64,000 nucleotides of DNA, from contig NZ_CP035501.1 in assembly GCF_004135585.1 (NCBI RefSeq), forward strand, positions 4,845,501-4,909,500, written 5' to 3'. Below the pieces are notes generated by a model. That model was not told the DNA's origin. It saw only the letters and a list, made by a program, of their open reading frames with translations, and ran no database searches. Made by a program: the position numbers and the translations under genes. How positions within the stretch are numbered: the stretch's first letter is position 1; every line of letters starts with the position of its first letter. Of the stretch, positions 1-64,000 are shown one piece after another. The stretch comes from Sphingosinicella sp. BN140058. Its GTDB lineage: Bacteria > Pseudomonadota > Alphaproteobacteria > Sphingomonadales > Sphingomonadaceae.

Positions 1-185
1 ACGGCGGCCACCCAATTGAGGGGGCGAGCAGACAAGCGCAGCTCGACGCCTTTTGCAGTGACGTACATGGTAAAGAAATCCCCCGAGAGTTCGAGGAACC
101 CGCTACCGTAACGCTTTTGCCGCAGCGTTGTTTGCAGACCCGGTACTTCCCGCAGACCTGATTTGCGTAGAAATACGTAAGGCAA
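1..185 (-). CDS. Possible 5' end of a gene running off the left edge
   Basis: An open minus-strand frame enters from the left edge and can start at a TTG at 183-185. Its translation (LPYVFLRKSGLREVPG..., then GFLELSGDFFTMYVTAKGVE) has a balanced composition and reads like coding sequence. I do not recognise the family. No clear ribosome binding site precedes the TTG. It diverges from the comM fragment. Confidence 0.3.
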   Translation of the reverse strand, partial: MPYVFLRKSGLREVPGLQTTLRQKRYGSGFLELSGDFFTMYVTAKGVELRLSARPLNWVAA

Positions 186-426
186 AGTACCGTTCTATGA
201 CGGCTTTCACCACGAACCGGCGAGGCCATGCTTAATAATTTGCTAAGCGGAACGTGTCGATTGTCTGGCCGCCGGGCAGAGGCTTCATCTTATTCGCGCA
301 GGTCTGTGTCATGGTGCCGGTTGGCGTGGCGGCAAGTTGGCGGCCCGGCGCGCAAGAAAGCGCGTGACAGACCCTGTGCGAGCCTGCGACACTCGCCGGA
401 CCTGGGGGGCGAGGGGGCGTCTAACG

Positions 427-705
427 ATGGTGGCACATGTCGCGACGGTCGCGTTTCTCGGGCTGGAGGCGCGTGCCGTCGAAGTCCAGGTGCAGATTTC
501 GAGCGGGCTGCCCAAATTCCTGATCGTCGGCCTACCGGACAAGGCGGTGGCGGAGAGCCGCGAGCGGGTGCATGCCGCCCTTGCCGCGATCGGGCTCTCG
601 CTGCCGCCGCGCAGGATCACGGTCAATCTGTCGCCGGCCGATTTGCCCAAGGAAGGCGTGCTTTCGACTGATCGCCAGCTACTACGACGCGACGAAACGC
701 TCTGA
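427..705 (+). pseudogene. comM: comM (yifB) N-terminal fragment, interrupted after codon 77
   Basis: Residues 1-77 match the start of the ComM/YifB magnesium-chelatase-like AAA+ ATPase family: MVAHVATVAFLGLEARAVEV, then GLPDKAVAESRERV, then ITVNLSPADLPKEG. In intact proteins the DLPKEG segment is followed by the SHYDLPIAL region and about 400 further residues with the Walker motifs. Here homology stops at base 657 and 16 unrelated codons lead to a stop at 705. ComM acts as a helicase in recombination during natural transformation. A recombinase operon starts about 110 bases downstream, so insertion of a mobile element in comM is the likely cause. The 3' part of comM was not found in the window. 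Confidence 0.85.
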
Positions 706-767
706 ATGCTAGCGCTTGTGGGGCGCATAATTCTGGAGTAGCCTACTCTTGAACGGAGAGGTTGAGC

Positions 768-2969
768 GTGGCGACGGTGCTGGAACGTGTATCAGACCGG
801 CCGCATGTGCTCCTGTCCCAAGGTCCTATCGCTGCCAAGGAGTCGCCCGGCATCCCATTTGAGTCAGTTCGCCTGGCCGGGGAGTTGGTGAACCTGCGGC
901 CGGTTCGCGCGCGGTATGGAGATCAGTTCTCCGGGAAGTTGCTGGACGAATTCGCGCTGACTTGGAGGGAGGGGCCCGCCACCACAAACGGTAAGAGAGC
1001 ATACGCCCTCCGACGGTGGCTCACAGACTTGAATGAACGTGCCGAGGCTGCTCCATCGGAAGCTGCTATAAGGACAGTACGAGACAAGCTACGTGCCTGT
1101 GCTTTCTCAAGTATCAGCCCTCAGGAGTTCTCCGATGCAGTCGGCGACTTTGTGGACCGAGCTTGCGACACGGGGGACAGATCAATCTGCAGCACAGGCG
1201 AGGTCGCAACGCGGCGCCCCCTGCTTGAGTCGCTTTCTTCCTCGCTGCAGCAGCTTGCGCCAGGGGTGGGGTGGCCCAATGTCGGACCCTTGAAGTTCAA
1301 GCTCGGCCGCATTGAGCGCGGTACGACGCCCTCTTTAGGTGAGTTGTCCCTGCCAGCCGGTCGAACAGACCGGCATAGCGAGAGTGGCGAGGGGGTGTTC
1401 GCTCGGACGGTCGCACGAAACAGAGATCGACTCGATCGTCTCCGCAGCATTTGCGAAGACGAGCTATTGGCATCCTACGAAAGGTTCCGGCGCGGACAGC
1501 GCCTGCTTTCGCGATCGCATGGTCCAACAGCGGCAGAGCTGATGCAGGCGGAGCGCGATATGGCCGACGCCACGGTCCTTGAGGGGCGGCGCTCACCGCT
1601 ACCGGGCCTCGCCGGGCACTGCTTCCCACTGGAAGATAGAGAGTTCTCCCTCGCGTCGCTTTTGCAGCACGTTGTCGTGAACCATGCGGGCAGGATCGGG
1701 GCCAGCAAGAGCTGGGCGACACAAGGAGTGCGTAATCTGGTCACGTGGCTTGGTGGGCCGCAATTTGTCACTGAATTGATAGAAGCCAGTGATCGCGCGT
1801 TGGTCGCAGCATACGGCCTGGTTTCGATCGATTCGGCTTTCAACGTGCAGGCGTGTGACGACCTTGCCGCAGACCCGTTTGTGGGTGTTCCCGATCGCGG
1901 GAGAATCGAGCTCCGGGTACTGCAATCCACCAAGAATAGACCCGTCCCTAGAGCGGTGAGAAGCATCTTTGGCGACGGCTTCGTCTATCTGAGCGCGAAA
2001 AATCAGCGGATCTCCGGCAAAGGCGCCATCGACATCTGGCTTGAGATGTCCGCTCCCATACGGGAACGGGCCGTCGAGGAGAGCCATCAAAGAATCATGA
2101 CGAGATGTGATGCGACCTTTGTCGCGGATGACGATGTCGAAAGTCAGAGCCCAGCTGAGGGTGTTTCAGGTCGCCACGCAGCCCGCTCCGAGAGACTGGG
2201 AGGCGCGCGGGTTCAAGATTGGCTCTGGATATTGCCTACTGGACAGTCAAATTGCGGCGAGATCCGCAAGGCATCTTCCGGTAATTTCCGTGACTGGTGG
2301 AAGGACATGCTGGCACAGCATGTGGAAGATCCAGTAATCGGTGGACTCGAGATTCGTCGTAAACATATTCGTCCGACGATCCTTCAACTCCGTGCGGCGG
2401 GGAGGAACGGCGATGCCGAGCTTGCAGCTCAAATTGCTAATCACGAGACCTCTGCCACAACTTTTCAGAACTACCTTAATCGCCCCTATATGCGGTTGCA
2501 GCTAACGGAACAAATTCGCTCTTTCCAAAGTCTTTTACAAGTCGCTGTCGTCCGTGATGCGGCCGCTGGGCCGGCAAAGCTCGGGCTATCAGAACCGGTG
2601 TTTAGCTTATTGCGCGAACAAGCTCTGGCGGCAGGCTTGGCTTTTTACAGCGAACTCGATCTCGATTCTCCATCGGAACTCGAGGTGGCGAGTTGTGGTG
2701 TCGACAGCGGGCCAATCGCCTACTCCGACACTGTGCCTGCGATGCGATCAGCGGCACTGCTGCGATGTTCAATGGACGCAGCAGCCCACGAATTCGCTGT
2801 TAAGGCTCCGGAGCGCTGGGCAAAGGTTTGGCTCCCCCTGCACGCTTTGTCGATCGCTGTGTGGGACGCTCTGATGAGCGGCTCGAGGCGCCGGACGTTT
2901 CAAGAGGTTGTCGGCGCAACAAAAGCCGAGCTGGAGGCGGGCGTGATCCTCCCATTCAAACCGTGGTGA
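768..2969 (+). CDS. Large tyrosine-recombinase-like protein, first gene of the recombinase operon
   Basis: About 733 residues, no signal peptide. A weak tyrosine-recombinase signature lies around residues 530-575: RRKHIRPTILQLRAAG (box-II-like H-x-R) followed by IANHETSATTFQNYL (histidine and candidate nucleophile tyrosine). An extension of about 160 residues follows. GTG 768 was chosen because GGAGAG sits 7 bases upstream; TTG 762 is too close to that site. The stop overlaps the GTG start of the next gene (GTGA), implying translational coupling. It probably works together with the two other recombinases, as in Tn554-type modules. The degenerate motif could mean a structural rather than catalytic role. 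Confidence 0.7.
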   Translation: MATVLERVSDRPHVLLSQGPIAAKESPGIPFESVRLAGELVNLRPVRARYGDQFSGKLLDEFALTWREGPATTNGKRAYALRRWLTDLNERAEAAPSEAAIRTVRDKLRACAFSSISPQEFSDAVGDFVDRACDTGDRSICSTGEVATRRPLLESLSSSLQQLAPGVGWPNVGPLKFKLGRIERGTTPSLGELSLPAGRTDRHSESGEGVFARTVARNRDRLDRLRSICEDELLASYERFRRGQRLLSRSHGPTAAELMQAERDMADATVLEGRRSPLPGLAGHCFPLEDREFSLASLLQHVVVNHAGRIGASKSWATQGVRNLVTWLGGPQFVTELIEASDRALVAAYGLVSIDSAFNVQACDDLAADPFVGVPDRGRIELRVLQSTKNRPVPRAVRSIFGDGFVYLSAKNQRISGKGAIDIWLEMSAPIRERAVEESHQRIMTRCDATFVADDDVESQSPAEGVSGRHAARSERLGGARVQDWLWILPTGQSNCGEIRKASSGNFRDWWKDMLAQHVEDPVIGGLEIRRKHIRPTILQLRAAGRNGDAELAAQIANHETSATTFQNYLNRPYMRLQLTEQIRSFQSLLQVAVVRDAAAGPAKLGLSEPVFSLLREQALAAGLAFYSELDLDSPSELEVASCGVDSGPIAYSDTVPAMRSAALLRCSMDAAAHEFAVKAPERWAKVWLPLHALSIAVWDALMSGSRRRTFQEVVGATKAELEAGVILPFKPW

Positions 2970-5278
2970 TCGCTGAACAAATGCAGCGAGCCTTAACGCG
3001 GCCGGTGACGGCCGAAAGCGCGGCGCAGGCTGCCAGTCTGCATGATTCAATCTTGGGCCTTTATCCGACGCCAAGCTGGCTTGTGGAGGGTCGCCTAATC
3101 GACAATCGCTGGAAAGTACGCCTTGAGGATCCTAACAAGTTTAGAAACGCCGAGGTCTTTATTAACTTTGCTGTGCCGGCTGCCCCTGGTATTCTGTTCA
3201 CCGACCTTGACGTAGAATACGATCTTGTCACGGCTAAGGTACTTCTTATTCGTGCTATTTCCGACGGAGTAATTGGAAGCGGAAGGGTTGCGTCGATTTT
3301 CGTCCGAAACTATTTACAGTTTGCCAGGTGGCGGCTGGGTATCGGAATACATTGCAACTCCGAGATGGATACAAGCACCATTGACTTGCTAATTTCCGAC
3401 ATCGGAGAGCGTGGAATCAGTGAACTTCCGCCAATCGAAGCCGCGTTCGAAGCCGCGAAAGTTGCTGTCGAGAAGGGGGAGGCGGTCCTCCCGTCGCGGA
3501 CGAAGGGCAGGCGTCGCTTCCTAGCATCTAACGAGTTTATACAATCTCTGGGTGTTGCCAATATGACTAGTGTGCCACCAGCTCTTCGCGGGAGGATACG
3601 CGAGCTTGCGCGTTCCCAAGAATTGTCGGTCGACGGCGATCAGGTGGCCATTGGCAGCGAGGAGGAGGCCGTACTTACGGAAAATCGTGTTGCAGCCTTT
3701 CTGAAGCCAATCGAGATGCTGCATACTTTCTCCCGGTATTTGAAGCATGACCGTATCATTTTTGATCCATTTCCTGGTCGATCTGTGCAGTCAGTCGCCA
3801 AGTCGATATCGACGCGAGAGGCAAGCCGCACGTTCACGGTGCCTTCTCTTCAAGCGTGTCATCTTATCGACCAAGCGCTTACGTGGGTTGTTGATTATGG
3901 CCCTGACATTCTCTCATTCTTGGCGGACGTGGAGCAGCGGTCAATCGAACTGGTAGGTAAGCATTGGCGGCCGCATGAGAAGGCTATTCAGGAGACATGC
4001 GCTACGTTCCGGCCGAGTAAGGGCTCCGGTGTGGTGGGATCCCCATGGCCGATACACCCCGCTTATTTCGAAGGCAGCAAGGGCGGTGTGCGCAGACCGA
4101 CACTGCGAACCGTTCTTTTTGAGTATCTCCTCGTTTCGTGCGTGATAGTCGTTGCAGCGTTTGCTGCTCGAAGACATGAGGAGTTGGTGTCTCTCCGCGA
4201 TGATTGTCTGGTTGATGAGGATGGGGAGCTCCTGCTGCGTTCGTATATTCAGAAGACAATTCGCGATATTGACGAAATACCCGTGCCCTCCTCAGTAAAA
4301 TCTGCGGTGGAGACATTGCTTAGCTTGTCAAGGAAGCGACGTGAACGAACGGGAGAGCCTTGGATAGTTGCATTTGATGAGGCGCTGGATGTTCGATGTG
4401 GGCTCGATGACGATCAACCGGGCGAGGTCATCCGCTCGGGGCAGGTCGATTTCTATAGGGTTCTGGCGAAGTTCAGTGCATTCGTAGGCACTCCAGTCCT
4501 GCGTGACGATAGGATATGGGAGCCCAAGCCGCACCAGTTTCGGCGATGGTTCGGCGTCACCTACTACAATCGGTATCGTTTTCCCCAGCTGGTTGCCCTT
4601 GCCTATTTCTATCGGCACTTCGATCCAAACGTGACGAGGCGCTATATCATGGAGCAGGCGAATGGTGGGTTTATCAAAGAAAAGGACGAGGCGCGCGCAC
4701 GCGAGCGGCGGGCAGCGGCCGAGCGATTGGCAGACTTCAACAGAGGCGGCGAAGAGTTTCGGCGTGAGAGATTTCTAGACGTTGCTGAAGGTCGCGAGGT
4801 CATGACAGGGTTCGGTGGCGAGTATCTAACAAAAGAATTGCGGCGACGAGTCGGAGAAATCGAAGATCGGCTTGAGGTGTGCGATTCCAAGGCGCAAGAG
4901 CAAAGCTTGATTGAGGCCATTGCGCCCGTCGTTGAGGCGACGACCCTCGAGCCAAACGGGCAGGGGCATACCTATTGCAAATGCGGTTCAACGAGGAACG
5001 ACCTGGCACAAGCAGAATGCCGAAACATTGCGCAAGCTGAAGAGGGAGCCGTACTGACCGCGGGACCGGACCCAGCATTTGCTTCGGATACCACCTGCGG
5101 GGATTGTGCGCATGGGGTGCGCTTTAGCGAAAACCGCTCCTTTATGGATGTTGTCATGTCAGATCTCGAGGAAGACCTCCGAAGTGCGATTTCTCCCACA
5201 GTCCGTGAGTTTTACTCGCTCCGATTGCAGACGCTGAGAAAGCAGCGAGATCTTTTCGAAGCGAAACGCGGTTTATGA
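2966..5278 (+). CDS. Tyrosine recombinase with C-terminal Cys cluster (TnpB-like)
   Basis: A protein of 770 residues from GTG 2966, which overlaps the preceding stop; an ATG at 2981 is an alternative. The full catalytic set is visible: Arg in AARRHEELVSL near residue 400, H-x-x-R in KPHQFRRWFG near 523, then FYRHFDPNVTRRYI with the second His and the Tyr near 550-560. The C-terminal part has a cysteine group (CKCGS..., then CGDCAHG), a possible zinc site, reminiscent of TnpB of Tn554-like elements. The stop overlaps the next start by ATGA. It is expected to cut and join DNA through a phosphotyrosine during integration of the element. Confidence 0.85.
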   Translation: MIAEQMQRALTRPVTAESAAQAASLHDSILGLYPTPSWLVEGRLIDNRWKVRLEDPNKFRNAEVFINFAVPAAPGILFTDLDVEYDLVTAKVLLIRAISDGVIGSGRVASIFVRNYLQFARWRLGIGIHCNSEMDTSTIDLLISDIGERGISELPPIEAAFEAAKVAVEKGEAVLPSRTKGRRRFLASNEFIQSLGVANMTSVPPALRGRIRELARSQELSVDGDQVAIGSEEEAVLTENRVAAFLKPIEMLHTFSRYLKHDRIIFDPFPGRSVQSVAKSISTREASRTFTVPSLQACHLIDQALTWVVDYGPDILSFLADVEQRSIELVGKHWRPHEKAIQETCATFRPSKGSGVVGSPWPIHPAYFEGSKGGVRRPTLRTVLFEYLLVSCVIVVAAFAARRHEELVSLRDDCLVDEDGELLLRSYIQKTIRDIDEIPVPSSVKSAVETLLSLSRKRRERTGEPWIVAFDEALDVRCGLDDDQPGEVIRSGQVDFYRVLAKFSAFVGTPVLRDDRIWEPKPHQFRRWFGVTYYNRYRFPQLVALAYFYRHFDPNVTRRYIMEQANGGFIKEKDEARARERRAAAERLADFNRGGEEFRRERFLDVAEGREVMTGFGGEYLTKELRRRVGEIEDRLEVCDSKAQEQSLIEAIAPVVEATTLEPNGQGHTYCKCGSTRNDLAQAECRNIAQAEEGAVLTAGPDPAFASDTTCGDCAHGVRFSENRSFMDVVMSDLEEDLRSAISPTVREFYSLRLQTLRKQRDLFEAKRGL

Positions 5279-5748
5279 GGGAAGGTGCCGCACGTCGTTC
5301 GTTCCGCCTCAAGGTTGAGGCGCTTGAGCAGGCCGTGAAAGAAGGGATTGTTCCAAAGGAATTGCCGAAAATCCTCAAGCTTGATGATGTGCGATGCTGG
5401 AACGCACCGCCTATGTCATCTTGGAGCAGCTTCTCCGTGGCAGCCCCCGGTGCCCTAAACTCCGACCTGCGTGAGAGACTGGATAGAGTCCTTCCGAGCT
5501 TTGTGAAGCTGCAGTCCGGGAAGGTAAAGCGTGGGCCCAAGCCACCACGAACGATGTCGGTTGGTGATTGGCTGATCCGAGAGGAGCGAAATGCTCTACT
5601 TCAGCAGAATGCCCAACTCCTTGGGCGTGTTCAGGAGGCCGAGTCCCAAGTCCGTAGCATGAGGACAATCATTGCTTCTCAAAAGAAAAAGATCGGTGAG
5701 CTGAGCGCTAGCTTACGCAAGGTAGTGCCGCTGCGTGAGACAGTATGA
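5275..5748 (+). CDS. Small coiled-coil accessory protein (TnpC-like)
   Basis: 157 residues placed between two recombinase genes and overlapping both by 4 bases. The N-terminal half is basic and mixed. Residues about 100-150 (EERNALLQQNAQLLGRVQEA onward) form a clear heptad-rich coiled coil. Position and architecture resemble TnpC of Tn554-type transposons, which modulates insertion frequency and orientation. No catalytic motif is visible. The assignment to that role is inference from context. Confidence 0.7.
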   Translation: MREGAARRSFRLKVEALEQAVKEGIVPKELPKILKLDDVRCWNAPPMSSWSSFSVAAPGALNSDLRERLDRVLPSFVKLQSGKVKRGPKPPRTMSVGDWLIREERNALLQQNAQLLGRVQEAESQVRSMRTIIASQKKKIGELSASLRKVVPLRETV

Positions 5749-6980
5749 GAGTCCTGAGAAACGTTCAAAGGGCCAGAGTCCACCTTATCAAAAGGTCGCT
5801 CACCAGTGATGGACCTCTGCCCGCCGGCTTCCCCGTGCTGAGTTGGATGCGTGCTGGGATCGACGAGGATGTCTTCCGGTACTGTCGTGATCGTGCCTTC
5901 TTTGAGGGCATGAAGATGAGCACGGTGGTGCAGGAGTGCTACGTACTGGCAGACTGGCTGAATTGGCTAGCTCGTCTCGGTAAGGAAAAAGCCGAGGCGG
6001 CAACCTCTGACTACCTAAAGTGGGACGCCATTGCGCGAAGCGCCGGCAGGCTTGGTCCCGCACGGCAGCACCGGAAGCAACAGGTGGTTTGGAGCTTCTA
6101 CCACCATCTTCGAAGCGACTCTGAGCTCGGGGCAGCGACGGCCGGCTTCTTTGGTCAGATTTCGAATGTTCGTGTCTCGGACAGTGGCGTCGAAGAATGG
6201 TCGATGAAACTGCGTCGCCGCGGAGGGGGGACTCGTAGAAACCCGATCGTGCCGTCCGATGAAGAAGTTGAGCGAGTTCTTGATAAGCTAGGGGAGCACG
6301 ATAACCCTTTCCTAGCAGAGCGGAACTTCCTGATCGGACAGGTGGAAGCGAAAGTCGGTCTCCGAGCGATGGGAGCTGAGAGTCTAAACATTGCCACTCT
6401 TGACGCTATGCTAGCTTCGGAAGGCATCCAGGTATCGGGGGGTAGTGTCGGTCGCCTCGGGTCGGACAAGGCGGAGCAGATACGCATTCGGATGGAATTG
6501 AGCAGGCTTCTTAGGTCTGGGCGGTCCGTTATGGAGGCCGTGGTCGTGGAGAAGGGAGGGAAGCGCCGCGAAGTTGAGATGCCGATTGACCTTGCAAAGA
6601 GGTTGCTGGACCATGTTTGGGGGCGACGGTACGCTCTCGTACGGAACAGGCGCGGAGCAGGGCGCCGGCACGACGGACGGCTGTTTCTCTCGTTCACAGA
6701 CGCCGCGCCACTGACTCGAGGAACTATCAAGGATTTGGTGAAGGTTGCCTTCGTCGCTTCGGGAGTGAGGGGAAGTGGCCATGCCCTTCGCGCATCTTAT
6801 CTCACGAGGAAAGCGATTGATCTTCTGCAAGAGGCTAGGCGCAGATACGGCAATAACTTCAGTCCAGAGGATTTGATGAGTGAACTTGCGCGGCTGGCTG
6901 GACATAACCACCGTAAGACATTGAAGTCCTACCTAGACGTCGCCCGATTGCGCGAGGCGATGCTCCAAGACTTGGACTGA
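5745..6980 (+). CDS. Tyrosine recombinase / phage-type integrase (TnpA-like)
   Basis: 411 residues from an ATG overlapping the preceding stop. An N-terminal core-binding domain (about 20-140) is followed by a catalytic domain with Arg in VGLRAMGAESL near 206, H-x-x-R in GHALRASYLTRKAI near 345, and LAGHNHRKTLKSYLDV with His near 386 and the nucleophile Tyr near 395. It is the most canonical of the three recombinases. Last gene of the operon; the next 100 bases carry no gene. Confidence 0.88.
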   Translation: MRVLRNVQRARVHLIKRSLTSDGPLPAGFPVLSWMRAGIDEDVFRYCRDRAFFEGMKMSTVVQECYVLADWLNWLARLGKEKAEAATSDYLKWDAIARSAGRLGPARQHRKQQVVWSFYHHLRSDSELGAATAGFFGQISNVRVSDSGVEEWSMKLRRRGGGTRRNPIVPSDEEVERVLDKLGEHDNPFLAERNFLIGQVEAKVGLRAMGAESLNIATLDAMLASEGIQVSGGSVGRLGSDKAEQIRIRMELSRLLRSGRSVMEAVVVEKGGKRREVEMPIDLAKRLLDHVWGRRYALVRNRRGAGRRHDGRLFLSFTDAAPLTRGTIKDLVKVAFVASGVRGSGHALRASYLTRKAIDLLQEARRRYGNNFSPEDLMSELARLAGHNHRKTLKSYLDVARLREAMLQDLD

Positions 6981-7080
6981 GAGTAGCGTAAGCATAACAG
7001 GCGCCGAATCCATTACCCTTTGATCCTCCAGGCTCTAAGCGGCGTCGCCACCATCACCCGCGCAGCAGCGCCAGGGCCGA

Positions 7081-7524
7081 TCATCGCGTTGCCCTGAGCG
7101 CCTCGATCACCGCGGCAATCACGCCGGTATCGGCGCCGCGACCAATCTTCACCACCACATCAGCGATCTCGAGCTCGATCGCAGGCCCCTTCGAACGTCG
7201 GCGCTTCTTCGAGTGCTTGCCTGTCTGCACAGGCGCATCGGCAGGTTGTGCCTCTACCACGGCCGGCACGAACGCCGGCACGGCCGGCAACGTCACGCCC
7301 CGATGTTCGAACTGCTTGCGCAACGCGCGACGCCAGGTGAACAGCTGCGAAGGGCTCAGCGCGTGCCGCCGCGCAACCGCGCATACCGTCTCCCGGCCCG
7401 AAAAGCTCTCGGCGACGATTGATGCCTTCACCTCCGACGGCCAGTTTCGTCGCCTCCCGGCACCGGTGAACACCTCGAAGCGCTGCACGCCGCCGGTGCC
7501 AGCATCATCACATGACATCGTCAT
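7081..7524 (-). CDS. IS66-family TnpA (OrfA), isolated
   Basis: 147 residues with the IS66 OrfA helix-turn-helix: RRNWPSEVKASIVAESF, VCAVARRHALSPSQLFTWRR, a basic linker, and a C-terminal DVVVKIGRGAD segment. IS66 elements normally encode TnpA, TnpB and the DDE transposase TnpC in a row. Here neither partner follows: the downstream 100 bases lead straight to the recombinase operon. It is therefore a remnant that cannot move by itself. Confidence 0.85.
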   Translation of the reverse strand: MTMSCDDAGTGGVQRFEVFTGAGRRRNWPSEVKASIVAESFSGRETVCAVARRHALSPSQLFTWRRALRKQFEHRGVTLPAVPAFVPAVVEAQPADAPVQTGKHSKKRRRSKGPAIELEIADVVVKIGRGADTGVIAAVIEALRATR

Positions 7525-7726
7525 AGCACCAACGTCCTCTGCCCAATCAGGACGAGCAGGCTCGGCGCTACGCTTCAGACCCGCAAGGTGGGGACGGCGC
7601 TCCGCTTACCAAGCACGGATGAAGAGATTGAGCACATCGGAATCGATCCCGTGTCCAGGCGCGACTTCCTGCCTTCGAGAGGCGTTCGGGTACTGCGGAC
7701 CAGCAAGTCCAAAGCGATAGCTGAAT
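7525..7726. other. No gene recognised
   Basis: Upstream of the IS66 tnpA remnant. Open frames are present but none has recognisable protein character. The plus frame from 7588 runs into the poly-C tract and is mentioned with the following gene. Confidence 0.3.
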
Positions 7727-7741
7727 CCCCCCCCCCCCCCC
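7727..7741. repeat. Homopolymer of 15 C
   Basis: Fifteen consecutive C residues directly upstream of the next reading frame. Length variation here would switch the frame entering that gene. It could be a slippage site or a sequencing or assembly inaccuracy. Confidence 0.9.
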
Positions 7742-7771
7742 GCGTTCACGCCCAGCTGGGCTCTCGGAGAT

Positions 7772-8218
7772 GTGAGCTATCTCGGTGACAAGTGGCGTCT
7801 GACGAACGCCGAGCTTCTCGGGTTACTCGGTGTGGCTGAAGAGCGGGTGATGACGCTCATCGACCTACCGGAGGCTCGACTCACCCACTCTGAGCACGAG
7901 AGGATCACTTCGCTTCACGAGATCCACAAGGACTTGCAGGACGTGTTGGGCGATCGCTCCGTGGCCGATTGGCTGAGGAGCGATTGCACGATGTTGCAAT
8001 TCCCTGCTCCCACGCCGCTTGCGCAGCTTCTAGCCTACGGCAAACCGGCCATCGCTCTCATGAAAGAAGCTCTTTGCCACCGTTTCCTGATGCTGACCTA
8101 CGGACCAGATCCAGGAGCTTTTCGACGAGGCTTTGATGCTCTTCTGCAGGTGCCAATCGAATGGCCCACTGAGTGGGAAGTGAACCGCCCCGGGTTTCCT
8201 GGAGGCTCCAACTTGTGA
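7772..8218 (+). pseudogene. Unknown protein, C-terminus replaced by an IS3 end
   Basis: An open frame of 148 residues from a GTG: WRLTNAELLGLLGVAEERV, VLGDRSVADWLRS, then FPAPTPLAQLLAYGKPAIALMKEAL. The last part loosely recalls MbcA/ParS (DUF2384) antitoxins (W-L, then tPL..L..G), but this is weak. The last 11 residues (NRPGFPGGSNL) and the stop are encoded by the inverted repeat of the IS3 element at 8181, so the native end is lost. The frame is open upstream through the poly-C tract to 7721 with no better start, so the true N-terminus is uncertain. Confidence 0.5.
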
Positions 8219-8233
8219 GAAGTGGGAGCCGTT

Positions 8234-9462
<1,229 letters not shown>

Positions 9463-9685
9463 CTCAAACCAAAGAGCCTCCGGCGAACCCGGGGCGGTTC
9501 AGTCAGAATTAATCCGGCGCCATGTGCTCTGGTGGGTCAGAATCCAGTCGGCGTTGACAATGCCACCAAGGCACAGCTCACGGACGCTGAGCACAAACAC
9601 GGGTAGCTAGTCGCGCGGGTGCTGTGATCAAGATCGAACTTCAGCAAGGGCCGGAGGTGTCAACTGAGAGTCTCCAACAGCCTGT

Positions 9686-9711
9686 CTCAGTGTCCATCAG
9701 ATCGGCAGCAG
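9686..9711 (-). repeat. Orphan terminus of the second IS3 element
   Basis: CTCAGTGTCCATCAGATCGG followed by CAGCAG matches, with one mismatch in 26, the terminal inverted repeat of the IS3 copy at 13981-15263 read on the other strand. No transposase lies next to it. It appears to be a leftover end of a former insertion or deletion. Confidence 0.6.
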
Positions 9712-9722
9712 GTCGAATATTC

Positions 9723-10037
9723 TCAGCCAAGCGGGCCCACTCTGCTACCCTTCAATTCCAATAAGTCCGAGCTTTCAATGTCCCTCAATAGCTCGCTCGG
9801 ATGGATCTCAAGAGCCAGGGCAATGAGGCATAGCGTCTCCAGAGCGAGGTTCTGAGTTCCGCGCTCGATCCGGCCGTAGAACGATCTGTCGATGCGGGCG
9901 CGATGTGCGACTTTCTCCTGGGACTGGCCGCTCAGTTTCCTGTGGTGCCGTATCGCTGCCGCGACCTTGTCGCGTACCGAGCTATCTCTGATTTTAGACA
10001 CAGCAGGTATCTGAAGTGCCGGCCGCGCAGCGTCCAC
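9723..10037 (-). CDS. Xre-family helix-turn-helix regulator
   Basis: 104 residues from a GTG. The HTH_3 domain covers about residues 22-85: RDKVAAAIRHHRKLSGQSQE, then RIDRSFYGRIERGTQNLALE, then LALEIHPSELL. It is diverging from the small-gene cluster that begins at 10098, so it could control that cluster. It might also be a leftover regulator of a mobile element. Confidence 0.85.
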   Translation of the reverse strand: MDAARPALQIPAVSKIRDSSVRDKVAAAIRHHRKLSGQSQEKVAHRARIDRSFYGRIERGTQNLALETLCLIALALEIHPSELLRDIESSDLLELKGSRVGPLG

Positions 10038-10097
10038 CGACTGTTAGGCCACGGCCTTTAAGAAACATTCTTGTTGCCTGCTGACGGTGGTTGCAGT

Positions 10098-10289
10098 ATG
10101 AAGCTCAGGATCCGTCTGGATCCATGGTTCCAGATTAGATCTGAGCTCCGGGTCCGGTTCCGACCCGCGACTGATGTGTCGATTCTTGTCTCGCCCGTCG
10201 CTGACCGCAGACCAAGGTTGGCGTTTCGCACGTGGTCCAGCCTAGGGCTGACACCTCAGCAATTTCGTGGAGTACGGGAGGATCTATGA
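10098..10289 (+). CDS. Short hypothetical protein
   Basis: 63 residues from ATG 10098 (MKLRIRLDPWFQIRSELRVR). The stop overlaps the next start by ATGA, the best evidence that it is translated. Family not recognised. Confidence 0.4.
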   Translation: MKLRIRLDPWFQIRSELRVRFRPATDVSILVSPVADRRPRLAFRTWSSLGLTPQQFRGVREDL

Positions 10290-10627
10290 AGCGTAGATGG
10301 GGTCGCGAACTTGGAGAGCAGGTCTTGAGGGCTGTAGCGAGAGAGGAAGCCGCAGGGATGCCCCATCAGCGGGTCGTCACCTGGTTGGACAACTGGCTCA
10401 TCCCGGAGAAATCAGAAGCGATGTTGGCCAGTTGGGAGCGATCGGAGTTGATGGCTAGATTGTCGCATGTTTCGCCAGACACACTTGAACAATGGTTGCT
10501 GGAAATGTCGGCAAATCAGCGGTCTCATGGTTTGAGGTGTGCGGTTCATGCTTTCGTCGACCGTATGTATCCGCTGCAGGCGGGAGGTCCCCAATCGAAA
10601 TACTTCTTAGTGAACGATGTCGTTTGA
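10286..10627 (+). CDS. Hypothetical protein coupled to the preceding gene
   Basis: 113 residues from ATG 10286 (MKRRWGRELGEQVLRAVARE). It is soluble, Trp- and Leu-rich and predicted helical (VSPDTLEQWLLEMSANQRSH). No known domain recognised. It overlaps the upstream gene by 4 bases. Confidence 0.55.
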   Translation: MKRRWGRELGEQVLRAVAREEAAGMPHQRVVTWLDNWLIPEKSEAMLASWERSELMARLSHVSPDTLEQWLLEMSANQRSHGLRCAVHAFVDRMYPLQAGGPQSKYFLVNDVV

Positions 10628-10681
10628 TATGAAGCGGAAATCTGGGTCGGGTAAATCGTTTGGGAGATTAGCTGGCGCTAT

Positions 10682-11095
10682 ATGGGGCCGACGAACACTA
10701 TTGTTATCGATAGGTGCTGCTTGACGCCCGAGACGCTCCGCGCGGAGTCCGACTCCAAGAAAGCTGCAGTGATGAGCCTCTGTGAGCCGCGGGTTCATGA
10801 TGGCCAAGGGGATGCAACACGGGGCGCTCAGGCGATCTTGGGGCTCAGCTCCCAACAGTGGGATCGGATCATTGAGTTAGATGGTTCCGTTGCGGACGAG
10901 AGGAGAGATAATCTGATGCGCATCGCTTGGACGCTCGCCATCCTAATCCCACGACGCGACGGGCCTACCCACTTGCTGCGTTCATCGAATAGCGTCAGCT
11001 ATCTGTGTGGTCGAGCAGCTTTGTCCGCCATCCTCTCGTCCGCCGAATATCTAACGAAAGCCCGTGAATACCTCGAGGCCGAACTCCAACGCTGA
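10682..11095 (+). CDS. Hypothetical protein
   Basis: 137 residues from ATG 10682; an internal ATG at 10769 is an alternative. The middle (ILGLSSQQWDRIIELDGSVA, then MRIAWTLAILIP) looks like a folded helical domain. No family assigned. Same strand as its neighbours. Confidence 0.5.
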   Translation: MGPTNTIVIDRCCLTPETLRAESDSKKAAVMSLCEPRVHDGQGDATRGAQAILGLSSQQWDRIIELDGSVADERRDNLMRIAWTLAILIPRRDGPTHLLRSSNSVSYLCGRAALSAILSSAEYLTKAREYLEAELQR

Positions 11096-11133
11096 CGCTC
11101 GAGTGCTCTGATGCGAAAGGAAAGCAACGCAGC

Positions 11134-11511
11134 ATGGCTCACCTGCAAAACGAAGACTATGCAGACGACGTCCCGCCGGGCTGGAGGCCGTTACTCGCCG
11201 CGTTGGTGATCGAGTTGGAGCGTGTGCAGCCTGGTTTTAGCATCACCCAGGTGAAGCAGAAATTCGGTGAGCTTCGGGTCTACCTCGAGGCCGGCACGGT
11301 CGAGGCGTTCCATCTTATCGACGATGCTACGCGACAATCGCGGGTGACGTGCGAGGAGTGTGGAAAGAAGGGATCCTTGCGCACCAGCTCTGGGTGGGTG
11401 CAAACGCTATGTGACGAACACTCTCAGCCGGGAACGAGGAAGCTGGCGGAGAGTCTCATCGTAGCTGCTTACAGATTTGTCGACGGCAGGTTTGTCCCAG
11501 TCGAGCGATAG
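11134..11511 (+). CDS. Small Cys-rich zinc-ribbon-like protein
   Basis: 125 residues. The pattern GWRPLLAALV, then QVKQKFGELRVYLE, then SRVTCEECGKKGSLR and GWVQTLCDEH occurs in a widespread family of short uncharacterised proteins. The four Cys/His positions (CEEC...CDEH) could bind zinc. Function unknown. Confidence 0.7.
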   Translation: MAHLQNEDYADDVPPGWRPLLAALVIELERVQPGFSITQVKQKFGELRVYLEAGTVEAFHLIDDATRQSRVTCEECGKKGSLRTSSGWVQTLCDEHSQPGTRKLAESLIVAAYRFVDGRFVPVER

Positions 11512-11557
11512 TCGCCGATCGTGAGCGAGCAACTTAGAAGAAGAACGGAACCAACCT

Positions 11558-12343
11558 TTGCGCCTATGGGTACTCTCAGACCTGCATCTTGAGCAAAGCA
11601 CCTGGGATCTGCCCGAGAGGCGTCCCGAGTACGATGTACTCGTTGCTGCCGGTGATATCCATCGGGCTACGGCCGCGGTACGTTGGCTGTCCGATCGTGC
11701 GGGTGCTAAGCCTGTCGTGTATATCACCGGTAATCACGAATGGTATAGCCCGAGAGCTGACTTCACCATCGAAGATGAGCTGGCTGAGGCACGGGAGCTT
11801 GCTCGCGGAACGCAGGTGAATCTCTTACACAATCAGGAGCTAATTATTGAGGGTGTGCGGTTTCTCGGAACTCCGCTTTGGACCGATTTCGAGTTGACCG
11901 GTGATCCGGCTCGTTCAATGACCTTCGCCCGCCAATGGATGAACGACTACAGTTTGATCTACTCCAGGGTGCATTCGGTGCTGGAACCTACCGAGACTCG
12001 TGCTTGGCACGCGCATTCCCGCGCGTGGCTGGCGGAGCGTCTCGGAGAGCGTCACCCCGATGCTCGCAGGACGGTCGTCGTTACGCATCACCTACCCCAT
12101 AGAAGCTCGATACATCCTCGATATGTTGGTGATCCCCTCACACCGGCGTTCTGCTCGGATCTGAGTAGTCTCGTGGAAGGCGGCACAGTGGATCTTTGGA
12201 TCCACGGTCACACTCACAGCTCATGTGATTATTTGGCGAATTCCTGCCGAGTGCTCTGCAATCCGAAAGGTTGTGGTCCGGTTTCCGGTCGGTTGCGGAT
12301 GGAGAATGCCGCTTTCGACCCAGAATTGGTCATCGACATCTGA
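11558..12343 (+). CDS. Calcineurin-like metallophosphoesterase
   Basis: 261 residues from TTG 11558 (MRLWVLSDLHLEQSTW), where the metal-binding motif starts at residue 8. All motifs of the fold are present: SDLHLE, AAGDIH, GNHEWYS, VVTHHLPH and IHGHTHSS. No signal peptide, so it is cytoplasmic. It should hydrolyse a phosphoester in a two-metal site; the substrate cannot be told from sequence. Confidence 0.88.
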   Translation: MRLWVLSDLHLEQSTWDLPERRPEYDVLVAAGDIHRATAAVRWLSDRAGAKPVVYITGNHEWYSPRADFTIEDELAEARELARGTQVNLLHNQELIIEGVRFLGTPLWTDFELTGDPARSMTFARQWMNDYSLIYSRVHSVLEPTETRAWHAHSRAWLAERLGERHPDARRTVVVTHHLPHRSSIHPRYVGDPLTPAFCSDLSSLVEGGTVDLWIHGHTHSSCDYLANSCRVLCNPKGCGPVSGRLRMENAAFDPELVIDI

Positions 12344-12367
12344 ACAATTCGGGAGCCATGGAAAGGC

Positions 12368-12619
12368 GTGTGGTACGTGAGTAGGAAATTCAAACGGGCT
12401 ATGAACGGAGTTCAGCAGGACCGCCGCTCTCCCGATTATTTGACCGTCCTGACCGAGGCAACTCGAGTATTCGGATCCCGCGAGGCGGCGCAGACGTGGA
12501 TGATCACGCCAGCTTTGGGGCTGGATGGAAGATGCCCGACTGATCTGGTGCGCAATGCGGATGGCCTGACTAAGGTGAGGCTCTTCCTGCAACGGATCGA
12601 GTATGGCGTATATACCTGA
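12368..12619 (+). CDS. DUF2384 (MbcA/ParS/Xre) antitoxin-like protein
   Basis: 83 residues. The sequence LTEATRVFGSREAAQTWM, then LGLDGRCPTDLV and KVRLFLQRIEYGVY is the signature of the DUF2384 C-terminal domain of RES/Xre-type antitoxins, which caps the active site of a RES-domain NADase toxin. It lacks the N-terminal Xre DNA-binding part. No RES toxin follows: the next 440 bases show no such frame. So it is an orphan or truncated antitoxin. The start is uncertain (GTG 12368 or 12377). Confidence 0.7.
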   Translation: MWYVSRKFKRAMNGVQQDRRSPDYLTVLTEATRVFGSREAAQTWMITPALGLDGRCPTDLVRNADGLTKVRLFLQRIEYGVYT

Positions 12620-13062
12620 GGCGGCGTTCGGATATCACTTTGGGCTGAGGCAAAAATGCCGCGCGCGGGTGTCATCTGGTGGCATGCTCTTCAGCGCCAA
12701 AGCTCGGCTTCGTCTCTTAGCTTTAAGTGATTATCTGCGCCCATTCGCCCGTTCGCCGGGACTCGGAGAGGGTGCAAAGTCCAAGCCGCTGGGCGCTCGG
12801 CGTGTCGAATCTTTGTGGCGCAGCCGCTCGTTGGGTAAGCTCGCCGCCGGAAAGAAGTTGCCCTTACCTGGAAAGAGTTTTCCGCTGGTGTGCTGGTGGC
12901 AGCCCGCCGATGAGACCGGCAAGGTAGAGCGAAGCTCGTTGAGCAGGTGTGGGTGAAAGATGGCTGCTTGCGAGTTGATTTAAGCTGAAGTAGCGGCCCA
13001 AGATGGCGTGCCAGTGCCGCGTAGAAGCAGACGACCAATACGCAGCCGGCCATCGGGGACGG
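12620..13062. other. Intergenic stretch, nothing recognised
   Basis: 443 bases between the DUF2384 gene and a convergent small gene. Frames exist on both strands, but their translations are rich in Arg, Ser and Pro and look like shadows. No RES-domain toxin, RNA gene or terminator was identified. Confidence 0.4.
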
Positions 13063-13326
13063 CTAAGCCGAGGGTCCTTCGTGCAGCTGCGCAAGATAAT
13101 GACCTCGAGCTTGTTCAGCCGTCATCCCGCCGAACATCTCTAATCCTTCCTCCAGGTGGCTCGCCGAGCTAGCGCCGGCAGCGAGCAAGGCCCCAGCGCA
13201 GTCCGAGATGGCCATCAGAGCTGGTCCGATGTCCCCGTCGTGTGCAACAAATGCGCGAACCAGGCTCATGAGCTCGCGCGAGATTTCTGCGCTTCTTTGG
13301 GCAACAGCCGCGGGTTCATTCGCCAT
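13063..13326 (-). CDS. Small helical hypothetical protein
   Basis: 87 residues from MANEPAAVAQRSAEIS; a start 10 codons upstream is also possible. Predicted all-helical and soluble (SRELMSLVRAFVAHDGDIGP, then GLEMFGGMTAEQARGHYLAQ). Family not recognised. Confidence 0.6.
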   Translation of the reverse strand: MANEPAAVAQRSAEISRELMSLVRAFVAHDGDIGPALMAISDCAGALLAAGASSASHLEEGLEMFGGMTAEQARGHYLAQLHEGPSA

Positions 13327-13702
13327 CGTGGGCACGATAGTCTGCAGCGGTGCCACTTGGAAGCGGATCCGGATAGAACGGGCCCGACAAACCAGCGCCT
13401 GCCCAGCAGGTATTGGAACGTTGCGCCTTGAGAGCAGGGGACCGCAAATGGCCGGCGGTGGGACAAAGCCGCCGTTCCCGACGGTGGCGGCGAATGACCG
13501 CTTATCTACCCCAAAGCCGTCGTTCGCGGTGCGCCCTGCGAATGACTGCTTTGGGGGATCTTAGCAGACTTAGCGCCGCGGTCCGGCGAATGCCGGCTAT
13601 GGAGCAAGTGACGGATGCACTCGCGCGCGGCACTGACCGGTTCCAAGGCGGGCTTGCATCGGAGCCAGTAGACCTCTCGATCTGGCGCACGCCGGCCTTC
13701 CC
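13327..13702. other. Intergenic stretch with short GC-rich direct repeats
   Basis: The words GGCGAATGAC and GCGAATGACTGC recur with related flanks at 13490-13570. No gene or known element recognised. Confidence 0.3.
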
Positions 13703-13786
13703 GTCGGCCTTCCGCGTAAGCCGACGTTCGCCGCAGTGACCGCGGACCCGGGCCGGAACAGCTGAATCGGGTGGATTCCAGACCTT
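13703..13786 (+). repeat. Array repeat 1, 3' half only
   Basis: Contains GTAAGCCGACGTTCGCC and the 3' module CCGGAACAGCTGAATCGGGT. The 5' GGGTCG part is missing. It is the leftmost member of the directional repeat family. Confidence 0.7.
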
Positions 13787-13840
13787 CGCATCGGAGCGAT
13801 GCTCACGCCAAGAGCTGCGTCGCGCCGAACCGAGAGTCGT

Positions 13841-13980
13841 TTAGATGAGGACGCTGACGTTCGAACCAGGTTCTGAGGTGCCGCTCTCGACCCCTTTCGT
13901 TGCGCGCTTAATGGCCTCCTCGATCTCTCGCAGGATGCCGGCCTTCTTCTCCGCAGGCAACGAGTCGAACTGCGCCTGAG
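13841..13980 (-). pseudogene. C-terminal remnant of a gene cut by an IS3 element
   Basis: The frame reads LTQAQFDSLPAEKKAGILRE then ATKGVESGTSEPGSNVSVLI and a stop. The composition is typical of a real protein end. Its upstream part would lie where the IS3 copy now begins at 13981. The protein is not identified, and the other side of the IS does not continue it. Confidence 0.55.
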
Positions 13981-14015
13981 TGAGCTGCTGCCGGTCTGAT
14001 GGACACTGAGTTAGG

Positions 14016-14876
14016 CTACGCTACCTCAGACAGCTTCTCGAAGTCGATGGGGCTGAGGTACCCCAAGGTCGAGTGTCGGCGCCTCGGATTGTAGAAGCGC
14101 TCGATATAGTCGAACACGTCGGCCTTGGCCTGGTCGCGGGTTCGATAGACCTTCCTGGCGATGCGCTCGGTCTTGAGCGAAGAGAAGAAGCTCTCCATTG
14201 CTGCGTTATCCCAGACGTTGCCTGAGCGGCTCATCGAGCATGATACGCCATTGTCGGCCATCAGCCGCTGGAACTGCTCGCTCGTATATTGGCTGCCTTG
14301 GTCCGAATGGTGGAGCAGGGCGTGCGGCTTTCCGCGACGCCAGATCGCCATAATCAGCGCATCGGTGACGAGCTGCGCGGTCATCGTCTCGCGCATCGAC
14401 CAGCCAACCACCCGCCGCGAGAACAGGTCAATCACGGCAGCGACGTAGAGCCAGCCTTGCGCGGTCCAGATGTAGGTAAAGTCGGCCACCCATTTCTGGT
14501 TCGGCCGGTCGGCGGAGAACTGCCGGTCGAGCACGTTGTCGGCGATGAGCGAACGGGTGCCGTCGTCCTTGGGCAGGCTGCGCCGCCGCGGCCTCGCACG
14601 AAGGCCCTCGAGACGCATCAGCCGTTCGACCCGGTGAAGGCCGCATGAAAGGCCTTCGGCCAGGAGATCGTGCCACACGCGGCGCGAACCGTAGGTGCGG
14701 TCGCTTGCAACGAAGCTGGCACGTACCTTGGCGCCAAGCTTCTCGTCACTCTTCGATCGTGCACTCGGCGCGCGCGTAAGCCAGGCATGAAAGCCACTGC
14801 GCGAGACCCCGAGCGCCTCGCAGATCCACGATACCGGCCAGGTCCCCCGGTGCTTCGCAACGAAGGCGAACCTCAT
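14016..14876 (-). CDS. IS3-group transposase OrfB (DDE integrase)
   Basis: 286 residues from MRFAFVAKHRGTWPVSWICE. It has an HTH_21 region (YGSRRVWHDLLAEG) and an rve core with WVADFTYIWTAQGWLYVA, LLHHSDQGSQYTSEQ and SGNVWDNAAMESFFSSLKTE, ending YNPRRRHSTLGYLSP. The catalytic Asp, Asp and Glu are all present. Normally made as an OrfAB fusion by frameshifting. Confidence 0.93.
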   Translation of the reverse strand: MRFAFVAKHRGTWPVSWICEALGVSRSGFHAWLTRAPSARSKSDEKLGAKVRASFVASDRTYGSRRVWHDLLAEGLSCGLHRVERLMRLEGLRARPRRRSLPKDDGTRSLIADNVLDRQFSADRPNQKWVADFTYIWTAQGWLYVAAVIDLFSRRVVGWSMRETMTAQLVTDALIMAIWRRGKPHALLHHSDQGSQYTSEQFQRLMADNGVSCSMSRSGNVWDNAAMESFFSSLKTERIARKVYRTRDQAKADVFDYIERFYNPRRRHSTLGYLSPIDFEKLSEVA

Positions 14877-14896
14877 ATCGAGTCCTTCGCGAAGTA

Positions 14897-14940
14897 GGCC
14901 GCTGCTTCGGCGTGGAATGATCCCCCGGATCATTCCTGAT
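14897..14940 (-). other. Palindromic insert at the OrfA/OrfB frameshift region
   Basis: Contains the perfect inverted repeat GGAATGATCC-CCC-GGATCATTCC (14914-14936). It separates ...ERDILN-stop of OrfA from the codons for AAAYFAKDSI, which usually follow DIL directly in IS3-group OrfA. Confidence 0.6.
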
Positions 14941-14945
14941 CCGCC

Positions 14946-15203
14946 TCAGTTTAAGATATCGCGCTCCGCCTTCATCCTGGCGAGCTCGCGGCGAAGCCGC
15001 TCAATCTCCTGCTGCTCGGGCTTCAGATTGCCGTGGCCGGGAAACGCCGAGCCGGCATCCGTCTCGAACTCCCGAACCCATTTGCGCAACACGTTCACGT
15101 GCAGATCCAGATCACGCGCGGCCTGGGCCACCGACACCCCACGCTCGCGGACCAGCTTCACCGCCTCAAGCTTGAACTCGCGGCTGTGTCTTCGTCGTTC
15201 CAT
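14946..15203 (-). CDS. IS3-group transposase OrfA, shortened
   Basis: 85 residues from MERRRHSREFKLEAVKLVRE, with an HTH_Tnp_1 domain (ARDLDLHVNVLRKWVREFE) and a leucine-rich helix (IERLRRELARMKAERDIL). It stops at DILN because of a palindromic insert; relatives continue KKAAAYFAK. It binds the element ends. Confidence 0.88.
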   Translation of the reverse strand: MERRRHSREFKLEAVKLVRERGVSVAQAARDLDLHVNVLRKWVREFETDAGSAFPGHGNLKPEQQEIERLRRELARMKAERDILN

Positions 15204-15264
15204 CCATTCCCTCCGATTCCATAAACACCTTATCTCGGTGTCCACGAAACCGGCAGCAGCTCAC

Positions 15265-15389
15265 CGGTCGACCATCTCGATCGGCCGCGCGCCAGCGCCG
15301 AACGTCAGACTGCCGCGCGAAACCTGCCGTTCGCGGTAGCTGCCGGCGATCGACGCGGGAATGACAGGGGAGGGTGGCAACGGGACATC
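15265..15389 (+). repeat. Array repeat 2, 5' end removed by IS3
   Basis: Begins inside the element (CCGGTCGACCATC) directly next to the IS3 end and runs to CAACGGGACATCC. Carries the central GAACGTCAGACTGCCGCGCG word. The missing GGGTCGGAC tip is not on the far side of the IS. Confidence 0.75.
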
Positions 15390-15491
15390 CCTGAGAGATC
15401 AGCTCCACCTGCTCAGGGCCTGACGCCGTCATGACGTGAAGGATCACATTCAGGGTAACCACCTGCAGATGGCGGCAGGTATATGCAGTGA

Positions 15492-16769
15492 TTAGCGCGC
15501 CTCTCCCATCGAGAGCCGCAAGTTGCGGAGCTGCGGCGAGAGGAAGCCGAGTAGCGTGACGACAGCACCAAGAATGCCCAAGGTGACGAACAGCCAGCGC
15601 ACCCCGATCAGTTCGCCGAGCGGCGTTGCAAGCCCGAGCCCGACAGGCGTCGCCAATCCCATGAGCGTGGCAAGAAGCGAGAGAACCCGACCCTGCAGAT
15701 GGTTCGGCACCATCGATTGCAGGAGCGCGGTGAATGGGGCGTTGCCTGCGATATAGGTTAGCCCGCTGAGCGCCCACCAAGCCACCGCGGCCGGGAACAT
15801 CGCTGATGGAGACAAGGCCGTAAGGGCGAGGCTCAGGCAAGAAATTGCGAAGCCCCAGAGAACCCACATGACGTGTCGCCTCGGGGCGACGGTCGCCACG
15901 AGCAGGCCACCCGCGATCATCCCTGCGCCACCGACACTCTCGATGAGCGCCACTTCGCTCGCACCACCGTGGAAATGCTCCTTTACCAAAAGTGGAACGA
16001 GAGTGAAGGATGGCATGACGACGAGGACGATCGCGCCCAGCAGACAATACAAGCGGCGCAGACCCGGGTTTCCCCATACGAAATCGAAGCCCTCGCGAAA
16101 CTCGCGCCAGAGGTTAGGTCTCTGCCCGCTCGGTTCCTTCGTCTGCGGAATCGAATAAACGAGCAACGGCACGATCCCAAGCACAGCTGTAGTTACGTCG
16201 ATAGCGAGCGCATAACCGATCGGCATGAGACTGATTGCCAAGGCACCGAGGGGTGCAGCGGCTACGGTCATGATCCCCGTGAGTGTCTGGTTCAGGCCCG
16301 CCGCACGTGGAAGGAAGCTCTTCGGCACGAGCATGGCCGTGCTAGCATTCGCGGCCGGTTGCTGAAATGCTTGCATGGCGCTGCGGATGAACATCATCAC
16401 GAACAGATGCCAGAGCGCGACAGTGTCGGTGAGAAAGAGTGCGATCAACACCGTCATGCAAATAGCACTGATCAGGTCGGCGGCGATCATGATGGCGCGC
16501 CGGCTCCAGCGATCGGCCAAGGTGCCGCCCAAGGGACCCAGAAGCGCCTGGGGAAGCAGCGCGACCACCCCTGCGATCGCAAGCGCGGACACGCTGCCGG
16601 TCGTGTCTGTGATCCACCAGATCAGTACGAATTGGGTGAGTGCAGAGCCGATCAGCGACAAAGCTTGTCCAACGAACACGGCCCAATAGCGAGTTCGCCA
16701 CCGCGGCCCTGGATCGCCGTGGGGATACGAGATCACTGATGCCGCGCCCGCAGTTGGATCGTCCCTCAC
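15492..16769 (-). CDS. MFS exporter, fourth gene of the efflux operon
   Basis: 425 residues with about 12 hydrophobic segments. Family marks of MFS_3 / EntS-like exporters: RYWAVFVGQALSLIGSALTQ, GGTLADRWSRRAIMI in the first cytoplasmic loop, and TGIMTVAAAPLGALAISLMP. Inner membrane, proton-driven export of an unknown small molecule. The GTG start lies directly after the stop of the outer-membrane factor gene, so it belongs to the same transcript as the RND pump, an uncommon partnership. An array repeat ends about 100 bases beyond its stop. Confidence 0.88.
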   Translation of the reverse strand: MRDDPTAGAASVISYPHGDPGPRWRTRYWAVFVGQALSLIGSALTQFVLIWWITDTTGSVSALAIAGVVALLPQALLGPLGGTLADRWSRRAIMIAADLISAICMTVLIALFLTDTVALWHLFVMMFIRSAMQAFQQPAANASTAMLVPKSFLPRAAGLNQTLTGIMTVAAAPLGALAISLMPIGYALAIDVTTAVLGIVPLLVYSIPQTKEPSGQRPNLWREFREGFDFVWGNPGLRRLYCLLGAIVLVVMPSFTLVPLLVKEHFHGGASEVALIESVGGAGMIAGGLLVATVAPRRHVMWVLWGFAISCLSLALTALSPSAMFPAAVAWWALSGLTYIAGNAPFTALLQSMVPNHLQGRVLSLLATLMGLATPVGLGLATPLGELIGVRWLFVTLGILGAVVTLLGFLSPQLRNLRLSMGEAR

Positions 16770-16771
16770 CC

Positions 16772-18244
16772 TCAGAGGCCCTGTGTCCGCTCTCGCGCAG
16801 GATCGGATCCCGGATCTCCGTGATCGCTTGCACCTCCCCCGAGTGCTCGGAAAAGCGACACGCCACCGGCCAGTTCAGCGCGTTTCACCTCAAGTACGCT
16901 CTGGCGTGCTGAATATTCGGTCCGCTGAGCGTCAAGCAGGTCCAGGCGGCTCTCAAGGCCCGCTCGGAAGCGCATGTTCGTCAGAACGACGCGTCGGCGC
17001 GCCACCGAAGCGGCCTCCTCCTGAGCGATCCGCTGCTTCTCGTAGGTCTCACGGCCGGCGAGTGCGTCGGCGACTTCACGAAACGCGGTCTGGATGGCAC
17101 GCTCGTACGTAGCGACGGCGATGCCGGTGCGGGTTTTCGCGGCCGCAAGCGCGCCCTTCGCCTGAGGCTGCAACATCGGCACCGTCAGCTGGGGAGAAAC
17201 ATTCCAGCTCTGGTTGGCTGCCTCGAAGAGACGGGTGAGACCGAGGCTCGCGAAGCCGAATGCGCCGGTCAGCGAGAGGCTGGGGAACATAGCGGCACGC
17301 GCTGCCCCTACGTCGTAGTTGGCGGCCCTGAGCTCGTGCTCGGCCTGTAAGATGTCCGGGCGGCGCAGCAGAAGATCGGATGGAAGACCGGGAGCAAGCT
17401 GAGTTCGGATTGGCTGCTGCATCAGCCCGACCGGTGATGGGAGATCCGCCGGGGCAGGGCTTCCGACGGCGAGCGTCAGCGCGTTGGTGGCCTGTGCAAG
17501 GTCACGCGTGCGCAGCTGCTGGTCTGCTTCCGCCTGCCGCACCAGCCCCTCCGCCTGGGCAACTTCGGGCCCGCCGACCTGGCCGGCGTCGTGGAGTCTG
17601 CGGGTAAGATCGAGTGAGACACGCCAGTCGGCCAAGGTAGTTCCGGTCAGTCTTAACTGCTCATCCGCCAACCGCTCGTTAAGATATGCCTCGGCGACTG
17701 TTGCGATGATGGCGATCCGCGCGGCGCGCCTGCCTTCATCCGTGGCGAGGTAACGCTCGAACGCGGCCTGCGTCTGCGACCGGATACGCCCGAAAAGGTC
17801 TATCTCGAACGATGTGAGCGCCGCCTGCGCGCCAAACTGACCGAATTCAACGCCATCCCCCGGCCGCTGGTCCGGATCGAGCCCAGCCCCGGCACCGGCG
17901 ATTGACGAAGGCTGGCGTTGCCGCGTGTAGCTGGCCTGGACCTCGCCGGTCGGCCATCTCGCGGCGCGCGTAACACGGAACTGCGCCTGCGCCTCACGTA
18001 CCTGCAGCGTTGCGATGCGCAGGTCGCGATTCTCTGCCAGCGCAATGTCGATTAGACGCTGCAGCCGAGGATCCCCGAACATCTCCCGCCACTGCAGGTT
18101 GACAGGGGGCGCCTCGGTGCCGACTGCGCCGCCGGGATAGGCTGCTGCGATCGGGGCAGGTGGCAACTCGAACTGAGGATTCATCGAGCAGCCTGCAAGC
18201 AGGAGCAGAAGGGTTGCCGAACGGAGCGGACGTTTGGGAGCCAT
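16772..18244 (-). CDS. Outer-membrane efflux lipoprotein, NodT/OprM family
   Basis: 490 residues. Lipoprotein signal MAPKRPLRSATLLLLLAGCS with the lipobox LAGC. Two OEP repeats follow (around IDIALAENRDLRIATLQVRE and RRPDILQAEHELRAANYDVG). It forms the trimeric outer-membrane channel of the tripartite pump. The frame stays open further upstream through the RND gene, but ATG 18244 with its signal peptide is clearly the start. It lies 5 bases after the pump gene. Confidence 0.93.
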   Translation of the reverse strand: MAPKRPLRSATLLLLLAGCSMNPQFELPPAPIAAAYPGGAVGTEAPPVNLQWREMFGDPRLQRLIDIALAENRDLRIATLQVREAQAQFRVTRAARWPTGEVQASYTRQRQPSSIAGAGAGLDPDQRPGDGVEFGQFGAQAALTSFEIDLFGRIRSQTQAAFERYLATDEGRRAARIAIIATVAEAYLNERLADEQLRLTGTTLADWRVSLDLTRRLHDAGQVGGPEVAQAEGLVRQAEADQQLRTRDLAQATNALTLAVGSPAPADLPSPVGLMQQPIRTQLAPGLPSDLLLRRPDILQAEHELRAANYDVGAARAAMFPSLSLTGAFGFASLGLTRLFEAANQSWNVSPQLTVPMLQPQAKGALAAAKTRTGIAVATYERAIQTAFREVADALAGRETYEKQRIAQEEAASVARRRVVLTNMRFRAGLESRLDLLDAQRTEYSARQSVLEVKRAELAGGVSLFRALGGGASDHGDPGSDPARERTQGL

Positions 18245-18249
18245 GTCGG

Positions 18250-21200
18250 TCAAGCCTCGACTGGAGTTGCTGTCATCTGGTCGCCTCGCTTGCGGCGAAG
18301 ACGTGTGGCGAGACGAACCACGACAACGAAGAATGCGGGGACCAGGAAGATTGCGAGAACCGTGCCCGTGATCATTCCGCCGAAAACGCCCGTACCGATC
18401 GCATGCTGGGTCTCCGCACTGGCGCCGCTCGCAATCATCAACGGGACGATGCCGAGGGTGAAGGCGAGGCTGGTCATGAGAATGGGGCGCAGGCGAACTT
18501 TCGCCGCCGCGACGGCAGCATCGACCACGTCCTTGCCTTCCTCCACATATTGCTTGGCGAATTCGACGATCAGGATCGCATTCTTGGCGCTCAGTCCGAT
18601 GATGGTGATGAGGCCCACCTGGAAGAACACGTCGCTTGCCAGCTGCCGGAGGATGATAGCCGCGAAGGCGCCGATCAAACCTAGCGGAACGACGAGAATG
18701 ACCGACAGGGGGATGGCCCAGCTTTCGTAGAGGGCGGCCAGAACCAGGAACACCACAAGCATCGAGAAGGCCATCAGCATCGTCGTCTGAGAGCCGGCCT
18801 GCTGTTCCTGCAGGGAAACACCCGTCCACTCGACCGCGAAGCCTTTCGGAAGCTGGCTGGCGAGGCGTTCCATTTCCGCCATGGCGGCGCCGCTGGAAAC
18901 ACCCAAGTTGGGGTAGCCTGCGATCCGGACGGCCGGGTAGCCGTTGTAGCGGACCAGCTGCAGCGCTCCCTTCTCCCATACGGGTTGCACCACCTCGGCG
19001 AGCGGTACCATGTTCCCGTTCGCATTGCGAACGTTGAGCTTTAGAATGTCCCCGAGCTGCATCCGCGCGGTTGCGTTTGCCTGCACGATGACCTGCTGCA
19101 TGGCTCCGCCGTTCGGGAAATCGTTGACGTAGGCGGAACCCATCGAGGCAGAAAGCGCATCGCTGATCGCGGTGAAAGGCACGCCCATCGCCTGCGCCTT
19201 TTCCCGGTCAATCGAGAGCCGAACATTGGTACCCGCGGGCAGTCCGTCGGGGTAGACGAAGGTTACCACCTGGCTCTTGGATGCGAGCGCCACCAGCTTG
19301 TCCTGGGCCGCAATCAACGCCTCATAGCCGAGACCCGCGCGATCCTCGAGGCGCATCGTGAAGCCGCCCGAGGTGCCGAGCTCGTCGATAGCGGGAGGCG
19401 CGAGGCTCATCACGGTGCCCTCCGGAATGGCTTTGAGCGCTTCGGTCGCGCGGGCAATCTCATCCTGAACGGTGGCGCCGTTCCGCTCGTCCCAGTCCTT
19501 CATCACCGTGAAAGCGGTGGCAACGTTGGGACCGGCGCCTGCAAAGCCGAAGCCCATGATGCTGACGTTCGTCTTGATCCCGGGACGATCCGCCACGTAG
19601 CGCTCATAGATGCGTAGAGCCTCGTCCGTGCGCTCGGCGGTGGCGTCCGGCGGCAGCTGTATGCTGGTCAGGAAATAGCCCTGGTCCTCCTCGGGAAGGA
19701 ATGAAGTCGGCCAATTCGCAAAGGCAACTCCGACCAGCCCCAGCACGGCGGCGAATACCAGCATTGCCCGGCCCGTGCGCTTAAGGATCGCGACGACCCA
19801 GCGCTCATATCCCGAGGTCATGCGGTCGAAGCGGTCGTTGAACCACGTGAAAAAGCGGTTCTTCTTTTCGTGGCCGGTGACCGGCTTGAGGAGTGTCGCG
19901 CACAATGCCGGCGTCAGTGAGAGCGCGAGGAAGGCCGAGAAGAGGATGGAAACCGCCATCGACAGGGTGAACTGGCGGTAAATTGCCCCCACCGATCCGC
20001 TGGAGAGCGCCATCGGCAGGAACACGGCGGTGAGCACGGCGGTGATACCGATCACGGCACCGGTGATCTCGCGCATCGCCTTCTTGGTGGCCGCCTTGGG
20101 AGGCAGTTTCTCCTCATGCATGATGCGCTCGACATTCTCGACCACGACGATCGCGTCGTCGACGATGATGCCGATGGCAAGCACCATGCCGAACATGGTC
20201 AGCACGTTGATCGAGAATCCGGCCAGCAGCATGATCGCCAGCGTTCCGAGCAGGGCGATAGGGGCGACGATCGCGGGAATGAGCGTGTAGCGGACCTTCT
20301 GGAGAAAGAGGAACATGACCAGAAAGACGAGCGCCATGGCCTCGACGAGGGTGTGCAACACCTTCTCGATCGAGATGGTGACGAACGGAGCGGTGTTGAA
20401 CGGGATGGACCACTTCATGCCCGCGGGCATGGAGCGGGCGAGCTCGGTCATGCGCGCCTGGACGGCCTTTGCGACTGCGACTGCGTTCGCGCCCGGAGCA
20501 AGCTGGACAGCGGCGCTTGCCGAAACCTTGCCGTTCTCCCGCGTCGACATCGCGTAATTCTGGGGCCCCAGTTCCACGCGCGCGACGTCGCCGATCGTGA
20601 CCTTCGACCCGTCCGGGTTGGCCTTCAGAATGATCGCCGCGAACTGCTCGGGTGTGCTGAGCTGACCGTCGGCGGTGAGCGGAACGAGAACGCGCTGCCC
20701 CTTGACCGTCGGCGAGGCGCCAAGGCTGCCTGGTGCCAGCTGAACGTTCTGCTCCGCGATCGCGGACGTCACGTCACCGATTGCAAGGTTGTACGAGACG
20801 AGCTTAGCCGGATCGGTCCAGATGCGCATCGCGCGCTCGGCCGCGAAGCTCTGCACGCGACCCACTCCGGGGATGCGCTTGAGCTCTTCGGTGATGTTGC
20901 GGCTCAGATAATCGCCGAGCGCGACCTCGTCCAGGCGACCGTCCTCGGACGTGAGCGAGACCATCATCAGAAAGCCTGAAGACGCCGCCTCCACGTTGAC
21001 GCCGAGCTGCCGCACGGCCTGGGGCAGCCGCGGCTCCACGGTCTTGAGGCGGTTCTGCACGTCGACCTGCGCGAGGTCGGGGTCGGTGCCGGGCCGGAAC
21101 GTAGCGGTGATCGAAGCGACGCCCGAGGAGTCGGTGGTGGCTTCGAAGTAGAGCAGGTTCTTGACGCTCGAAAGCTCGCGTTCGATCAACACCACGACGC

Positions 21201-21378
21201 TGTCATTCATCGTCTGCGGCGTGGCGCCGGGATAGGATGCCGTGATCGTCACCGATGGCGGCGCGATCGAGGGAAAGCGCGCGACGGGAAGCTGCGGAAT
21301 GGCGATCAGCCCGGCCAGGATGATTCCGATCGCGATCACCCATGCGAAGATCGGCCGGTCTATGAAGAACTGAGGCAT
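18250..21378 (-). CDS. RND multidrug efflux permease, HAE1 family (AcrB/MexB-like)
   Basis: 1042 residues, the usual length. It starts MPQFFIDRPIFAWVIAIGII. The conserved proton-relay motif GIIVDDAIVVVENVERIMHE lies in TM4, with the Asp pair near 405, and NGKVSASAAVQLAPGANAVA lies in the docking region. Twelve transmembrane segments and two large periplasmic loops. It should export hydrophobic or amphiphilic drugs using the proton gradient, with the adjacent fusion protein and channel. Confidence 0.96.
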   Translation of the reverse strand: MPQFFIDRPIFAWVIAIGIILAGLIAIPQLPVARFPSIAPPSVTITASYPGATPQTMNDSVVVLIERELSSVKNLLYFEATTDSSGVASITATFRPGTDPDLAQVDVQNRLKTVEPRLPQAVRQLGVNVEAASSGFLMMVSLTSEDGRLDEVALGDYLSRNITEELKRIPGVGRVQSFAAERAMRIWTDPAKLVSYNLAIGDVTSAIAEQNVQLAPGSLGASPTVKGQRVLVPLTADGQLSTPEQFAAIILKANPDGSKVTIGDVARVELGPQNYAMSTRENGKVSASAAVQLAPGANAVAVAKAVQARMTELARSMPAGMKWSIPFNTAPFVTISIEKVLHTLVEAMALVFLVMFLFLQKVRYTLIPAIVAPIALLGTLAIMLLAGFSINVLTMFGMVLAIGIIVDDAIVVVENVERIMHEEKLPPKAATKKAMREITGAVIGITAVLTAVFLPMALSSGSVGAIYRQFTLSMAVSILFSAFLALSLTPALCATLLKPVTGHEKKNRFFTWFNDRFDRMTSGYERWVVAILKRTGRAMLVFAAVLGLVGVAFANWPTSFLPEEDQGYFLTSIQLPPDATAERTDEALRIYERYVADRPGIKTNVSIMGFGFAGAGPNVATAFTVMKDWDERNGATVQDEIARATEALKAIPEGTVMSLAPPAIDELGTSGGFTMRLEDRAGLGYEALIAAQDKLVALASKSQVVTFVYPDGLPAGTNVRLSIDREKAQAMGVPFTAISDALSASMGSAYVNDFPNGGAMQQVIVQANATARMQLGDILKLNVRNANGNMVPLAEVVQPVWEKGALQLVRYNGYPAVRIAGYPNLGVSSGAAMAEMERLASQLPKGFAVEWTGVSLQEQQAGSQTTMLMAFSMLVVFLVLAALYESWAIPLSVILVVPLGLIGAFAAIILRQLASDVFFQVGLITIIGLSAKNAILIVEFAKQYVEEGKDVVDAAVAAAKVRLRPILMTSLAFTLGIVPLMIASGASAETQHAIGTGVFGGMITGTVLAIFLVPAFFVVVVRLATRLRRKRGDQMTATPVEA

Positions 21379-21391
21379 GCTGTGATCTCCC

Positions 21392-22531
21392 TCAGCGCTT
21401 GGCCGGCTGCCACGGACGCGGGTTCACCGGTACGCCGGTCTGAACACGATCGCGGCCGACGACGATGATGGTCTCCCCGGCGCGGATGCCGGAAAGCAGG
21501 ATGTACCGTCCGTTGTAGATTTCGCCGACATTCACCTGCCGGTCCCGAACCCGGCCCTGGCTATCGACCACGGCAACCGTCGCCACCCCCTTTGCATCAC
21601 GCGTCACCGCCTCCTGCGGCACGGTGATCGCGGCAGGTGCGGTCATTCGGGGCAGCCTTGCGCGGACGAACATCCCCGGCAGCAAACGGTGCTGCGGATT
21701 GTTCACCTCCACCCGAACCACGGCGTTCCCGGTGCCCGGCTCCACCGTCACTCCTGAGAACAGGATGCGGCCACGCACCGGATAGGAGATTCCGGACGAG
21801 GTCAGGATCTCGACGCTGTTCGCGTCAGGCGCCTTCCCGCTTCCCCGGGCTTGCAGCAGCGCCTCGAAGCGCTCCGCGGGCTGACGAACATCGACATAGA
21901 CCTTGTCGATCTGCTGGACGACGGCGAGAGGGTTGGAGTCCTGGGCCGCGACCAGCGCACCTTCTGTGACCAGCGTTGCGCCGATCTGGCCGGAAATGGG
22001 GGAGGTCACCCGCGCGAAGCCGACGTCGAGGCGACGGCGAGCGAGCTCGGAGCCCGCCTGTGCCACCTCTGCAGCGGCCTGGGCACGTTGCGCCACCGCA
22101 TTGTCATAGCTCTGCCGGCTGATCGCATCCGCTGCTACCAGGGGTTTCAATCGGCCAGCCTGCGTTGACGCAAGGTGAAGCGATGCGCGAGCGCGGGCGA
22201 GTGAAGCGGCAGCGCTGTTTGCGTCGGCACGGTATGGGGCTGGATTGATCTGAAACAACGGTTGTCCGGCCTGCACGAAGGCCCCCTGCTCGAAGAAGCG
22301 GCGCTGGATGATGCCGCCGACCTGCGGCCGGATCTCTGCGGTTCGGAAAGCGACAACCCGGCCTGGCAGTTCGTCGGTGACCTCCACATCCTGCGGCTGA
22401 ACCTTCATGACCAGCACCTCCACCGGCTGGGCAGCTGCGTCCTCCGGGGGCGTCTCCGAGCAGGCGGCAAGCGCCAGGGTGGCGGCTGTGAGCATGCAGA
22501 GGGTTCTCATTCCGCGTCCGCGCAGAAGCAT
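21392..22531 (-). CDS. RND membrane-fusion lipoprotein (AcrA/MexA-like)
   Basis: 379 residues. Signal and lipobox in MRTLCMLTAATLALAACSE. Biotinyl-lipoyl-like domain (VGGIIQRRFFEQGAFVQAGQ and DVGFARVTSPISGQIGATLV), an alpha-helical hairpin between, and a beta-barrel end (EIYNGRYILLSGIRAGETII). It bridges pump and outer-membrane channel in the periplasm. First gene of the operon. Start at the first Met or at MRTLCM seven codons later. The intergenic region to the divergent regulator holds the putative operator. Confidence 0.94.
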   Translation of the reverse strand: MLLRGRGMRTLCMLTAATLALAACSETPPEDAAAQPVEVLVMKVQPQDVEVTDELPGRVVAFRTAEIRPQVGGIIQRRFFEQGAFVQAGQPLFQINPAPYRADANSAAASLARARASLHLASTQAGRLKPLVAADAISRQSYDNAVAQRAQAAAEVAQAGSELARRRLDVGFARVTSPISGQIGATLVTEGALVAAQDSNPLAVVQQIDKVYVDVRQPAERFEALLQARGSGKAPDANSVEILTSSGISYPVRGRILFSGVTVEPGTGNAVVRVEVNNPQHRLLPGMFVRARLPRMTAPAAITVPQEAVTRDAKGVATVAVVDSQGRVRDRQVNVGEIYNGRYILLSGIRAGETIIVVGRDRVQTGVPVNPRPWQPAKR

Positions 22532-22583
22532 TTCCAGGTCTCCGAAACGTGTTCGATCACCGGTTCGCCTAGGACTGTCGGAG

Positions 22584-22614
22584 TTACGTGGACGTTGTGT
22601 GGAGATTATGTGGA
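22584..22614 (+). promoter_or_regulatory. Three direct repeats with 11-bp period, putative response-regulator operator
   Basis: TTACGTGGA at 22584, TTGTGTGGA at 22595 and TTATGTGGA at 22606 repeat exactly every 11 bases, about one DNA turn. They lie between the divergent efflux operon and the response regulator gene. OmpR-family regulators bind such direct repeats on one helix face, and AdeR is known to bind a direct repeat in the equivalent intergenic region of adeRS-adeABC. Function here is inferred. Confidence 0.6.
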
Positions 22615-22668
22615 AGGACGTAGCGCGTCTCTGGCCTGGCCCGTATCGTTGCTGTGGAGGCTAGATGA

Positions 22669-23358
22669 ATGAACGCGCTCATCCTTATCGCTGAAGACGA
22701 TCCCGAGATTGCGGACATCATCCGCGCCTATCTCGAACGGGAGGGGTTCCGAACGGTGCACGCTGGAGACGGCAGGATCGCACTCGATCTGCATCATGCA
22801 TTGAAGCCCGACCTGATCCTGCTCGACGTGTCCATGCCCCGGATGGACGGCTGGGAGGTTCTGTCCGCCGTGCGGCAACGCTCCACGACTCCTGTCATAA
22901 TGGTGACTGCGCTGGATCAGGACATAGACAAGCTGCAAGCGCTGCGAATTGGCGCCGACGATTACGTCGTAAAGCCGTTCAATCCGGTCGAAGTCGTCGC
23001 CCGGACCAAGGCCGTGTTGCGACGAGCGGCTGGCGACCACGGGGGTGTCGTCCTCAGGGCCGGACCGCTCGAGATAGACCGGGAAGCCCATGAGGTCCGG
23101 AAAATCGCGGCGGACGGCACGGCCGCCCGTCTCTCTTTGACTCTCACGGAATTCCGCATGCTGGTGCATCTCGCAAGGAACCCGCACCGTGTTTTCAGCC
23201 GCGGAGAGCTGGTGGACGCGTGCTTGCCGGGGAGCGATGCGCTGGACCGGACCGTCGACAGTCACATCAGCAAACTGCGGCGGAAGCTCGGGCAAGCCGG
23301 CCTCCCCGACATGCCCCAAGGCGTACGAGGTGTCGGTTACCGGCTGATGCAGTCGTGA
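22669..23358 (+). CDS. OmpR-family response regulator of the efflux locus (AdeR/BaeR-like)
   Basis: 229 residues. Receiver domain with acidic pair D10/D11, phosphorylation site D53 (LILLDVSMPRMDG) and K102 (DDYVVKPFNP). A winged-helix DNA-binding domain occupies about 130-225 (LTLTEFRMLVHLARNPHRVF, then DRTVDSHISKLRRKL, then VRGVGYRL). GTGA overlap with the kinase gene. Divergent from the RND operon, so it likely controls that operon. Confidence 0.94.
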   Translation: MNALILIAEDDPEIADIIRAYLEREGFRTVHAGDGRIALDLHHALKPDLILLDVSMPRMDGWEVLSAVRQRSTTPVIMVTALDQDIDKLQALRIGADDYVVKPFNPVEVVARTKAVLRRAAGDHGGVVLRAGPLEIDREAHEVRKIAADGTAARLSLTLTEFRMLVHLARNPHRVFSRGELVDACLPGSDALDRTVDSHISKLRRKLGQAGLPDMPQGVRGVGYRLMQS

Positions 23359-24413
23359 CACTCCGCCGGAGCCTTACCACACAGCTCGTCATTGCGATGA
23401 TGACGGTCGTCGTCGTGTGCATCGCACTTTCGGTTGCTGCCTTCGAGATCGTCTATTTTGCGTTCTTTGCGCTGGGCCTTCCGGGGATCAGCTCGCTGAA
23501 CGAGCTGTACTTCGAACCCATCGACTTTGTGATCCTCGCTGGATCCATCATCGTGGGACTGATGATCGCGTCGGTTATCGCGGTCAGGATAGCCAAGCGT
23601 ATTCTGCGGCCGCTGCGATCGGTCGAGCAGGCGCTGCGATGCATCGCGCAAGGGGATCTCTCCGCGCGCGCTCTCCAAGATGAACATGGACCGCTTGAGG
23701 CCGCCGGGCTGATTGACGACTTCAACAACATGGCTGATCGCCTGGAACAGGCATCCAAAAACATCTCGATCTGGAACGCGCAGATCGCGCACGAACTACG
23801 GACGCCCCTGACCATTCTTGGGGGCAGGCTGCAAGGGGTCATAGACGGTGTGTTCGAACCCGATGACCGCCTCATTGCTAACTTGATGGTGCAAGTTGAA
23901 AACCTGAAGCGCCTCGTCGAGGATCTGCGGGTCGTCAGCCTCGTCGACAGCGGCCATCTTGACCTTCGTGTAAGCCGCATCGAACCGGCGCAAGAGGTCA
24001 GGGCGCTGGTTGACCTCGTTCAGCCGCGACTAGCAGACGCAGGCTTTACGGTCATCGCCGATGGCGATGGCGGCGAGGCGCTTCTCGATGCGAGCCGCTT
24101 ACGGCAAGCCTTGCTTGCTCTAATCGAGAACGCCCGCGTGCATGCTCCTCCAGGAAAGTTGCTAATTCGGTCTCGGCTGAGCGAGGCGAGGGTGAGGTTT
24201 GAGGTCGTGGACGAGGGGAAGGGCTTGCCGAAAGACTTCATCCCCATAGCTTTCGCCCAATTTGCACGCGCCGAGGCTTCGAACCAGCGTCTTGGCTCCG
24301 GCCTTGGCCTCTCGGTGGTGAAAGCGATAGCGATCGCGCACGGTGGCGACGCCTCCTATTCTCAGAAAAATGGGAGATCGACTTTCATGCTCGATCTTCC
24401 GCGGTGGGGGTGA
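23355..24413 (+). CDS. Sensor histidine kinase (AdeS/BaeS-like)
   Basis: 352 residues from GTG 23355, which overlaps the regulator's stop. Two transmembrane segments (about 9-40 and 57-80) flank a short periplasmic loop. A HAMP region is followed by the HisKA H-box QIAHELRTPLTILGG with H146, and the ATPase domain carries ALIENARVHAPPGK (N-box), VDEGKGLPKD and RLGSGLGLSVVKAIA. It phosphorylates the adjacent regulator in response to an envelope or drug signal. Confidence 0.93.
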   Translation: MTLRRSLTTQLVIAMMTVVVVCIALSVAAFEIVYFAFFALGLPGISSLNELYFEPIDFVILAGSIIVGLMIASVIAVRIAKRILRPLRSVEQALRCIAQGDLSARALQDEHGPLEAAGLIDDFNNMADRLEQASKNISIWNAQIAHELRTPLTILGGRLQGVIDGVFEPDDRLIANLMVQVENLKRLVEDLRVVSLVDSGHLDLRVSRIEPAQEVRALVDLVQPRLADAGFTVIADGDGGEALLDASRLRQALLALIENARVHAPPGKLLIRSRLSEARVRFEVVDEGKGLPKDFIPIAFAQFARAEASNQRLGSGLGLSVVKAIAIAHGGDASYSQKNGRSTFMLDLPRWG

Positions 24414-24598
24414 CCGCCGCTCCGTCTACGCCGTGCGCGTGCGTTCCCGTCACATTCACAGCGGGCTCGGCTGCGCGCATCTTAATCAGCTCGGCGATGC
24501 GCTGAGGCGCGCTAACGGCGGCATGATCTTCAATCCTCAAAGGCGCCGAGATTCGGACCGTATCGGTGAGCGGAAACGGGTTGCCATTCCGCCCAGTG
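24385..24598 (-). pseudogene. Possible C-terminal gene remnant adjoining repeat 3
   Basis: A minus-strand frame reads TTFTGRNGNPFPLTDTVRIS, then ALRIEDHAAVSAPQ-like sequence through IKMRAAEPAVNVTGTHAHG, and stops at 24385 over the kinase end. No start codon precedes it; upstream the frame runs into repeat 3. Not identified. Confidence 0.35.
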
Positions 24599-24745
24599 AA
24601 TGTCGTGAATGGGTCGGACCCGGCTGTCGGCGGTGGCGCGACCCCGGCGATGCGCGATGGTCGGCCTATTGCGCGGAACCGGACGTTCGCCGCCGCGGTC
24701 CGCAATCGCGCCGGGAACAGCTGAATCGGGTGGAAAGGCGACATT
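24599..24745 (+). repeat. Array repeat 3, complete
   Basis: AATGTCGTGAATGGGTCGGA to GGGTGGAAAGGCGACATT. The tips pair as AATGTCG/CGACATT rather than the usual GTCCGC/GCGGAC. First copy after the efflux locus. Confidence 0.85.
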
Positions 24746-24843
24746 CGCGAGGCACTGACGTTTCCTGGGAACTCCCGCTACACGGGCTGAGCATTATGCG
24801 GAGCGCGAACGCGTCGGGACAGGAAGAGGCGTGCAGAGCGAGA

Positions 24844-25602
24844 CTAGTATCCCAAGATGCTAAGCGGCTGCCGCGCCTCGCAACGAGGTGCGAGCCATTC
24901 AGCTAGGCCATGGCACAACTCGGCCTTGGCCGCCGCTTCGATCTCCCTCAGCCGATCGCCTTCGAGTCTGAGAGCCTGAACCAGCGCTGCGCAAGCCCCA
25001 GCGCTCAACTCGTAAGGGCCATGGCGGTGCCACGGCGTCCATCCAGAACAGGTGGCGATTAGGAGCGGCTCGATCGTGTCGAACGCAATGTCGGTGACCG
25101 ATACGCCTTTTCCGATGCCGTCCCGCCATCGCCCTTCCGCGAACTGGATCGTCATTCCTGGATCGAAGCCAACAGTCTCGTTCAGCCGATAATCTGCCGC
25201 GCAGGTGACCCATTTCGACGGGTGCTTTTGAAAGGTGCTCCGGGCCACCTTCCACGGTTTCACATCGAACTTGGTCTCCGCGAAGTCGATGTCATAGGTC
25301 TCGGCGTCCCCCAATGCGTAACCTTCAATTACAGACAAGCGGCGCCCTTCGAAGAGGGCGATAAAACCCATGCCGTGTTCAAGCCCGTCCACCATTGCGT
25401 AGGCGTCGTCGAGGGGGGATCCGTCAGGGAGCGGCGGAGCGTCCCCGGTCACGTTGATTGAGGAAAAGAAGCCTGTTCCGGTGTTCTCGAACCTGGTCAC
25501 CCGAGCACTCGCAGATTGCAGCCGTAATGGCTCTGTCAGGCTGGAATGGGCACAACCCAAGGTATCAAGCACGGCACGTTCAATCTGCCAAAGAGGTCTC
25601 AT
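24844..25602 (-). CDS. Hypothetical soluble protein
   Basis: 252 residues from MRPLWQIERAVLDTLGCAHS. The first half (TGFFSSINVTGDAPPLPDGS, then VDGLEHGMGFIALFEGRRLS) resembles a recurrent sphingomonad family of unknown function. The second half is distinct (GGWRDGI-like core near 150-170, and SGWTPWHRHGPYELSAGACA near 200). No signal peptide. Starts just before repeat 4, with which it diverges. Confidence 0.65.
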   Translation of the reverse strand: MRPLWQIERAVLDTLGCAHSSLTEPLRLQSASARVTRFENTGTGFFSSINVTGDAPPLPDGSPLDDAYAMVDGLEHGMGFIALFEGRRLSVIEGYALGDAETYDIDFAETKFDVKPWKVARSTFQKHPSKWVTCAADYRLNETVGFDPGMTIQFAEGRWRDGIGKGVSVTDIAFDTIEPLLIATCSGWTPWHRHGPYELSAGACAALVQALRLEGDRLREIEAAAKAELCHGLAEWLAPRCEARQPLSILGY

Positions 25603-25630
25603 GCTCGCACCGTAGCTCGGCGCACCGAAG

Positions 25631-25766
25631 GGCCGCAATGGGTCGGCGTCGGTCCCCACATGCCGCAGGCCGACGGCGAAAGGCAGGGTGCCGCGCCGAA
25701 GCGGACCTTCGCCGGGTCGCCCGGCGATCGCGCCGGGAACAGCCGGAGAGGGTGGGTTCCGGACCT
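25631..25766 (+). repeat. Array repeat 4
   Basis: GCAATGGGTCGGCGTCGGTC to GGGTGGGTTCCGGACCT. CCCCACATG-type left part and GGACCTTCGCCGG centre. Its last bases adjoin the stop of the remnant at 25765. Confidence 0.8.
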
Positions 25767-25944
25767 AGCTTGCGACCTCGATGGCCGTCAGGCCTGCGCC
25801 GCCGCTGCTGAACGTCTTCCATTCGCATCGGACAACAGTACCCGGTGCAAACGCCCATTTCTTACCTTCTGGAACCTGTCCCGCCACTTGGTAGGCGTCA
25901 GTCAAAAGGTGCGTCGCCTCGATCTGCGAGGCGGTGTGCCAATC
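25765..25944 (-). pseudogene. Short coding remnant without a clear start
   Basis: The frame reads DDWHTASQIEATHLLTDAYQ, then GQVPEGKKWAFAPGTVVRCE, then SSGGAGLTAIEVAS and a stop at the repeat edge. Composition is convincingly protein-like, but no ATG or GTG start is in frame before an upstream stop. A TTG within the frame is possible. Family not identified. Confidence 0.4.
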
Positions 25945-26002
25945 ATCAGCTCAACTGCCACGGGCTGCCTCTTCCAATCTGACCCAAGCACACTTACGAG
26001 CA

Positions 26003-26746
26003 ATGGAAATCTGCGAACGAATCCGGAGCGGCAGTGAGCATCAGATGGTGACGACGCGGCTAGAAGGTGCCATTGGGGCCTTAGAGATCGGGGAAAAGAA
26101 GGAAGCGGAGGGGGATCTCTGCCGCGCACACATGGCGTATGAGACGGCTATCAACGACTTTATGCATCTAGCTCTTGTTGAATGTGATTCAGCGGATGCA
26201 GTAAAGACTTGGGTTGCTAATCAGCCGCTACAAATCGCATTGGACGGGTTTGTTAGGATTTCCAATTTTGTGATTGCAGAGCCGCGATCAGAATGGACAC
26301 GCTATTTTCAGAGTGGTAACTATCTGCTAATTGCCTTCTCACACTTCTGTTCGGCGCTAGGCCAGCATGAGCGTGCTCGGTTCCTGTCACAGATTGCGAC
26401 CGAGCCCGTTCTGTTTTCCACTGCCTTCTGGGCTGAGTATAGCAAGGTGTATGATGCGCTAAGTACAGGAAGATATTATTCCCCGAAGTTTGGCAAGTTT
26501 GCCTTTTTGGACAAATATGTGTCGTGCTACGTCGATCTGATGCTGGCTGTGATGCAGGGTGAACCGCTCGGGTCGCCCCTTGCAGAGATCGATCGTCAGT
26601 TCATTCTCCGCAACGCGGATAGGAGGATGAATGATGCCGACGCCTATATGATCGAAGGCAGCGCGGAGTATCCAGTGAAATTCGACTTTCGAAAAGCTGG
26701 GTTGCTGGCAACGATCGCGCACACAAAAACGGGAGCCATCATTTGA
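26003..26746 (+). CDS. Hypothetical protein, less GC-rich than neighbours
   Basis: 247 residues from ATG 26003 (MEICERIRSGSEHQMVTTRL); an upstream ATG at 25934 and a later one at 26039 are alternatives. Predicted helical, TPR-like feel in the N-terminal half (GDLCRAHMAYETAINDFMHL). Visibly richer in A/T codons than the surrounding genes, suggesting recent transfer. No family recognised. Confidence 0.6.
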   Translation: MEICERIRSGSEHQMVTTRLEGAIGALEIGEKKEAEGDLCRAHMAYETAINDFMHLALVECDSADAVKTWVANQPLQIALDGFVRISNFVIAEPRSEWTRYFQSGNYLLIAFSHFCSALGQHERARFLSQIATEPVLFSTAFWAEYSKVYDALSTGRYYSPKFGKFAFLDKYVSCYVDLMLAVMQGEPLGSPLAEIDRQFILRNADRRMNDADAYMIEGSAEYPVKFDFRKAGLLATIAHTKTGAII

Positions 26747-26832
26747 ACTGCAGATAGCAATGCGCGCCCACCACCGACGCTTCACCAACGGCAGGAAACG
26801 CGCTACTCGGCCATCGATCCCGGCTTGAGAGA

Positions 26833-26974
26833 AGGTCCGCTTTGGGTCGCAGGCGGTCGTATCGCCCTGATCCCGCTGGCGGCGGCGCCATAGTCGGCCT
26901 ACCTCGCGAAAGCGGACATAGCCGTTGCCGGGGCGACTGCTCCCGGCGGCCAGCTGAATCGGGTGGATAGTGTC
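26833..26974 (+). repeat. Array repeat 5
   Basis: GGTCCGCTTTGGGTCGCAGG to the GGGTGGATAGTGTC tip. Same subfamily as repeats 23 and 40 (CTGATCCCGCTGG, GACATAGCCGTTGCCGG). Confidence 0.82.
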
Positions 26975-27196
26975 GAAAAACTCCGGTGACGGATCTCCCT
27001 CGTGAGCGAGGGCAAAAGCGCAGAAGGCCCTTCCACAAACGAGCAGCATTCGCTCATAGGCGGAGCCGCGCTGCTCCGCGGCTAGAATATTCTTCTCCGT
27101 CGGCGCGCCGCTGAGCCGCCGTTCGGCTCGGCTCTGACTTTTCAAAAGCGGACGCTCAAGAAACGCCTCATTCCTGCATCGTCCCGTAGGTCGCAC
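26975..27196 (-). other. Possible small gene or remnant next to repeat 5
   Basis: A minus-strand frame from ATG 27196 (MRPTGRCRNEAFLERPLLKS, then PTEKNILAAEQRGSAYERML) continues into repeat 5 without a stop. The middle looks plausible as protein, the ends less so. Not recognised. The rest of 26747-27262 shows nothing else. Confidence 0.25.
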
Positions 27197-27262
27197 CGAT
27201 GCAGCAGCCGCCGTTCCTTTTACAACGGCACCGACGTCGAGGAACGACCTACAGCCCGCTGA

Positions 27263-27664
27263 TCACTGGTCGCACCACAGTTCGATGCGCCGACCGCGCT
27301 CCCGCAGGTTTTCGAGGTAGTAGATGGCTCGGTTGCGCCGCTCGGGATGGATGTAGACTGAGGGATCGATCAAAGAAAGGCTACCGCCATTAGATAGTTC
27401 CCAGAACCGGCCTGTATTCGGGGAGTTCGCTGGCTTGAAGGACAAGGAGTTGCTCTTGCGTCGCAACTTGCCCTTTCGAAAATCGATCTTGTATCTCTCT
27501 CCCTTGTGGCGTGGCCCATCGATGCAGATGCTCTCTTCAGCCGCGCCTTGCGAGCACACCCAGCTACCGGCGGCAACGCACCGGATTAGAGGAGCCTGTT
27601 TAGCTTCGGCCGCGGGAGTGACCGCGAGCGCCAAGGCCAGCGCCGTGCACATCCGTACCTCCAT
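27263..27664 (-). CDS. Exported hypothetical protein
   Basis: 133 residues. Signal peptide MCTALALALAVTPAAEAKQA, with cleavage likely after AEA. The mature part has several Cys (IRCVAAGSWVCSQGAAEESI) and ends ELWCDQ. Probably periplasmic. Family not recognised. Confidence 0.72.
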   Translation of the reverse strand: MEVRMCTALALALAVTPAAEAKQAPLIRCVAAGSWVCSQGAAEESICIDGPRHKGERYKIDFRKGKLRRKSNSLSFKPANSPNTGRFWELSNGGSLSLIDPSVYIHPERRNRAIYYLENLRERGRRIELWCDQ

Positions 27665-27712
27665 GGGATCCTCCTCAAGTCATGTAATTCGGATAGAGCG
27701 ACAAAATTTAAA

Positions 27713-27857
27713 GGTCCGCTAAGGGTCGGAGCCGGCTGTAGGAGCTCCGGCAACCTCGATGACGCGCGATGGTCCGCCTATCGCGCGCAATCGGACGATC
27801 GCCGCTGCGTCCTGCGATCGCCCCGGCAAAGCCGAACCGGGTGGGAAAGCGGACGCC
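27713..27857 (+). repeat. Array repeat 6
   Basis: GGTCCGCTAAGGGTCGGAGC to GGGTGGGAAAGCGGACG. Tips pair as GTCCGCT/AGCGGAC. Confidence 0.82.
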
Positions 27858-27920
27858 GTCTGCACATCTCCTGCACACTCTCACGCTATCGTTGTGAGGC
27901 TTTAAGCTGAAGGGTGAAGC

Positions 27921-28304
27921 ATGCCGCTCGTTCAACGCACACTCGCGCTCGCCCTCCTTGCAGGCCTGCTCGTCTCGTGCAGTACTTGGGAGGCCTACCA
28001 GCATCAGGCTGTTGAAGGAGGCTACTGGGTGACCTTGGCTCAGCCGATGCTCGACGGAACACCCACCGATGGCGCAACAACGGTCTGCATTGATCGTGTG
28101 AAACTGCAGACTTGCCCCCGATCTACGAGCCTCGCGTATATCTATCGACCCGACGATTTGAAGCTCGTCATCACAGGCAAGCTGGTGGAGGTACGGGTTT
28201 TAGGCGGAGACGTCAGCGGTCCTGCTCCTGGTGAGGACGTCACCCTTGGTGACCATGACGAGCTCACGTTTCGGATCATTCGAGTGTCCGAGGGGGCTCT
28301 CTGA
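27921..28304 (+). CDS. Small lipoprotein
   Basis: 127 residues. Signal MPLVQRTLALALLAGLLVSC with lipobox LVSC. The mature part has TTVCIDRVKLQTCPRS (two Cys) and a beta-rich tail. The stop is 23 bases before repeat 7. Function unknown. Confidence 0.72.
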   Translation: MPLVQRTLALALLAGLLVSCSTWEAYQHQAVEGGYWVTLAQPMLDGTPTDGATTVCIDRVKLQTCPRSTSLAYIYRPDDLKLVITGKLVEVRVLGGDVSGPAPGEDVTLGDHDELTFRIIRVSEGAL

Positions 28305-28327
28305 TGAGCGCGTGGCTGTCCACGGGT

Positions 28328-28471
28328 ACGTCAGCTAAGGGTCGATCCGCGCTGTAGCGCCGTGATCCTGCCGGGGCGGCGCGATCGTCAGCCCGCCTGG
28401 CGAAAGCGGACGTAGCCCGGGGCGCCGCCGGCTCCGGACCGGAACAGCGGAATCGGGTGGCAAGCGGACAT
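28328..28471 (+). repeat. Array repeat 7
   Basis: ACGTCAGCTAAGGGTCGATC to GGGTGGCAAGCGGACATC. Subfamily with CGCGCTGTAGCGCCGTGATC, shared with repeats 9, 18 and 42. The 197 bases after it, up to 28668, hold no recognised gene. Confidence 0.85.
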
Positions 28472-28668
28472 CCAGCCTTTGTTTGGGATGAATTGCTTCT
28501 GGTCGCCAGCGCACACGCCGCTTGTCGGCAGCAGCTCATGAGGTCGGCTCTTCATCGCGAGCCGTGGCATGAGCCAGAACCCTCGTCGTCTGCTTGTGAC
28601 CTCGTGCCGGTTCAAGGATTCTCCCAAGGCGGCTCACATGGAGGTCGATTGTACCCTATGCTGGGGCA

Positions 28669-29565
28669 ATGACGGGGACGGCGAGACTGACACTCAAATG
28701 GTTGAGCGGGGCTGCCATCGCTTTGCTGGTGCTCGCGAGCCTGTTCCTGATTGTCGGCGTACGAGAAGCGGTCTCCCAGCCGGTCGAGCGTCGACTGACG
28801 ATTGGGCTGTCCGGATGGCCACCCGGCGCAAGGCCCCTCAAGATCGCTTTGCTCTCGGACATTCACCTCGGCAACGACGCGATGGACGCCGGGCGGCTGC
28901 GCAGCATCGTTGGCGACGTGAATGCTGCACGGCCGGATCTAGTCCTGCTGGCCGGAGATTTCGTGGTCGGCCACGACGCCGCTGGTGCGGAGCGCCGCGC
29001 CGCTGGCCTGGAAGCGCCTTTGTCGCACTTGAAGGCGCCGCTTGGCGTGGTCGCGGTTCTTGGCAATCATGATCACTGGACCTCGCCAGATGGCGTTCGT
29101 GACGCGCTTGGTCGAGCCGGCATCAGAGTGCTCGGGAACGAAGCCCTCCGAGCAGGTCCATTGGCGATCCTTGGCGTCGATGACTCCTTTTCGGGCCATG
29201 ACGATGTCGCCGCGACCCGCGCTTCGTGGAAGCCCATTGGCGGCATCCATCTCGTTCTGACGCATTCGCCCGATCTGGCGCACAAGCTTTCGGATCACGT
29301 TCATCTCGTGCTGGCCGGGCATACTCATTGCGGCCAGGTCGTTCTGCCGTGGCTGGGATCGGTTCTGACGCGCAGCCCGAGGCAACGATGGAGGCCCCTC
29401 TACGACACGCGCTACCGCTGCGGCGTGGTGCGTGACACGAACCGGATCGTCGTCGTCACTGCGGGTGTCGGATCCGGAACGAGCCCGGTCCGCCTGAGCG
29501 CACCCCCTGACTGGTGGCTGGTGACCGTCGGAGCGGCAGCGGAGGGTCCAGGTCGTCGCAAGTGA
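28669..29565 (+). CDS. Membrane-anchored calcineurin-like phosphoesterase
   Basis: 298 residues. One N-terminal transmembrane helix (ALLVLASLFLIVGVREAV region) followed by a metallophosphoesterase domain with SDIHLGND, LAGDFVVG, GNHDHWTS, LTHSPDLA and LAGHTHCGQ, then TRYRCGVVRDTNRIVVVTAG. Architecture resembles YaeI/YkuE-type enzymes facing the periplasm. Substrate unknown; some relatives act on UDP-diacylglucosamine or lipids. Confidence 0.88.
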   Translation: MTGTARLTLKWLSGAAIALLVLASLFLIVGVREAVSQPVERRLTIGLSGWPPGARPLKIALLSDIHLGNDAMDAGRLRSIVGDVNAARPDLVLLAGDFVVGHDAAGAERRAAGLEAPLSHLKAPLGVVAVLGNHDHWTSPDGVRDALGRAGIRVLGNEALRAGPLAILGVDDSFSGHDDVAATRASWKPIGGIHLVLTHSPDLAHKLSDHVHLVLAGHTHCGQVVLPWLGSVLTRSPRQRWRPLYDTRYRCGVVRDTNRIVVVTAGVGSGTSPVRLSAPPDWWLVTVGAAAEGPGRRK

Positions 29566-29599
29566 CGGTTCTGGGGCAGCCGGGGCGAGCGATGCGAAC

Positions 29600-29947
29600 T
29601 TCTGCGATGGGTCGAACCGGTCGTAGCGCACGACCTGGCGCACGCCGGCGGCCAACGTCAGGCCACCGTGCGGAACCCGATATTCGCGGGCCCCCCAGGT
29701 GATCCGCGCGGAAATGACGGGGCAGGGTGCAGGCTGTGTGAAAACTCGCTCCGCACTCCGCGCTGTAGAATAATCTTCTATTCGCCGTAGTGCTTCGCTT
29801 GCGACAGCCGCTTCGAAGCATTGAAAACCAGCGGATTCGGGTGGCAAACCCGTCAATGGGGCTGGTCCCGCGTTCGCTCAGGAAAAATCTTCTACCACGT
29901 CAAGGCGGAGTGGTGTTTTCACAAACCCTCGGTGGAAAAGCGACATT
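29600..29947 (+). repeat. Array repeat 8, interrupted by a MITE
   Basis: The left part runs from TCTGCGATGGGTCGAACC to GGGGCAGGGTG (29729) and the last part GAAAAGCGACATT is at 29935-29947. Removing 29730-29934 restores a normal copy. Confidence 0.82.
29730..29930. mobile_element. 201-bp MITE-like element inside repeat 8
   Basis: The ends are inverted: CAGGCTGTGTGAAAACTCGC at the left and the complement of GAGGGTTTGTGAAAACACCA at the right, with further matches inward (CTCCGC, GTAGAA). Flanked by a perfect 4-base duplication GGTG at 29726-29729 and 29931-29934. No coding capacity. The transposase family that moved it is not in the window. Confidence 0.75.
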
Positions 29948-30002
29948 GTGCCCCCACCTTTTCATTCCTTGTTTCGGGGCTGCTCGCGGGGGAAAACGAT
30001 CG

Positions 30003-30362
30003 ATGCGGCGAAGGTTGGCTACGGGGCTCCTGGGGGCGTTCCTCTTGGGGACATGCGCGACAGTAGCGGTGCTGTACGTTTACGCGAGCCGACCCCTCTA
30101 CTACGAATGGGACGAGCAGCTTGTCCACCGCGCCACGAAGGCCGCGGCGATCCACTTCCGGACTACGGAAGACGAAATACGGCGAAACACCTTTCCGATG
30201 ACGATGCAGCTGTACCGGCAGCCTTGCGTGGAGCTGAGGCCGAAGCGAGATGATCTTGGCGGCTACCAAGCCTGCTATCGACAAGGCAGTGAAGAGGCAA
30301 TCTACGAACGTGTCATGGGCGCGCCCTTCGGCCCCAGAAGGTTCTTCCCGCCTCGATGGTAG
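30003..30362 (+). CDS. Small exported or membrane-anchored protein
   Basis: 119 residues from ATG 30003, after a G-rich ribosome site. N-terminal hydrophobic helix (GLLGAFLLGTCATVAVLYVY) then a charged domain with two Cys (YRQPCVELRPKRDDLGGYQA). Family unknown. The stop is 9 bases before repeat 9. Confidence 0.68.
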   Translation: MRRRLATGLLGAFLLGTCATVAVLYVYASRPLYYEWDEQLVHRATKAAAIHFRTTEDEIRRNTFPMTMQLYRQPCVELRPKRDDLGGYQACYRQGSEEAIYERVMGAPFGPRRFFPPRW

Positions 30363-30371
30363 CTCGTGCCT

Positions 30372-30513
30372 AGGTCTGCTTAGGGTCGATCCGCGCTGTA
30401 GCGCGGTGATCGCGCTCGCGGCGGGGGACGTCGGCCTGGCGCTCGTAACCGGACCTTCGTCGCGGCGCCGCTCGATCGCACCGGGAACAGCCGAGGAGGG
30501 GGAGAGCGGACTT
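30372..30513 (+). repeat. Array repeat 9
   Basis: AGGTCTGCTTAGGGTCGATC to GGGGGAGAGCGGACTTC. It touches the stop of the minus-strand gene at 30514. Confidence 0.82.
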
Positions 30514-30987
30514 CTAGGGCAGCGAAGCCGGGTCAGGTACGGGCAGAGCATCAATCGCAGCGCGTAGCTTGTTGTTGCGAGTAGAGTTGCCTTTCGGGTC
30601 GCAGCCGAGATCAACGGCGTAAAGCTGATCCGTCTCAGGGCCCATCCACCGTATCGAGATCATCCCGGCGTCGGTCACCTGCGGCAGGTCCTTGGGGCAA
30701 GAGCCGTTGATAAATTCCTGCGCTGCCTGCTCAGTGGGTTTAGATAAACGCCGAAACTCGGAAAGCGAATGAACAAGACCGACGAAGTGGCCGCGTCCTA
30801 CGTGGAATGTTCCCGTTATCGTGGGGCGCGGATGAGGCTCCGAGTTGAACTTGCCTTCACCCTGATTGTCGATTGAAACGTCCAATCCAGCAGCGCGCAG
30901 TTCGAGACGGCTGACCTCCGGAGCTTGCTCCGGCGTCTCTCCGGTGCATGCCGTGAGTAGTATGGACGCTGCTACAATCGTGCGCAT
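30514..30987 (-). CDS. Small lipoprotein
   Basis: 157 residues from MRTIVAASILLTACTGETPE, with lipobox LTAC. The frame is open upstream through repeat 10, but this Met with its signal is the evident start. The mature part (SRLELRAAGLDVSIDNQGEG, then TDQLYAVDLGCDPKGNSTRN) is beta-rich. Function unknown. Its stop adjoins repeat 9. Confidence 0.72.
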   Translation of the reverse strand: MRTIVAASILLTACTGETPEQAPEVSRLELRAAGLDVSIDNQGEGKFNSEPHPRPTITGTFHVGRGHFVGLVHSLSEFRRLSKPTEQAAQEFINGSCPKDLPQVTDAGMISIRWMGPETDQLYAVDLGCDPKGNSTRNNKLRAAIDALPVPDPASLP

Positions 30988-31011
30988 GGCACCATCATGC
31001 CAGCGTGAGGC

Positions 31012-31157
31012 TACGTCAGCAAAGGGTCGATCCGCGCTGTAGGAAGCCAGACGCTCCGGACCAGGCGCGAACGTCGGCCTGTCGCGCGCAATCGGACGTT
31101 CGCCACCGCGGTCTGGGATCGCGCCGGCGACAGCGAACCGGGTGGCGACCGGCCGAC
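31012..31157 (+). repeat. Array repeat 10
   Basis: ACGTCAGCAAAGGGTCGATC to AACCGGGTGGCGACCGG. The left part is of the CGCGCTGTAG type and the centre CGCGCAATCGGACGTTCGCC of another type, so it looks mosaic. 31158-31291 holds nothing recognised. Confidence 0.82.
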
Positions 31158-31291
31158 TGTCACGACGTGGCGAGCCCGGAGGTGGAGAGTCAAGCCGCCG
31201 CGAGAGCGCTGGCATTCTCGGCGCCGCCCCACGATCGGACCGGGGAGCCGGCATTCGCCCAACCGATCACCAACATTCCGCGGCCGACGAG

Positions 31292-31825
31292 TTATTCGCG
31301 TTTGCGAACGGGGCCGCTTGACGGATGAAGGAGGTCATTCAGCCGATCCGGTATGTAGCCGTTCAGCAGGAATCCGCACCCGTCGTCGGTGCACACTGAA
31401 ATGCTGCCCGTGGCGAGCGCTAAAGGCAGATTTGTGTTTCCTACCACCGGAGATGTCAGCGTGAGGCGGCACTTCAGGTCATCGTTCAAGCTGAATGAGA
31501 TTCCCTGATGCACTTTCCCATCGATCACCACATACGAGCTGTATCCTGTAAGATGAGGACTTTTCGCTCTCCCGGACCTGCAGGATGAGCTGTATCGAAG
31601 CCGGCTGTTCTCGGGCAAGCCCAAGCGGTCCGTCGTGAGCTCAACATCGATGTCTCCGTTCGCTAGAACCCTCTCGGGTCCTACAGACGCAATTTGCCTG
31701 ATGCAGAAGGCGCCCGAAAGCTCGACACAACCAAACTTCTGATCTCGAAGTACCCCCGAAGAGCCGTGCTGGTGAATGGCGGCGAACGCAAGCGCGTAGC
31801 TCGATACAATCAACATGACCATCAT
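31292..31825 (-). CDS. Exported Cys-rich hypothetical protein
   Basis: 177 residues from MMVMLIVSSYALAFAAIHQH, a signal sequence. The mature part has several Cys (CVELSGAFCIRQIASVG, SISVCTDDGCGFLLNGYIPD). Probably periplasmic or cell-surface. Family unknown. Confidence 0.68.
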   Translation of the reverse strand: MMVMLIVSSYALAFAAIHQHGSSGVLRDQKFGCVELSGAFCIRQIASVGPERVLANGDIDVELTTDRLGLPENSRLRYSSSCRSGRAKSPHLTGYSSYVVIDGKVHQGISFSLNDDLKCRLTLTSPVVGNTNLPLALATGSISVCTDDGCGFLLNGYIPDRLNDLLHPSSGPVRKRE

Positions 31826-31903
31826 CCTAATGCTTCCACAATGGCGTATACAATCCGAGGACACTGCATCATCTACGTTTGAGCACGACCGGGCCGGCTC
31901 TGG

Positions 31904-32050
31904 AATGTCCGGTTTGGGTCGCAGGCGGCTGTAGGAGCCCGGGCGATGTCGGCCAGGTGCGAACGTCGGCCTGTCGCGCGCAACCGGACGTTCGCCGTCG
32001 CGGCTCGCGATCGCGCCGGCAACAGCCGAATCGGGTGGAAATACGACATT
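31904..32050 (+). repeat. Array repeat 11, complete
   Basis: AATGTCCGGTTTGGGTCGCA to GGGTGGAAATACGACATT. Type with GGCGGCTGTAGGAGC and CGCGCGCAACCGGACGTTCG. Confidence 0.86.
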
Positions 32051-32069
32051 GGGCCGATTACAGTTCGGA

Positions 32070-32267
32070 ATGGCTTATAGCGGTGACCCTGACTTCCAAC
32101 GACACAATGCAGCTTGCGTCATAGCTCTCCTCACTGCGAGTCTTGGTCTACTCGCAGTCGGGAGCGGCTCACTCGACGAGCTTTGGGGCGTGCTGAGGAT
32201 CTGCGGTGGCCTGCTTCTAATTGGCGGCGGTGCGTACGGTTTGATGCGCTATTGGCGCTCGGTATAG
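32070..32267 (+). CDS. Small two-helix membrane protein
   Basis: 65 residues from MAYSGDPDFQRHNAACVIAL; an earlier ATG lies at 32049. Two transmembrane segments (CVIALLTASLGLLAVG and VLRICGGLLLIGGGAYGLM). Function unknown. Ends exactly where repeat 12 begins. Confidence 0.55.
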   Translation: MAYSGDPDFQRHNAACVIALLTASLGLLAVGSGSLDELWGVLRICGGLLLIGGGAYGLMRYWRSV

Positions 32268-32624
32268 GGTCCGCGCAGGGTGGGATCGCTTCAGCGCGAA
32301 GGCCTCGTCCGGAACAGAGCGCTCGTCGGCCTCCTTGACGAAAGCGAACGTTCGCTGCCGTGACCGCAATCGCGCCGGGAACAGCCGGGGACGGTCGATA
32401 GCTGCCATAGGCGGCTCGCGCCAATCAGTAGAGCCTCTGCTTTTTTCTTTCTGGCGCTTTCGAACCAGCGACCATGCAAGCGCAATCGCGACGATCAATC
32501 CAGCACGCAATGGAAAGTTGCCGAGCGCATCCGCAGCACCATCGGTCGACCAATCAAAAAGGACCTGACCCGCATAAACGGGCAGGGCGACCTGCACAGG
32601 AAGCCCACAGTATCGATCTTTCAT
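32217..32624 (-). CDS. Small membrane protein with a repeat-encoded tail
   Basis: 135 residues from MKDRYCGLPVQVALPVYAGQ. One clear transmembrane helix (FPLRAGLIVAIALAWSLVRK). From about residue 75 the frame runs through repeat 12 without a stop (RLFPARLRSRQRTFAFVKEA), so the tail is encoded by the mobile repeat. It then overlaps the convergent gene at 32070. Confidence 0.5.
   Translation of the reverse strand: MKDRYCGLPVQVALPVYAGQVLFDWSTDGAADALGNFPLRAGLIVAIALAWSLVRKRQKEKSRGSTDWREPPMAAIDRPRLFPARLRSRQRTFAFVKEADERSVPDEAFALKRSHPARTLYRAPIAHQTVRTAAN
32267..32400 (+). repeat. Array repeat 12, diverged
   Basis: GGTCCGCGCAGGGTGGGATC to CGGGAACAGCCGGGGACGGT. Weak left motif, clear right module; the final GGACATT tip is lost. 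Confidence 0.6.
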
Positions 32625-32647
32625 CTGACCGACTTAGCTCATCAATG

Positions 32648-32793
32648 ATGTCGTGAAAGGGTCGAAGCACGTCCTAGGCCCTCACCTTCGGCACGCCGGC
32701 GGCGAAAGGCAGGGTGGCGCGCGGAAGCGGACCTCCGCAGGCACGTCTGGCGATCGCACCAGGAACAGCTGGTTGGGGTGGATACGCGACATT
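32648..32793 (+). repeat. Array repeat 13, complete
   Basis: ATGTCGTGAAAGGGTCGAAG to GGGTGGATACGCGACATT. Type with GCACGTCCTAGG. Confidence 0.84.
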
Positions 32794-32944
32794 CCGTTCT
32801 GCCTACACGTGGGTTGCCGCCGCTTGCGCAAATCCGATCCCAGTTTCCGGTAAACCGGGCTTAGCCCAGGCTGAGCGTGCCCAAGCTATGGACAAAGGGT
32901 CCCGATGATGGTCCCGTGGGTGTGTCGTCGGAGGAAGAAGCTCG

Positions 32945-33955
32945 GTGCTCCCAACCATCATCCTTGGGCTGCTTGGCGCAGCGTCAATTGTGCAGCCTCA
33001 GGTTGACCGCAATTGTCGAGACGACCGAGGTGTCGACCGCTGCACAACGGACCAACAGGAGCGGCAGCGCGGGTTGTACGAGGTGGAGTCGATCGACGAG
33101 CTTGCTAGCCGTGGCGAGCAGGTCATGCGGGTCTTCTACGTTGACGGTTATGGCAATGACCTCGCGCTCGTCAGCCTCGTTCGTGCTCCAGGGCGAGACA
33201 TCCGGCTAGAAGTTAGGGTTCCGCGTTCGCCCGAGGTGAACGCGCAGCTGCTCACTGCCGATGTTCCGCTCCCGGATTGCAATCGATTGACTGCCGCCGC
33301 GCGCCATTTTGATCGTGTGCTGGTTCCACGCTCGAACGTGGAGCCTGGCTTGTGCATGCACAGCTGGGTGTACACGGCCGAGGTGTCTGACGGGCCGAGG
33401 GGCTCCGTTGTGAGGCGCGCGGTGCAGAATGCGTGCGAAGACGGCCTGGTTCAGACGTTCGCGCTTGAGATTGCCCGGCGCGCGCTCGAGTTGCTCCCGC
33501 CCTGCAAGGTTCTTAATCCGGACCAGCACCGGAACGACGTTGCGATCCTCGCCGCCTGCACCGCACTTTCCGGAGATTTTATAGCCGCGGCACAGGCCAT
33601 GAACGCGCTTCGGACCATGGGTTTTGCGAATGCCTCTGATCTTAGTCCGGAGACGCGCGCCGGCTTTGGCCATCGTGTCCGGTTCGATATTCAAGGCAAT
33701 GTGACGGAAGCAGATTGGGAAGCGGCCGCGCCTTTCTGGCTTGAACAACGTAACGCGCTTCGCACCAGTTTTATGCCAAAGACCTATCATGGCGAGCGCT
33801 GGGATCGGGTCCGCGTACGCGGGCACCTATGGCGCAATGCAGAGAGACCCCAGGGAGCTCAGCGCGCGCCGATGGAAGTCATCATGGGGTGGGAGCCAAG
33901 CCAGCGGTTCCTGATCCAGCAGATCACGGTAGGCCACTTTGCACCCATACAATGA
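32945..33955 (+). CDS. Exported hypothetical protein, about 336 residues
   Basis: GTG start with signal sequence MLPTIILGLLGAASIVQPQV. The mature part has paired Cys (NCRDDRGVDRCTTDQQE) and a domain with WVYTAEVSDGPRGSVVRRAV, then a helical repeat-like region (AILAACTALSGDFIAAAQAM). No catalytic motif recognised. Probably periplasmic. Confidence 0.7.
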   Translation: MLPTIILGLLGAASIVQPQVDRNCRDDRGVDRCTTDQQERQRGLYEVESIDELASRGEQVMRVFYVDGYGNDLALVSLVRAPGRDIRLEVRVPRSPEVNAQLLTADVPLPDCNRLTAAARHFDRVLVPRSNVEPGLCMHSWVYTAEVSDGPRGSVVRRAVQNACEDGLVQTFALEIARRALELLPPCKVLNPDQHRNDVAILAACTALSGDFIAAAQAMNALRTMGFANASDLSPETRAGFGHRVRFDIQGNVTEADWEAAAPFWLEQRNALRTSFMPKTYHGERWDRVRVRGHLWRNAERPQGAQRAPMEVIMGWEPSQRFLIQQITVGHFAPIQ

Positions 33956-34025
33956 AGCGACGCGCCCGGCTTGGTACGCGAGGACGAACACGGTAGTGGG
34001 GCGCCTGATATCCAGGGGTGCTGCT

Positions 34026-34171
34026 AAGTCCTAAATGGGTCGGAGCACGTCCTAGGTCCCCACATGGCGCAAGGCGGCGACGAACGGCAGGTTGCCGCGT
34101 GCAATCGGACCTTCGCCGGATCGCCTGGCGATCGCCGCGGGAATGGCAGGGCAGGGTGGATTCGAGACATT
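34026..34171 (+). repeat. Array repeat 14, complete
   Basis: AAGTCCTAAATGGGTCGGAG to GGGTGGATTCGAGACATT. Bases 34037-34156 are identical to 44825-44944 of repeat 29. Confidence 0.88.
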
Positions 34172-34197
34172 CATCTCGTCATGCTGGTGGGCGGGGT

Positions 34198-34527
34198 ATG
34201 ACACAGATGTTTGATTCTAAGTCTGCTTTTGAAAAGCAGTTCACGCGGGTGGATGGTGGCTTTCTCTTTTACCCTTCCTGCAAAAGCGGTGGTAAGCTCA
34301 TTACCACGGAAGAGTATGCGGACTTGCTAGCTGACTGGGAGCGCGTGGCCGGTCACAAAGGCCGCAGAAAGGCGCTTGGCGTCATCGGGGGAGCAGCGTT
34401 TCTGTGGGTGCTGCTATCAGAAGCGTTTTCTCCACCCGATTGCACTTACACGGCTTTCACCGTAGCTGTGGCCCTGGGTGCGGAGCGTGGCTTTTGCGGG
34501 CGCAATTGCGTCCGCATCGGTTATTGA
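34198..34527 (+). CDS. Small membrane protein
   Basis: 109 residues from ATG 34198 after GGCGGGG. Soluble N-terminal part (MTQMFDSKSAFEKQFTRVDG, GKLITTEEYADLLADWERVA), then a transmembrane helix near 60-78 (ALGVIGGAAFLWVLLSEAF) and a Cys-containing tail. Family unknown. Its end overlaps the convergent gene by about 70 bases. Confidence 0.62.
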   Translation: MTQMFDSKSAFEKQFTRVDGGFLFYPSCKSGGKLITTEEYADLLADWERVAGHKGRRKALGVIGGAAFLWVLLSEAFSPPDCTYTAFTVAVALGAERGFCGRNCVRIGY

Positions 34528-34921
34528 AGGCTCGGGCGGCAGTCACGCCGCCCCGCCCTTTGACGCGGACCGCGTCGACATCCTGCGGTAGACGCTTCGC
34601 TGGGACATGGCTCGGTCGTTCAACCAGGGCGATGTCGGGCACTTCGACCCACTCCAGCTCAATGAGCGGGAAGGGGCCGCCTAGCTCGAAACAGCTCGCG
34701 AAGGGATGGGGCGGATAAAGCAGGGGGAGGCCAGTCCGCTGCTCTTTTTCGGCGCCGATAAGCTTCACCACCAGCTGCCGGATCGGAGGATCAATTGAAT
34801 GCAGGGCTGAGAAGAAGACCCGCCATTTGGTGTTCGACATGAAGGATGCGGAGAAGCCCCGGCGCGCCTGCCTGCGGCCGGTTTCCAATTCGGCGGACAT
34901 GTCGCGGGGTATGACTATCAT
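34457..34921 (-). CDS. DUF6678-like hypothetical protein
   Basis: 154 residues if started at MIVIPRDMSAELETGRRQAR; MSAELETG and MSNTKWR are later alternatives. The SNTKWRVFFSAL segment and WVEVPDIALVER resemble DUF6678 proteins. The C-terminal 25 residues are basic and lie over the end of the convergent gene, so the original stop may have been lost. Confidence 0.55.
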   Translation of the reverse strand: MIVIPRDMSAELETGRRQARRGFSASFMSNTKWRVFFSALHSIDPPIRQLVVKLIGAEKEQRTGLPLLYPPHPFASCFELGGPFPLIELEWVEVPDIALVERPSHVPAKRLPQDVDAVRVKGRGGVTAARAFNNRCGRNCARKSHAPHPGPQLR

Positions 34922-34946
34922 CGGGCCAGTCTGAACGATGAGGCTA

Positions 34947-35063
34947 GGGACTGCAACGGGTCGAAGCTGGACTGGGCGGCATGCTGGTGCGAAGGGTCGA
35001 CTTTCGGCCGCGGACCGGTCGTTATGCCGGATGGAGGGCAATCGACAGGAGTGGGTGGTTAGC
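34947..35063 (+). repeat. Array repeat 15, short and diverged
   Basis: GACTGCAACGGGTCGAAGCT to GGAGTGGGTGGTTAGCC, with GTCGACTTTCGGCCGCGGAC as a degenerate centre. Same orientation as the others. Confidence 0.55.
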
Positions 35064-35103
35064 CTCCCTTCCGTTCCGCAGAGATCAGGAGCATGGAGCG
35101 CTG

Positions 35104-35574
35104 ATGCGAAGCGATGCCCCTGGCGATGTACTGAAGAAATGGAAACCTCTGCCGGACATCCCGGAGAGCCCTTGCGGAGACCTCAGCTTCTCTGGTGGCC
35201 CCGGACTTGTCACCGTTCGAGCCGCATACTCCAAGATCGATGGCAATGAGCCTCGGGACTTGATTATCATCTTCCACTCGGCCGCTGCGTTTATGGCGTT
35301 TGAGGAGTTCCGTGATCCCTGGAACATCCTGCCCAACGCTACTGCGCCTCAGTGCGAAAGCGAGCGGTGGAGCGGGTATGTCTTCCCTCTCCTTGAGGTT
35401 CGCGGGTCACGCTGGCTTCGATCATTCCCGGAGGAGAGGTTGATCGGCGATCGGAAGAGCTACCGGCACTTCACGATCGGCGACATTGACGGCAGAATCC
35501 ATGTCCTCACTCAGGTGGAGCCTTCTCCTGGCTGGACCATCGACTGGGCAGATCCGCTTCAAACCGCCAGTTGA
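35104..35574 (+). CDS. Hypothetical soluble protein
   Basis: 156 residues from ATG 35104, with GGAG 6-9 bases upstream. The frame is open upstream through repeat 15. Recognisable features only at composition level: VTVRAAYSKIDGNEPRDLII, FEEFRDPWNILPN, SRWLRSFPEERLIGDRKSYR. It resembles small domains that bind partner proteins, but no family is named. Stop 14 bases before repeat 16. Confidence 0.68.
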   Translation: MRSDAPGDVLKKWKPLPDIPESPCGDLSFSGGPGLVTVRAAYSKIDGNEPRDLIIIFHSAAAFMAFEEFRDPWNILPNATAPQCESERWSGYVFPLLEVRGSRWLRSFPEERLIGDRKSYRHFTIGDIDGRIHVLTQVEPSPGWTIDWADPLQTAS

Positions 35575-35587
35575 CTGAAGAATCCGG

Positions 35588-35732
35588 ACGTCAGCTTTGG
35601 GTCGCAGGCGGCTGTAGAGGCCGATCCGTCGCGACCAAGCGCGAACGTCGGCCTGTCGCGCGCAACCGGACGTTCGCCGCCGCGGCTCGCGAGCGAGCCG
35701 GTAACAGCAGACTCGGGTGGAAATGCGACATT
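35588..35732 (+). repeat. Array repeat 16
   Basis: ACGTCAGCTTTGGGTCGCAG to GGGTGGAAATGCGACATT. Confidence 0.86.
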
Positions 35733-35753
35733 CAAGGGGATAGCCTCGTTTCC

Positions 35754-36042
35754 ATGAAGCTCGCTCGAAAGCTGATCCTCCATTCTCCCTGTTCGACGAG
35801 GCGTTGCTGGACGGCTTTGTGGAGCGATGCCTCCGGGACGGCGTGTCTTTGCTCGCGATCGCAGGTCCCGGCCGCCCCGGCTTGAGGACATCATGGACGA
35901 GATTGTCGTCGATGACGGATCTGAGCCAGACCGATTTCTATGCACGACATCGCACGCGGATGAACCGTTCGAAGACGTGCTGAACATGGCGCAAACATGG
36001 GAGGCCGAGCTCGGCGGACCGGTGCAGGAAATCCGGCTATAG
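35754..36042 (+). pseudogene. DUF7684-like protein broken by frameshifts
   Basis: Three frames together read as one protein: MKLARKLIL from 35754; then FDEALLDGFVERCLRDGVSL, LAIAGPG from 35792 in another frame; then RLEDIMDEIVVDDGSEPDRF and ADEPFEDVLNMAQTWEAELG to the stop at 36042 in a third. The end sequence is that of a small conserved protein family. Two one- or two-base shifts are needed, so the gene is inactive unless the sequence is wrong. Confidence 0.65.
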
Positions 36043-36047
36043 CCCAC

Positions 36048-36187
36048 GGCATCCAAGGGTCGGAGCGCGTCGCAGCGACGATCCCAGCCCCGGCGTCGGA
36101 TTGTCAGCCTGGTCGGCGAAACCGGACGTTCGCGCCGCGACATTTGACCGTGCCCGGAACAGCCGGGTGGGGTGGAAACGCGACATT
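36048..36187 (+). repeat. Array repeat 17
   Basis: GGCATCCAAGGGTCGGAGCG to GGGTGGAAACGCGACATT. Starts 5 bases after the preceding stop. Confidence 0.82.
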
Positions 36188-36276
36188 GCTTCAGCAGCCG
36201 CCTGCAAGCCTCACCAGCTGCGCGTAGACGGGCTCCAACTCAAGATCGTTCCCAATCTTGCGCCATCAAAGATGGC

Positions 36277-36938
36277 TCACACAGCCCAGCTTTGTAAGAG
36301 CCGTTCGGCACCTTTCAGGATGGCCTTCCATCGCGGCAAGTCGGTTTCGCGGATCTCCAGTTGCACGAGTGGACCGTCTGTCGTCTGCATCCATGCCTGA
36401 CAGAAGCGGGCCTCTTCTTGAGACATCGACCTGCATTCGATCATGACGTCGAGGTCGGGCGCGAGTGATACGTAAAGCCTACCCGGATCCCATTGACCCG
36501 CGTCGACCCGCCGGACTTCCAGCCCATGATGGTGTCCATCGAGACGTGAGTATTGCGAGAACGAATTCAGGACCCGGCCATCCACCCGACTTCTAACGAA
36601 CCCGGCGGGCGCCCAACCGACTGTGCCTGAGGACACGCCTGGCGCGTCCGCTTCCCGTCGCTGGCGGGCTGGAAATCGGTGGTGCGCGCAACAAAGGGAA
36701 GATGCGTCATCTTCGCCGCCGCCGGAGTGCTCGAGCGAATTTGCCTTGGCAGATACGCACGAGGCACTTCCATCCTGAAGCGGCGGTCCGGGCGCTTTGT
36801 CCGAGCAGGGTCCGGGCCCACCAAAATCCGCACGGTCTCAGTCATTGATGCGCTGTTTTGAGGGCCTGGTTGTGAGCATCCCACAAGCGCCATGGCCATC
36901 GCGGATCGCAAAGCAATCTCGAGTAGGTAGGTGTTCAT
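36277..36938 (-). pseudogene. Lipoprotein gene split by a probable frameshift
   Basis: The 5' part (from 36938) begins MNTYLLEIALRSAMAMALVG with lipobox VGCS and runs through VRILVGPDPARTKRPDRRFR and LPFVARTTDFQPAS. Near 36630 the frame becomes low-quality, while an overlapping frame carries on convincingly: VRSRVDGRVLNSFSQYSRLD, LYVSLAPDLDVMIECRSMSQ, and PRWKAILKGAERLLQSW to 36277. Together they give a protein of about 220 residues. Two genuinely overlapping genes remain possible. Bases 36188-36276 hold nothing else. Confidence 0.55.
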
Positions 36939-36987
36939 TTGCTCGCGTCCCTTTGCGGTCAGAAGGGAGTATCTGACTGCAGGTTAA

Positions 36988-37133
36988 GAGTCAGGAAAGG
37001 GTCGGTCCGCGCTGTAGCGCCGTGATCCTGCCGGTGGCGGCGCGATCGTCAGCCCGCTTGGCGAAAGCGGACGTAGCCCGGGCCGGCGCCGGCTCCGGAC
37101 CGGAACAGCTGAATCGGGTGGAAACGCGACATT
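36988..37133 (+). repeat. Array repeat 18, complete
   Basis: GAGTCAGGAAAGGGTCGGTC to GGGTGGAAACGCGACATT. CGCGCTGTAGCGCCGTGATC type, close to repeat 7. Confidence 0.85.
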
Positions 37134-37210
37134 CCACCGCTGGCGAGCACCTGACCGTGCCGGCGGCGGAAGATACGACGTGGGTGCCCGCAACGTGTTT
37201 GTAGATCAGC

Positions 37211-37507
37211 TTAGTTGAACCGACGGACCGGTAGCTCCGATTGGGCAGGTGTCACGTACGCTTTGTTCCCGACGGTGCTGAGGTCAGTTTCTCCGGTTGC
37301 GGCCAACGCTTTCACCACGCAGGCAGTGGTCGCATTGCCATTTGCCGGTTGGATAAACAGACGTCCGCCTTCGATCTTTGCTGTATCCCTTGGGGCACCA
37401 CATCTCACGGTGATCGCGTCAGCCTGCGCCTGGGTCAATCTTCCCGCTTTCGCCTGGATGACAGGGCTCGAGCCAGTGCATCCGAGGAGGCAAAGAAAAC
37501 CGCTCAT
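37211..37507 (-). CDS. Small lipoprotein
   Basis: 98 residues from MSGFLCLLGCTGSSPVIQAK, with lipobox LLGC; a Met 8 codons upstream is also in frame. The mature part has two Cys (AITVRCGAPRDTAKIEGGRL, NATTACVVKALAATGETDLS). Function unknown. Confidence 0.68.
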   Translation of the reverse strand: MSGFLCLLGCTGSSPVIQAKAGRLTQAQADAITVRCGAPRDTAKIEGGRLFIQPANGNATTACVVKALAATGETDLSTVGNKAYVTPAQSELPVRRFN

Positions 37508-37601
37508 TGGACCTAGAAATTGCGTCCTCAAAGCTCGTTCTCCTCATGGTTGCCCAGCAGCCTGCCCAAGCGGCTTCATGCCAGCGCATCGCCCCTTCCT
37601 C

Positions 37602-37746
37602 AATGTCCGCTCAGCGGCGCAGGGCCTCCACCACTGCATCCAGCACCTTGGCGCTGCCAACGTCAGGTCGCGACGCGCAAGCCGACCTTCGCCGCGGCAG
37701 CGCCGATCACGGTCAGGAACAGCTGAATCGGGTGGAATGCGACATT
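37602..37746 (+). repeat. Array repeat 19, diverged left end
   Basis: AATGTCCGCTCAGCGGCGCA to GGGTGGAATGCGACATT. The GGGTCG word is replaced, but the tip and the right module are intact. Confidence 0.78.
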
Positions 37747-37759
37747 GGTTCGGGCGGAG

Positions 37760-38080
37760 TCATAGGCCGCGCCTCTCCCGGAAAAAGCGAAGCGTGCGCG
37801 CGGAAGCGCGTGAGAGGCCCGCAATCGTTCCGTACGCGATGACGCCGATCGGCAAGGGGAGCAGCGTGATGACGAGCAGGCCGAACGTACCGGTCTCGTC
37901 TTCCCAGAACACTGCGTGCCAGATGACCGGCAAGAGTGCGCCGATCAGTTGCACCAATCCCGCACTCAGGACCCGACTTCTGCAGATCAGCACGAATGGG
38001 ACGACGACATAGAAGAGCAGCCAGGCGAGCAACAGCGTCAGGAAGAACCTCGTCGGGCCCACTACGGCGTCTCCATCCAC
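37760..38080 (-). CDS. Small integral membrane protein
   Basis: 106 residues. Three hydrophobic segments: FFLTLLLAWLLFYVVVPFVL, LVQLIGALLPVIWHAVF and FGLLVITLLPLPIGVIAYGT, then a basic tail ending RFFRERRGL. Function unknown. The stop is 13 bases from repeat 19. Confidence 0.68.
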   Translation of the reverse strand: MDGDAVVGPTRFFLTLLLAWLLFYVVVPFVLICRSRVLSAGLVQLIGALLPVIWHAVFWEDETGTFGLLVITLLPLPIGVIAYGTIAGLSRASARTLRFFRERRGL

Positions 38081-38133
38081 TTATCGATGACCGGCACACG
38101 TCTCGGTCATTCACTCTGCTGCCATAGCGCCCG

Positions 38134-38279
38134 AATGTCAGCAATGGGTCGGACCCGGTCCAACGTCCCGAACCGGCGCGCGCCGGCGGCGAGCGTCGGG
38201 CTGCCGCGCGAGAGCGGACGTTCGCGGACGGGCGTCAGTTGCCGGCGGGAACAGCCGGGCAGGGTGGACAGCGATCATT
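38134..38279 (+). repeat. Array repeat 20, complete
   Basis: AATGTCAGCAATGGGTCGGA to GGGTGGACAGCGATCATT. Type with GACCCGGTCCAACGTCCC. Confidence 0.86.
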
Positions 38280-38398
38280 GACGTGCGGGGGCGGTGTGAC
38301 AAACATTGGGACATGGACGCACATTGGTCCGAGTTGGCTGGCGGCAGTCGACGATCCGTGGCATGCAATTGCTGTGGGTGCAGCGCGGGAATAATCCA

Positions 38399-39346
38399 AT
38401 GCAAGTGGCTCTTGTGGTGGCGGCGCTAGCCACCTTGGGATTGTCTCCGGGTCAGGAACCGGACTTAGCAGCTTGGATCGCCATAGAAGCGCGGTCTCTT
38501 CATCATCAGGCAGCGCTCCAGGACAGGGTGGTCGCGACACAGACCTTGGGCGAGATCCTGGTTCATGTCGCTCAATGCGACGAAGCGGTCGCGCTTCTCG
38601 GCGCTGACGAGAGCCTGCGTGAGGGGCGCATTCAGAGCGTGGTGCTCGAAGCGGTTTGGAAGGACGACGTGGTTTGCGCCGCGCGGCTGACTGACCTCCA
38701 GCTCACGCGACCAGACACTTCGCTCTCTCCGCGGTACAGGGCTCGTCTGAACTCGGAAGCGGGCGCGGTGATGCTGGCCGCTGACCGACTTACTGAAGGC
38801 ACGGCGCTGATCAGGCAAGCGGAGAACATATTAACCGCCGCGCCGGCTGCTTCCGCTGCTGGCAGGGCCGATCGGGAGGCGCTGTGGAGCGCACGGTACA
38901 CCATGCAGTGGATCTATGAGGGGACGCCCCTGTACGCGCCCGCGCTGGAAGCTCACGCAAAAGGATTGGCAGCAGCGCCTGCTGAGGCGCTGCCGCCAAC
39001 CCTCGCCGGGTTTCAAGTCATGTTCGTTGGATCTGACCGGAAGGATCTGGCCGAAGCCGTGGCGAAGGCTGCGTATGTCAAAGGCGTTCGGCTTGAACTC
39101 TCAGTTGCAGAGACAATTGACTACCCGGTCCCCTACCGTCCGGAGCCACCGCACTGTCCCGAAGGTGTTGAGCCGGCTCCGGTCCACAAAGGGACTCTTC
39201 ACCTCACAATGAAGGGAAGCGATCCCCTGAGCGGAATGGGCATTCTCATGCGTGCGGCGCAGGCAAGAACGCTCACTGCTCGCTGCAAGCTCTCGGGCGA
39301 GAGTCCATCCATCTCCCGTCGTTCGTCGCCAGCTGACGAGCGCTAA
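38399..39346 (+). CDS. Exported helical-repeat hypothetical protein
   Basis: 315 residues from MQVALVVAALATLGLSPGQE, a signal sequence. The mature part is helical and TPR-like in the middle (VHVAQCDEAVALLGADESLR, RLNSEAGAVMLAADRLTEGT, ALIRQAENILTAAP), and the C-terminal 90 residues are beta-rich with two Cys. Periplasmic, function unknown. Confidence 0.68.
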   Translation: MQVALVVAALATLGLSPGQEPDLAAWIAIEARSLHHQAALQDRVVATQTLGEILVHVAQCDEAVALLGADESLREGRIQSVVLEAVWKDDVVCAARLTDLQLTRPDTSLSPRYRARLNSEAGAVMLAADRLTEGTALIRQAENILTAAPAASAAGRADREALWSARYTMQWIYEGTPLYAPALEAHAKGLAAAPAEALPPTLAGFQVMFVGSDRKDLAEAVAKAAYVKGVRLELSVAETIDYPVPYRPEPPHCPEGVEPAPVHKGTLHLTMKGSDPLSGMGILMRAAQARTLTARCKLSGESPSISRRSSPADER

Positions 39347-39382
39347 TTCGCCGCGGCTCATCGGTCTTAGTAGCATAGTTGA

Positions 39383-39507
39383 AGGTCTGGAATGGGTCGG
39401 AGCCGGACCAACAGCGGCCGCACTGGCGAAGGTCGGCTTTCCTGCCGCGGATCCAACGCCCGATTGGCGTCAGGGCGATCGGCTGGAGAGGGTGGTTGGC
39501 GGACCTT
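39383..39507 (+). repeat. Array repeat 21, shortened
   Basis: AGGTCTGGAATGGGTCGGAG to GAGGGTGGTTGGCGGACCTT. The centre is about 20 bases shorter than in most copies. Confidence 0.75.
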
Positions 39508-39514
39508 TGCTAAG

Positions 39515-40405
39515 TCACTTCGCTTCGTCCCGTACGACCCGAAATCCGGTATTAGCGTTGGCCATCGTCGCTTTCATGTAGAAGGTTTGCGAGAGGGGGG
39601 CATCGTCCTCGAGTGGGCCGCTCTTAATGATCAACCGATGGCAGGGAGGGGTTTCTCCCGGCCAGCACTCCTCGACCGGGAGCACCACGGCGGTCGAGGT
39701 CAGCTCGAACGCATTTCCGACCACGTCGTGGAGCCCGAACCGGTTCGGCGAGAGGAGACCGGTAACGCGAATGTTACTGGGCATCCGCTGATCGTAAACG
39801 TCGATCATCGGATACCTGAGCATGTCGAACGCCGTGCCGACCAAGGCATTGTTGAAGCCCAAGGCATCTCCCCACGGGTAGCGCGATGCGGCGCCGCCGC
39901 GGGCTGCAAACTCCCATTCCTCTACAGTCGGAAGCCGATAGACCTTTCCCGTGCGCCTGCTCAGCCATTGCACGTAGCATTCGGCCCCCTTGTACCCCAT
40001 GCCGGTCACGGCCACGCGATCGCGCAGACGGGGGTCGCGCGGATCAACCTTCGTCCCGTCGAGCAGCGAGGGAATGGGGCAGGAAGCGTCATCAACGGAC
40101 TTCAGATATTCCTTCCATGTCACCTCGAACCTGCCGACAGTGAGGACCCTCGCCCTCGTGCCCACGCTCTCTGGTATCTCGATCCGCGACAGCTGGGGAC
40201 AGTCGGGACAATCCTGTTCGATCCGAACGGTGGCTTTGGGATGAGCGCTCTCGTGGACAGTCCCGACAGCGATTGGAAGAACGTCAGAACGTGGAACGTC
40301 ATCAGAGCCGGGCGGCCCTCCTGCGAGCCCCGCCGCCATCGCTGGCCAACCTGCGCCAACGAGGAAGCCAGTGAGGATAAGCGATCGCGTTCGCGAAGCC
40401 TGCAT
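39515..40405 (-). CDS. Exported SUMF1/FGE-sulfatase-domain protein
   Basis: 296 residues from MQASRTRSLILTGFLVGAGW, a signal peptide ending near WPAMAAG. The formylglycine-generating-enzyme fold is shown by VGRFEVTWKEYLKSVDDA, VAVTGMGYKGAECYVQWLSR, RLPTVEEWEFAARGG, YPWGD, NRFGLHDVVGNAFELTS and ANANTGFRV. Many such domains are non-enzymatic or act in periplasmic complexes. The Cys pair of true FGE is not evident. Stop 7 bases from repeat 21. Confidence 0.85.
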   Translation of the reverse strand: MQASRTRSLILTGFLVGAGWPAMAAGLAGGPPGSDDVPRSDVLPIAVGTVHESAHPKATVRIEQDCPDCPQLSRIEIPESVGTRARVLTVGRFEVTWKEYLKSVDDASCPIPSLLDGTKVDPRDPRLRDRVAVTGMGYKGAECYVQWLSRRTGKVYRLPTVEEWEFAARGGAASRYPWGDALGFNNALVGTAFDMLRYPMIDVYDQRMPSNIRVTGLLSPNRFGLHDVVGNAFELTSTAVVLPVEECWPGETPPCHRLIIKSGPLEDDAPLSQTFYMKATMANANTGFRVVRDEAK

Positions 40406-40544
40406 ACAGTCGAAGCCCCTGTTCACGGATCAACTCCTCAACTCTACCCGGCGACGCGGTGCCCACTGCAGCTTGCTTACTCCTAGGGCCGCATTGGCTC
40501 ACAAGAGCTTAAGCCCGGCTGCCTCCCGAGAGGGAGGGGCTCGA

Positions 40545-40695
40545 ACGCCAGCGGCGGCTAAGGGGCGGAGCACGTCGTAGGCACCTACATGGAGCACGCC
40601 GCTGGCGAACGTCAGGGTGCCGCGCGGAAGCGGACCTTTGCAGGGGCGCCTCGCGATCGGACCGGGAACAGCCGGGCAGGGTGGAAAGGCGAAAT
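40545..40695 (+). repeat. Array repeat 22
   Basis: AACGCCAGCGGCGGCTAAGG then GGCGGAGCACGTCGTAGG to GGGTGGAAAGGCGAAATT. The left GGGTCG is changed to GGGGCG. Confidence 0.78.
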
Positions 40696-40702
40696 TCAGC
40701 AG

Positions 40703-40960
40703 TCATCGAGCGCTAGGGATCAAAACCGGATCGGTCGCTTTGGGCGTCGGAGTGGAGACAATCCAGACCCGAACGAACCCTGCTCGCTTGAGCGCCGCGT
40801 AGGCGGCCTTGACGCAAGTTTCCTGCGGATTATCGAAGCGGAATAGCATTGCAGCCTCGTGACCCCGGTCCCACTCTTTGGCTAAGCTGGCGATGCCTTC
40901 AAGTTCAACACCTGCGCCATTCCAGTCGTAGCCGCAGCGCCCATCTTCGCGCGTGGCCAC
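40703..40960 (-). CDS. Short protein with a possible ExbD-like C-terminal fold
   Basis: 85 residues from MATREDGRCGYDWNGAGVEL. The pattern ending AAYAALKRAGFVRVWIVSTP loosely matches the end of ExbD/TolR-type proteins, but no membrane anchor is present. It may be a 3' fragment. Stop 7 bases after repeat 22. Confidence 0.45.
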   Translation of the reverse strand: MATREDGRCGYDWNGAGVELEGIASLAKEWDRGHEAAMLFRFDNPQETCVKAAYAALKRAGFVRVWIVSTPTPKATDPVLIPSAR

Positions 40961-41087
40961 TGTCGCATACGGTAATGTCGCCTACGACTGGCACAGGTCC
41001 GGGAAATCGGTTTTCGTCTTCTCGCAGCTCATGCTCGTTGACAACCTCGCCGGTCCTCAACGCGATCCGCTTAACCCACCACCCCAT
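40905..41087 (-). CDS. Short hypothetical protein, perhaps the 5' part of the next frame
   Basis: 60 residues from MGWWVKRIALRTGEVVNEHE. The first 40 residues (ENRFPGPVPVVGDITVC) look genuine; the last 20 are Arg-rich and overlap the start of the 40703 frame. A frameshift joining the two is possible. Confidence 0.35.
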   Translation of the reverse strand: MGWWVKRIALRTGEVVNEHELREDENRFPGPVPVVGDITVCDSGHARRWALRLRLEWRRC

Positions 41088-41112
41088 CGGTCTAAACTAA
41101 ACGCTCGATGCC

Positions 41113-41259
41113 AATGTCCGCAACGGGTCGCAGGCGGCTGTAGCGCTCTGATCCCGCTGGTGGCGGCGCCATGGTCGGCCTACCTCGCGGAAGCAGACAT
41201 AGCCGTTGCCGGCGCGGCTGCTTCCGGGGGACAGCTGACTCGGGTGGAAGGCGGAAATT
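41113..41259 (+). repeat. Array repeat 23, complete
   Basis: AATGTCCGCAACGGGTCGCA to GGGTGGAAGGCGGAAATT. Bases 41125-41227 are identical to 55904-56006 of repeat 40. Confidence 0.88.
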
Positions 41260-41300
41260 GCCTCTGCCAATCTGCTGATGGAGTTTTACGGAGATGACCG

Positions 41301-41654
41301 ATGCTCGCCATGCTTTTGATTGGTATGTCACGTTGCGCATCTGCCGACCTGTGCCCCAGTGACGACGCGCTAATCTCTGCCTTGCGGGAGCGTGACAACG
41401 CATTCGTTGCTGCAGCCTCCGCCCAATTCGCCGAAGAAGACCCGAACAGCGTCACGCTCGTCCATAGCGAGCGCATCAAGGACGTTCGCGACGTGATCTG
41501 CGGTGACGCCCTTCCCGGCGATCTGCCGACGGTCACTTGCAAGTTCACTGTCCGTTATTGGAGCCGCAATGCCTATCAGGTTGCCCGGCTGGTGAAGAAG
41601 GACGGCCGCTGGCAAGTCGATGAGGCGCTTACCGTTATGCGGAAGCGCAAATAG
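41301..41654 (+). CDS. Exported small hypothetical protein
   Basis: 117 residues with signal sequence MLAMLLIGMSRCASADLCPS. The mature domain (ALRERDNAFVAAASAQFAEE, TVTCKFTVRYWSRNAYQVAR, DGRWQVDEALTVMRKRK) has the size and pattern of small NTF2/SnoaL-like or periplasmic domains. Stop 5 bases before repeat 24. Confidence 0.68.
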   Translation: MLAMLLIGMSRCASADLCPSDDALISALRERDNAFVAAASAQFAEEDPNSVTLVHSERIKDVRDVICGDALPGDLPTVTCKFTVRYWSRNAYQVARLVKKDGRWQVDEALTVMRKRK

Positions 41655-41659
41655 CCTGT

Positions 41660-41804
41660 AGGTCCGCTTCGGGTCGATCCGCGCTGTAGCGCCGAGCTTT
41701 CGCCCGTAGCGGAGCGATCGTCAGCCTGCCTGGTGAAGGCGGACGTTCGCGGCCGCGGCCTCCCGCGCCGGCGTGGGCAGCTGAAGTGGATGGAATGCGG
41801 ACTT
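41660..41804 (+). repeat. Array repeat 24
   Basis: AGGTCCGCTTCGGGTCGATC to GGATGGAATGCGGACTTT. CGCGCTGTAGCGCC type. Tips pair as GTCCGC/GCGGAC. Confidence 0.84.
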
Positions 41805-41820
41805 TGCCAGGGTCCGGCCA

Positions 41821-42183
41821 TCAATCGAGGTAGGGGCCAGGCTCGAGATACTTAACTGCCACGATGTGAAACCGGTCGTCCACCCGGTGTAACACCCGGC
41901 GCAGGGCCGATCTCCGCTCTTCCTCGTTCCGGGGTTGGATCTCCTGCCAGGCATAGCGAAGCCCATGCGCGACAGCACGCCTCCGCTGGTTCGCGCAACT
42001 ATCAAGATAAGCTTGGTACCTCTCCTCCCACGCACTCCCGGCAGAGCTGAGTTTCTCGGCCGACGCGATCAAGCACTCGTCGAGGCGGTCCATCGAAGCG
42101 CGCGATCCATCTTGAACCTCCTGTGACGAGGGAGGTTGGGAAGAGCTCGCCGCGGCGAAGAGAAGTAGTGCCACTTGCAACAT
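41821..42183 (-). CDS. Exported small hypothetical protein
   Basis: 120 residues from MLQVALLLFAAASSSQPPSS, a signal sequence. Helical mature part (MDRLDECLIASAEKLSSAGS, YLDSCANQRRRAVAHGLRYA). The frame is open 37 codons upstream without a signal; this Met is preferred. Stop 16 bases from repeat 24. Confidence 0.66.
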   Translation of the reverse strand: MLQVALLLFAAASSSQPPSSQEVQDGSRASMDRLDECLIASAEKLSSAGSAWEERYQAYLDSCANQRRRAVAHGLRYAWQEIQPRNEEERRSALRRVLHRVDDRFHIVAVKYLEPGPYLD

Positions 42184-42605
42184 CACAAAATCATTATTGC
42201 GGCCCTCTGCAAACAGCAACGGCGCGTGCTTGGGTTGGTGATTAAACTGACCCAGCTCGGCGCCGACGTGACGCTTTCGGGCGGGACGGTACATTGGTTG
42301 CCGAGCCGGCCGTTAGACGGCCATGGCAGAGGAGGGTGAAAGCGACCTCGCGCCGGCGGCGAGCAAGACGGGTGGCGCACCTCACGAGCTGGGGACGTGC
42401 GGATGGTGCGAAGTCCCGACGATGGCGCGGTGAAGGGATCAGCAGGAGAGACGCGCCTGTCGCTTCGGAGGCGACTCAGATTCAGGGACCGACGCAGTTC
42501 CTCTTTCCCGTTCGGTCTCCCCATACGCACGGCGGTAAGGCGGACCGGCGGAGAGCGCCGATCATCCCGCAATCGGACGCGTTCTACTCTCCCGCTTCAC
42601 TGCGA
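42184..42605. other. Gene-free stretch with base-pairing potential
   Basis: No convincing protein on either strand. Several words can pair: GGGAC/GTCCC around GTGCGGATGGTGCGAA (42393-42418), CGGCCGTTAGACGGCC (42308-42323), and GTCGCTTCGGAGGCGAC (42459-42475). It may be a structured RNA or a degenerate intron or IS end. Identity unknown. Confidence 0.3.
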
Positions 42606-42751
42606 AGGTCCGCAACGGGTCGCGGGCGGCCGTAGGAGCTCGGGCAATCCCGATTAGGCACGAACGTCGGCCCGTCGCGCGCAACCGGACGTTCGCCGCC
42701 GCGGCCTGCGATCGCGCCGGCAACAGCGGGGCAGGGTGGGAGACGGACGTT
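42606..42751 (+). repeat. Array repeat 25, complete
   Basis: AGGTCCGCAACGGGTCGCGG to GGGTGGGAGACGGACGTT. GGCCGTAGGAGC type. Confidence 0.86.
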
Positions 42752-42762
42752 GAGAAAAGCGA

Positions 42763-43035
42763 TCATTCATCGAGGTCCGCCAGCCCAACTGCCGCATACC
42801 TGAGAACGTACGGCGTCTCGATTGGCTTTCCGGTTGGCAGCTCGTCACCGAAGAAGGCGACGTAGCAATCGTACATGCCGATCTCGTCATCAAGCCAGCA
42901 ATGAACGACAACCCCGAACTCGGACGTCATATGTGCGTCGTCGTTGAAGTAGGCATCGCGACGCACCTTTGTTCCGGGTCCGAGATAGCGATCGATCCCG
43001 ACTCCGGTACCCTCTGTCACTGTGTCGCCTCCCAT
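42763..43035 (-). CDS. Hypothetical soluble protein
   Basis: 90 residues. GVGIDRYLGPGTKVRRDAYF, FGVVVHCWLDDEIGMYDCYV and PTGKPIETPYVLRYA suggest a small beta-rich domain conserved among sphingomonads. Function unknown. Stop 11 bases from repeat 25. Confidence 0.62.
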   Translation of the reverse strand: MGGDTVTEGTGVGIDRYLGPGTKVRRDAYFNDDAHMTSEFGVVVHCWLDDEIGMYDCYVAFFGDELPTGKPIETPYVLRYAAVGLADLDE

Positions 43036-43068
43036 CTTCAGCCCGGACGGGTTCTATGGCGATTATCG

Positions 43069-43213
43069 AAGGTCTGGAAAGGGTCGATCCGCGCTGTAGC
43101 AGCCCGGACGCTCCGGATCCTGGCGATCGTCAGCCCGCCTGGCGAAAGCGGACGTAGCCTTGGCCGGTTCCGGCTGCGAACCAGAACAGCTGAATCGGGT
43201 GGAAAGCAGACTT
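43069..43213 (+). repeat. Array repeat 26
   Basis: AGGTCTGGAAAGGGTCGATC to GGGTGGAAAGCAGACTTA. Tips covary: GTCTG with CAGAC. Its end overlaps the stop codon of the barstar gene. Confidence 0.86.
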
Positions 43214-43478
43214 AAGTCACATCAATCCGCGTGTGCGTTGCTTCGTGGGCGATGCTTCGCAGACCTTCCAACAGAGCAGGTTCAAGGTGCGTCGTGTTTG
43301 TGAAGGCAAGCCTCGCGTCGCCTGGCCAGCCCGGACCGGCGCCCTCGACCGCGTCCCAGAAAGCATTCAGGTTTCGCCCGAAGAATGCCGCTCCCTCGGG
43401 CTTTGCTGCGTCAAGGTACCGCTGCCAAAACTCCTCAGCGCTTCGGACATCAGTGCAGTCGATTACGATGGTGTGCAT
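43212..43478 (-). CDS. Barstar-family protein
   Basis: 88 residues. MHTIVIDCTDVRSAEEFWQR, then FFGRNLNAFWDAVEGAGPGW matches the barstar (RNase inhibitor) signature G-R-N-L-x-A-x-x-D. Members bind and block barnase-like ribonucleases or polymorphic toxins. No cognate nuclease is adjacent, so it may be an orphan immunity gene. Its stop overlaps the end of repeat 26. Confidence 0.82.
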   Translation of the reverse strand: MHTIVIDCTDVRSAEEFWQRYLDAAKPEGAAFFGRNLNAFWDAVEGAGPGWPGDARLAFTNTTHLEPALLEGLRSIAHEATHTRIDVT

Positions 43479-43504
43479 TCTAGCTCGTTCGCATACCGCC
43501 GCTC

Positions 43505-43649
43505 ACGTTTGCAATGGGTCGAGCCGCGCTGTGGTGACTGATAGTGCCCGTGGCGGCACGATCGTCAGCGCACGTCGCAAAACCGGACGTAGCTCGCGCT
43601 GGCGCCGGCTTCCAACCGGAAGAGCTGAATCGGGTGGAGAAACGACATA
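43505..43649 (+). repeat. Array repeat 27
   Basis: ACGTTTGCAATGGGTCGAGC to GGGTGGAGAAACGACAT. GCGCTGTGG type. Confidence 0.82.
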
Positions 43650-43701
43650 GCGGTTGCGGCGTCCGTTGGCGCAAAGCAGGGCTTGATCTCGCGCCGCGAC
43701 C

Positions 43702-44118
43702 CTACTCTTTGGAAAATATCCGCCACTGCCCGCTACGACGTTCACACGTGTATTTCGGCCGCTCGGTCATGGCCAAGCCGGTGGCCCGGCCATCAGCATC
43801 GACATGCCAGGAACGAACCCGCACGCGGACGACCTGACGACGGTTGCGCTCAGGAGAGACGCGCCAATCCCGAAGCTCTGAAACGTACTTCGGACAAGCT
43901 CCGTTCAGGCGGACCTCGGACCACGGCAATCTCTTCGGATTGCTGAAGCCGTTTGACCAGGTCAGGCTCTCGACCTGCTCCGTGACCTGGCAATCGATGG
44001 CTTCGTGCCACGCTTGAATAACTCGAACACAGCTATTCCGTGAAGCTGTCGCCATGCCCTCGCTGGCGGCCAGTAGCGTCACCGTGAGGGCTAGCCCTTC
44101 TACAGATAGCTTTCGCAA
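43702..44118 (-). CDS. Exported small hypothetical protein
   Basis: 138 residues. Signal sequence in MRKLSVEGLALTVTLLAASE, then a mature part with three Cys (SCVRVIQAWHEAIDCQVTEQ, ACPKYVSELRDWRV, YTCERRSGQWRIFS). Probably periplasmic. Function unknown. Confidence 0.66.
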   Translation of the reverse strand: MRKLSVEGLALTVTLLAASEGMATASRNSCVRVIQAWHEAIDCQVTEQVESLTWSNGFSNPKRLPWSEVRLNGACPKYVSELRDWRVSPERNRRQVVRVRVRSWHVDADGRATGLAMTERPKYTCERRSGQWRIFSKE

Positions 44119-44222
44119 TCAGAGTCCCTACTGCGATCAAGATCCTTATCACCAGGTTAGTCTGATGCGGCATGACCGACAACGACGTTTCTGGGGCCTC
44201 CAGACAATCCAAACCCCAGCGC

Positions 44223-44368
44223 AATGTTGTGAAAGGGTCGATCCGGTCCAACGTCCCGATCTGATCACGTGGCGGAGCCAATGGCTGGCCACCGCGCGAG
44301 AGCGGACCTTCGCGGGCGCGGCCTGGATCGCCGGCGGGAACATCGAAATCGGGCGGAACTCGGACTTG
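44223..44368 (+). repeat. Array repeat 28
   Basis: AATGTTGTGAAAGGGTCGAT to CGGGCGGAACTCGGACTT. GGTCCAACGTCCC type. Confidence 0.82.
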
Positions 44369-44401
44369 GCGGCTATAGCGGGAGCTGGTGCGACGCGGAC
44401 A

Positions 44402-44743
44402 TCAGCCGGAACGTTTGGGAGCGTTGCAGAAATCTACATCCGTCAACTGCGTGGAGCAGGGGCGCTGGCGTACGGCTTGCACACAAGCCGCCGCGCTTAG
44501 CCAGCTCCGCACTTCGGGCGCTCTGTGGATCTCGATTGGCCCGAATTCCATCTTGCCTATGCCCCGCTCCCAAACAGGCTCGGTGGCAGCACCAACCCCG
44601 TGATCGCCGAGGGTGGCATACGCTGTCGACAGGCACTCTGGTGAACCGGTAACTTCGATGTTGATGCGTTCGGGTGTCGAAACTTCGCCGCCCGTACAAG
44701 CGCTGGTTAGAAGAGCTGCGATCCATGTCCAGCGCGGTCTCAT
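44402..44743 (-). CDS. Small lipoprotein
   Basis: 113 residues from MRPRWTWIAALLTSACTGGE, with lipobox TSAC; a Met 7 codons upstream is also in frame. The mature part (ERINIEVTGSPECLSTAYAT, EVRSWLSAAACVQAVRQRPC) has several Cys. Function unknown. Confidence 0.68.
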   Translation of the reverse strand: MRPRWTWIAALLTSACTGGEVSTPERINIEVTGSPECLSTAYATLGDHGVGAATEPVWERGIGKMEFGPIEIHRAPEVRSWLSAAACVQAVRQRPCSTQLTDVDFCNAPKRSG

Positions 44744-44813
44744 TGCCCACAGATACGTGACCATCCGAATGTCCGCTAGTCGGGCGCTTCCTGCTGTCCG
44801 CGCCGCGTTCGCT

Positions 44814-44958
44814 ATGTCAGCTTCGGGTCGGAGCACGTCCTAGGTCCCCACATGGCGCAAGGCGGCGACGAACGGCAGGTTGCCGCGTGCAATCGGACCT
44901 TCGCCGGATCGCCTGGCGATCGCCGCGGGAATGGCAGGGCAGGGCGGATATCGGACCT
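44814..44958 (+). repeat. Array repeat 29, complete
   Basis: ATGTCAGCTTCGGGTCGGAG to AGGGCGGATATCGGACCT. Shares 120 identical bases with repeat 14. Confidence 0.88.
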
Positions 44959-45297
44959 AGCCCGTTAAGCCTTCGGCTGCTCACGGGAACCTAGAGCGAG
45001 CCTCGAGCTTGGCCGTGACGAGCCCGCCATAAACGCCATCTGCCTCGACAGAAGCCCTCGTTGGGGGGGATAAATGAGGTGTTGGAAGCGGGCATGAGCT
45101 TCTCTACGTCATTCCGGCACGGCTCACATTAAACTCAATTGGAATGCCGAGTTCGGGAATGAGCGGGAATGGGTTTCCTCATTGCCGGTGTTCTAGCCGC
45201 CAAGGCTGTCCCCATCGCTGGACATCTGCACGCATACGCTCCTTGCGCAGACCGGTCAGCGTGCCAGAATAGCGGAGCCGCAAGGGCAGGGGGTAAG
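44959..45297. other. Intergenic stretch
   Basis: A short inverted repeat (CCCGTTAAGC...CTCACGGG) follows repeat 29. No gene is recognised up to the start at 45298. Confidence 0.35.
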
Positions 45298-45861
45298 ATG
45301 AACTGGTGGAAGGTAGCCTTTTTCGGCACGCTGTTCGCGTTCGAGGCAGCACGCGAAGTGGCGGTTTTGGCATCCAACGGACCTCCGAAAATAGCGGTGA
45401 GCATGGCCAATCAGTATCGAAGCCCCGACGGCTCACTCGTAACGGCATCGGGCAGGTGGCAGCGCACCGATGGGGGAGAGGCGTTAGTTCCTGCTGCTGT
45501 CCAAATCGAGTGCTGGAGAGAGCGCGGTTCGTGCGTCATGGCCTCAGCGCTCGTTGATGACGGCTATGTCCACGTTCCCCGGATCGAGCAGCGAGACGCG
45601 CGATTCACAGCGACGGGTGCCGAGTTCACGGATGATTGGCCGACGTGCGTAAAAATGTTCGTTCGGATCGATGCCGTTCACAATATGACCACGGCGGTGC
45701 GGAGCTCGAAGAACTCGAAGGAAGACCCGCTCTGCAAAGCGGCTGAGCAGATACAAATGCGGCTTGCAGGCTACGATACTGGGCAGCACAAGCGATGGCT
45801 CAAGGGTCATTTTGTGCCCCTTCTCAGTATGGTGCAGTGGGTAGCAGACCTTCGGTCGTGA
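45298..45861 (+). CDS. Hypothetical protein with one N-terminal hydrophobic segment
   Basis: 187 residues from ATG 45298, after AGGGGG. MNWWKVAFFGTLFAFEAARE is a short hydrophobic anchor. The rest is beta-rich (SLVTASGRWQRTDGGEALVP, VQIECWRERGSCVMASALVD), resembling small domains that follow secretion signals. Function unknown. Confidence 0.65.
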   Translation: MNWWKVAFFGTLFAFEAAREVAVLASNGPPKIAVSMANQYRSPDGSLVTASGRWQRTDGGEALVPAAVQIECWRERGSCVMASALVDDGYVHVPRIEQRDARFTATGAEFTDDWPTCVKMFVRIDAVHNMTTAVRSSKNSKEDPLCKAAEQIQMRLAGYDTGQHKRWLKGHFVPLLSMVQWVADLRS

Positions 45862-45931
45862 ACCGAAGGAAGGCGATGATCCTGTCCCTCGCTATGAAGC
45901 TGATGACTTGGTGGCAGGTTGCAGGCCGGCG

Positions 45932-46074
45932 AAAGTCAGCAATGGGTCGGACCCGCCCACCGTTTCGACGTGAGGCACCCCGACCCCGAAGTTCACGCTG
46001 TCGCGCGAAAGCGGACCCTTGCAGGCTGCTTGGCGATTGCGCCGGGAACAGCAGGGGAGGGTTTCGGCCCTCCT
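45932..46074 (+). repeat. Array repeat 30
   Basis: AAGTCAGCAATGGGTCGGAC to GGAGGGTTTCGGCCCTCCT. The right tip is diverged. It abuts the stop at 46077. Confidence 0.78.
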
Positions 46075-46076
46075 GT

Positions 46077-46589
46077 CTAGCGGCAGTTCTCAACGAGCGC
46101 GTTCACCAAAGCTGCGCCACCACGAGTGGAGACCGAGTGCACGGTCCTCTCGCTCTCGATCCGAATACGGCCATCGCTTGCGAGCGTTCGCGCACGCGCA
46201 TCGTCTGCTGAGAGTCGCGCGACTTTGCCGATGCCGAAGGGGAGCTGCTCGACACTTCCACGAAGTCTGCTGCCATCCGGCAGCAGCGCAGTGACCGCAT
46301 CTCCGACACGGCCGTCGCTGCGTTCAGGAGAAATAAGGACCAACTCGCGGTTCGTGCACGCGATTTGGATGTCGAACTCGTTTGGCGCGGCTATGCCGAA
46401 GCGAACGCTACTGTCAGGAGCAACCACGTGCCAGCGATAACCGAGATCCGCGGCGATCGCATCATCCGCATCATCCAGAGCGGCCTCCGTTATAGCATAC
46501 GCCTCATCCTCCTTCGAAGGAGCGGCGCTCGGCTGCGAGCCTAGACCGGAGCAGTCAAATGCAACCCATAGCAAGACTAGCGGCATCAT
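46077..46589 (-). CDS. Exported small hypothetical protein
   Basis: 170 residues from MMPLVLLWVAFDCSGLGSQP, a weak signal. The mature part (TEAALDDADDAIAADLGYRW, FDIQIACTNRELVLISPERS, RGGAALVNALVENC) is mixed. The long upstream frame is a shadow through repeat 31. Function unknown. Stop 3 bases from repeat 30. Confidence 0.62.
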   Translation of the reverse strand: MMPLVLLWVAFDCSGLGSQPSAAPSKEDEAYAITEAALDDADDAIAADLGYRWHVVAPDSSVRFGIAAPNEFDIQIACTNRELVLISPERSDGRVGDAVTALLPDGSRLRGSVEQLPFGIGKVARLSADDARARTLASDGRIRIESERTVHSVSTRGGAALVNALVENCR

Positions 46590-46616
46590 CGCTCCAGATT
46601 GCCGCGCGCGCTGGGA

Positions 46617-46820
46617 GTTCGCAATGGGGCGGATATGGGTCGGAGCGCGTCCTAGGTCCCCACATGGCGCAGACCGGGGGCGAACGTCAGGGCGCCCCGC
46701 GGAAGCGGACCTTCGCCCGGTCGCCTGGCGATCGCGCCGGGAACAGCCGGGTAGGGTCGATGCGCGCTGTAGGACGGCGGACGCTTCGGACCACACGCGA
46801 TTGTCAGCCTATGGCGCATT
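46617..46820 (+). repeat. Array repeat 31, two copies fused head to tail
   Basis: A complete copy of the CGTCCTAGGTCCCCAC type ends AACAGCCGGGTAGGGTCG and continues at that same word as the left part of a CGCGCTGTAGGA-type copy, which breaks off near CAGCCTATGGCGC. Confidence 0.78.
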
Positions 46821-46934
46821 GGAGACCGCACGGCGATCGAAGATGACGTGTCCACCTGTTTCGCGGCCGATCTGGCCCTCCCCGGTTGACCATAGAGAAA
46901 AGTCTTATCAGCCGGCTCGCCTTGGTCGGAGGCG

Positions 46935-47083
46935 AACGTCCGCATTGGGTCGGAGCTGGTCGACCGTCCCGATCTGGGCCCGCAACGGGGCCGACGTCAG
47001 GCTGCTGCGAAAGACCGGCCATTCGCGGCCTCGGCAGCTGGCGTTGGCGTGAACAGCTGAACCGGGCGCGGAAAGCGAACATT
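46935..47083 (+). repeat. Array repeat 32
   Basis: AACGTCCGCATTGGGTCGGA to GGCGCGGAAAGCGAACATT. 46821-46934 holds no recognised gene. Confidence 0.82.
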
Positions 47084-47112
47084 CACCGCGTGTAGCGCCT
47101 ATAGCGTACAAC

Positions 47113-47928
47113 ATGACCCTAACGGATTTGCTTCTGAGTCGATTCACGACGGGCGTTCTGGCCACATCGCTGGGCATAGTTCTTCTCGTTTGGGCCGGCT
47201 ACGTCGACACGACCGGAGGCAGGCTCCAAACACTGCTCGGTGTAGCAGCAGCGGGTTTGTGCGCGATGTTCTTACTGCGGCTGGTCGCACGGTTCCGGCG
47301 TTTGTCGCAGCCAGCAGCTCTGCCGGCGAGGCAATCGTTGCGCTGGGAGGAAAGCGGCCGGTTTGACCCGGTCGACGCTGGGCCGCGGCGCGGCACGGGA
47401 TATATCGCCTACACCGACAGTTTCTCTGCCACCGGAACGGTGCATCACTATCTCGCGGCACTTTCGGAGGAGGAGACGAGGATCGTGTTTTGCGGGGCGG
47501 CCTGCGCATATCTCCGCGAGCGGATGGGTCTGCCGCCTAGCCAAATTCTGTCGGATGAGGGCGAGCGACGGCCTCCGACAACTCCGGTCTCGGCGGTATC
47601 GACGCTGGGATGGCTCGCAGCCATCCACCGAGACTATCCTGACAATGCGCCACCCGACTCCTCCTTCGTCCAGCGTGCCCTGCATCATGCAGCAGAGGAG
47701 TATGCCGACGGCCGCAGCCTTGCCCTGCAACGGGCGTGGAGGTCCCTCGATACGGAACTCCTGCGCGCGGGATTGGACCCCGACAGTCGCCGACTCAGGC
47801 TCGACGCTCAGCGAGAGCTGCGAGATCTGGACGTGAAGGCATCCACCACGCTGCTCCGCTGGGGTGCCGATCAGGGCCGGCAGTTAGGGAGGTTGCATGG
47901 GCCGGCGCCCGAAAGATCTTGGGCCTAA
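47113..47928 (+). CDS. Membrane-anchored hypothetical protein
   Basis: 271 residues. Two N-terminal transmembrane helices (FTTGVLATSLGIVLLVWAGY and LLGVAAAGLCAMFLLRLV), then a cytoplasmic helical domain (ALSEEETRIVFCGAACAYLR, SFVQRALHHAAEEYADGRSL). Family unknown. Confidence 0.68.
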   Translation: MTLTDLLLSRFTTGVLATSLGIVLLVWAGYVDTTGGRLQTLLGVAAAGLCAMFLLRLVARFRRLSQPAALPARQSLRWEESGRFDPVDAGPRRGTGYIAYTDSFSATGTVHHYLAALSEEETRIVFCGAACAYLRERMGLPPSQILSDEGERRPPTTPVSAVSTLGWLAAIHRDYPDNAPPDSSFVQRALHHAAEEYADGRSLALQRAWRSLDTELLRAGLDPDSRRLRLDAQRELRDLDVKASTTLLRWGADQGRQLGRLHGPAPERSWA

Positions 47929-48054
47929 TTCCGAAACGTCCGCAAAAGATTCAGGACGGATTGCGACGGCTCATGCTCGGCCGCGGCTGCTGGCATGCGA
48001 GCAAACGAGGGGCCGAAAGCACGAGGGTCAACGGGCTATTTCAGCCGTTCGCCC

Positions 48055-48200
48055 AATGTCCGGGATGGGTCGAACCACGCTGTAGCAGGGATGGAGAGCG
48101 CATCTCAGCACAAACGTCAGCTCCCCTAGCAGAAGCTGACATTCGCCGCGTAGTGACCGGCTTTGTCGCCAGCGGACGTTCGGGCCGGTACCAACGAACG
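48055..48200 (+). repeat. Array repeat 33
   Basis: AATGTCCGGGATGGGTCGAA, with GCTGTAGCAGG, to ACGAACGGGTTGGATTGG, where the next copy begins. Its tip is merged with repeat 34. 47929-48054 holds nothing recognised. Confidence 0.75.
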
Positions 48201-48341
48201 GGTTGGATTGGTCGCAGCTCGCCGTAGGAGCCGGCACAACCTCGGTGACACGCGATGGTCGCCTAGCGCGCGCAATCGGACTCTCGCCGCCGCGAGGTGC
48301 GATCGCCTCGGAACCGCCGCGGAGGGTGGAAGGTTGACGTT
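48201..48341 (+). repeat. Array repeat 34, in tandem with 33
   Basis: TGGTCGCAGCTCGCCGTAGG to GGGTGGAAGGTTGACGTT. Adjoins the stop of the gene remnant at 48341. Confidence 0.75.
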
Positions 48342-48470
48342 TAGTCTCGGGGCAGATGGCGGCAACTCTTGCGCAGGCGGTCCGACACCGCATAAGTGAT
48401 CTTCGATCCATTGGGCAACGCGATACCAGACGCGATTTTACACGGGATCCGCAGAATTTGCGGTCCACGT
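48341..48470 (-). pseudogene. C-terminal gene remnant between repeats 34 and 35
   Basis: The frame reads GPQILRIPCKIASGIALPNG, then SKITYAVSDRLRKSCRHLPR and a stop at 48341-48343. Protein-like, with two Cys, but no start: upstream it runs into repeat 35, which lacks its own left half. A deletion joining the gene interior and the repeat interior is likely. Confidence 0.5.
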
Positions 48471-48554
48471 CTCGCTGCAGCGCAAAAGCCGACGTTCGCC
48501 GGCTACGGCGTCGATCGTCGTCGGAACAGCTGAACCGGGTGGAAAGAAGACATA
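48466..48554 (+). repeat. Array repeat 35, right half only
   Basis: AAGCCGACGTTCGCCGG to GGGTGGAAAGAAGACAT. The left half was lost where it joins the remnant gene. Confidence 0.72.
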
Positions 48555-48615
48555 GTCCTTACAAGCTTGACTAGGCCTCTTGTGGGGAGTGCCCCCGAGA
48601 AGGCAGGAATGCGCC

Positions 48616-49041
48616 ATGATCCTCGCCGCCGCGCTCGCAATCGTCTTATTCGCTGCTGCTTTCCACGTCCATTGGGCACTGGGAGGGCATCTCGGGTACT
48701 CGGTGTCTCTGCCACAGCTGCCCGACGGCACACCTGTCATGGCTCATCGCCTGCCTTGGTGGCGCCCCGCCGCAGGCGGTGTCGCCCTATGCCTGGTCTG
48801 CTTTGCGTTGCTCCTACTCACGCGGGCCGGGCATCTGCACCTGCCGCTGCCGCAAGCTCTGGTTCGCTTCGTGTTGCTGTCGGTGGGCGCGGCGTTCGTG
48901 GCTAGAGCCGTGATACCCAATCGCTATGTCGGCCTCTTCAAGGGTCTGCGGACCACCCGGTGGGCAAAGTACGATACGCGGCTCTACAGCCCACTTTTTC
49001 TGGTGCTCGGGCTGCTGACAGTCTGGCAGGCAATGAATTAG
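48616..49041 (+). CDS. DUF3995 family membrane protein
   Basis: 141 residues from MILAAALAIVLFAAAFHVHW. Family marks: AAFHVHWALGGHLGYSVSLP, VARAVIPNRYVGLFKG, and YDTRLYSPLFLVLGLLTVWQ. Four transmembrane helices. Function of the family unknown. Probably translated with the next gene 41 bases downstream. Confidence 0.82.
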   Translation: MILAAALAIVLFAAAFHVHWALGGHLGYSVSLPQLPDGTPVMAHRLPWWRPAAGGVALCLVCFALLLLTRAGHLHLPLPQALVRFVLLSVGAAFVARAVIPNRYVGLFKGLRTTRWAKYDTRLYSPLFLVLGLLTVWQAMN

Positions 49042-49081
49042 CAAATGCCAAGATCGCACCGGGCTGGGAATTCACTTCACG

Positions 49082-49666
49082 ATGGGATCGTTGACCTATC
49101 TCTTTGGCTTCATGACCAACGCAGTCATCGCGACCATTCTCTCGGGAGTCATCGCTGCCGTGGCCGCTTGGCTGCCCATCAAAGCCCCAGAGGCCGGGCC
49201 CCAGGAAAGCGTTCCCAGAGCTGCGAGAGCGGCAAAGGTATTCGCGGTCAGCTGGCTGCTGATCATGCTTTACGGCTGTGTGCAGATGTTTGGAACGCAT
49301 CATGAGGAGTTGAGCAAGTTCGAGGGAGCTGGAGTAGTCCCCGGCCTAATCGAAACCGAAGCGCAGGTTCTGCATGCGGAGCACATTGCCCTTGGGGACA
49401 GCGCGCAAACGTACGTAGCCATTTCTACGACGTCGCAGGCGGTCGAGCGGATCATGGGCATGAAGGGGTTGAAGCCGTCCCAGTTTGATGGTCATACCGT
49501 GAAAGCGCGCGGATGGCCGGTGCCGGAATGGTGGCCTATGAGCGCGTGTGAGGGAGGAGCCACGTACGGCGGCGACCCTTTTGCGGACCCGCCTGTCTAC
49601 TCTGAGTACACGCTCAATTGGTGTCCGGTTGAGAAGAAGGCCTACGTGCAGCGGTTCGATCACTAG
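49082..49666 (+). CDS. Membrane-anchored hypothetical protein
   Basis: 194 residues. Two hydrophobic segments (FMTNAVIATILSGVIAAVAA and VFAVSWLLIMLYGCVQMFG) and an outside domain with Cys residues (WPMSACEGGATYGGDPFADP, YTLNWCPVEKKAYVQRFDH). Function unknown. Stop 21 bases before repeat 36. Confidence 0.66.
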   Translation: MGSLTYLFGFMTNAVIATILSGVIAAVAAWLPIKAPEAGPQESVPRAARAAKVFAVSWLLIMLYGCVQMFGTHHEELSKFEGAGVVPGLIETEAQVLHAEHIALGDSAQTYVAISTTSQAVERIMGMKGLKPSQFDGHTVKARGWPVPEWWPMSACEGGATYGGDPFADPPVYSEYTLNWCPVEKKAYVQRFDH

Positions 49667-49686
49667 GCCTCGTTCTCGATCCGCCT

Positions 49687-49832
49687 AATGTCCGCCTTGG
49701 GTCGGACCCGGTCCACCGTCCGGACGTGAGGCACCCCGGCGCGGAAGGTCAGGCTGCCTCGCGGAAGCGGACGTAGCCGTTACCGGCGCCGCTCCTGGGT
49801 GGAAACAGCAGACTCGGGTGGAAGGCGGACGT
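49687..49832 (+). repeat. Array repeat 36, complete
   Basis: AATGTCCGCCTTGGGTCGGA to GGGTGGAAGGCGGACGTT. The tips pair over nine bases (GTCCGCCTT/AAGGCGGAC), which differ from the common GCTTT/AAAGC pairing. Confidence 0.88.
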
Positions 49833-49884
49833 TCGTCGCTGCCCGCAGCAGGTCGCGACGCGGGACAGTCGGCGTTGAGTTTGC

Positions 49885-50535
49885 TTAGTCGACGATCGTG
49901 ACGGTGACGGTGGCGCGGCATCTGCCGGCCGCCCGATCCCCTTCCAGCGCGACAAACGCCTCCGAAAGACGTCGTTCGCTGCTCACCCAGTCCGGAACAG
50001 CCAACACCTGTCTCGCGCCCACGGCACCGTCTGCTTCCACTACGATGACCTGGGCATCGGTCTCTCCGAAGAGAGATGGGATCTGCGCAGTGCCCGTGTC
50101 GATCTCGATCCCGGGTTGTCCTATACGTGCAGAGCCGGCCAGCGGAGCATCCCTCTTTATGACCGTGTGGGTCGCACGTGAAATCTGCTTGGTCCACACG
50201 ATGGTGCCGCCGAAGCGGATTGTTGCGGTTACGGGAAACCGCACATTGCGCGGCAACGCTATCGAGCCAATTTCCAGGGCTGCCATGGGCTGGTCAGATC
50301 GGAACTGTTCTTCTGAGTAGACCCAGCTGGCGCGATATTGATCGCCAAGTAACGTTATTGATCGGCGCACCGGGCGGTGCAACTTATCCACTTCCAACGC
50401 TGCCAGGAACCAAGCTCCGTTTGGCCGCTCCCGCACCTCTTGACGGCAGAACAGTGTTTCCGAGGTATGCTCGATCTGCTGACCAGTCCCGGCAGATGCA
50501 ACGGCCGCGACGGAAGAGAGGATGAAATCGATCAT
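49885..50535 (-). CDS. Exported hypothetical protein
   Basis: 216 residues. Signal sequence MIDFILSSVAAVASAGTGQQ. Beta-rich mature part (FLAALEVDKLHRPVRRSITL, FPVTATIRFGGTIVWTKQIS) ending RCRATVTVTIVD. Family unknown. Confidence 0.66.
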   Translation of the reverse strand: MIDFILSSVAAVASAGTGQQIEHTSETLFCRQEVRERPNGAWFLAALEVDKLHRPVRRSITLLGDQYRASWVYSEEQFRSDQPMAALEIGSIALPRNVRFPVTATIRFGGTIVWTKQISRATHTVIKRDAPLAGSARIGQPGIEIDTGTAQIPSLFGETDAQVIVVEADGAVGARQVLAVPDWVSSERRLSEAFVALEGDRAAGRCRATVTVTIVD

Positions 50536-50581
50536 AGCGGCAGCCTAGGAGCGTGGAGTAGACCTCGTCTAGCCTCCCCAC

Positions 50582-50727
50582 GTGTCCACTGAGGGTTGCA
50601 GCCGGTCGACAAGCCCGAGGTGGCGCACGACGCCGCGAGAAGTAAGGCTGCCGCGCGTAAGCGGACGTAGGCCTCACCTGCGCCCACTCCCGACCGGAAC
50701 AGCCGGAGAGGGTGGAAACGCGACATT
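50582..50727 (+). repeat. Array repeat 37
   Basis: GTGTCCACTGAGGGTTGCAG to GGGTGGAAACGCGACATT. 50728-50882 holds nothing recognised. Confidence 0.78.
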
Positions 50728-50882
50728 GCGCTCAACCCGGCATTATCGCAGAAGCGGACATGCAGCTGCGAATCCTAGCCGGCAACTCAGCGCGAAAGCC
50801 GGTTGATCGAGGGCAGCGAGCTTCTCAAGAGAGGACGCTCGCGATTAGGTTTCGGATCGATGGCATGCGATCCCGTTGCTTT

Positions 50883-51164
50883 TCAGTTGAACTCAACTCG
50901 GTAAGCGATCCCGTACCCGTTTTTCACTCCCCATTCTTGTAGGCAGCGCCACGACTCAGGCCGGCTTTCAGCGTCTGGCGCGTGAACAACCATCGTGGGT
51001 CGGTGTTCGGATTCGATCGAACCTATAGCGACCGCGTCCTTATAAAAGCCGCAGACCCGCGCCGCTTCACGTGTCTTTTCGTTCCTCAGCAGTCGGGGAG
51101 CAGCTGGTTCGGAGCAAGCGGCCGTCGAAAGTAGCAATACAGCAAATGTAGACCGCATCTTCAT
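50883..51164 (-). CDS. Small lipoprotein
   Basis: 93 residues from MKMRSTFAVLLLSTAACSEP, with lipobox TAAC. The mature part has AARVCGFYKDAVAIGSIESE and ESWRCLQEWGVKNGYGIAYR. Likely follows the small gene at 51175 in one transcript. Function unknown. Confidence 0.66.
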   Translation of the reverse strand: MKMRSTFAVLLLSTAACSEPAAPRLLRNEKTREAARVCGFYKDAVAIGSIESEHRPTMVVHAPDAESRPESWRCLQEWGVKNGYGIAYRVEFN

Positions 51165-51174
51165 TGCTTCCTTC

Positions 51175-51381
51175 TCACATTGTGGTTCCTTTGTGTCGAG
51201 ATTCCAACACGTGCGCCGGGTCAACGGCGATCGGCAGTCCACCCGCCGGAACGAGGATCAGCCGAGCCTGATCGAAATTCAGGGCGGGTTGCGCAGCTTG
51301 TAGCCTTTTGAAGGGTGTCCAAGCGCGGTGAAGGGTGAAGATTAGCTCGCAGAATGGCACATCGATGATTGGCTGAGTCAA
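51175..51381 (-). CDS. Short hypothetical protein
   Basis: 68 residues from MTQPIIDVPFCELIFTLHRA. Ten bases separate its stop from the next gene. No family recognised; coding status uncertain. Confidence 0.35.
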   Translation of the reverse strand: MTQPIIDVPFCELIFTLHRAWTPFKRLQAAQPALNFDQARLILVPAGGLPIAVDPAHVLESRHKGTTM

Positions 51382-51603
51382 TCACTGCAATGGGTCGCAG
51401 GCGGATGTAGCAGTCTGATCCATCGGGATGGAACACGACCGTCGGCCTACGGCGCGAAATCGGACGTTCGCCGCCGCGGCCTCCTGCGCCGGCTCGGGCA
51501 GCCGGCTCGGGTAGGATTGAGACGCTATCTCGCTGGTAGAAACTTGGCGACCGCCTCGTTCTTCGCCAGCGGTGACAGCCTAATCGGGTGGCGAGCGGAC
51601 CTT
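51380..51603 (+). repeat. Array repeat 38, with a second right end
   Basis: TCACTGCAATGGGTCGCAGG through a first right module (GGGCAGCCGGCTCGGGTAGG near 51510), then a second one: GTTCTTCGCCAGC to AATCGGGTGGCGAGCGGACC. A composite of two copies. Confidence 0.7.
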
Positions 51604-51611
51604 GTTTGAGC

Positions 51612-51917
51612 TCAGAGGCGGGTGAAGAGAGCGGCGCCGCTCGCCACATCTTCAATCCGGATGATCTCAGTCGAGTAGAAGTGATAACGGTCGTCCGCTG
51701 AGATCGGAATTCCGCCCATCTCCGCGAAATGCGCCCACTCGGCTAACGCAGGATCCAGCCACGGCGCCTCTTCTATCTCGTGGATCCGCATCCGTTCACC
51801 GTTCCATGTCGTCAGGAGTGTCGGGTTTCCGTTCCGGGATCGCAGAAGCTGGACGAGTTCATGCTCGGTCAGAAGCGTCTCAGCATCCTGGTTCACTCGT
51901 TCGATGTTGTCGCTCAT
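51612..51917 (-). CDS. Hypothetical soluble protein
   Basis: 101 residues from MSDNIERVNQDAETLLTEHE. It resembles small acidic domains (LLTTWNGERMRIHEIEEAPW, WAHFAEMGGIPISADDRYHF) that end IEDVASGAALFTRL. Family not named. Stop 9 bases from repeat 38. Confidence 0.62.
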   Translation of the reverse strand: MSDNIERVNQDAETLLTEHELVQLLRSRNGNPTLLTTWNGERMRIHEIEEAPWLDPALAEWAHFAEMGGIPISADDRYHFYSTEIIRIEDVASGAALFTRL

Positions 51918-51941
51918 AGCTTGGGTGTGCCGCCTCACATG

Positions 51942-52024
51942 AATGTCGTCTATGGGTCGGACCCGGTCCACCGTGTCATCTGGCGCATGGCTGCGACGAA
52001 CGTCGGGGTGCCGCGCGGAAGCAG
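51942..52024 (+). repeat. Array repeat 39, left part
   Basis: AATGTCGTCTATGGGTCGGA to CCGCGCGGAAGCAG, where the IS110-family element begins. The right part resumes at 53399. Confidence 0.85.
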
Positions 52025-52111
52025 ATGGGGTGGATGGCTCCCGCTCCCGGCATCTGAGTGCCAAATTGTGGTTGCTGTCGAAGCGTCCACTCACGAGAGG
52101 AGCCATCCGCG

Positions 52112-53140
52112 ATGGAGATTAGCACGATCGGCCTCGATCTGGCCAAGAGCATCTTTCAGGTTCACGCGATCAGCACCGCTGGCGAGACGGTCGTCCGGAA
52201 AGCGCTCCGGCGGTCGCAAGTGCTGCCGTTCTTCACAAAGCTGCCGCCGTGCCGGGTCGGGATCGAGGCATGCGGCACATCGCATCACTGGGCGCGAGAA
52301 CTGACCAGGCTCGGCCACGACGTGCGACTGATGCCGCCGGCTTACGTGAAGCCGTATGTGAAGCGCGGCAAGACCGACGCCAATGATGCGGAGGCGATCT
52401 GCGAGGCGGTGACGCGGCCGACGATGCGGTTTGTGCCAGTGAAGTCGCCTGAGCAGCAGGCGGCGCTGGCGCTGCACCGAACTCGCGATCTGCTGGTCAA
52501 GCAGCGCACGCAGCTCGTCAATATGATCCGTGGTTTGCTCGCGGAGTTCGGGATCGAGATGGCGCGAGGGCTGCACCATGCGCTCGAGCTCGCGAAGCGG
52601 CTGGTCGACGGCCGCGCACCCGACGTGCCGGAGCTGGCCCAGCGGGTGGTCACCGGCTTGGCGCAGCAGATCGGCAATCTGCAGGTGCAACTGGCGGCAC
52701 TCGAGAAGGAACTGCTCGCGTGGCATCGGTCCAACGAGCTGTCGCAGCGGCTTGCGACGATCCCTGGCGTCGGGATCATCTCGGCGACCGCGCTCGCCGC
52801 TTCGGTCACGGAGCCCGAGCGCTTCCGATCGGGTCGTCAGTTTGCTGCATCTCTGGGGCTGACGCCGCTGCAAAACTCCAGCGGTGGAAAGCAGCGAATG
52901 GGCCGGATCTCGCGCATGGGAGATCGCTACCTGCGCCGGCTGCTCGTCGTTGGCATGACATCGCTGATCAGGCGCGCCAGGACGGCGCCTGCATCAGTGG
53001 ATCCGCGCATCCCTGCCATGCTGCAGCGTCGACCGGCGCGCGTCGTCACAGTCGCCGCCGCCAACCGGACCGCGCGCGTCGCGTGGGCGATCATGACCCG
53101 CGGAGGCACGTATCGGCGGCCGACTTTGGCTGCGGCATGA
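52112..53140 (+). CDS. IS110-family transposase (DEDD recombinase)
   Basis: 342 residues from MEISTIGLDLAKSIFQVHAI. DEDD_Tnp_IS110 domain with GLDLAK, GIEACGTSHHW and GKTDANDAEAICEAVTRPTM, then a transposase_20 domain: LATIPGVGIISATALAASVT, FAASLGLTPLQNSSGGKQRM and GDRYLRRLLVVG. Such enzymes are guided by a bridge RNA from the element. Looks intact. Confidence 0.94.
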   Translation: MEISTIGLDLAKSIFQVHAISTAGETVVRKALRRSQVLPFFTKLPPCRVGIEACGTSHHWARELTRLGHDVRLMPPAYVKPYVKRGKTDANDAEAICEAVTRPTMRFVPVKSPEQQAALALHRTRDLLVKQRTQLVNMIRGLLAEFGIEMARGLHHALELAKRLVDGRAPDVPELAQRVVTGLAQQIGNLQVQLAALEKELLAWHRSNELSQRLATIPGVGIISATALAASVTEPERFRSGRQFAASLGLTPLQNSSGGKQRMGRISRMGDRYLRRLLVVGMTSLIRRARTAPASVDPRIPAMLQRRPARVVTVAAANRTARVAWAIMTRGGTYRRPTLAAA

Positions 53141-53398
53141 GACGCTAACCAGGAGACCAGCTCAACGAGGTTGCGAGGACGAAGAGATGTGATGGCGCAC
53201 CGGTCAGACCGGGAGCAGGGGCACGCCGCCGAAAGTCCGAGGCATCATAGCCTGCGAAGCAGAGTGGCACCCAGCTCGCGGATACCATCAGGGCCAGCGG
53301 TCAGGAAAACGGCCGCACCAACAGGCCGGACACAAGACTGCACCCGACCAGCCGCCAAACTTCAAATCGCCACTTGCAACGCGGGAGCCATCCACACA
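53141..53398 (+). ncRNA. Candidate bridge RNA region of the IS1111-group element
   Basis: 258 noncoding bases follow the transposase gene, while only about 87 precede it. In IS1111-group elements the bridge RNA lies in this right-hand end. The segment at 53251-53263 contains CCTGCGAAG, complementary to CTTCGCAGG on the right side of the target, and GAAGCAGA, identical to the left target plus core. These two words overlap, so only one may be a real guide. Proposed from position and base matches only. Confidence 0.4.
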
Positions 53399-53464
53399 AG
53401 ACCTTCGCAGGGGCGCCTGGGGATCACGCCGGGAATAGCCGGGGTGGGGTGGATTCGAGACATT
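53399..53464 (+). repeat. Array repeat 39, right part
   Basis: AGACCTTCGCAGGGGCGCCT to GGGTGGATTCGAGACATT. Continues the copy split by the IS110-family element. Confidence 0.85.
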
Positions 53465-53842
53465 CCACGCGTCGCCCCATCGCCGCAGAACCGGACATTG
53501 AACCGGGGAGGCACGCCGGCAGCTCAGCGCCAAAAACCGGTCGTACATACTGGGTAAGTCAGTTCCTAGAAGCGGCCGTTGGCTCCCTGCGCGTGTAAAC
53601 CATCGGATTTCCGGCCCCCGCCAGACCCGCCGCGGACGCGTGCCGCCGGGACCGATATCCTGTCTTCACCTGTCTGGGAGCCTGACGCGCACCAAAGTTG
53701 CCCGGCTTCGAGCATATTATGAACATCCTTCAAGGACGATGCCGGCGCGCCGCGCAACCCGGCGCCCCGACAGCGTCGGGACGTCGCGGTTCGGACGGCT
53801 GCATGGCTGGCGCCCGGACCGTTCGGCCTTTAGCGTAGTCCG
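53465..53842. other. Intergenic stretch, nothing recognised
   Basis: 378 bases before the DUF1963 gene. No convincing gene, repeat copy or RNA. Confidence 0.4.
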
Positions 53843-55576
53843 ATGCGTACCCTGCTCCTCCTGCTTCTGCTCCAGCTGCCGTTTTTGCTTTTCATGTGGC
53901 TGGTTCCACCCGAGCGTCGCACGCCCTCGCGCAAGGTGAGTGCGTGGCTGCTGGCAGGGCTGTCGCTGCTCGCCGCCGGGTCCGGCATCCTTCACCTCTA
54001 TTGGGAGGACGGGAATTTCGCGCGGTTCAGCTTCGTATTCGCCGTCTGTGCGGCGCTCGGGGCAGTGGCGCGCGCGAAGGGCTGGATCGGGCCCGACGAT
54101 CCCGACCCGCTGCTTGACGCTGGCGGGCTGGCCGAACCGCGGGCGACCGGAGGCGACGCGCAATCCGCCGCTGATCCGGCCGTCGACGCCGGCGCAGCCG
54201 CGCTGCTCGAGCGCTATCGTCGTCCCGCGGTGCTCCTGCACCGCCCCTATCCGCCGCACGCAGGGCCACCGGGCAACAGCCATTTCGGCGGGCTCCCTGC
54301 GTTCGCCGTGGGCATGGAGTGGCCGCGGACCTCGGCCGGTGTGCCGCTCCACTTTCTCTGCCAGGTCGATTTTGCCGACATGCACTGGACGACGCCGCTT
54401 CCCGACCACGGGGTTCTGCTTGTGTTCGTCCGCGACGACGACGCGCAGCAAAGGAGCAGCGGACGAGCGGGCGACGATTTTCGAATCCTCTATGCGCCCG
54501 AGGCCGCCGCCGGTCCGACCGAGGCTCCGGCCGATCTGCCGCCGATCGGCTGGGATTTCCCTCGAGGTCCCTACCGGGAGGTCCAGCTCGATGGCGAGCC
54601 CCACCAGCGGCTGCACGTCGCGTGGCCCATCCAGCCGCTGGAGATGGACAGCTTTCCCGACCAGAGCGGGTTGCCCGAGCTGATCGCTCATTCGGAGCGG
54701 GCGTGGCAGCAGTGGAGCCACGAATACCAGGTACGGAAGTCGCTCCACGAGAGGGATCCGAGCGTCCGGCGTTTCCCGACCGCGCCCGACGACCCCGAAG
54801 AGGCGGCGGTATGGGATCGCTATGGGGAATTGCTGCCGGCAGCCCGGGCGGCCGCGCTGGAGGCAGCGACCGGCACGCCGATCTACGAGGAGCCGGGTTA
54901 TGCCGCTGAAGCGCAGGCGAACCGGCGCGTGTTCGAAGACGGGTCGTTCCCGTCACACTGGATCTTCATCCACTATTTCGCCCGGATCGCCCTGCGGCGC
55001 TCTCGCCGGGATCCCCCATCAGACGCTGACACGGCCGCCGCCGCGATCGCAGACGCCGAGGCGCGCCTCGATCGGGCGGCGCGGGCGTGGTTCGATCGAT
55101 CCTGCGCACTGCCGCTCGAATCGCCGGTCGATGAGACCGATCGCGCTGCCTTTCGCGCGTGGGCAGCGAACATCCGGAGGGATCCCCGCTCGCGGGCGGG
55201 CTCGGATGCGCCGGGCTGGGCTGCCGAGGCTGCTTTTTGGGTGATCAGGAGCTGGGCGGGCAATCGCCGGCTGGCCGGCACGATCCCGCCGTCCGCCTAC
55301 GAAGCGGTCGCTGGCCGCTTCCACGCCAGTCGCGTAAGCCGCGGTGGCGAGAAGGACTGGTACCATTTCCACTTCTGTCAAATGCTCGGCCACGCGACCT
55401 CGTCGCAGGAGGCTGCGCCTGCCGACGGGACCGAGGTCTGCCTGCTGAACCTCGCCAGCGATCGTGCGCTCGGCTGGTCGTTCTGGGACTGCGGGGAGAT
55501 CGGCTTCTGGATCGCGCCCGAGGACCTCGCCGCCCGGGACTTCTCCAGGGTTCGGATGAGCGTCAACGGGCACTGA
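53843..55576 (+). CDS. DUF1963 (YwqG-like) protein with N-terminal membrane helices
   Basis: 577 residues. Two hydrophobic segments at the start (MRTLLLLLLLQLPFLLFMWL and WLLAGLSLLAAGSGILHLYW). DUF1963 marks: NSHFGGLPAFAVGMEWPRTS, PLHFLCQVDFADMHWTTPLP, and later FHFCQMLGHATSSQEA, CLLNLASDRALGWSFWDCGE, IGFWIAPEDLAARDF. A large helical insert (about 300-500) separates the two halves. Function of the family is unknown; it often sits near toxin or stress loci. Confidence 0.86.
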   Translation: MRTLLLLLLLQLPFLLFMWLVPPERRTPSRKVSAWLLAGLSLLAAGSGILHLYWEDGNFARFSFVFAVCAALGAVARAKGWIGPDDPDPLLDAGGLAEPRATGGDAQSAADPAVDAGAAALLERYRRPAVLLHRPYPPHAGPPGNSHFGGLPAFAVGMEWPRTSAGVPLHFLCQVDFADMHWTTPLPDHGVLLVFVRDDDAQQRSSGRAGDDFRILYAPEAAAGPTEAPADLPPIGWDFPRGPYREVQLDGEPHQRLHVAWPIQPLEMDSFPDQSGLPELIAHSERAWQQWSHEYQVRKSLHERDPSVRRFPTAPDDPEEAAVWDRYGELLPAARAAALEAATGTPIYEEPGYAAEAQANRRVFEDGSFPSHWIFIHYFARIALRRSRRDPPSDADTAAAAIADAEARLDRAARAWFDRSCALPLESPVDETDRAAFRAWAANIRRDPRSRAGSDAPGWAAEAAFWVIRSWAGNRRLAGTIPPSAYEAVAGRFHASRVSRGGEKDWYHFHFCQMLGHATSSQEAAPADGTEVCLLNLASDRALGWSFWDCGEIGFWIAPEDLAARDFSRVRMSVNGH

Positions 55577-55891
55577 GCTGCAGCGACCAATCGGTGGCGC
55601 GCGAGGGCGCCTTGCAGGCCCGAGTCGCAGCCCAAGGAGCAGCGGCTTTTTGCAGCGGCCGAAAAGCGACGAAAGGCCGGGGGCGATCGGCCTTGCGGTA
55701 TCGCTCATCCTCGGGCGTGCGTCCTCGAAGCGAACGACCGTTCTCCGCGCCGGGCCGCTCCTTGAAAGAGCGGCCAGATGTCCGCTATCCTTCTTTGCTC
55801 CTCCGAGGCCGCCAGTCCGCTGTCGGCCGAACTACGCCGAGAAGTAGGACCGGAGGAATGTCCGGTATCAAGCTGCAGCCTGTCGCCGAGC
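55577..55891. other. Intergenic stretch with hairpins
   Basis: Perfect 8-bp hairpin GGCCGCTC-CTTGAAA-GAGCGGCC at 55753-55775, without a T tract, and a weaker one near 55668-55695. They could end transcription of the DUF1963 gene only if assisted. No gene recognised. Confidence 0.4.
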
Positions 55892-56035
55892 TATGACCGC
55901 TATGGGTCGCAGGCGGCTGTAGCGCTCTGATCCCGCTGGTGGCGGCGCCATGGTCGGCCTACCTCGCGGAAGCAGACATAGCCGTTGCCGGCGCGGCTGC
56001 TTCCGGCTGACAGCTGACTCGGGTGGGAACGGGTC
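55892..56035 (+). repeat. Array repeat 40
   Basis: ATGACCGCTATGGGTCGCAG to ACTCGGGTGGGAACGGGTC. 103 bases identical to repeat 23. Confidence 0.85.
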
Positions 56036-56117
56036 TATGACGATGTGGCGGAAACTGGTGGATTCGCAACAATCAGTTCCGTACTGTTCGAGGCTTCATG
56101 AACCTGAAGGGAGCAAG

Positions 56118-56348
56118 ATGCGGTACAAAATTGTTGCCGCCTTTTCTGCTTCGGTCGCACTGGCAGTGCTAATCTGGGTTGGCCTGATTCAGATGAAGCT
56201 GTGGCTCTTCAAGCACGCGGTGCTTGGCGGCGCTATCGAAGTCGCTCCGGAAGGCTACTGGCTCCTCGCAGCGCAGGGCGTCGTGATTGTCGCGTCCTGC
56301 TTTACGTGCGTCGTTGCCATACGTGCGATGCGAAAGGGATCTCGATAG
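56118..56348 (+). CDS. Small two-helix membrane protein
   Basis: 76 residues from ATG 56118, after GGGAG. Transmembrane helices FSASVALAVLIWVGLIQMKL and GYWLLAAQGVVIVASCFTCV, basic tail. Function unknown. Confidence 0.65.
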   Translation: MRYKIVAAFSASVALAVLIWVGLIQMKLWLFKHAVLGGAIEVAPEGYWLLAAQGVVIVASCFTCVVAIRAMRKGSR

Positions 56349-56436
56349 TCGGCAGGCATTTGCACCTCTGATTAGAGGCCAAGGCCGCCAATGCGCATGG
56401 CAGAAGCGATTTCTGCCGTCGCTGAGGCCCGCCTGC

Positions 56437-56583
56437 AACGTCCTGAATGGGTCGATCTGCGCTGTAGCGGGCGGAGCTTGGACGAAGCGGCGAGATCGTC
56501 AGCCTGCCTCGCGGAAGCGGACATAGCCCTCGCCGGCGCCGCTTCCCCTGGGGAACAGCTGGATCGGGTGGAAAGCTGTCATT
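56437..56583 (+). repeat. Array repeat 41, complete
   Basis: AACGTCCTGAATGGGTCGAT to GGGTGGAAAGCTGTCATT. Its end overlaps the stop codon of the next minus-strand gene. Confidence 0.85.
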
Positions 56584-57019
56584 GCGCGTCGGGGTGATAG
56601 GCATTTTTCTCGCCAGCCATTTTGGCGAACAAGGCCTCTTCATCGGCCGTGCTCAAAGGTTTAACAACCTTGATGCGCCGAACTTCCAGGATATCGAGCC
56701 AAGAACGATCGTCCGCGTCCCGGTAATAGATCCTTCCGGTCACTACGCCGAACGTATTGAACATGTCGGCATTCTCGAGAGCTTGCCTGACGGCAGCGGG
56801 AAGATTGGAGGTGGCGCCGGGGATTCCTCGCCAGCAGCGAGTATCCACGACCAAGGGCGGCGAATGCATGCTCCCTCCCGTGAACATCGCGACGAACTCG
56901 ACCTTTGTACCCTGCCATCCTTGGAAGCGATTGCCCATCTCGCAGATGGTTGGATGCGTGACATCGGCCTTGCAGGCAACCAAGAGTCCGACGAGTAGCA
57001 AGGAGCGGGTGACTCGCAT
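56579..57019 (-). CDS. Small lipoprotein
   Basis: 146 residues from MRVTRSLLLVGLLVACKADV, with lipobox LVAC. The mature part has HPTICEMGNRFQGWQGTKVE, PLVVDTRCWRGIPGATSNLP, and a beta-rich segment. The stop codon lies inside the terminal bases of repeat 41. Function unknown. Confidence 0.7.
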   Translation of the reverse strand: MRVTRSLLLVGLLVACKADVTHPTICEMGNRFQGWQGTKVEFVAMFTGGSMHSPPLVVDTRCWRGIPGATSNLPAAVRQALENADMFNTFGVVTGRIYYRDADDRSWLDILEVRRIKVVKPLSTADEEALFAKMAGEKNAYHPDAQ

Positions 57020-57108
57020 TTGGTGAGCGTAGCTAGGTATGCGCTCTCGGCAAGTGAGCAGACGTAGGCCCCTGCGAGAGCCTGCCACCCGCAATGGAGG
57101 TGCCGCTG

Positions 57109-57253
57109 ATGTCGGCTTTGGGTCGATCCGCGCTGTAGCGCCGTGATCCTGTCGGTGGCGGCGCGATCGTCAGCCCGCCTGGCGAAAGCGCACGTGGCCT
57201 TGGCCGGCGCCTGCTCCAGGCCGGAACAGCCGTATCGGGTGGAAACGCGACAT
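57109..57253 (+). repeat. Array repeat 42
   Basis: ATGTCGGCTTTGGGTCGATC to GGGTGGAAACGCGACAT. CGCGCTGTAGCGCCGTGATC type, close to repeats 7 and 18. Confidence 0.86.
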
Positions 57254-57266
57254 AGCCAAGGGTCCT

Positions 57267-57500
57267 TCACCCGAACTTCGCGGTAAACTCCTCTACCTCT
57301 TCGTCGGTCACGCGCCAGTCAGATCCGCGACACTCGGTGAGCGCGACCAATCCCAGCAGACGAAGTGGATCTTCCGCAACAAAGCGGTCGCTTCCACGCT
57401 CAGCGATCATGTATGGCCCGGAAGTGCGAATTGAGAAACCCTTCTGCACAAGCGCGGCGTAGGCAGGTGCGAGCACGTTTGCGGCTTCGGCTACGTACAT
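57267..57500 (-). CDS. Short soluble hypothetical protein
   Basis: 77 residues from MYVAEAANVLAPAYAALVQK; a start 19 codons upstream is possible. Pattern AERGSDRFVAEDPLRLLGLV, then ECRGSDWRVTDEEVEEF recurs in small sphingomonad proteins. Function unknown. Confidence 0.62.
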   Translation of the reverse strand: MYVAEAANVLAPAYAALVQKGFSIRTSGPYMIAERGSDRFVAEDPLRLLGLVALTECRGSDWRVTDEEVEEFTAKFG

Positions 57501-57564
57501 AGCTCCGGTTCCCAATATACCTGGCTCCAGGATAGGACGCACACGGAGCGTCGGCAACGTCCAA

Positions 57565-57747
57565 GCGGACGTTCATCGCCTAGGCCATCGATCGCGCCGC
57601 CAGCAGCCGGACAGGGTCGGTGCACGTCCTAGGTCCTCACGTGGTGCACGCTGGCGGCGAACGTCAGGCCGCCCCGCGAGAGCGGACCTTCGTGGGATCG
57701 CCTGGCGATCGCCGTCGGAGCGACGGGGCAGGGTGATTTGCGACATT
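57565..57747 (+). repeat. Array repeat 43, partial copy fused to a full copy
   Basis: The right half of one copy (GCGGACGTTCATCGCC to CAGCAGCCGGACAGGGTCG) joins, at the GGGTCG word, a full copy with GTGCACGTCCTAGGTCCTCA to AGGGTGATTTGCGACATT. Confidence 0.8.
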
Positions 57748-57828
57748 GCGCTTTTGACGTCAAAATTCGTGACCGCGCCTTTCCCGTAGGGCAGGGGCAT
57801 GGGTTGTATCGGGTGGGAGAACGAAGCG

Positions 57829-58353
57829 ATGGTCGGCATTTTCAAGAGGCTGTTTGGCAGAAAGAACGATGCAGCCGAACAAGTGTCGCCAGTGCGACGA
57901 TCCGAGAGGCTAGAAGCGGTACCGGACGGCATGCCGACGAGCATTGAGGAGGGAATGGAATGGCAGGCGGCAGATTTCGTGACGGCGTTTTCCTCCGCAG
58001 GCTCCCCAGTGGACGGAAGCAAGCTTGATTACAGCGAAGCATCCCTCGAACTCGTGGATCGGGTGCTGGATGACTTCTATCGCCTGGGAGCATCGCTTCC
58101 CGAAGATCTGCACTTTCTGACATCCGCCTACATCTTTGAAGTCGCGCGTCGGGCGTTCGGCGGGCGATATCTCCGTGGTGATAAGGAGAACCCCTTCGTG
58201 CTTGTTATCGGCGAGGGAACCGCTGAGGTCGGGGTCTGCGTGATGTCGAAGGTCCACGGACGTGCGGTGAACGGGCCTGAGGATAGCATCCCATTCTTCT
58301 ACGCTGGGATTGCTCCCCTTGTGTCTGCCGGGACTAGCGCGACGTTGATTTGA
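57829..58353 (+). CDS. Hypothetical soluble protein
   Basis: 174 residues from ATG 57829 (MVGIFKRLFGRKNDAAEQVS); an upstream ATG at 57799 is weaker. A basic start, then GSKLDYSEASLELVDRVLDD and FVLVIGEGTAEVGVCVMSKV. It resembles small immunity-like proteins. Family not named. Confidence 0.65.
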   Translation: MVGIFKRLFGRKNDAAEQVSPVRRSERLEAVPDGMPTSIEEGMEWQAADFVTAFSSAGSPVDGSKLDYSEASLELVDRVLDDFYRLGASLPEDLHFLTSAYIFEVARRAFGGRYLRGDKENPFVLVIGEGTAEVGVCVMSKVHGRAVNGPEDSIPFFYAGIAPLVSAGTSATLI

Positions 58354-58491
58354 GATCGCTGCCATCAAGCATGAGCGCTTTGCCGACTTGCGCGCGGTGG
58401 CCGTCGCTCACCGAGGGCAGCTTCGATGCTCATGGTTTATAACTTCCAATCACCGCTTGCGGGCGCTTGCCGCCGATCCCGATCCGCGCGA

Positions 58492-58632
58492 AACGTCCTT
58501 TTCGGGTCAAAGCCAAGGTCCCCACATGGCGCACGCCAGCGGCGAATGGCAGGGTGCCGCGCGGAAGCGGACCTTGGCCGAGTTGGCTGGCGATCGCGCC
58601 GGGAACAGCCGGGAGGGTGGAGATGCGTCATT
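58492..58632 (+). repeat. Array repeat 44
   Basis: AACGTCCTTTTCGGGTCAAA to GGGAGGGTGGAGATGCGTCATT. AGGTCCCCACATGGCGCA type. 58354-58491 holds nothing recognised. Confidence 0.82.
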
Positions 58633-58661
58633 TGTGGAAGCGTTTGGTGTAACACGACCAC

Positions 58662-58943
58662 GTGGCCAATCGCTTAGCCAGATACCATAAAGTTGCAGCG
58701 CTCGCCCTCGAGCCCACGCCGAGCCGTAGCTTGATTGCCGCCGGGGTGGCGGGCGCACTCGCCTTTGTCCTCACACAATTGCTGCTCGGCGTTTGGTGGG
58801 GCGCTGGTACGGCTGCTGTTACTTTTGCCTCCTTCGGAGCAGCGATAGCAGCAGCAGTGGCAGCCGTCACAATGAAGCCAGCGATGGCGGTAGTTTATGG
58901 GGTAATCGGAGCTATCTGGCTGCTGTTGGAGGCCTTGGTTTAG
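58662..58943 (+). CDS. Small integral membrane protein
   Basis: 93 residues from a GTG. Three transmembrane segments: [40 protein letters not shown] and [20 protein letters not shown]. Function unknown. Confidence 0.65.
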
Positions 58944-58974
58944 CGCTTGGGTGCATCGTGGCCGCACTGGGCTG

Positions 58975-59075
58975 AATGTCCGGAATGGGTCGCAGGCGGC
59001 TGTAGGAGCTCGGGCGCAGTCGGGCAGGCGAGAACGTCGGCCTGTCGCGCGCAATCGGACGTTCGCCGCCGCGGC
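58975..59075 (+). repeat. Array repeat 45, right half lost to an IS256 remnant
   Basis: AATGTCCGGAATGGGTCGCA to ACGTTCGCCGCCGCGG. The transposase remnant follows directly. It is the last copy in the window. Confidence 0.82.
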
Positions 59076-59909
59076 TTTCCTGGGCGAAGGCGGTGGCGAC
59101 GAAGGCGGAGACGACCCGGCGTCCGCTTTTGCCGGAATGGGCGAGCAGATTCCGCATGAAGTGGACGCGGCAGCGCTGCCAGGTGGCGCAGAACACCTTG
59201 GCGACGGCCGCCTTGATGCCTTCGTGCGAGTCGGAGATGACGAGTTTGAGACCGCGCAGGCCGCGGCGTGCGAGGCTGCGCAGGAACTCGGTCCAGAAGG
59301 TCTCGGCCTCGGACGGCCCCACCGCCATGCCGAGCACTTCGCGCCGACCGTCGCTGTTGGCCCCGACGGCGACGATCACCGCGACGGACACGATCCGGCA
59401 GGCTTGGCGCACCTTCACATAGGTGGCGTCGATCCAGAGGTACGGCCAATCGCCCTCGATCGGACGGGTGAGGAACGCATCAACGCGTTCATCGATCTCC
59501 TTGCAGAGCCGGCTCACCTGGCTCTTCGAGATGCCGCTCATGCCCATCGCCTTGACCAGATCGTCGACCGAGCGGGTCGATATGCCCTGGATATAGGCTT
59601 CCTGGATGACGGCGGTCAGCGCCTTCTCGGCAAGCCGGCGCGGTTCGAGAAAGCATGGAAAGTAGGAGCCGGTCCTCAGCCTGGGGATCTTGAGCTCGAC
59701 GGTGCTGGCGCGCGTCTCCCAGTCGCGATCGCGATAGCCGTTGCGCTGCGCCAGCCGATCGGCGCTCTTCTCGCCATAAGCGGCGCCGGTCATCGTCCCG
59801 ACCTCGATCTCCATCAGCCGCTCCGCGGCAAAGCCGATCATCTCGCGCAGGAAATCAGCATCCGGGCTCTTTGCAGCAACGCCTGCAGGTCCATCTTGTC
59901 CTCGGTCAT
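59076..59909 (-). pseudogene. IS256-family (mutator) transposase, frameshifted and 3'-truncated
   Basis: Start [13 protein letters not shown] at 59909; one missing base near 59870 then shifts the frame. The continuing frame reads [56 protein letters not shown] (first Asp), [20 protein letters not shown] and [12 protein letters not shown]. It breaks at VATAFAQE, where repeat 45 begins, so the last third with the catalytic Glu is missing. Confidence 0.88.
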
Positions 59910-60089
59910 CGGTGCCTCCGTAAGTTGAGTCTGCAACCCAACCTTACCTGAGATCGCCGATGGCCACCCCGCGAAGCTGACCGCCCGCTACAGCGCTATG
60001 GGAAAGCGCGCGGCCGGTCAGCTCCGCTCCGCCGAGCTACACCACCAGCCGGGACACGACCGCGGAAGGCGTCCGGACTTGACCCTGCT

Positions 60090-60266
60090 TCAGCTTCTCA
60101 GCCTAGCGGTCGAGGTTGCCTCATCATTCCTATGCGTGTCGATCAGGTCTCGAGCCTGCTCAGCGCTGATCTCGTGCTTGGAGGCGAAATAGCTCACCTC
60201 GCAACGCTTTGGGCCTTCGACGCGGTTCCCGTCGGGTTCACAGACGTTCGACTTATCGTCTGCCAT
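60090..60266 (-). CDS. DUF3606 family protein
   Basis: 58 residues from an ATG at 60266: MADDKSNVCEPDGNRVEGPK, then YFASKHEISAEQARDLIDTH. DUF3606 proteins are small, highly charged helical proteins common in alphaproteobacteria, of unknown function. 59910-60089 holds only the outer end of the IS256 remnant. Confidence 0.78.
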   Translation of the reverse strand: MADDKSNVCEPDGNRVEGPKRCEVSYFASKHEISAEQARDLIDTHRNDEATSTARLRS

Positions 60267-60329
60267 CTCTATCTTCTAACTTCGTTCCGACCTGCACTCA
60301 GCGTTGGCGCCAGAGCCGCAGAGAAGAGA

Positions 60330-61289
60330 TCAGCCAAGCTGCAGCGCCCGGCGCAGGAGAGGCGACGGGTCGCTATTCGGGTTCAGCCAATTCGCACGGC
60401 CCGGATGCGTCAGCGTCAGCACCCTGACGCCCCGACGGCCCGAATGCGCTTGGCTGCGCCACCTACGATCATTCTGCTCGACCATCTCGTCGACGAGCTC
60501 GTGCGCATCAACGGCGTCGCGGACCCATTGTCCAGCGGTACCCCCAAGGCATAGGACCGTGTCGACGGCGAGATCGCGGATTACTGCCTCATGAAATGGC
60601 CAGCACACCCGCAGCAATCGGGATGTCTCGGTAGCCAACATCGCCTCAGTCCGTGAGCGAACGAAAATGACATTGCTCGCCGGCACGTCCCTTGGGTCCA
60701 AACCCGCCGAATTTAGTAGATGCGAGATCCTCGGCTGCATGCCGTAGGTGCCTTTCGGCCGGCCAGCCCAACTTTCGTCAACGTATGACGACCATCTCTC
60801 CGGCGATCTTGCCCATTTCGTCAGGTCGCGGCCGATCGTCTCACTTTCCTGGGTAACAGGCGATCCGCCTGGATTGAGCCCCAGAAGATAAACCCTGCTG
60901 GCCCGGCGGAACGCTCCGCGGCCGGTATAGAAGACGGCACCGCTTCGATCGTGGAGCTCCGCCGGTATCAAGGCGACGAACCGCGCGGGATCGACTTCAC
61001 TCCCATGCACCGTAGGACTACTCACAAGCTCCTCTTGGACGACTGCCGTCGTTGGAAGCGACCTCGAGGCAGCGCGCGCTTGCGCTCGGAACTTCCTCGG
61101 TTGCGGCTTCTTCGCAGCTCCGAACACCATCGCGATACCGGCCGCCAGGATTCCGGCAACCGCTACGACAATCAGGCCGAGATTGGCCCAGCCACCTACT
61201 GCCTGGGCTATTGCGACAACGGCGACCAGGCTCAGCAGCCATTGAACCGCCGTGGCTCGAGGACGGCGCGAGCCTCGACGTCTCCCCAA
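60330..61289 (-). CDS. Membrane-anchored protein with a uracil-DNA-glycosylase-like domain
   Basis: 319 residues from a TTG. Two transmembrane helices (VQWLLSLVAVVAIAQAVGGW and LGLIVVAVAGILAAGIAMVF) and a basic linker. From about 110, VYLLGLNPGGSPVTQESETI resembles UDG motif A and VRVLTLTHPGRANWLNPNSD motif B. Between them lies MQPRISHLLNSAGLDPRDVP with SNVIFVRSRTEAM. It may act on nucleobases or nucleotides at the membrane. The reaction is not predictable. Confidence 0.65.
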   Translation of the reverse strand: MGRRRGSRRPRATAVQWLLSLVAVVAIAQAVGGWANLGLIVVAVAGILAAGIAMVFGAAKKPQPRKFRAQARAASRSLPTTAVVQEELVSSPTVHGSEVDPARFVALIPAELHDRSGAVFYTGRGAFRRASRVYLLGLNPGGSPVTQESETIGRDLTKWARSPERWSSYVDESWAGRPKGTYGMQPRISHLLNSAGLDPRDVPASNVIFVRSRTEAMLATETSRLLRVCWPFHEAVIRDLAVDTVLCLGGTAGQWVRDAVDAHELVDEMVEQNDRRWRSQAHSGRRGVRVLTLTHPGRANWLNPNSDPSPLLRRALQLG

Positions 61290-61801
61290 TCTGCTCGACC
61301 CCTCGCTCTGACTTTGCCCAGTATCGCTCCAGCGCGTTCATGACGCAAGGTTCGCCGCCTCGACAAGGCCGTGACTACGCGACGCGACGCCCGTCCGTCC
61401 TCGGATCGGTCCCACCCGCGACGATCGCCTGACTAAGGCGCCCGAAGTTATCGAAGGCCCTGACAATCTGGAAAGCGGCTGACAACACCGCGGGTCGACT
61501 TCGCCTTCGGGCAGGTCCAGACGCCGTTGCGCTCGTCCAGGCCCACCAAGAAGCGGAGAGCTTTGCGGGAAGCAAACGCCGGCTTTCGTCAGAAGAAGCC
61601 GTTCAATCGCCAGCATCGGAACGACCGGGATTGGTCGCGAACAGCCGGTTCCTGACTCGTTTCCTACATCGCAATTTAGGGCATGGAAACTGCGCCGCAG
61701 CGTTTCCCCTCGTAGCGAAATGGCACGCCTTCGATGCCGGGACCGTACCTGTCCCCGTGGCGAGAGATCGCTCCGGGCGAGCGCGTGTTCCCCGCGTTAT
61801 T
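61290..61801. other. Intergenic stretch, possible decayed coding sequence
   Basis: A minus-strand frame near 61375-61560 reads SAAFQIVRAFDNFGRLSQAI, VAGGTDPRTDGRRV, which looks protein-like but has no good start. No other feature recognised. Confidence 0.3.
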
Positions 61802-62578
61802 TCATCTTGCCGTGGCGGCATCCTCAATCAGTTCGGCGACCTCGCGAGGATGAGACACCATCACGGCATGCGAGGCGTCCTTGACCTCAATCGTCTTCAG
61901 CGCGTGGGCACGATCGGCCATGTACTTCATCACGGCGGCGGGGATGTTGCGATCCGCGGTGCCGTAGATCACGTATGAAGAAAGCCTTTTCCATGTCGCG
62001 GTCCGTGAGGGCTCGCCCAGGGCAGACATCGTGATCGGGCGCTGGGTAGCTGCCATGATCAAAGCCTTCTCAGGCGGGACATCCGCTGCAAATTGCGCGT
62101 GGAACTTGTCGGGCCGAATGTAGAGGTCCTCGTCGCCGTCGGGCAAGGCGATCGCTCGGAGGTTTTCACCGAGCGTACTGCCGGGAAATCTGGAAGATAG
62201 CGTGAGGCTCGATTCGCCCACTTCGGGTGCGAAACCGGCGACGAACACCAGCGCCTTCACATTCGACTTGCCGTTTGCCGCTTCGGTGATGACCGGACCT
62301 CCGTAGGAATGACCGACCAGCACCACCGGTCCCTTTATGGAATCAACGATCCGGGAGATAGCCGCGCCATCGCTCGCGACGCCACGCAATGGGTTGGCGG
62401 CGGCGATCACATCATAGCCGTCGTGCTTCAACCGGCCGATCACCGGGTCCCAGCTCGAAGATTCGGCGAAGGCGCCGTGCACGAGGACGATCACGGGTTT
62501 CTCGGATGCGGGAGCGGTCTGCGCAAAGGCTGAATTCGCAAGCAGCGCGGCGGTTAGAAGACAGGCAGAGAGGCGCAT
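61802..62578 (-). CDS. Exported alpha/beta hydrolase
   Basis: 258 residues. Signal peptide MRLSACLLTAALLANSAFAQ. Hydrolase marks: VIVLVHGAFAESSSWDPVIG (oxyanion HG), VVLVGHSYGGPVITEAANGK (nucleophile Ser), and a late VKDASHAVMVSHPREVAELI (His). Resembles methylesterase/haloperoxidase-type members. Periplasmic, substrate unknown. It may share a transcript with the next upstream genes. Confidence 0.9.
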   Translation of the reverse strand: MRLSACLLTAALLANSAFAQTAPASEKPVIVLVHGAFAESSSWDPVIGRLKHDGYDVIAAANPLRGVASDGAAISRIVDSIKGPVVLVGHSYGGPVITEAANGKSNVKALVFVAGFAPEVGESSLTLSSRFPGSTLGENLRAIALPDGDEDLYIRPDKFHAQFAADVPPEKALIMAATQRPITMSALGEPSRTATWKRLSSYVIYGTADRNIPAAVMKYMADRAHALKTIEVKDASHAVMVSHPREVAELIEDAATAR

Positions 62579-62599
62579 GGTGGGATCCTTGGAGAAGGT

Positions 62600-63370
62600 T
62601 CAGTTGACGGGACTCAAAATGCGGAGCGGTTGCAGGCTGTCGCGTAGCCAGTCCTCGAACCGCAGCGTAGCGATGCGGGCATCGGGGCCCGGCAGCAGCG
62701 AAGCGGCTCCAAGCTTCACGCCGAAGTAGCGGGCATGGACGTCCGTCACGACGCTTCGGCCGTCCTCATGTGCGGTAGCGATCTCGGCCGCGACCTCATC
62801 GAGGCGCAGTCGGTCGGGACCCGCAATCTCGATGGTCGCGTCCAATGGCCCGTTCGCCACCACGTCGGTGATCGCGTCTGCAAGATCCTCTGCGGCAATC
62901 GGTTGAACCAGCGCCGGCGCGACCCGGATCTCGCGCGCCGTGCCGTTCTGGACGAGGTCGCTTATCAACTCGAAGAACTGGGTTGAGCGCAGGATCGTGA
63001 ACGGTATGCCCGAACTGGCGGCCATCTCCTCTTGGAGCTTCTTTGCTCGGAAATATTCGCTCGCCAGGAGACCGTCGGTGCCGACGACCGACAGGACGAT
63101 ATGGTGCCGGACACCCGCCCTTCTGGCGGCGCCGAGCAGGTTGCTGCTGGACGTCTCGAAGAAGCGCAGCGCCGAGCCATCCCCAGGCAAAGCATTCGAT
63201 ACGTCGACGACGACGTCAGCACCGTCCAGCGCCCGGTCGAGCCCGGTACCGGTGGTCGTATCGACGCCGGTACCACGCGACGCCTCGAACACCCGCAAGT
63301 CGTCCTGTCGCAGGTTGCGGACCAGTCGCGCGCCGACGCGGCCGCTGCTGCCGATCACCACGACCTTCAC
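62600..63370 (-). CDS. NmrA-like NAD(P)-binding protein
   Basis: 256 residues from GTG 63370 (KVVVIGSSGRVGARLVRNLR, the Rossmann glycine motif). Later FETSSSNLLGAARRAGVRHH, HIVLSVVGTDGLLASEYFRA, GIPFTILRSTQFFELI and IEIAGPDRLRLDEVAAEIAT are typical of atypical SDRs of the NmrA/YtfG kind. GTGA overlap with the GST gene. Likely a quinone- or electrophile-related oxidoreductase. Confidence 0.88.
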   Translation of the reverse strand: MKVVVIGSSGRVGARLVRNLRQDDLRVFEASRGTGVDTTTGTGLDRALDGADVVVDVSNALPGDGSALRFFETSSSNLLGAARRAGVRHHIVLSVVGTDGLLASEYFRAKKLQEEMAASSGIPFTILRSTQFFELISDLVQNGTAREIRVAPALVQPIAAEDLADAITDVVANGPLDATIEIAGPDRLRLDEVAAEIATAHEDGRSVVTDVHARYFGVKLGAASLLPGPDARIATLRFEDWLRDSLQPLRILSPVN

Positions 63371-63996
63371 GGCAGCACCTCGACCGGGATCGCAGTCAGC
63401 TGGGGCAGGGGTAAGCCGAGCCCTTCTTCGGCGAGTGCACGACGCACGGTCTCGCGTTCGACGACGCGCTCGAAATACCCAAGCATTTGCGGGGACATCG
63501 GCACACCAAAGGCAATGGCCCAGCGAAGCATCACGAACAGATAGGCATCTGCCACGGTGAAGCGCGGCCCGAACAGGTAGAGTTCGTTGATGTGCTCTGA
63601 AATCAGATCCAGGCGTTCTGCGACGGCTCCCGAGGCCTCCGCTCGCTCTGTCTCGTCCTGCGAGTGCCAGAAGGGCTTGAACGCGGCGTGAAGCTCGGTC
63701 GAGAGCCAAGACAGCATTTCGATCAGGCGGGTGCGACCGAGCGGGCCACCCGGGGCGAGAGTGGGCTGGCGATCGGCGATCAGCTCCAGGATCGCGATAT
63801 TTTCGGTGACCGTCTGGCCATCGTCGAGGACCAGCAAGGGCACGTAGCCCTTGGGGTTGATCGCGCGATAATCGTAGCCCTCTTCCGTGATCTTGGTCTG
63901 GATGTCGACCTTTTCGAAGGCGGCGCGTAGCCCCGCCTCGTGCAGCGAGATGCGGCCGGAAAGACTGCATGCGCCGGGCGCGTAGTAAAGCTTCAT
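63367..63996 (-). CDS. Glutathione S-transferase (beta-class-like)
   Basis: 209 residues. N-terminal thioredoxin-like domain: MKLYYAPGACSLSGRISLHE (Cys10), PKGYVPLLVLDDGQTVTENI (cis-Pro and glutathione-binding TEN). The C-terminal helical domain has FTVADAYLFVMLRWAIAFGV. First gene of a three-gene group with the NmrA-like protein and the hydrolase. Confidence 0.93.
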   Translation of the reverse strand: MKLYYAPGACSLSGRISLHEAGLRAAFEKVDIQTKITEEGYDYRAINPKGYVPLLVLDDGQTVTENIAILELIADRQPTLAPGGPLGRTRLIEMLSWLSTELHAAFKPFWHSQDETERAEASGAVAERLDLISEHINELYLFGPRFTVADAYLFVMLRWAIAFGVPMSPQMLGYFERVVERETVRRALAEEGLGLPLPQLTAIPVEVLP

Positions 63997-64000
63997 GGAT

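Follow-up and report, generated by a model that had tools for sequence, protein, structure and literature searches.

Repeats that look like joints in an integron-resembling string of small, swappable genes in Sphingosinicella sp. BN140058

Introduction

A stretch of 64,000 nucleotides from Sphingosinicella sp. BN140058 (hereafter the window; positions refer to it unless given as genome positions) raises the question of why dozens of copies of one 146-bp repeat should all point the same way. An earlier note on this DNA had proposed either site-specific insertion of cassettes or insertion tied to one replication strand. Our preferred reading, to which we assign a probability of roughly 0.65, is that the window is an array of mobile small-gene cassettes moved by a tyrosine recombinase at paired cores. 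The repeats look like the joints between small exchangeable genes, in a system that resembles bacterial integrons but has other recombination sites and probably another, very small recombinase. Our searches of open-licence papers returned no description of this cassette system.

Number, direction and form of the repeat copies

A profile built from the copies recovered 47 of them in the window, all on the plus strand between 13677 and 59079 (E-values down to 2e-33; Table 1), which bears out the earlier count of about 45 in one orientation. Three consensus patterns matched the window 18, 5 and 10 times, the maxima in 100 shuffles being 2, 0 and 1. The search for reverse-oriented copies gave a single minus-strand match in the window at E<1e-3 (genome 4883150-4883223); it overlaps a plus-strand copy and we read it as a self-match of that copy's internal palindrome. 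Outlying copies at 13.7 and 15.3 kb are separated from the main array (24.6-59.1 kb) by an RND efflux operon. The left core GGGTCG and the right core GGGTGG are recognizable in 38 and 41 of the 47 window copies, respectively, some copies being incomplete; in 119 of 145 copies the distance between the two is 116-117 bp. Mean identity among the repeat bodies is ~66%. Fixed orientation is a property of each array and does not extend to the genome: the examined stretches of this genome hold 130 copies, 60 on the plus and 70 on the minus strand, which fall into nine clusters (our own grouping) of one direction each. Similarly, the examined stretches of Sphingomonas deserti contain 100 copies, with a single direction in each stretch.

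The repeat had also been described as hairpin-tipped. Its ends are indeed inverted, but they show no pairing constraint: RNAalifold returned 0 consensus pairs for 35 copies, the left tips show no covariation with right tips, whether of their own copy, the one before or the one after (values equal those of shuffles), and the arms of the body covary no more than in shuffles. A hairpin or RNA element was dropped for want of a consensus fold, and at Rfam gathering thresholds an IS pseudoknot (at 8515) is the only match in the window. The breaks in truncated copies seemed to lie close to the internal palindrome, but the profile ends are too fuzzy for such a claim.

The link between array direction and the replication strand is only suggestive. 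Direction equals the GC-skew sign of the neighbouring array-free stretches in eight of the nine clusters, the exception being the 22-copy array F- (genome 3952-3970 kb), but one relative, G020, mixes both site directions. Over the array stretches themselves the agreement is nine of nine, where the repeats may cause the skew; the skew of this genome did not fix the origin and terminus.

Cassette boundaries and evidence for movement

The spacing of the repeats is set by small units, mostly ORF-bearing: cassette-sized units between repeats have a median length of 579 bp and most contain a plausible ORF (ORF calls are approximate). Both cores are present in 32 window cassettes. When 131 cassette proteins were compared with Pfam, no family had more than 4 of them, and the PADLOC anti-phage profiles gave 0 matches to the same proteins at 1e-5.

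The same cassettes occur in other arrays of this genome and in S. deserti with different neighbours, and in all seven full-length homologous pairs the similarity begins exactly at the right core. Downstream, three clean pairs (C/A, 100%; D/Rh, 94%; F/F, 98%) keep it precisely as far as the next left core, H/Rg and F/Ri keep it across the body as far as the following right core, and the less similar pairs D/D, H/Ri, Re/Ri and Rg/Ri lose it 5-33 bp before the left core. The downstream end is unclear in two of the ten pairs viewed, F/H being fuzzy throughout and Ri/A having no second joint. In four clear cases two bodies meet at a single core, marking an absent cassette; a fifth junction flagged by the script was excluded, since the arm upstream of it also had a cassette-arm score. 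Recurrence in unrelated contexts, the shared start and these four junctions support site-specific cassette insertion as the earlier note had proposed it, and by such comparisons of sequence cassette movement appears well supported. Exchange at the left core would rest on the three clean pairs. Individual matching between the two ends of one cassette showed no excess over shuffles.

In this reading a cassette unit runs from the core GGGTGG and the arm NNNGCNGACNT to the arm ANGTCNGCNNN and the core GGGTCG. Consecutive cassettes are linked by a joint with a ~110-bp body that has an internal palindrome near its midpoint, and the 146-bp repeat comprises a cassette tip, the body and a further cassette tip. 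A tyrosine recombinase would bind the inverted arms of double-stranded DNA, with strand exchange in the asymmetric 6-bp core and with excision and insertion of cassettes in one direction only; array direction would be fixed because the core is asymmetric.

Table 1. Repeat copies and selected cassettes of the window
Feature	Position	Strand	Evidence
Main cassette array (repeat joints and cassettes)	24600..59079	+	45/47 window copies
Repeat copy, outlying, left-truncated	13677..13784	+	profile match
Repeat copy, outlying, left part diverged	15265..15388	+	profile match
Repeat copy	24600..24744	+	profile match
Repeat copy	25631..25766	+	profile match
Repeat copy	26833..26970	+	profile match
Repeat copy	27712..27853	+	profile match
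Repeat copy	28328..28471	+	profile match
Repeat copy	29601..29729	+	profile match
Repeat copy	30372..30513	+	profile match
Repeat copy	31013..31149	+	profile match
Repeat copy, top score among the genome matches listed	31905..32049	+	profile match
Repeat copy, left-truncated	32288..32408	+	profile match
Repeat copy	32648..32792	+	profile match
Repeat copy	34026..34170	+	profile match
Repeat copy	35588..35731	+	profile match
Repeat copy; body common (0.92) to S. deserti after same cassette	36049..36186	+	profile match, comparison
Repeat copy	36990..37132	+	profile match
Repeat copy, left part diverged	37634..37744	+	profile match
Repeat copy	38135..38277	+	profile match
Repeat copy, diverged	39383..39506	+	profile match
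Repeat copy	40555..40695	+	profile match
Repeat copy	41114..41258	+	profile match
Repeat copy	41660..41804	+	profile match
Repeat copy	42606..42750	+	profile match
Repeat copy	43070..43213	+	profile match
Repeat copy	43505..43648	+	profile match
Repeat copy	44224..44367	+	profile match
Repeat copy	44814..44958	+	profile match
Repeat copy, right tip unmatched	45933..46062	+	profile match
Repeat copy; right core common to next copy	46630..46760	+	profile match, junction analysis
Repeat copy, right-truncated; body-body junction, one core GGGTCG ~46754, cassette missing	46753..46817	+	profile match, junction analysis
Repeat copy	46936..47082	+	profile match
Repeat copy	48056..48206	+	profile match
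Repeat copy	48207..48340	+	profile match
Repeat copy, right half	48463..48553	+	profile match
Repeat copy	49688..49832	+	profile match
Repeat copy	50583..50726	+	profile match
Repeat copy	51385..51523	+	profile match
Repeat copy, left half	51943..52025	+	profile match
Repeat copy, right end only	53400..53463	+	profile match
Repeat copy	55893..56034	+	profile match
Repeat copy	56438..56582	+	profile match
Repeat copy	57109..57253	+	profile match
Repeat copy, right part; single core GGGTCG common to next body (body-body junction)	57562..57617	+	profile match, junction analysis
Repeat copy	57613..57746	+	profile match
Repeat copy	58493..58631	+	profile match
Last repeat copy, right-truncated	58976..59079	+	profile match
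Cassette; best ORF on - strand	24733..25639	.	ORF call
Cassette; initial 156 bp 88% identical to array C- cassette	25755..26843	.	alignment
Cassette; ORF 28669-29562 (+)	28460..29608	.	ORF call
Cassette; initial ~210-220 bp 87-93% similar to stretches of G+, Re+, Rf+	29730..30382	.	alignment
Cassette; ORF 32945-33952 (+)	32781..34036	.	ORF call
Cassette, 336 bp; recurs at 96% and 86% identity in two arrays of S. deserti	35720..36056	.	alignment
Cassette; ORF 38363-39343 (+)	38267..39393	.	ORF call
Cassette; ORF 41301-41651 (+)	41247..41670	.	ORF call
Cassette; ORF 43215-43478 (-), barstar-like by eye only	43202..43515	.	ORF call
Cassette; 83% identical relative in array F- of same genome, alignment ends fuzzy	44356..44824	.	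alignment
Cassette, longest of window; ORF 53843-55573 (+)	53452..55903	.	ORF call

Sites in related genomes

The direct joint of two cassette tips, TGTCCGCNNNGGGTCGNNNGCGGACA, was predicted from the window. Within the genus 4 of 26 genomes carry it, and within the family 11 of 397; the backward pattern has 0 occurrences in either set. Such cassette-cassette joints have 0 matches in this genome allowing 3 mismatches, and the arrays here and in S. deserti together gave one weak case. In the relatives the sites are palindromes of 28-30 bp that flank small units, with recurrent spacings of 58-59, 82 and 35-37 bp. Neighbouring sites share their direction in 49 of 63 pairs. Among same-direction neighbours 150-2500 bp apart, GGGTGG precedes GGGTCG in 31 and follows it in 4 (31 of 35 informative pairs), the remaining 14 having equal cores. 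Across 106 palindromic sites the stems show no compensatory changes (7.94 matches, 8.05 in shuffles), as expected for a site bound by protein in double-stranded form. One relative, G003, has tandem 500-bp duplications.

A candidate recombinase

In three other genera (G235, G054, G181) a tyrosine recombinase of ~190 aa lies between two groups of sites, and all 26 sites point away from it. In G002 the small recombinase is inside a 658-bp unit between two sites, and the enzymes of G002, G235 and G054 form one clade (97/82). The direction rule is obeyed by 5 of 13 sites in G020 and 4 of 7 in G002, while two half-sites in G184 and one in G188 run against it. No sites accompany the two divergent homologs of G280 and G192, and of 29 homologs from other genera 28 lack a site of this kind in their vicinity. 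A control of 103 kb around XerC/XerD and other recombinases contained 0 sites. In other genera, the palindromes next to the 3' ends of homologs resemble terminators and were discarded as target sites. From these arrangements we infer a dedicated, catalytic-domain-only recombinase of ~190-210 aa, very small and probably different from IntI, which in other genera would sit between two arrays pointing away from it. It shares with the FimB/FimE-type recombinases (PRK09870/PRK09871) a catalytic domain alone of ~200 aa and a weak profile match over most of its length, but it scores far below the family cut-off, and multi-site arrays stand here in place of one invertible element.

A PF00589 search of this genome found five recombinases: two Xer-like, one small, one phage-type and one without an NCBIfam match. 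The small one (genome 3937564-3938133) belongs to a clade found on plasmids and has no site within 1.5 kb; this copy was set aside as the array enzyme as it lies away from sites, and the family was kept. The S. deserti draft has arrays and yielded no small-recombinase homolog; the phage-type integrase beside one of its arrays (contig C15) was rejected, its reading frame being interrupted and the protein looking P4-type by eye. As no such enzyme adjoins the arrays of this genome, these would be served in trans or be orphans.

Comparison with known systems

Xer recombination sites have arms of ~11-12 bp and a 6-bp core, which is the geometry found here. Host XerC/XerD might thus move the cassettes, as with the Acinetobacter dif modules, the small recombinase being only cargo. 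Xer-like recombinases occur in this genome and in S. deserti, neither of which has an array-linked enzyme, and the small enzyme of G002 lies in a cassette-sized unit. We nevertheless consider it unlikely, given the G+C-rich core, the mostly direct orientation of neighbouring sites and the small enzymes that lie between divergent site groups in several genera, three of these enzymes forming a clade. Dif sites are likewise ~28 bp long, their inverted arms separated by a 6-bp spacer. In the Acinetobacter modules (pdif, XerCD) such sites flank genes (PMC13141974). Unlike these, the present sites have two core types in fixed order and a dedicated small recombinase in several genomes. In the stretches examined they also do not look dif-like: A+T-rich dif motifs had 0 matches in those of this genome, and S. 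deserti gave a single loose match. Alternating orientation, a mark of dif modules, was not found, this genome's arrays being one-directional and most neighbour pairs in relatives agreeing in direction.

The arrays might instead be remnants of a true integron (CALIN), with diverged attC sites once served by IntI. The logic is the same: small gene cassettes lie in directional arrays, with genes in both directions; each joint combines two simple sites whose arms are inverted; and a genome can hold several arrays, not all of which have an integrase beside them. The attC boxes follow the consensus RYYYAAC/GTTRRRY; of 145 copies, 0 have the R'' box RYYYAAC, 3 have the R' box GTTRRRY and 0 have both, which is near chance (0.6% and 1.2% per stretch). 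There is neither a conserved fold, the signature of a folded strand, nor covariation, and the cores GGGTCG and GGGTGG are conserved at 6 bp. None of the five PF00589 proteins of this genome reaches the integron-integrase cut-off. In the three clean pairs the similarity stops at the left core, where IntI is not known to cut. The integrase beside the array start that marks an integron has no counterpart in this genome; in relatives the probable enzyme lacks an N-terminal core-binding domain and has arrays running from it both ways. We reject a canonical integron in view of the boxes, the fold and the lack of IntI, and a remnant seems highly improbable.

Much the same low standing falls to palindromic repeats of REP/BIME or MITE type, which would spread between genes without carrying them. 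Like the GTAG and CGTC families, the sites are short palindromes at recurrent spacings between genes, as in mosaic repeats, and some copies are degenerate. Here, however, whole units that carry genes and start at cores recur in new contexts, stems do not covary, direction is uniform in each array of this genome, and the two core types keep a fixed order in relatives. PMC3733652 gives CGTC REP loops of 4-5 nt, as against a 6-bp core with unpaired inner bases here. That ordinary homologous recombination and duplication between repeats built the arrays is barely credible despite the body identity and the duplications in G003, since common cassettes start on a 6-bp core, too short for it, though the flanking bodies differ.

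Implications

The wider proposal is that the Sphingomonadaceae own a cassette platform independent of integrons and dif modules, with a catalytic-domain-only tyrosine recombinase central to two divergent arrays, double-stranded sites, paired GGGTGG/GGGTCG cores and, in some genomes, orphan arrays totalling at least 100 joints; we regard the case for it as evenly balanced. If true, it would set beside the folded attC mechanism a simple alternative on double-stranded DNA, with a very small, testable recombinase that is perhaps usable as a tool, and a separate origin would mean that the capture of gene cassettes arose more than once among bacteria. Searches with tools based on IntI and attC would be expected to miss the GGGTGG/GGGTCG arrays, in which a store of small genes lies. 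PMC9024848 reports that integrons are extremely rare in Alphaproteobacteria, for reasons that are unclear; in that class, a cassette platform of this kind would take the integrons' role.

Distribution of the repeat and its arrays

By means of pattern scans and a profile HMM made from its own copies, we verified a degenerate repeat of ~146 bp, with 47 copies detected by the HMM on the + strand of the window. This agrees with the earlier note, which had described about 45 copies in a single orientation. The sole minus-strand match of the profile in the window overlaps a + copy. Genome-wide, a sequence model returned at least 131 matches, from which weak copies may be missing because only 150 of the 12652 first-look candidates were scored. 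The stretches fetched around these matches contain 130 copies by the profile in addition to a self-match, which fall into nine clusters by our own grouping, each uniform in direction: A- (8 copies), B- (8), C- (16), D- (16), E+ (1), F+ (4), F- (22), G+ (3) and H+ (52, comprising the 47 of the window and 5 located 42-58 kb beyond the window array). Hence, the fixed orientation described in the note holds inside the window array but not across the genome, where clusters of both signs are found. Fetched stretches of Sphingomonas deserti hold 100 further copies. Other features encountered in the course of the analysis are collected in the table; among these, the Mutator-type transposase ORF gives the impression of an IS that has interrupted the array.

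Location of individual features in the window, the remainder of its genome and a relative
Feature	Location	Strand	Remarks
ALIL pseudoknot (RF01497)	window 8515-8631		at the start of the transposase gene in the next row
Transposase gene	window 8557-9462		rve and HTH_21 domains
MFS gene, RND efflux genes, histidine kinase	window 15492-24413		between two outlying repeat copies and the main array
Barstar-like ORF	window 43215-43478		likeness judged by eye
Mutator-type transposase ORF	window 58912-59841	-	Pfam match stops at ~59077, also the end of the truncated last repeat copy
Small recombinase	genome 3937564-3938133		between arrays F+ and F-
Lipoprotein-like ORFs	G181 (another genus), stretch L280, 5113-5532 and 6699-7118		very similar; separate units of the same array

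Anatomy of the repeat

Among the copies of the window genome and S. deserti with at least five of the six core bases fitting, the left-end core GGGTCG is exact in 126 of 165 and the right-end core GGGTGG in 130 of 190, with a distance of 116 or 117 bp between the core starts for 119 of the 145 copies retaining both. The inverted arms ANGTCNGC and GCNGACNT lie outward of the cores, and a third inverted motif, AACGTCAGC...GCGGACGTT, is seen in the consensus near the midpoint of the body. The earlier description of the repeat as hairpin-tipped thus stands with respect to the arms but not to a folded structure, as no consensus fold was recovered for 35 aligned copies. The arms do not covary, either within one copy or across a cassette, and hence look like putative protein-binding half-sites in double-stranded DNA. 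In a genome of the same genus (G003) the tips and cores are the same as in the window repeat; the body is different, and some of the copies are arranged in tandem with a 500-bp period. On contigs C4 and C101 of this genome (L095, L096) a cassette plus joint recurs at the contig ends in exact 500-bp steps.

Cassette contents

Each interval from a right core to the next left core forms one unit, with a median of 579 bp over the 140 units with both cores in the window genome and S. deserti. For each unit the best-scoring ORF was taken, and it scores above 5 in 134 of the 140 units; with respect to array direction, 61 ORFs are on the + strand and 79 on the - strand. A comparison of 131 cassette ORFs with Pfam at E 0.001 recovered 63 families, and the 25 commonest listed have at most 4 members each and include transposases, Imm11, GNAT, MarR, CRP and DUF1963. 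Some cassettes look like immunity genes; Imm11 was found in 3 of the 131 proteins. DDE transposase domains are present among the cassette ORFs, and a nearly identical stretch of ~1.56 kb recurs within cassettes of arrays A-, D-, F- and the S. deserti array Ri+ (L091). The lipoprotein-like pair of G181 likely reflects a cassette duplication.

Cassette movement and edges

An all-against-all comparison revealed cassettes that are shared between arrays and between genomes, and the identical copies argue for recent activity. In all 7 pairs homologous over almost their full length, the right core of the upstream joint marks the exact start of similarity; at the other end, 3 reach the left core exactly, while the 4 less similar pairs (82-88%) end 5-33 bp before it. 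Ten pairs, named for their respective arrays (Re, Rg, Rh and Ri belonging to S. deserti), were viewed as alignments. Three of these end cleanly at the left core, past which their bodies differ (C/A, 100%; D/Rh, 94%; F/F, 98%), in two (H/Rg and F/Ri) similarity crosses the body and ends near the next right core, and in three (H/Ri, D/D and Re/Ri) it fades shortly upstream of the left core; F/H is fuzzy at both ends and Ri/A misses the second joint on one side. Against a yardstick of 0.86, the 99th percentile of random pairs, the upstream bodies of the 4 comparable pairs among the 7 are 0.65 to 0.78 alike, which is not above chance. The downstream body is common to H/Rg (0.92) and to D/F (0.95), a pair homologous in its right part only, and is unlike in D/D, F/F, H/Ri and Rg/Ri (0.60-0.67). 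By these starts, ends and body comparisons, cassettes are regularly bounded at the right core, as integron cassettes are, and additionally at the left core. Four clear cassette-less junctions were also found, with two bodies and one core between them.

Predicted joints and sites in relatives

Excision of a cassette at the cores would join its own ends into a palindrome around GGGTSG (either core), ANGTCNGCNNN-GGGTSG-NNNGCNGACNT. This own-end joint has no match in the window genome with 3 mismatches. The exact 20-base joint pattern is present in 4 of the 26 genomes of the genus and in 11 of 397 genomes of the family, spanning 8 of 96 genera, and an exact search of the 397 genomes with the backward pattern returned none. 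A search of ten genomes with 2 mismatches yielded 62 joints in G020 and 30 in G002, with no backward matches in either; counts in the remaining eight range from 5 to 23 joints and from 1 to 4 backward matches, so that weak counts among them are partly noise. Some of the ten such matches in the window genome are left joints belonging to its own repeats.

We scored 106 palindromic sites in 19 fetched clusters of relatives. Between same-direction neighbors 150-2500 bp apart, GGGTGG is followed by GGGTCG in 31 cases, with the reverse in 4 and equal cores in 14. Several clusters appear to have conserved inner arms and variable outer ones. Short spacers between sites measure 35-37, 58-59, 81-83 and 131-140 bp, and the two cores of the window repeat are about twice 58 bp apart. 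In G020 (L236, L239, L240, L244), a distance of 81-83 bp separates GGGTCG sites from variant ones, whose cores include TGGCGC and TGGCCG; these variants are perhaps a second site class.

A candidate recombinase and the direction of flanking sites

The window contains a long array of cassettes with no enzyme adjoining it. The window genome encodes five PF00589 proteins, none of which reaches the IntI cut-off; one, of ~190 residues, consists of the catalytic domain only and aligns to residues 193-349 of XerH. This small recombinase is 96% identical to plasmid copies and has no site close to it. Homologs are found in 103 of 298 family genomes at 1e-30, and are common on plasmids too; in the S. 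deserti draft, the search recovered no homolog other than a weak XerC match. Within the genus, scattered partial matches (G014, G006, G023, G004) suggest that the enzyme has decayed in several species.

We fetched 20 stretches, each selected on the strength of a site, of a weak match to the repeat or of a divergent homolog, and nine homologs were located in eight of them. In three other genera (G235, G054, G181) the homolog sits between two groups of sites, the left all minus and the right all plus. Over eight loci, G002 and G020 included, 42 of 54 sites point away from the enzyme gene: 6/6 in G235 (up to 12 kb from the homolog), 11/11 in G054, 9/9 in G181 (some 6-7 kb to its right), 2/2 in G188, 3/3 in G278, 2/3 in G184, 4/7 in G002, where the four nearest obey, and 5/13 in G020. 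A half-site scan added sites that do not point away from the gene, of which G184 has two and G188 one. The homologs of G280 and G192 have no sites in the fetched stretches, that of G003 carries a stop and has weak matches to array-type joints in its vicinity, and in G002 the recombinase gene occupies a 658-bp unit bounded by two sites. As controls, 103 kb around other recombinases contained no site, a single one was present in the 101 kb flanking 29 family homologs, and 8 half-sites were present in 197 kb.

In a phylogenetic tree the enzymes of G002, G235 and G054 form a clade (97/82) adjoining G188, and those of G181, G020 and G003 are placed elsewhere. The tree groups array-linked enzymes together (4 changes, a number as low in 7 of 500 shuffles), but they need not share one origin.

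Array direction and classification

If the core is asymmetric, this would account for the fixed direction within an array. Array direction agrees with the GC-skew sign of neighboring array-free stretches in 8 of the 9 clusters (108 of 130 copies), F- being the exception, and with that over the array stretches themselves in 9 of 9, where the repeats may cause the skew; as the clusters number nine and the origin is not fixed, the link is only suggestive. The repeat array works like an integron but lacks the tested defining features of one, and hence we do not class it as such. It is best regarded as a variant of the gene-cassette kind, possibly with an origin separate from that of integrons.
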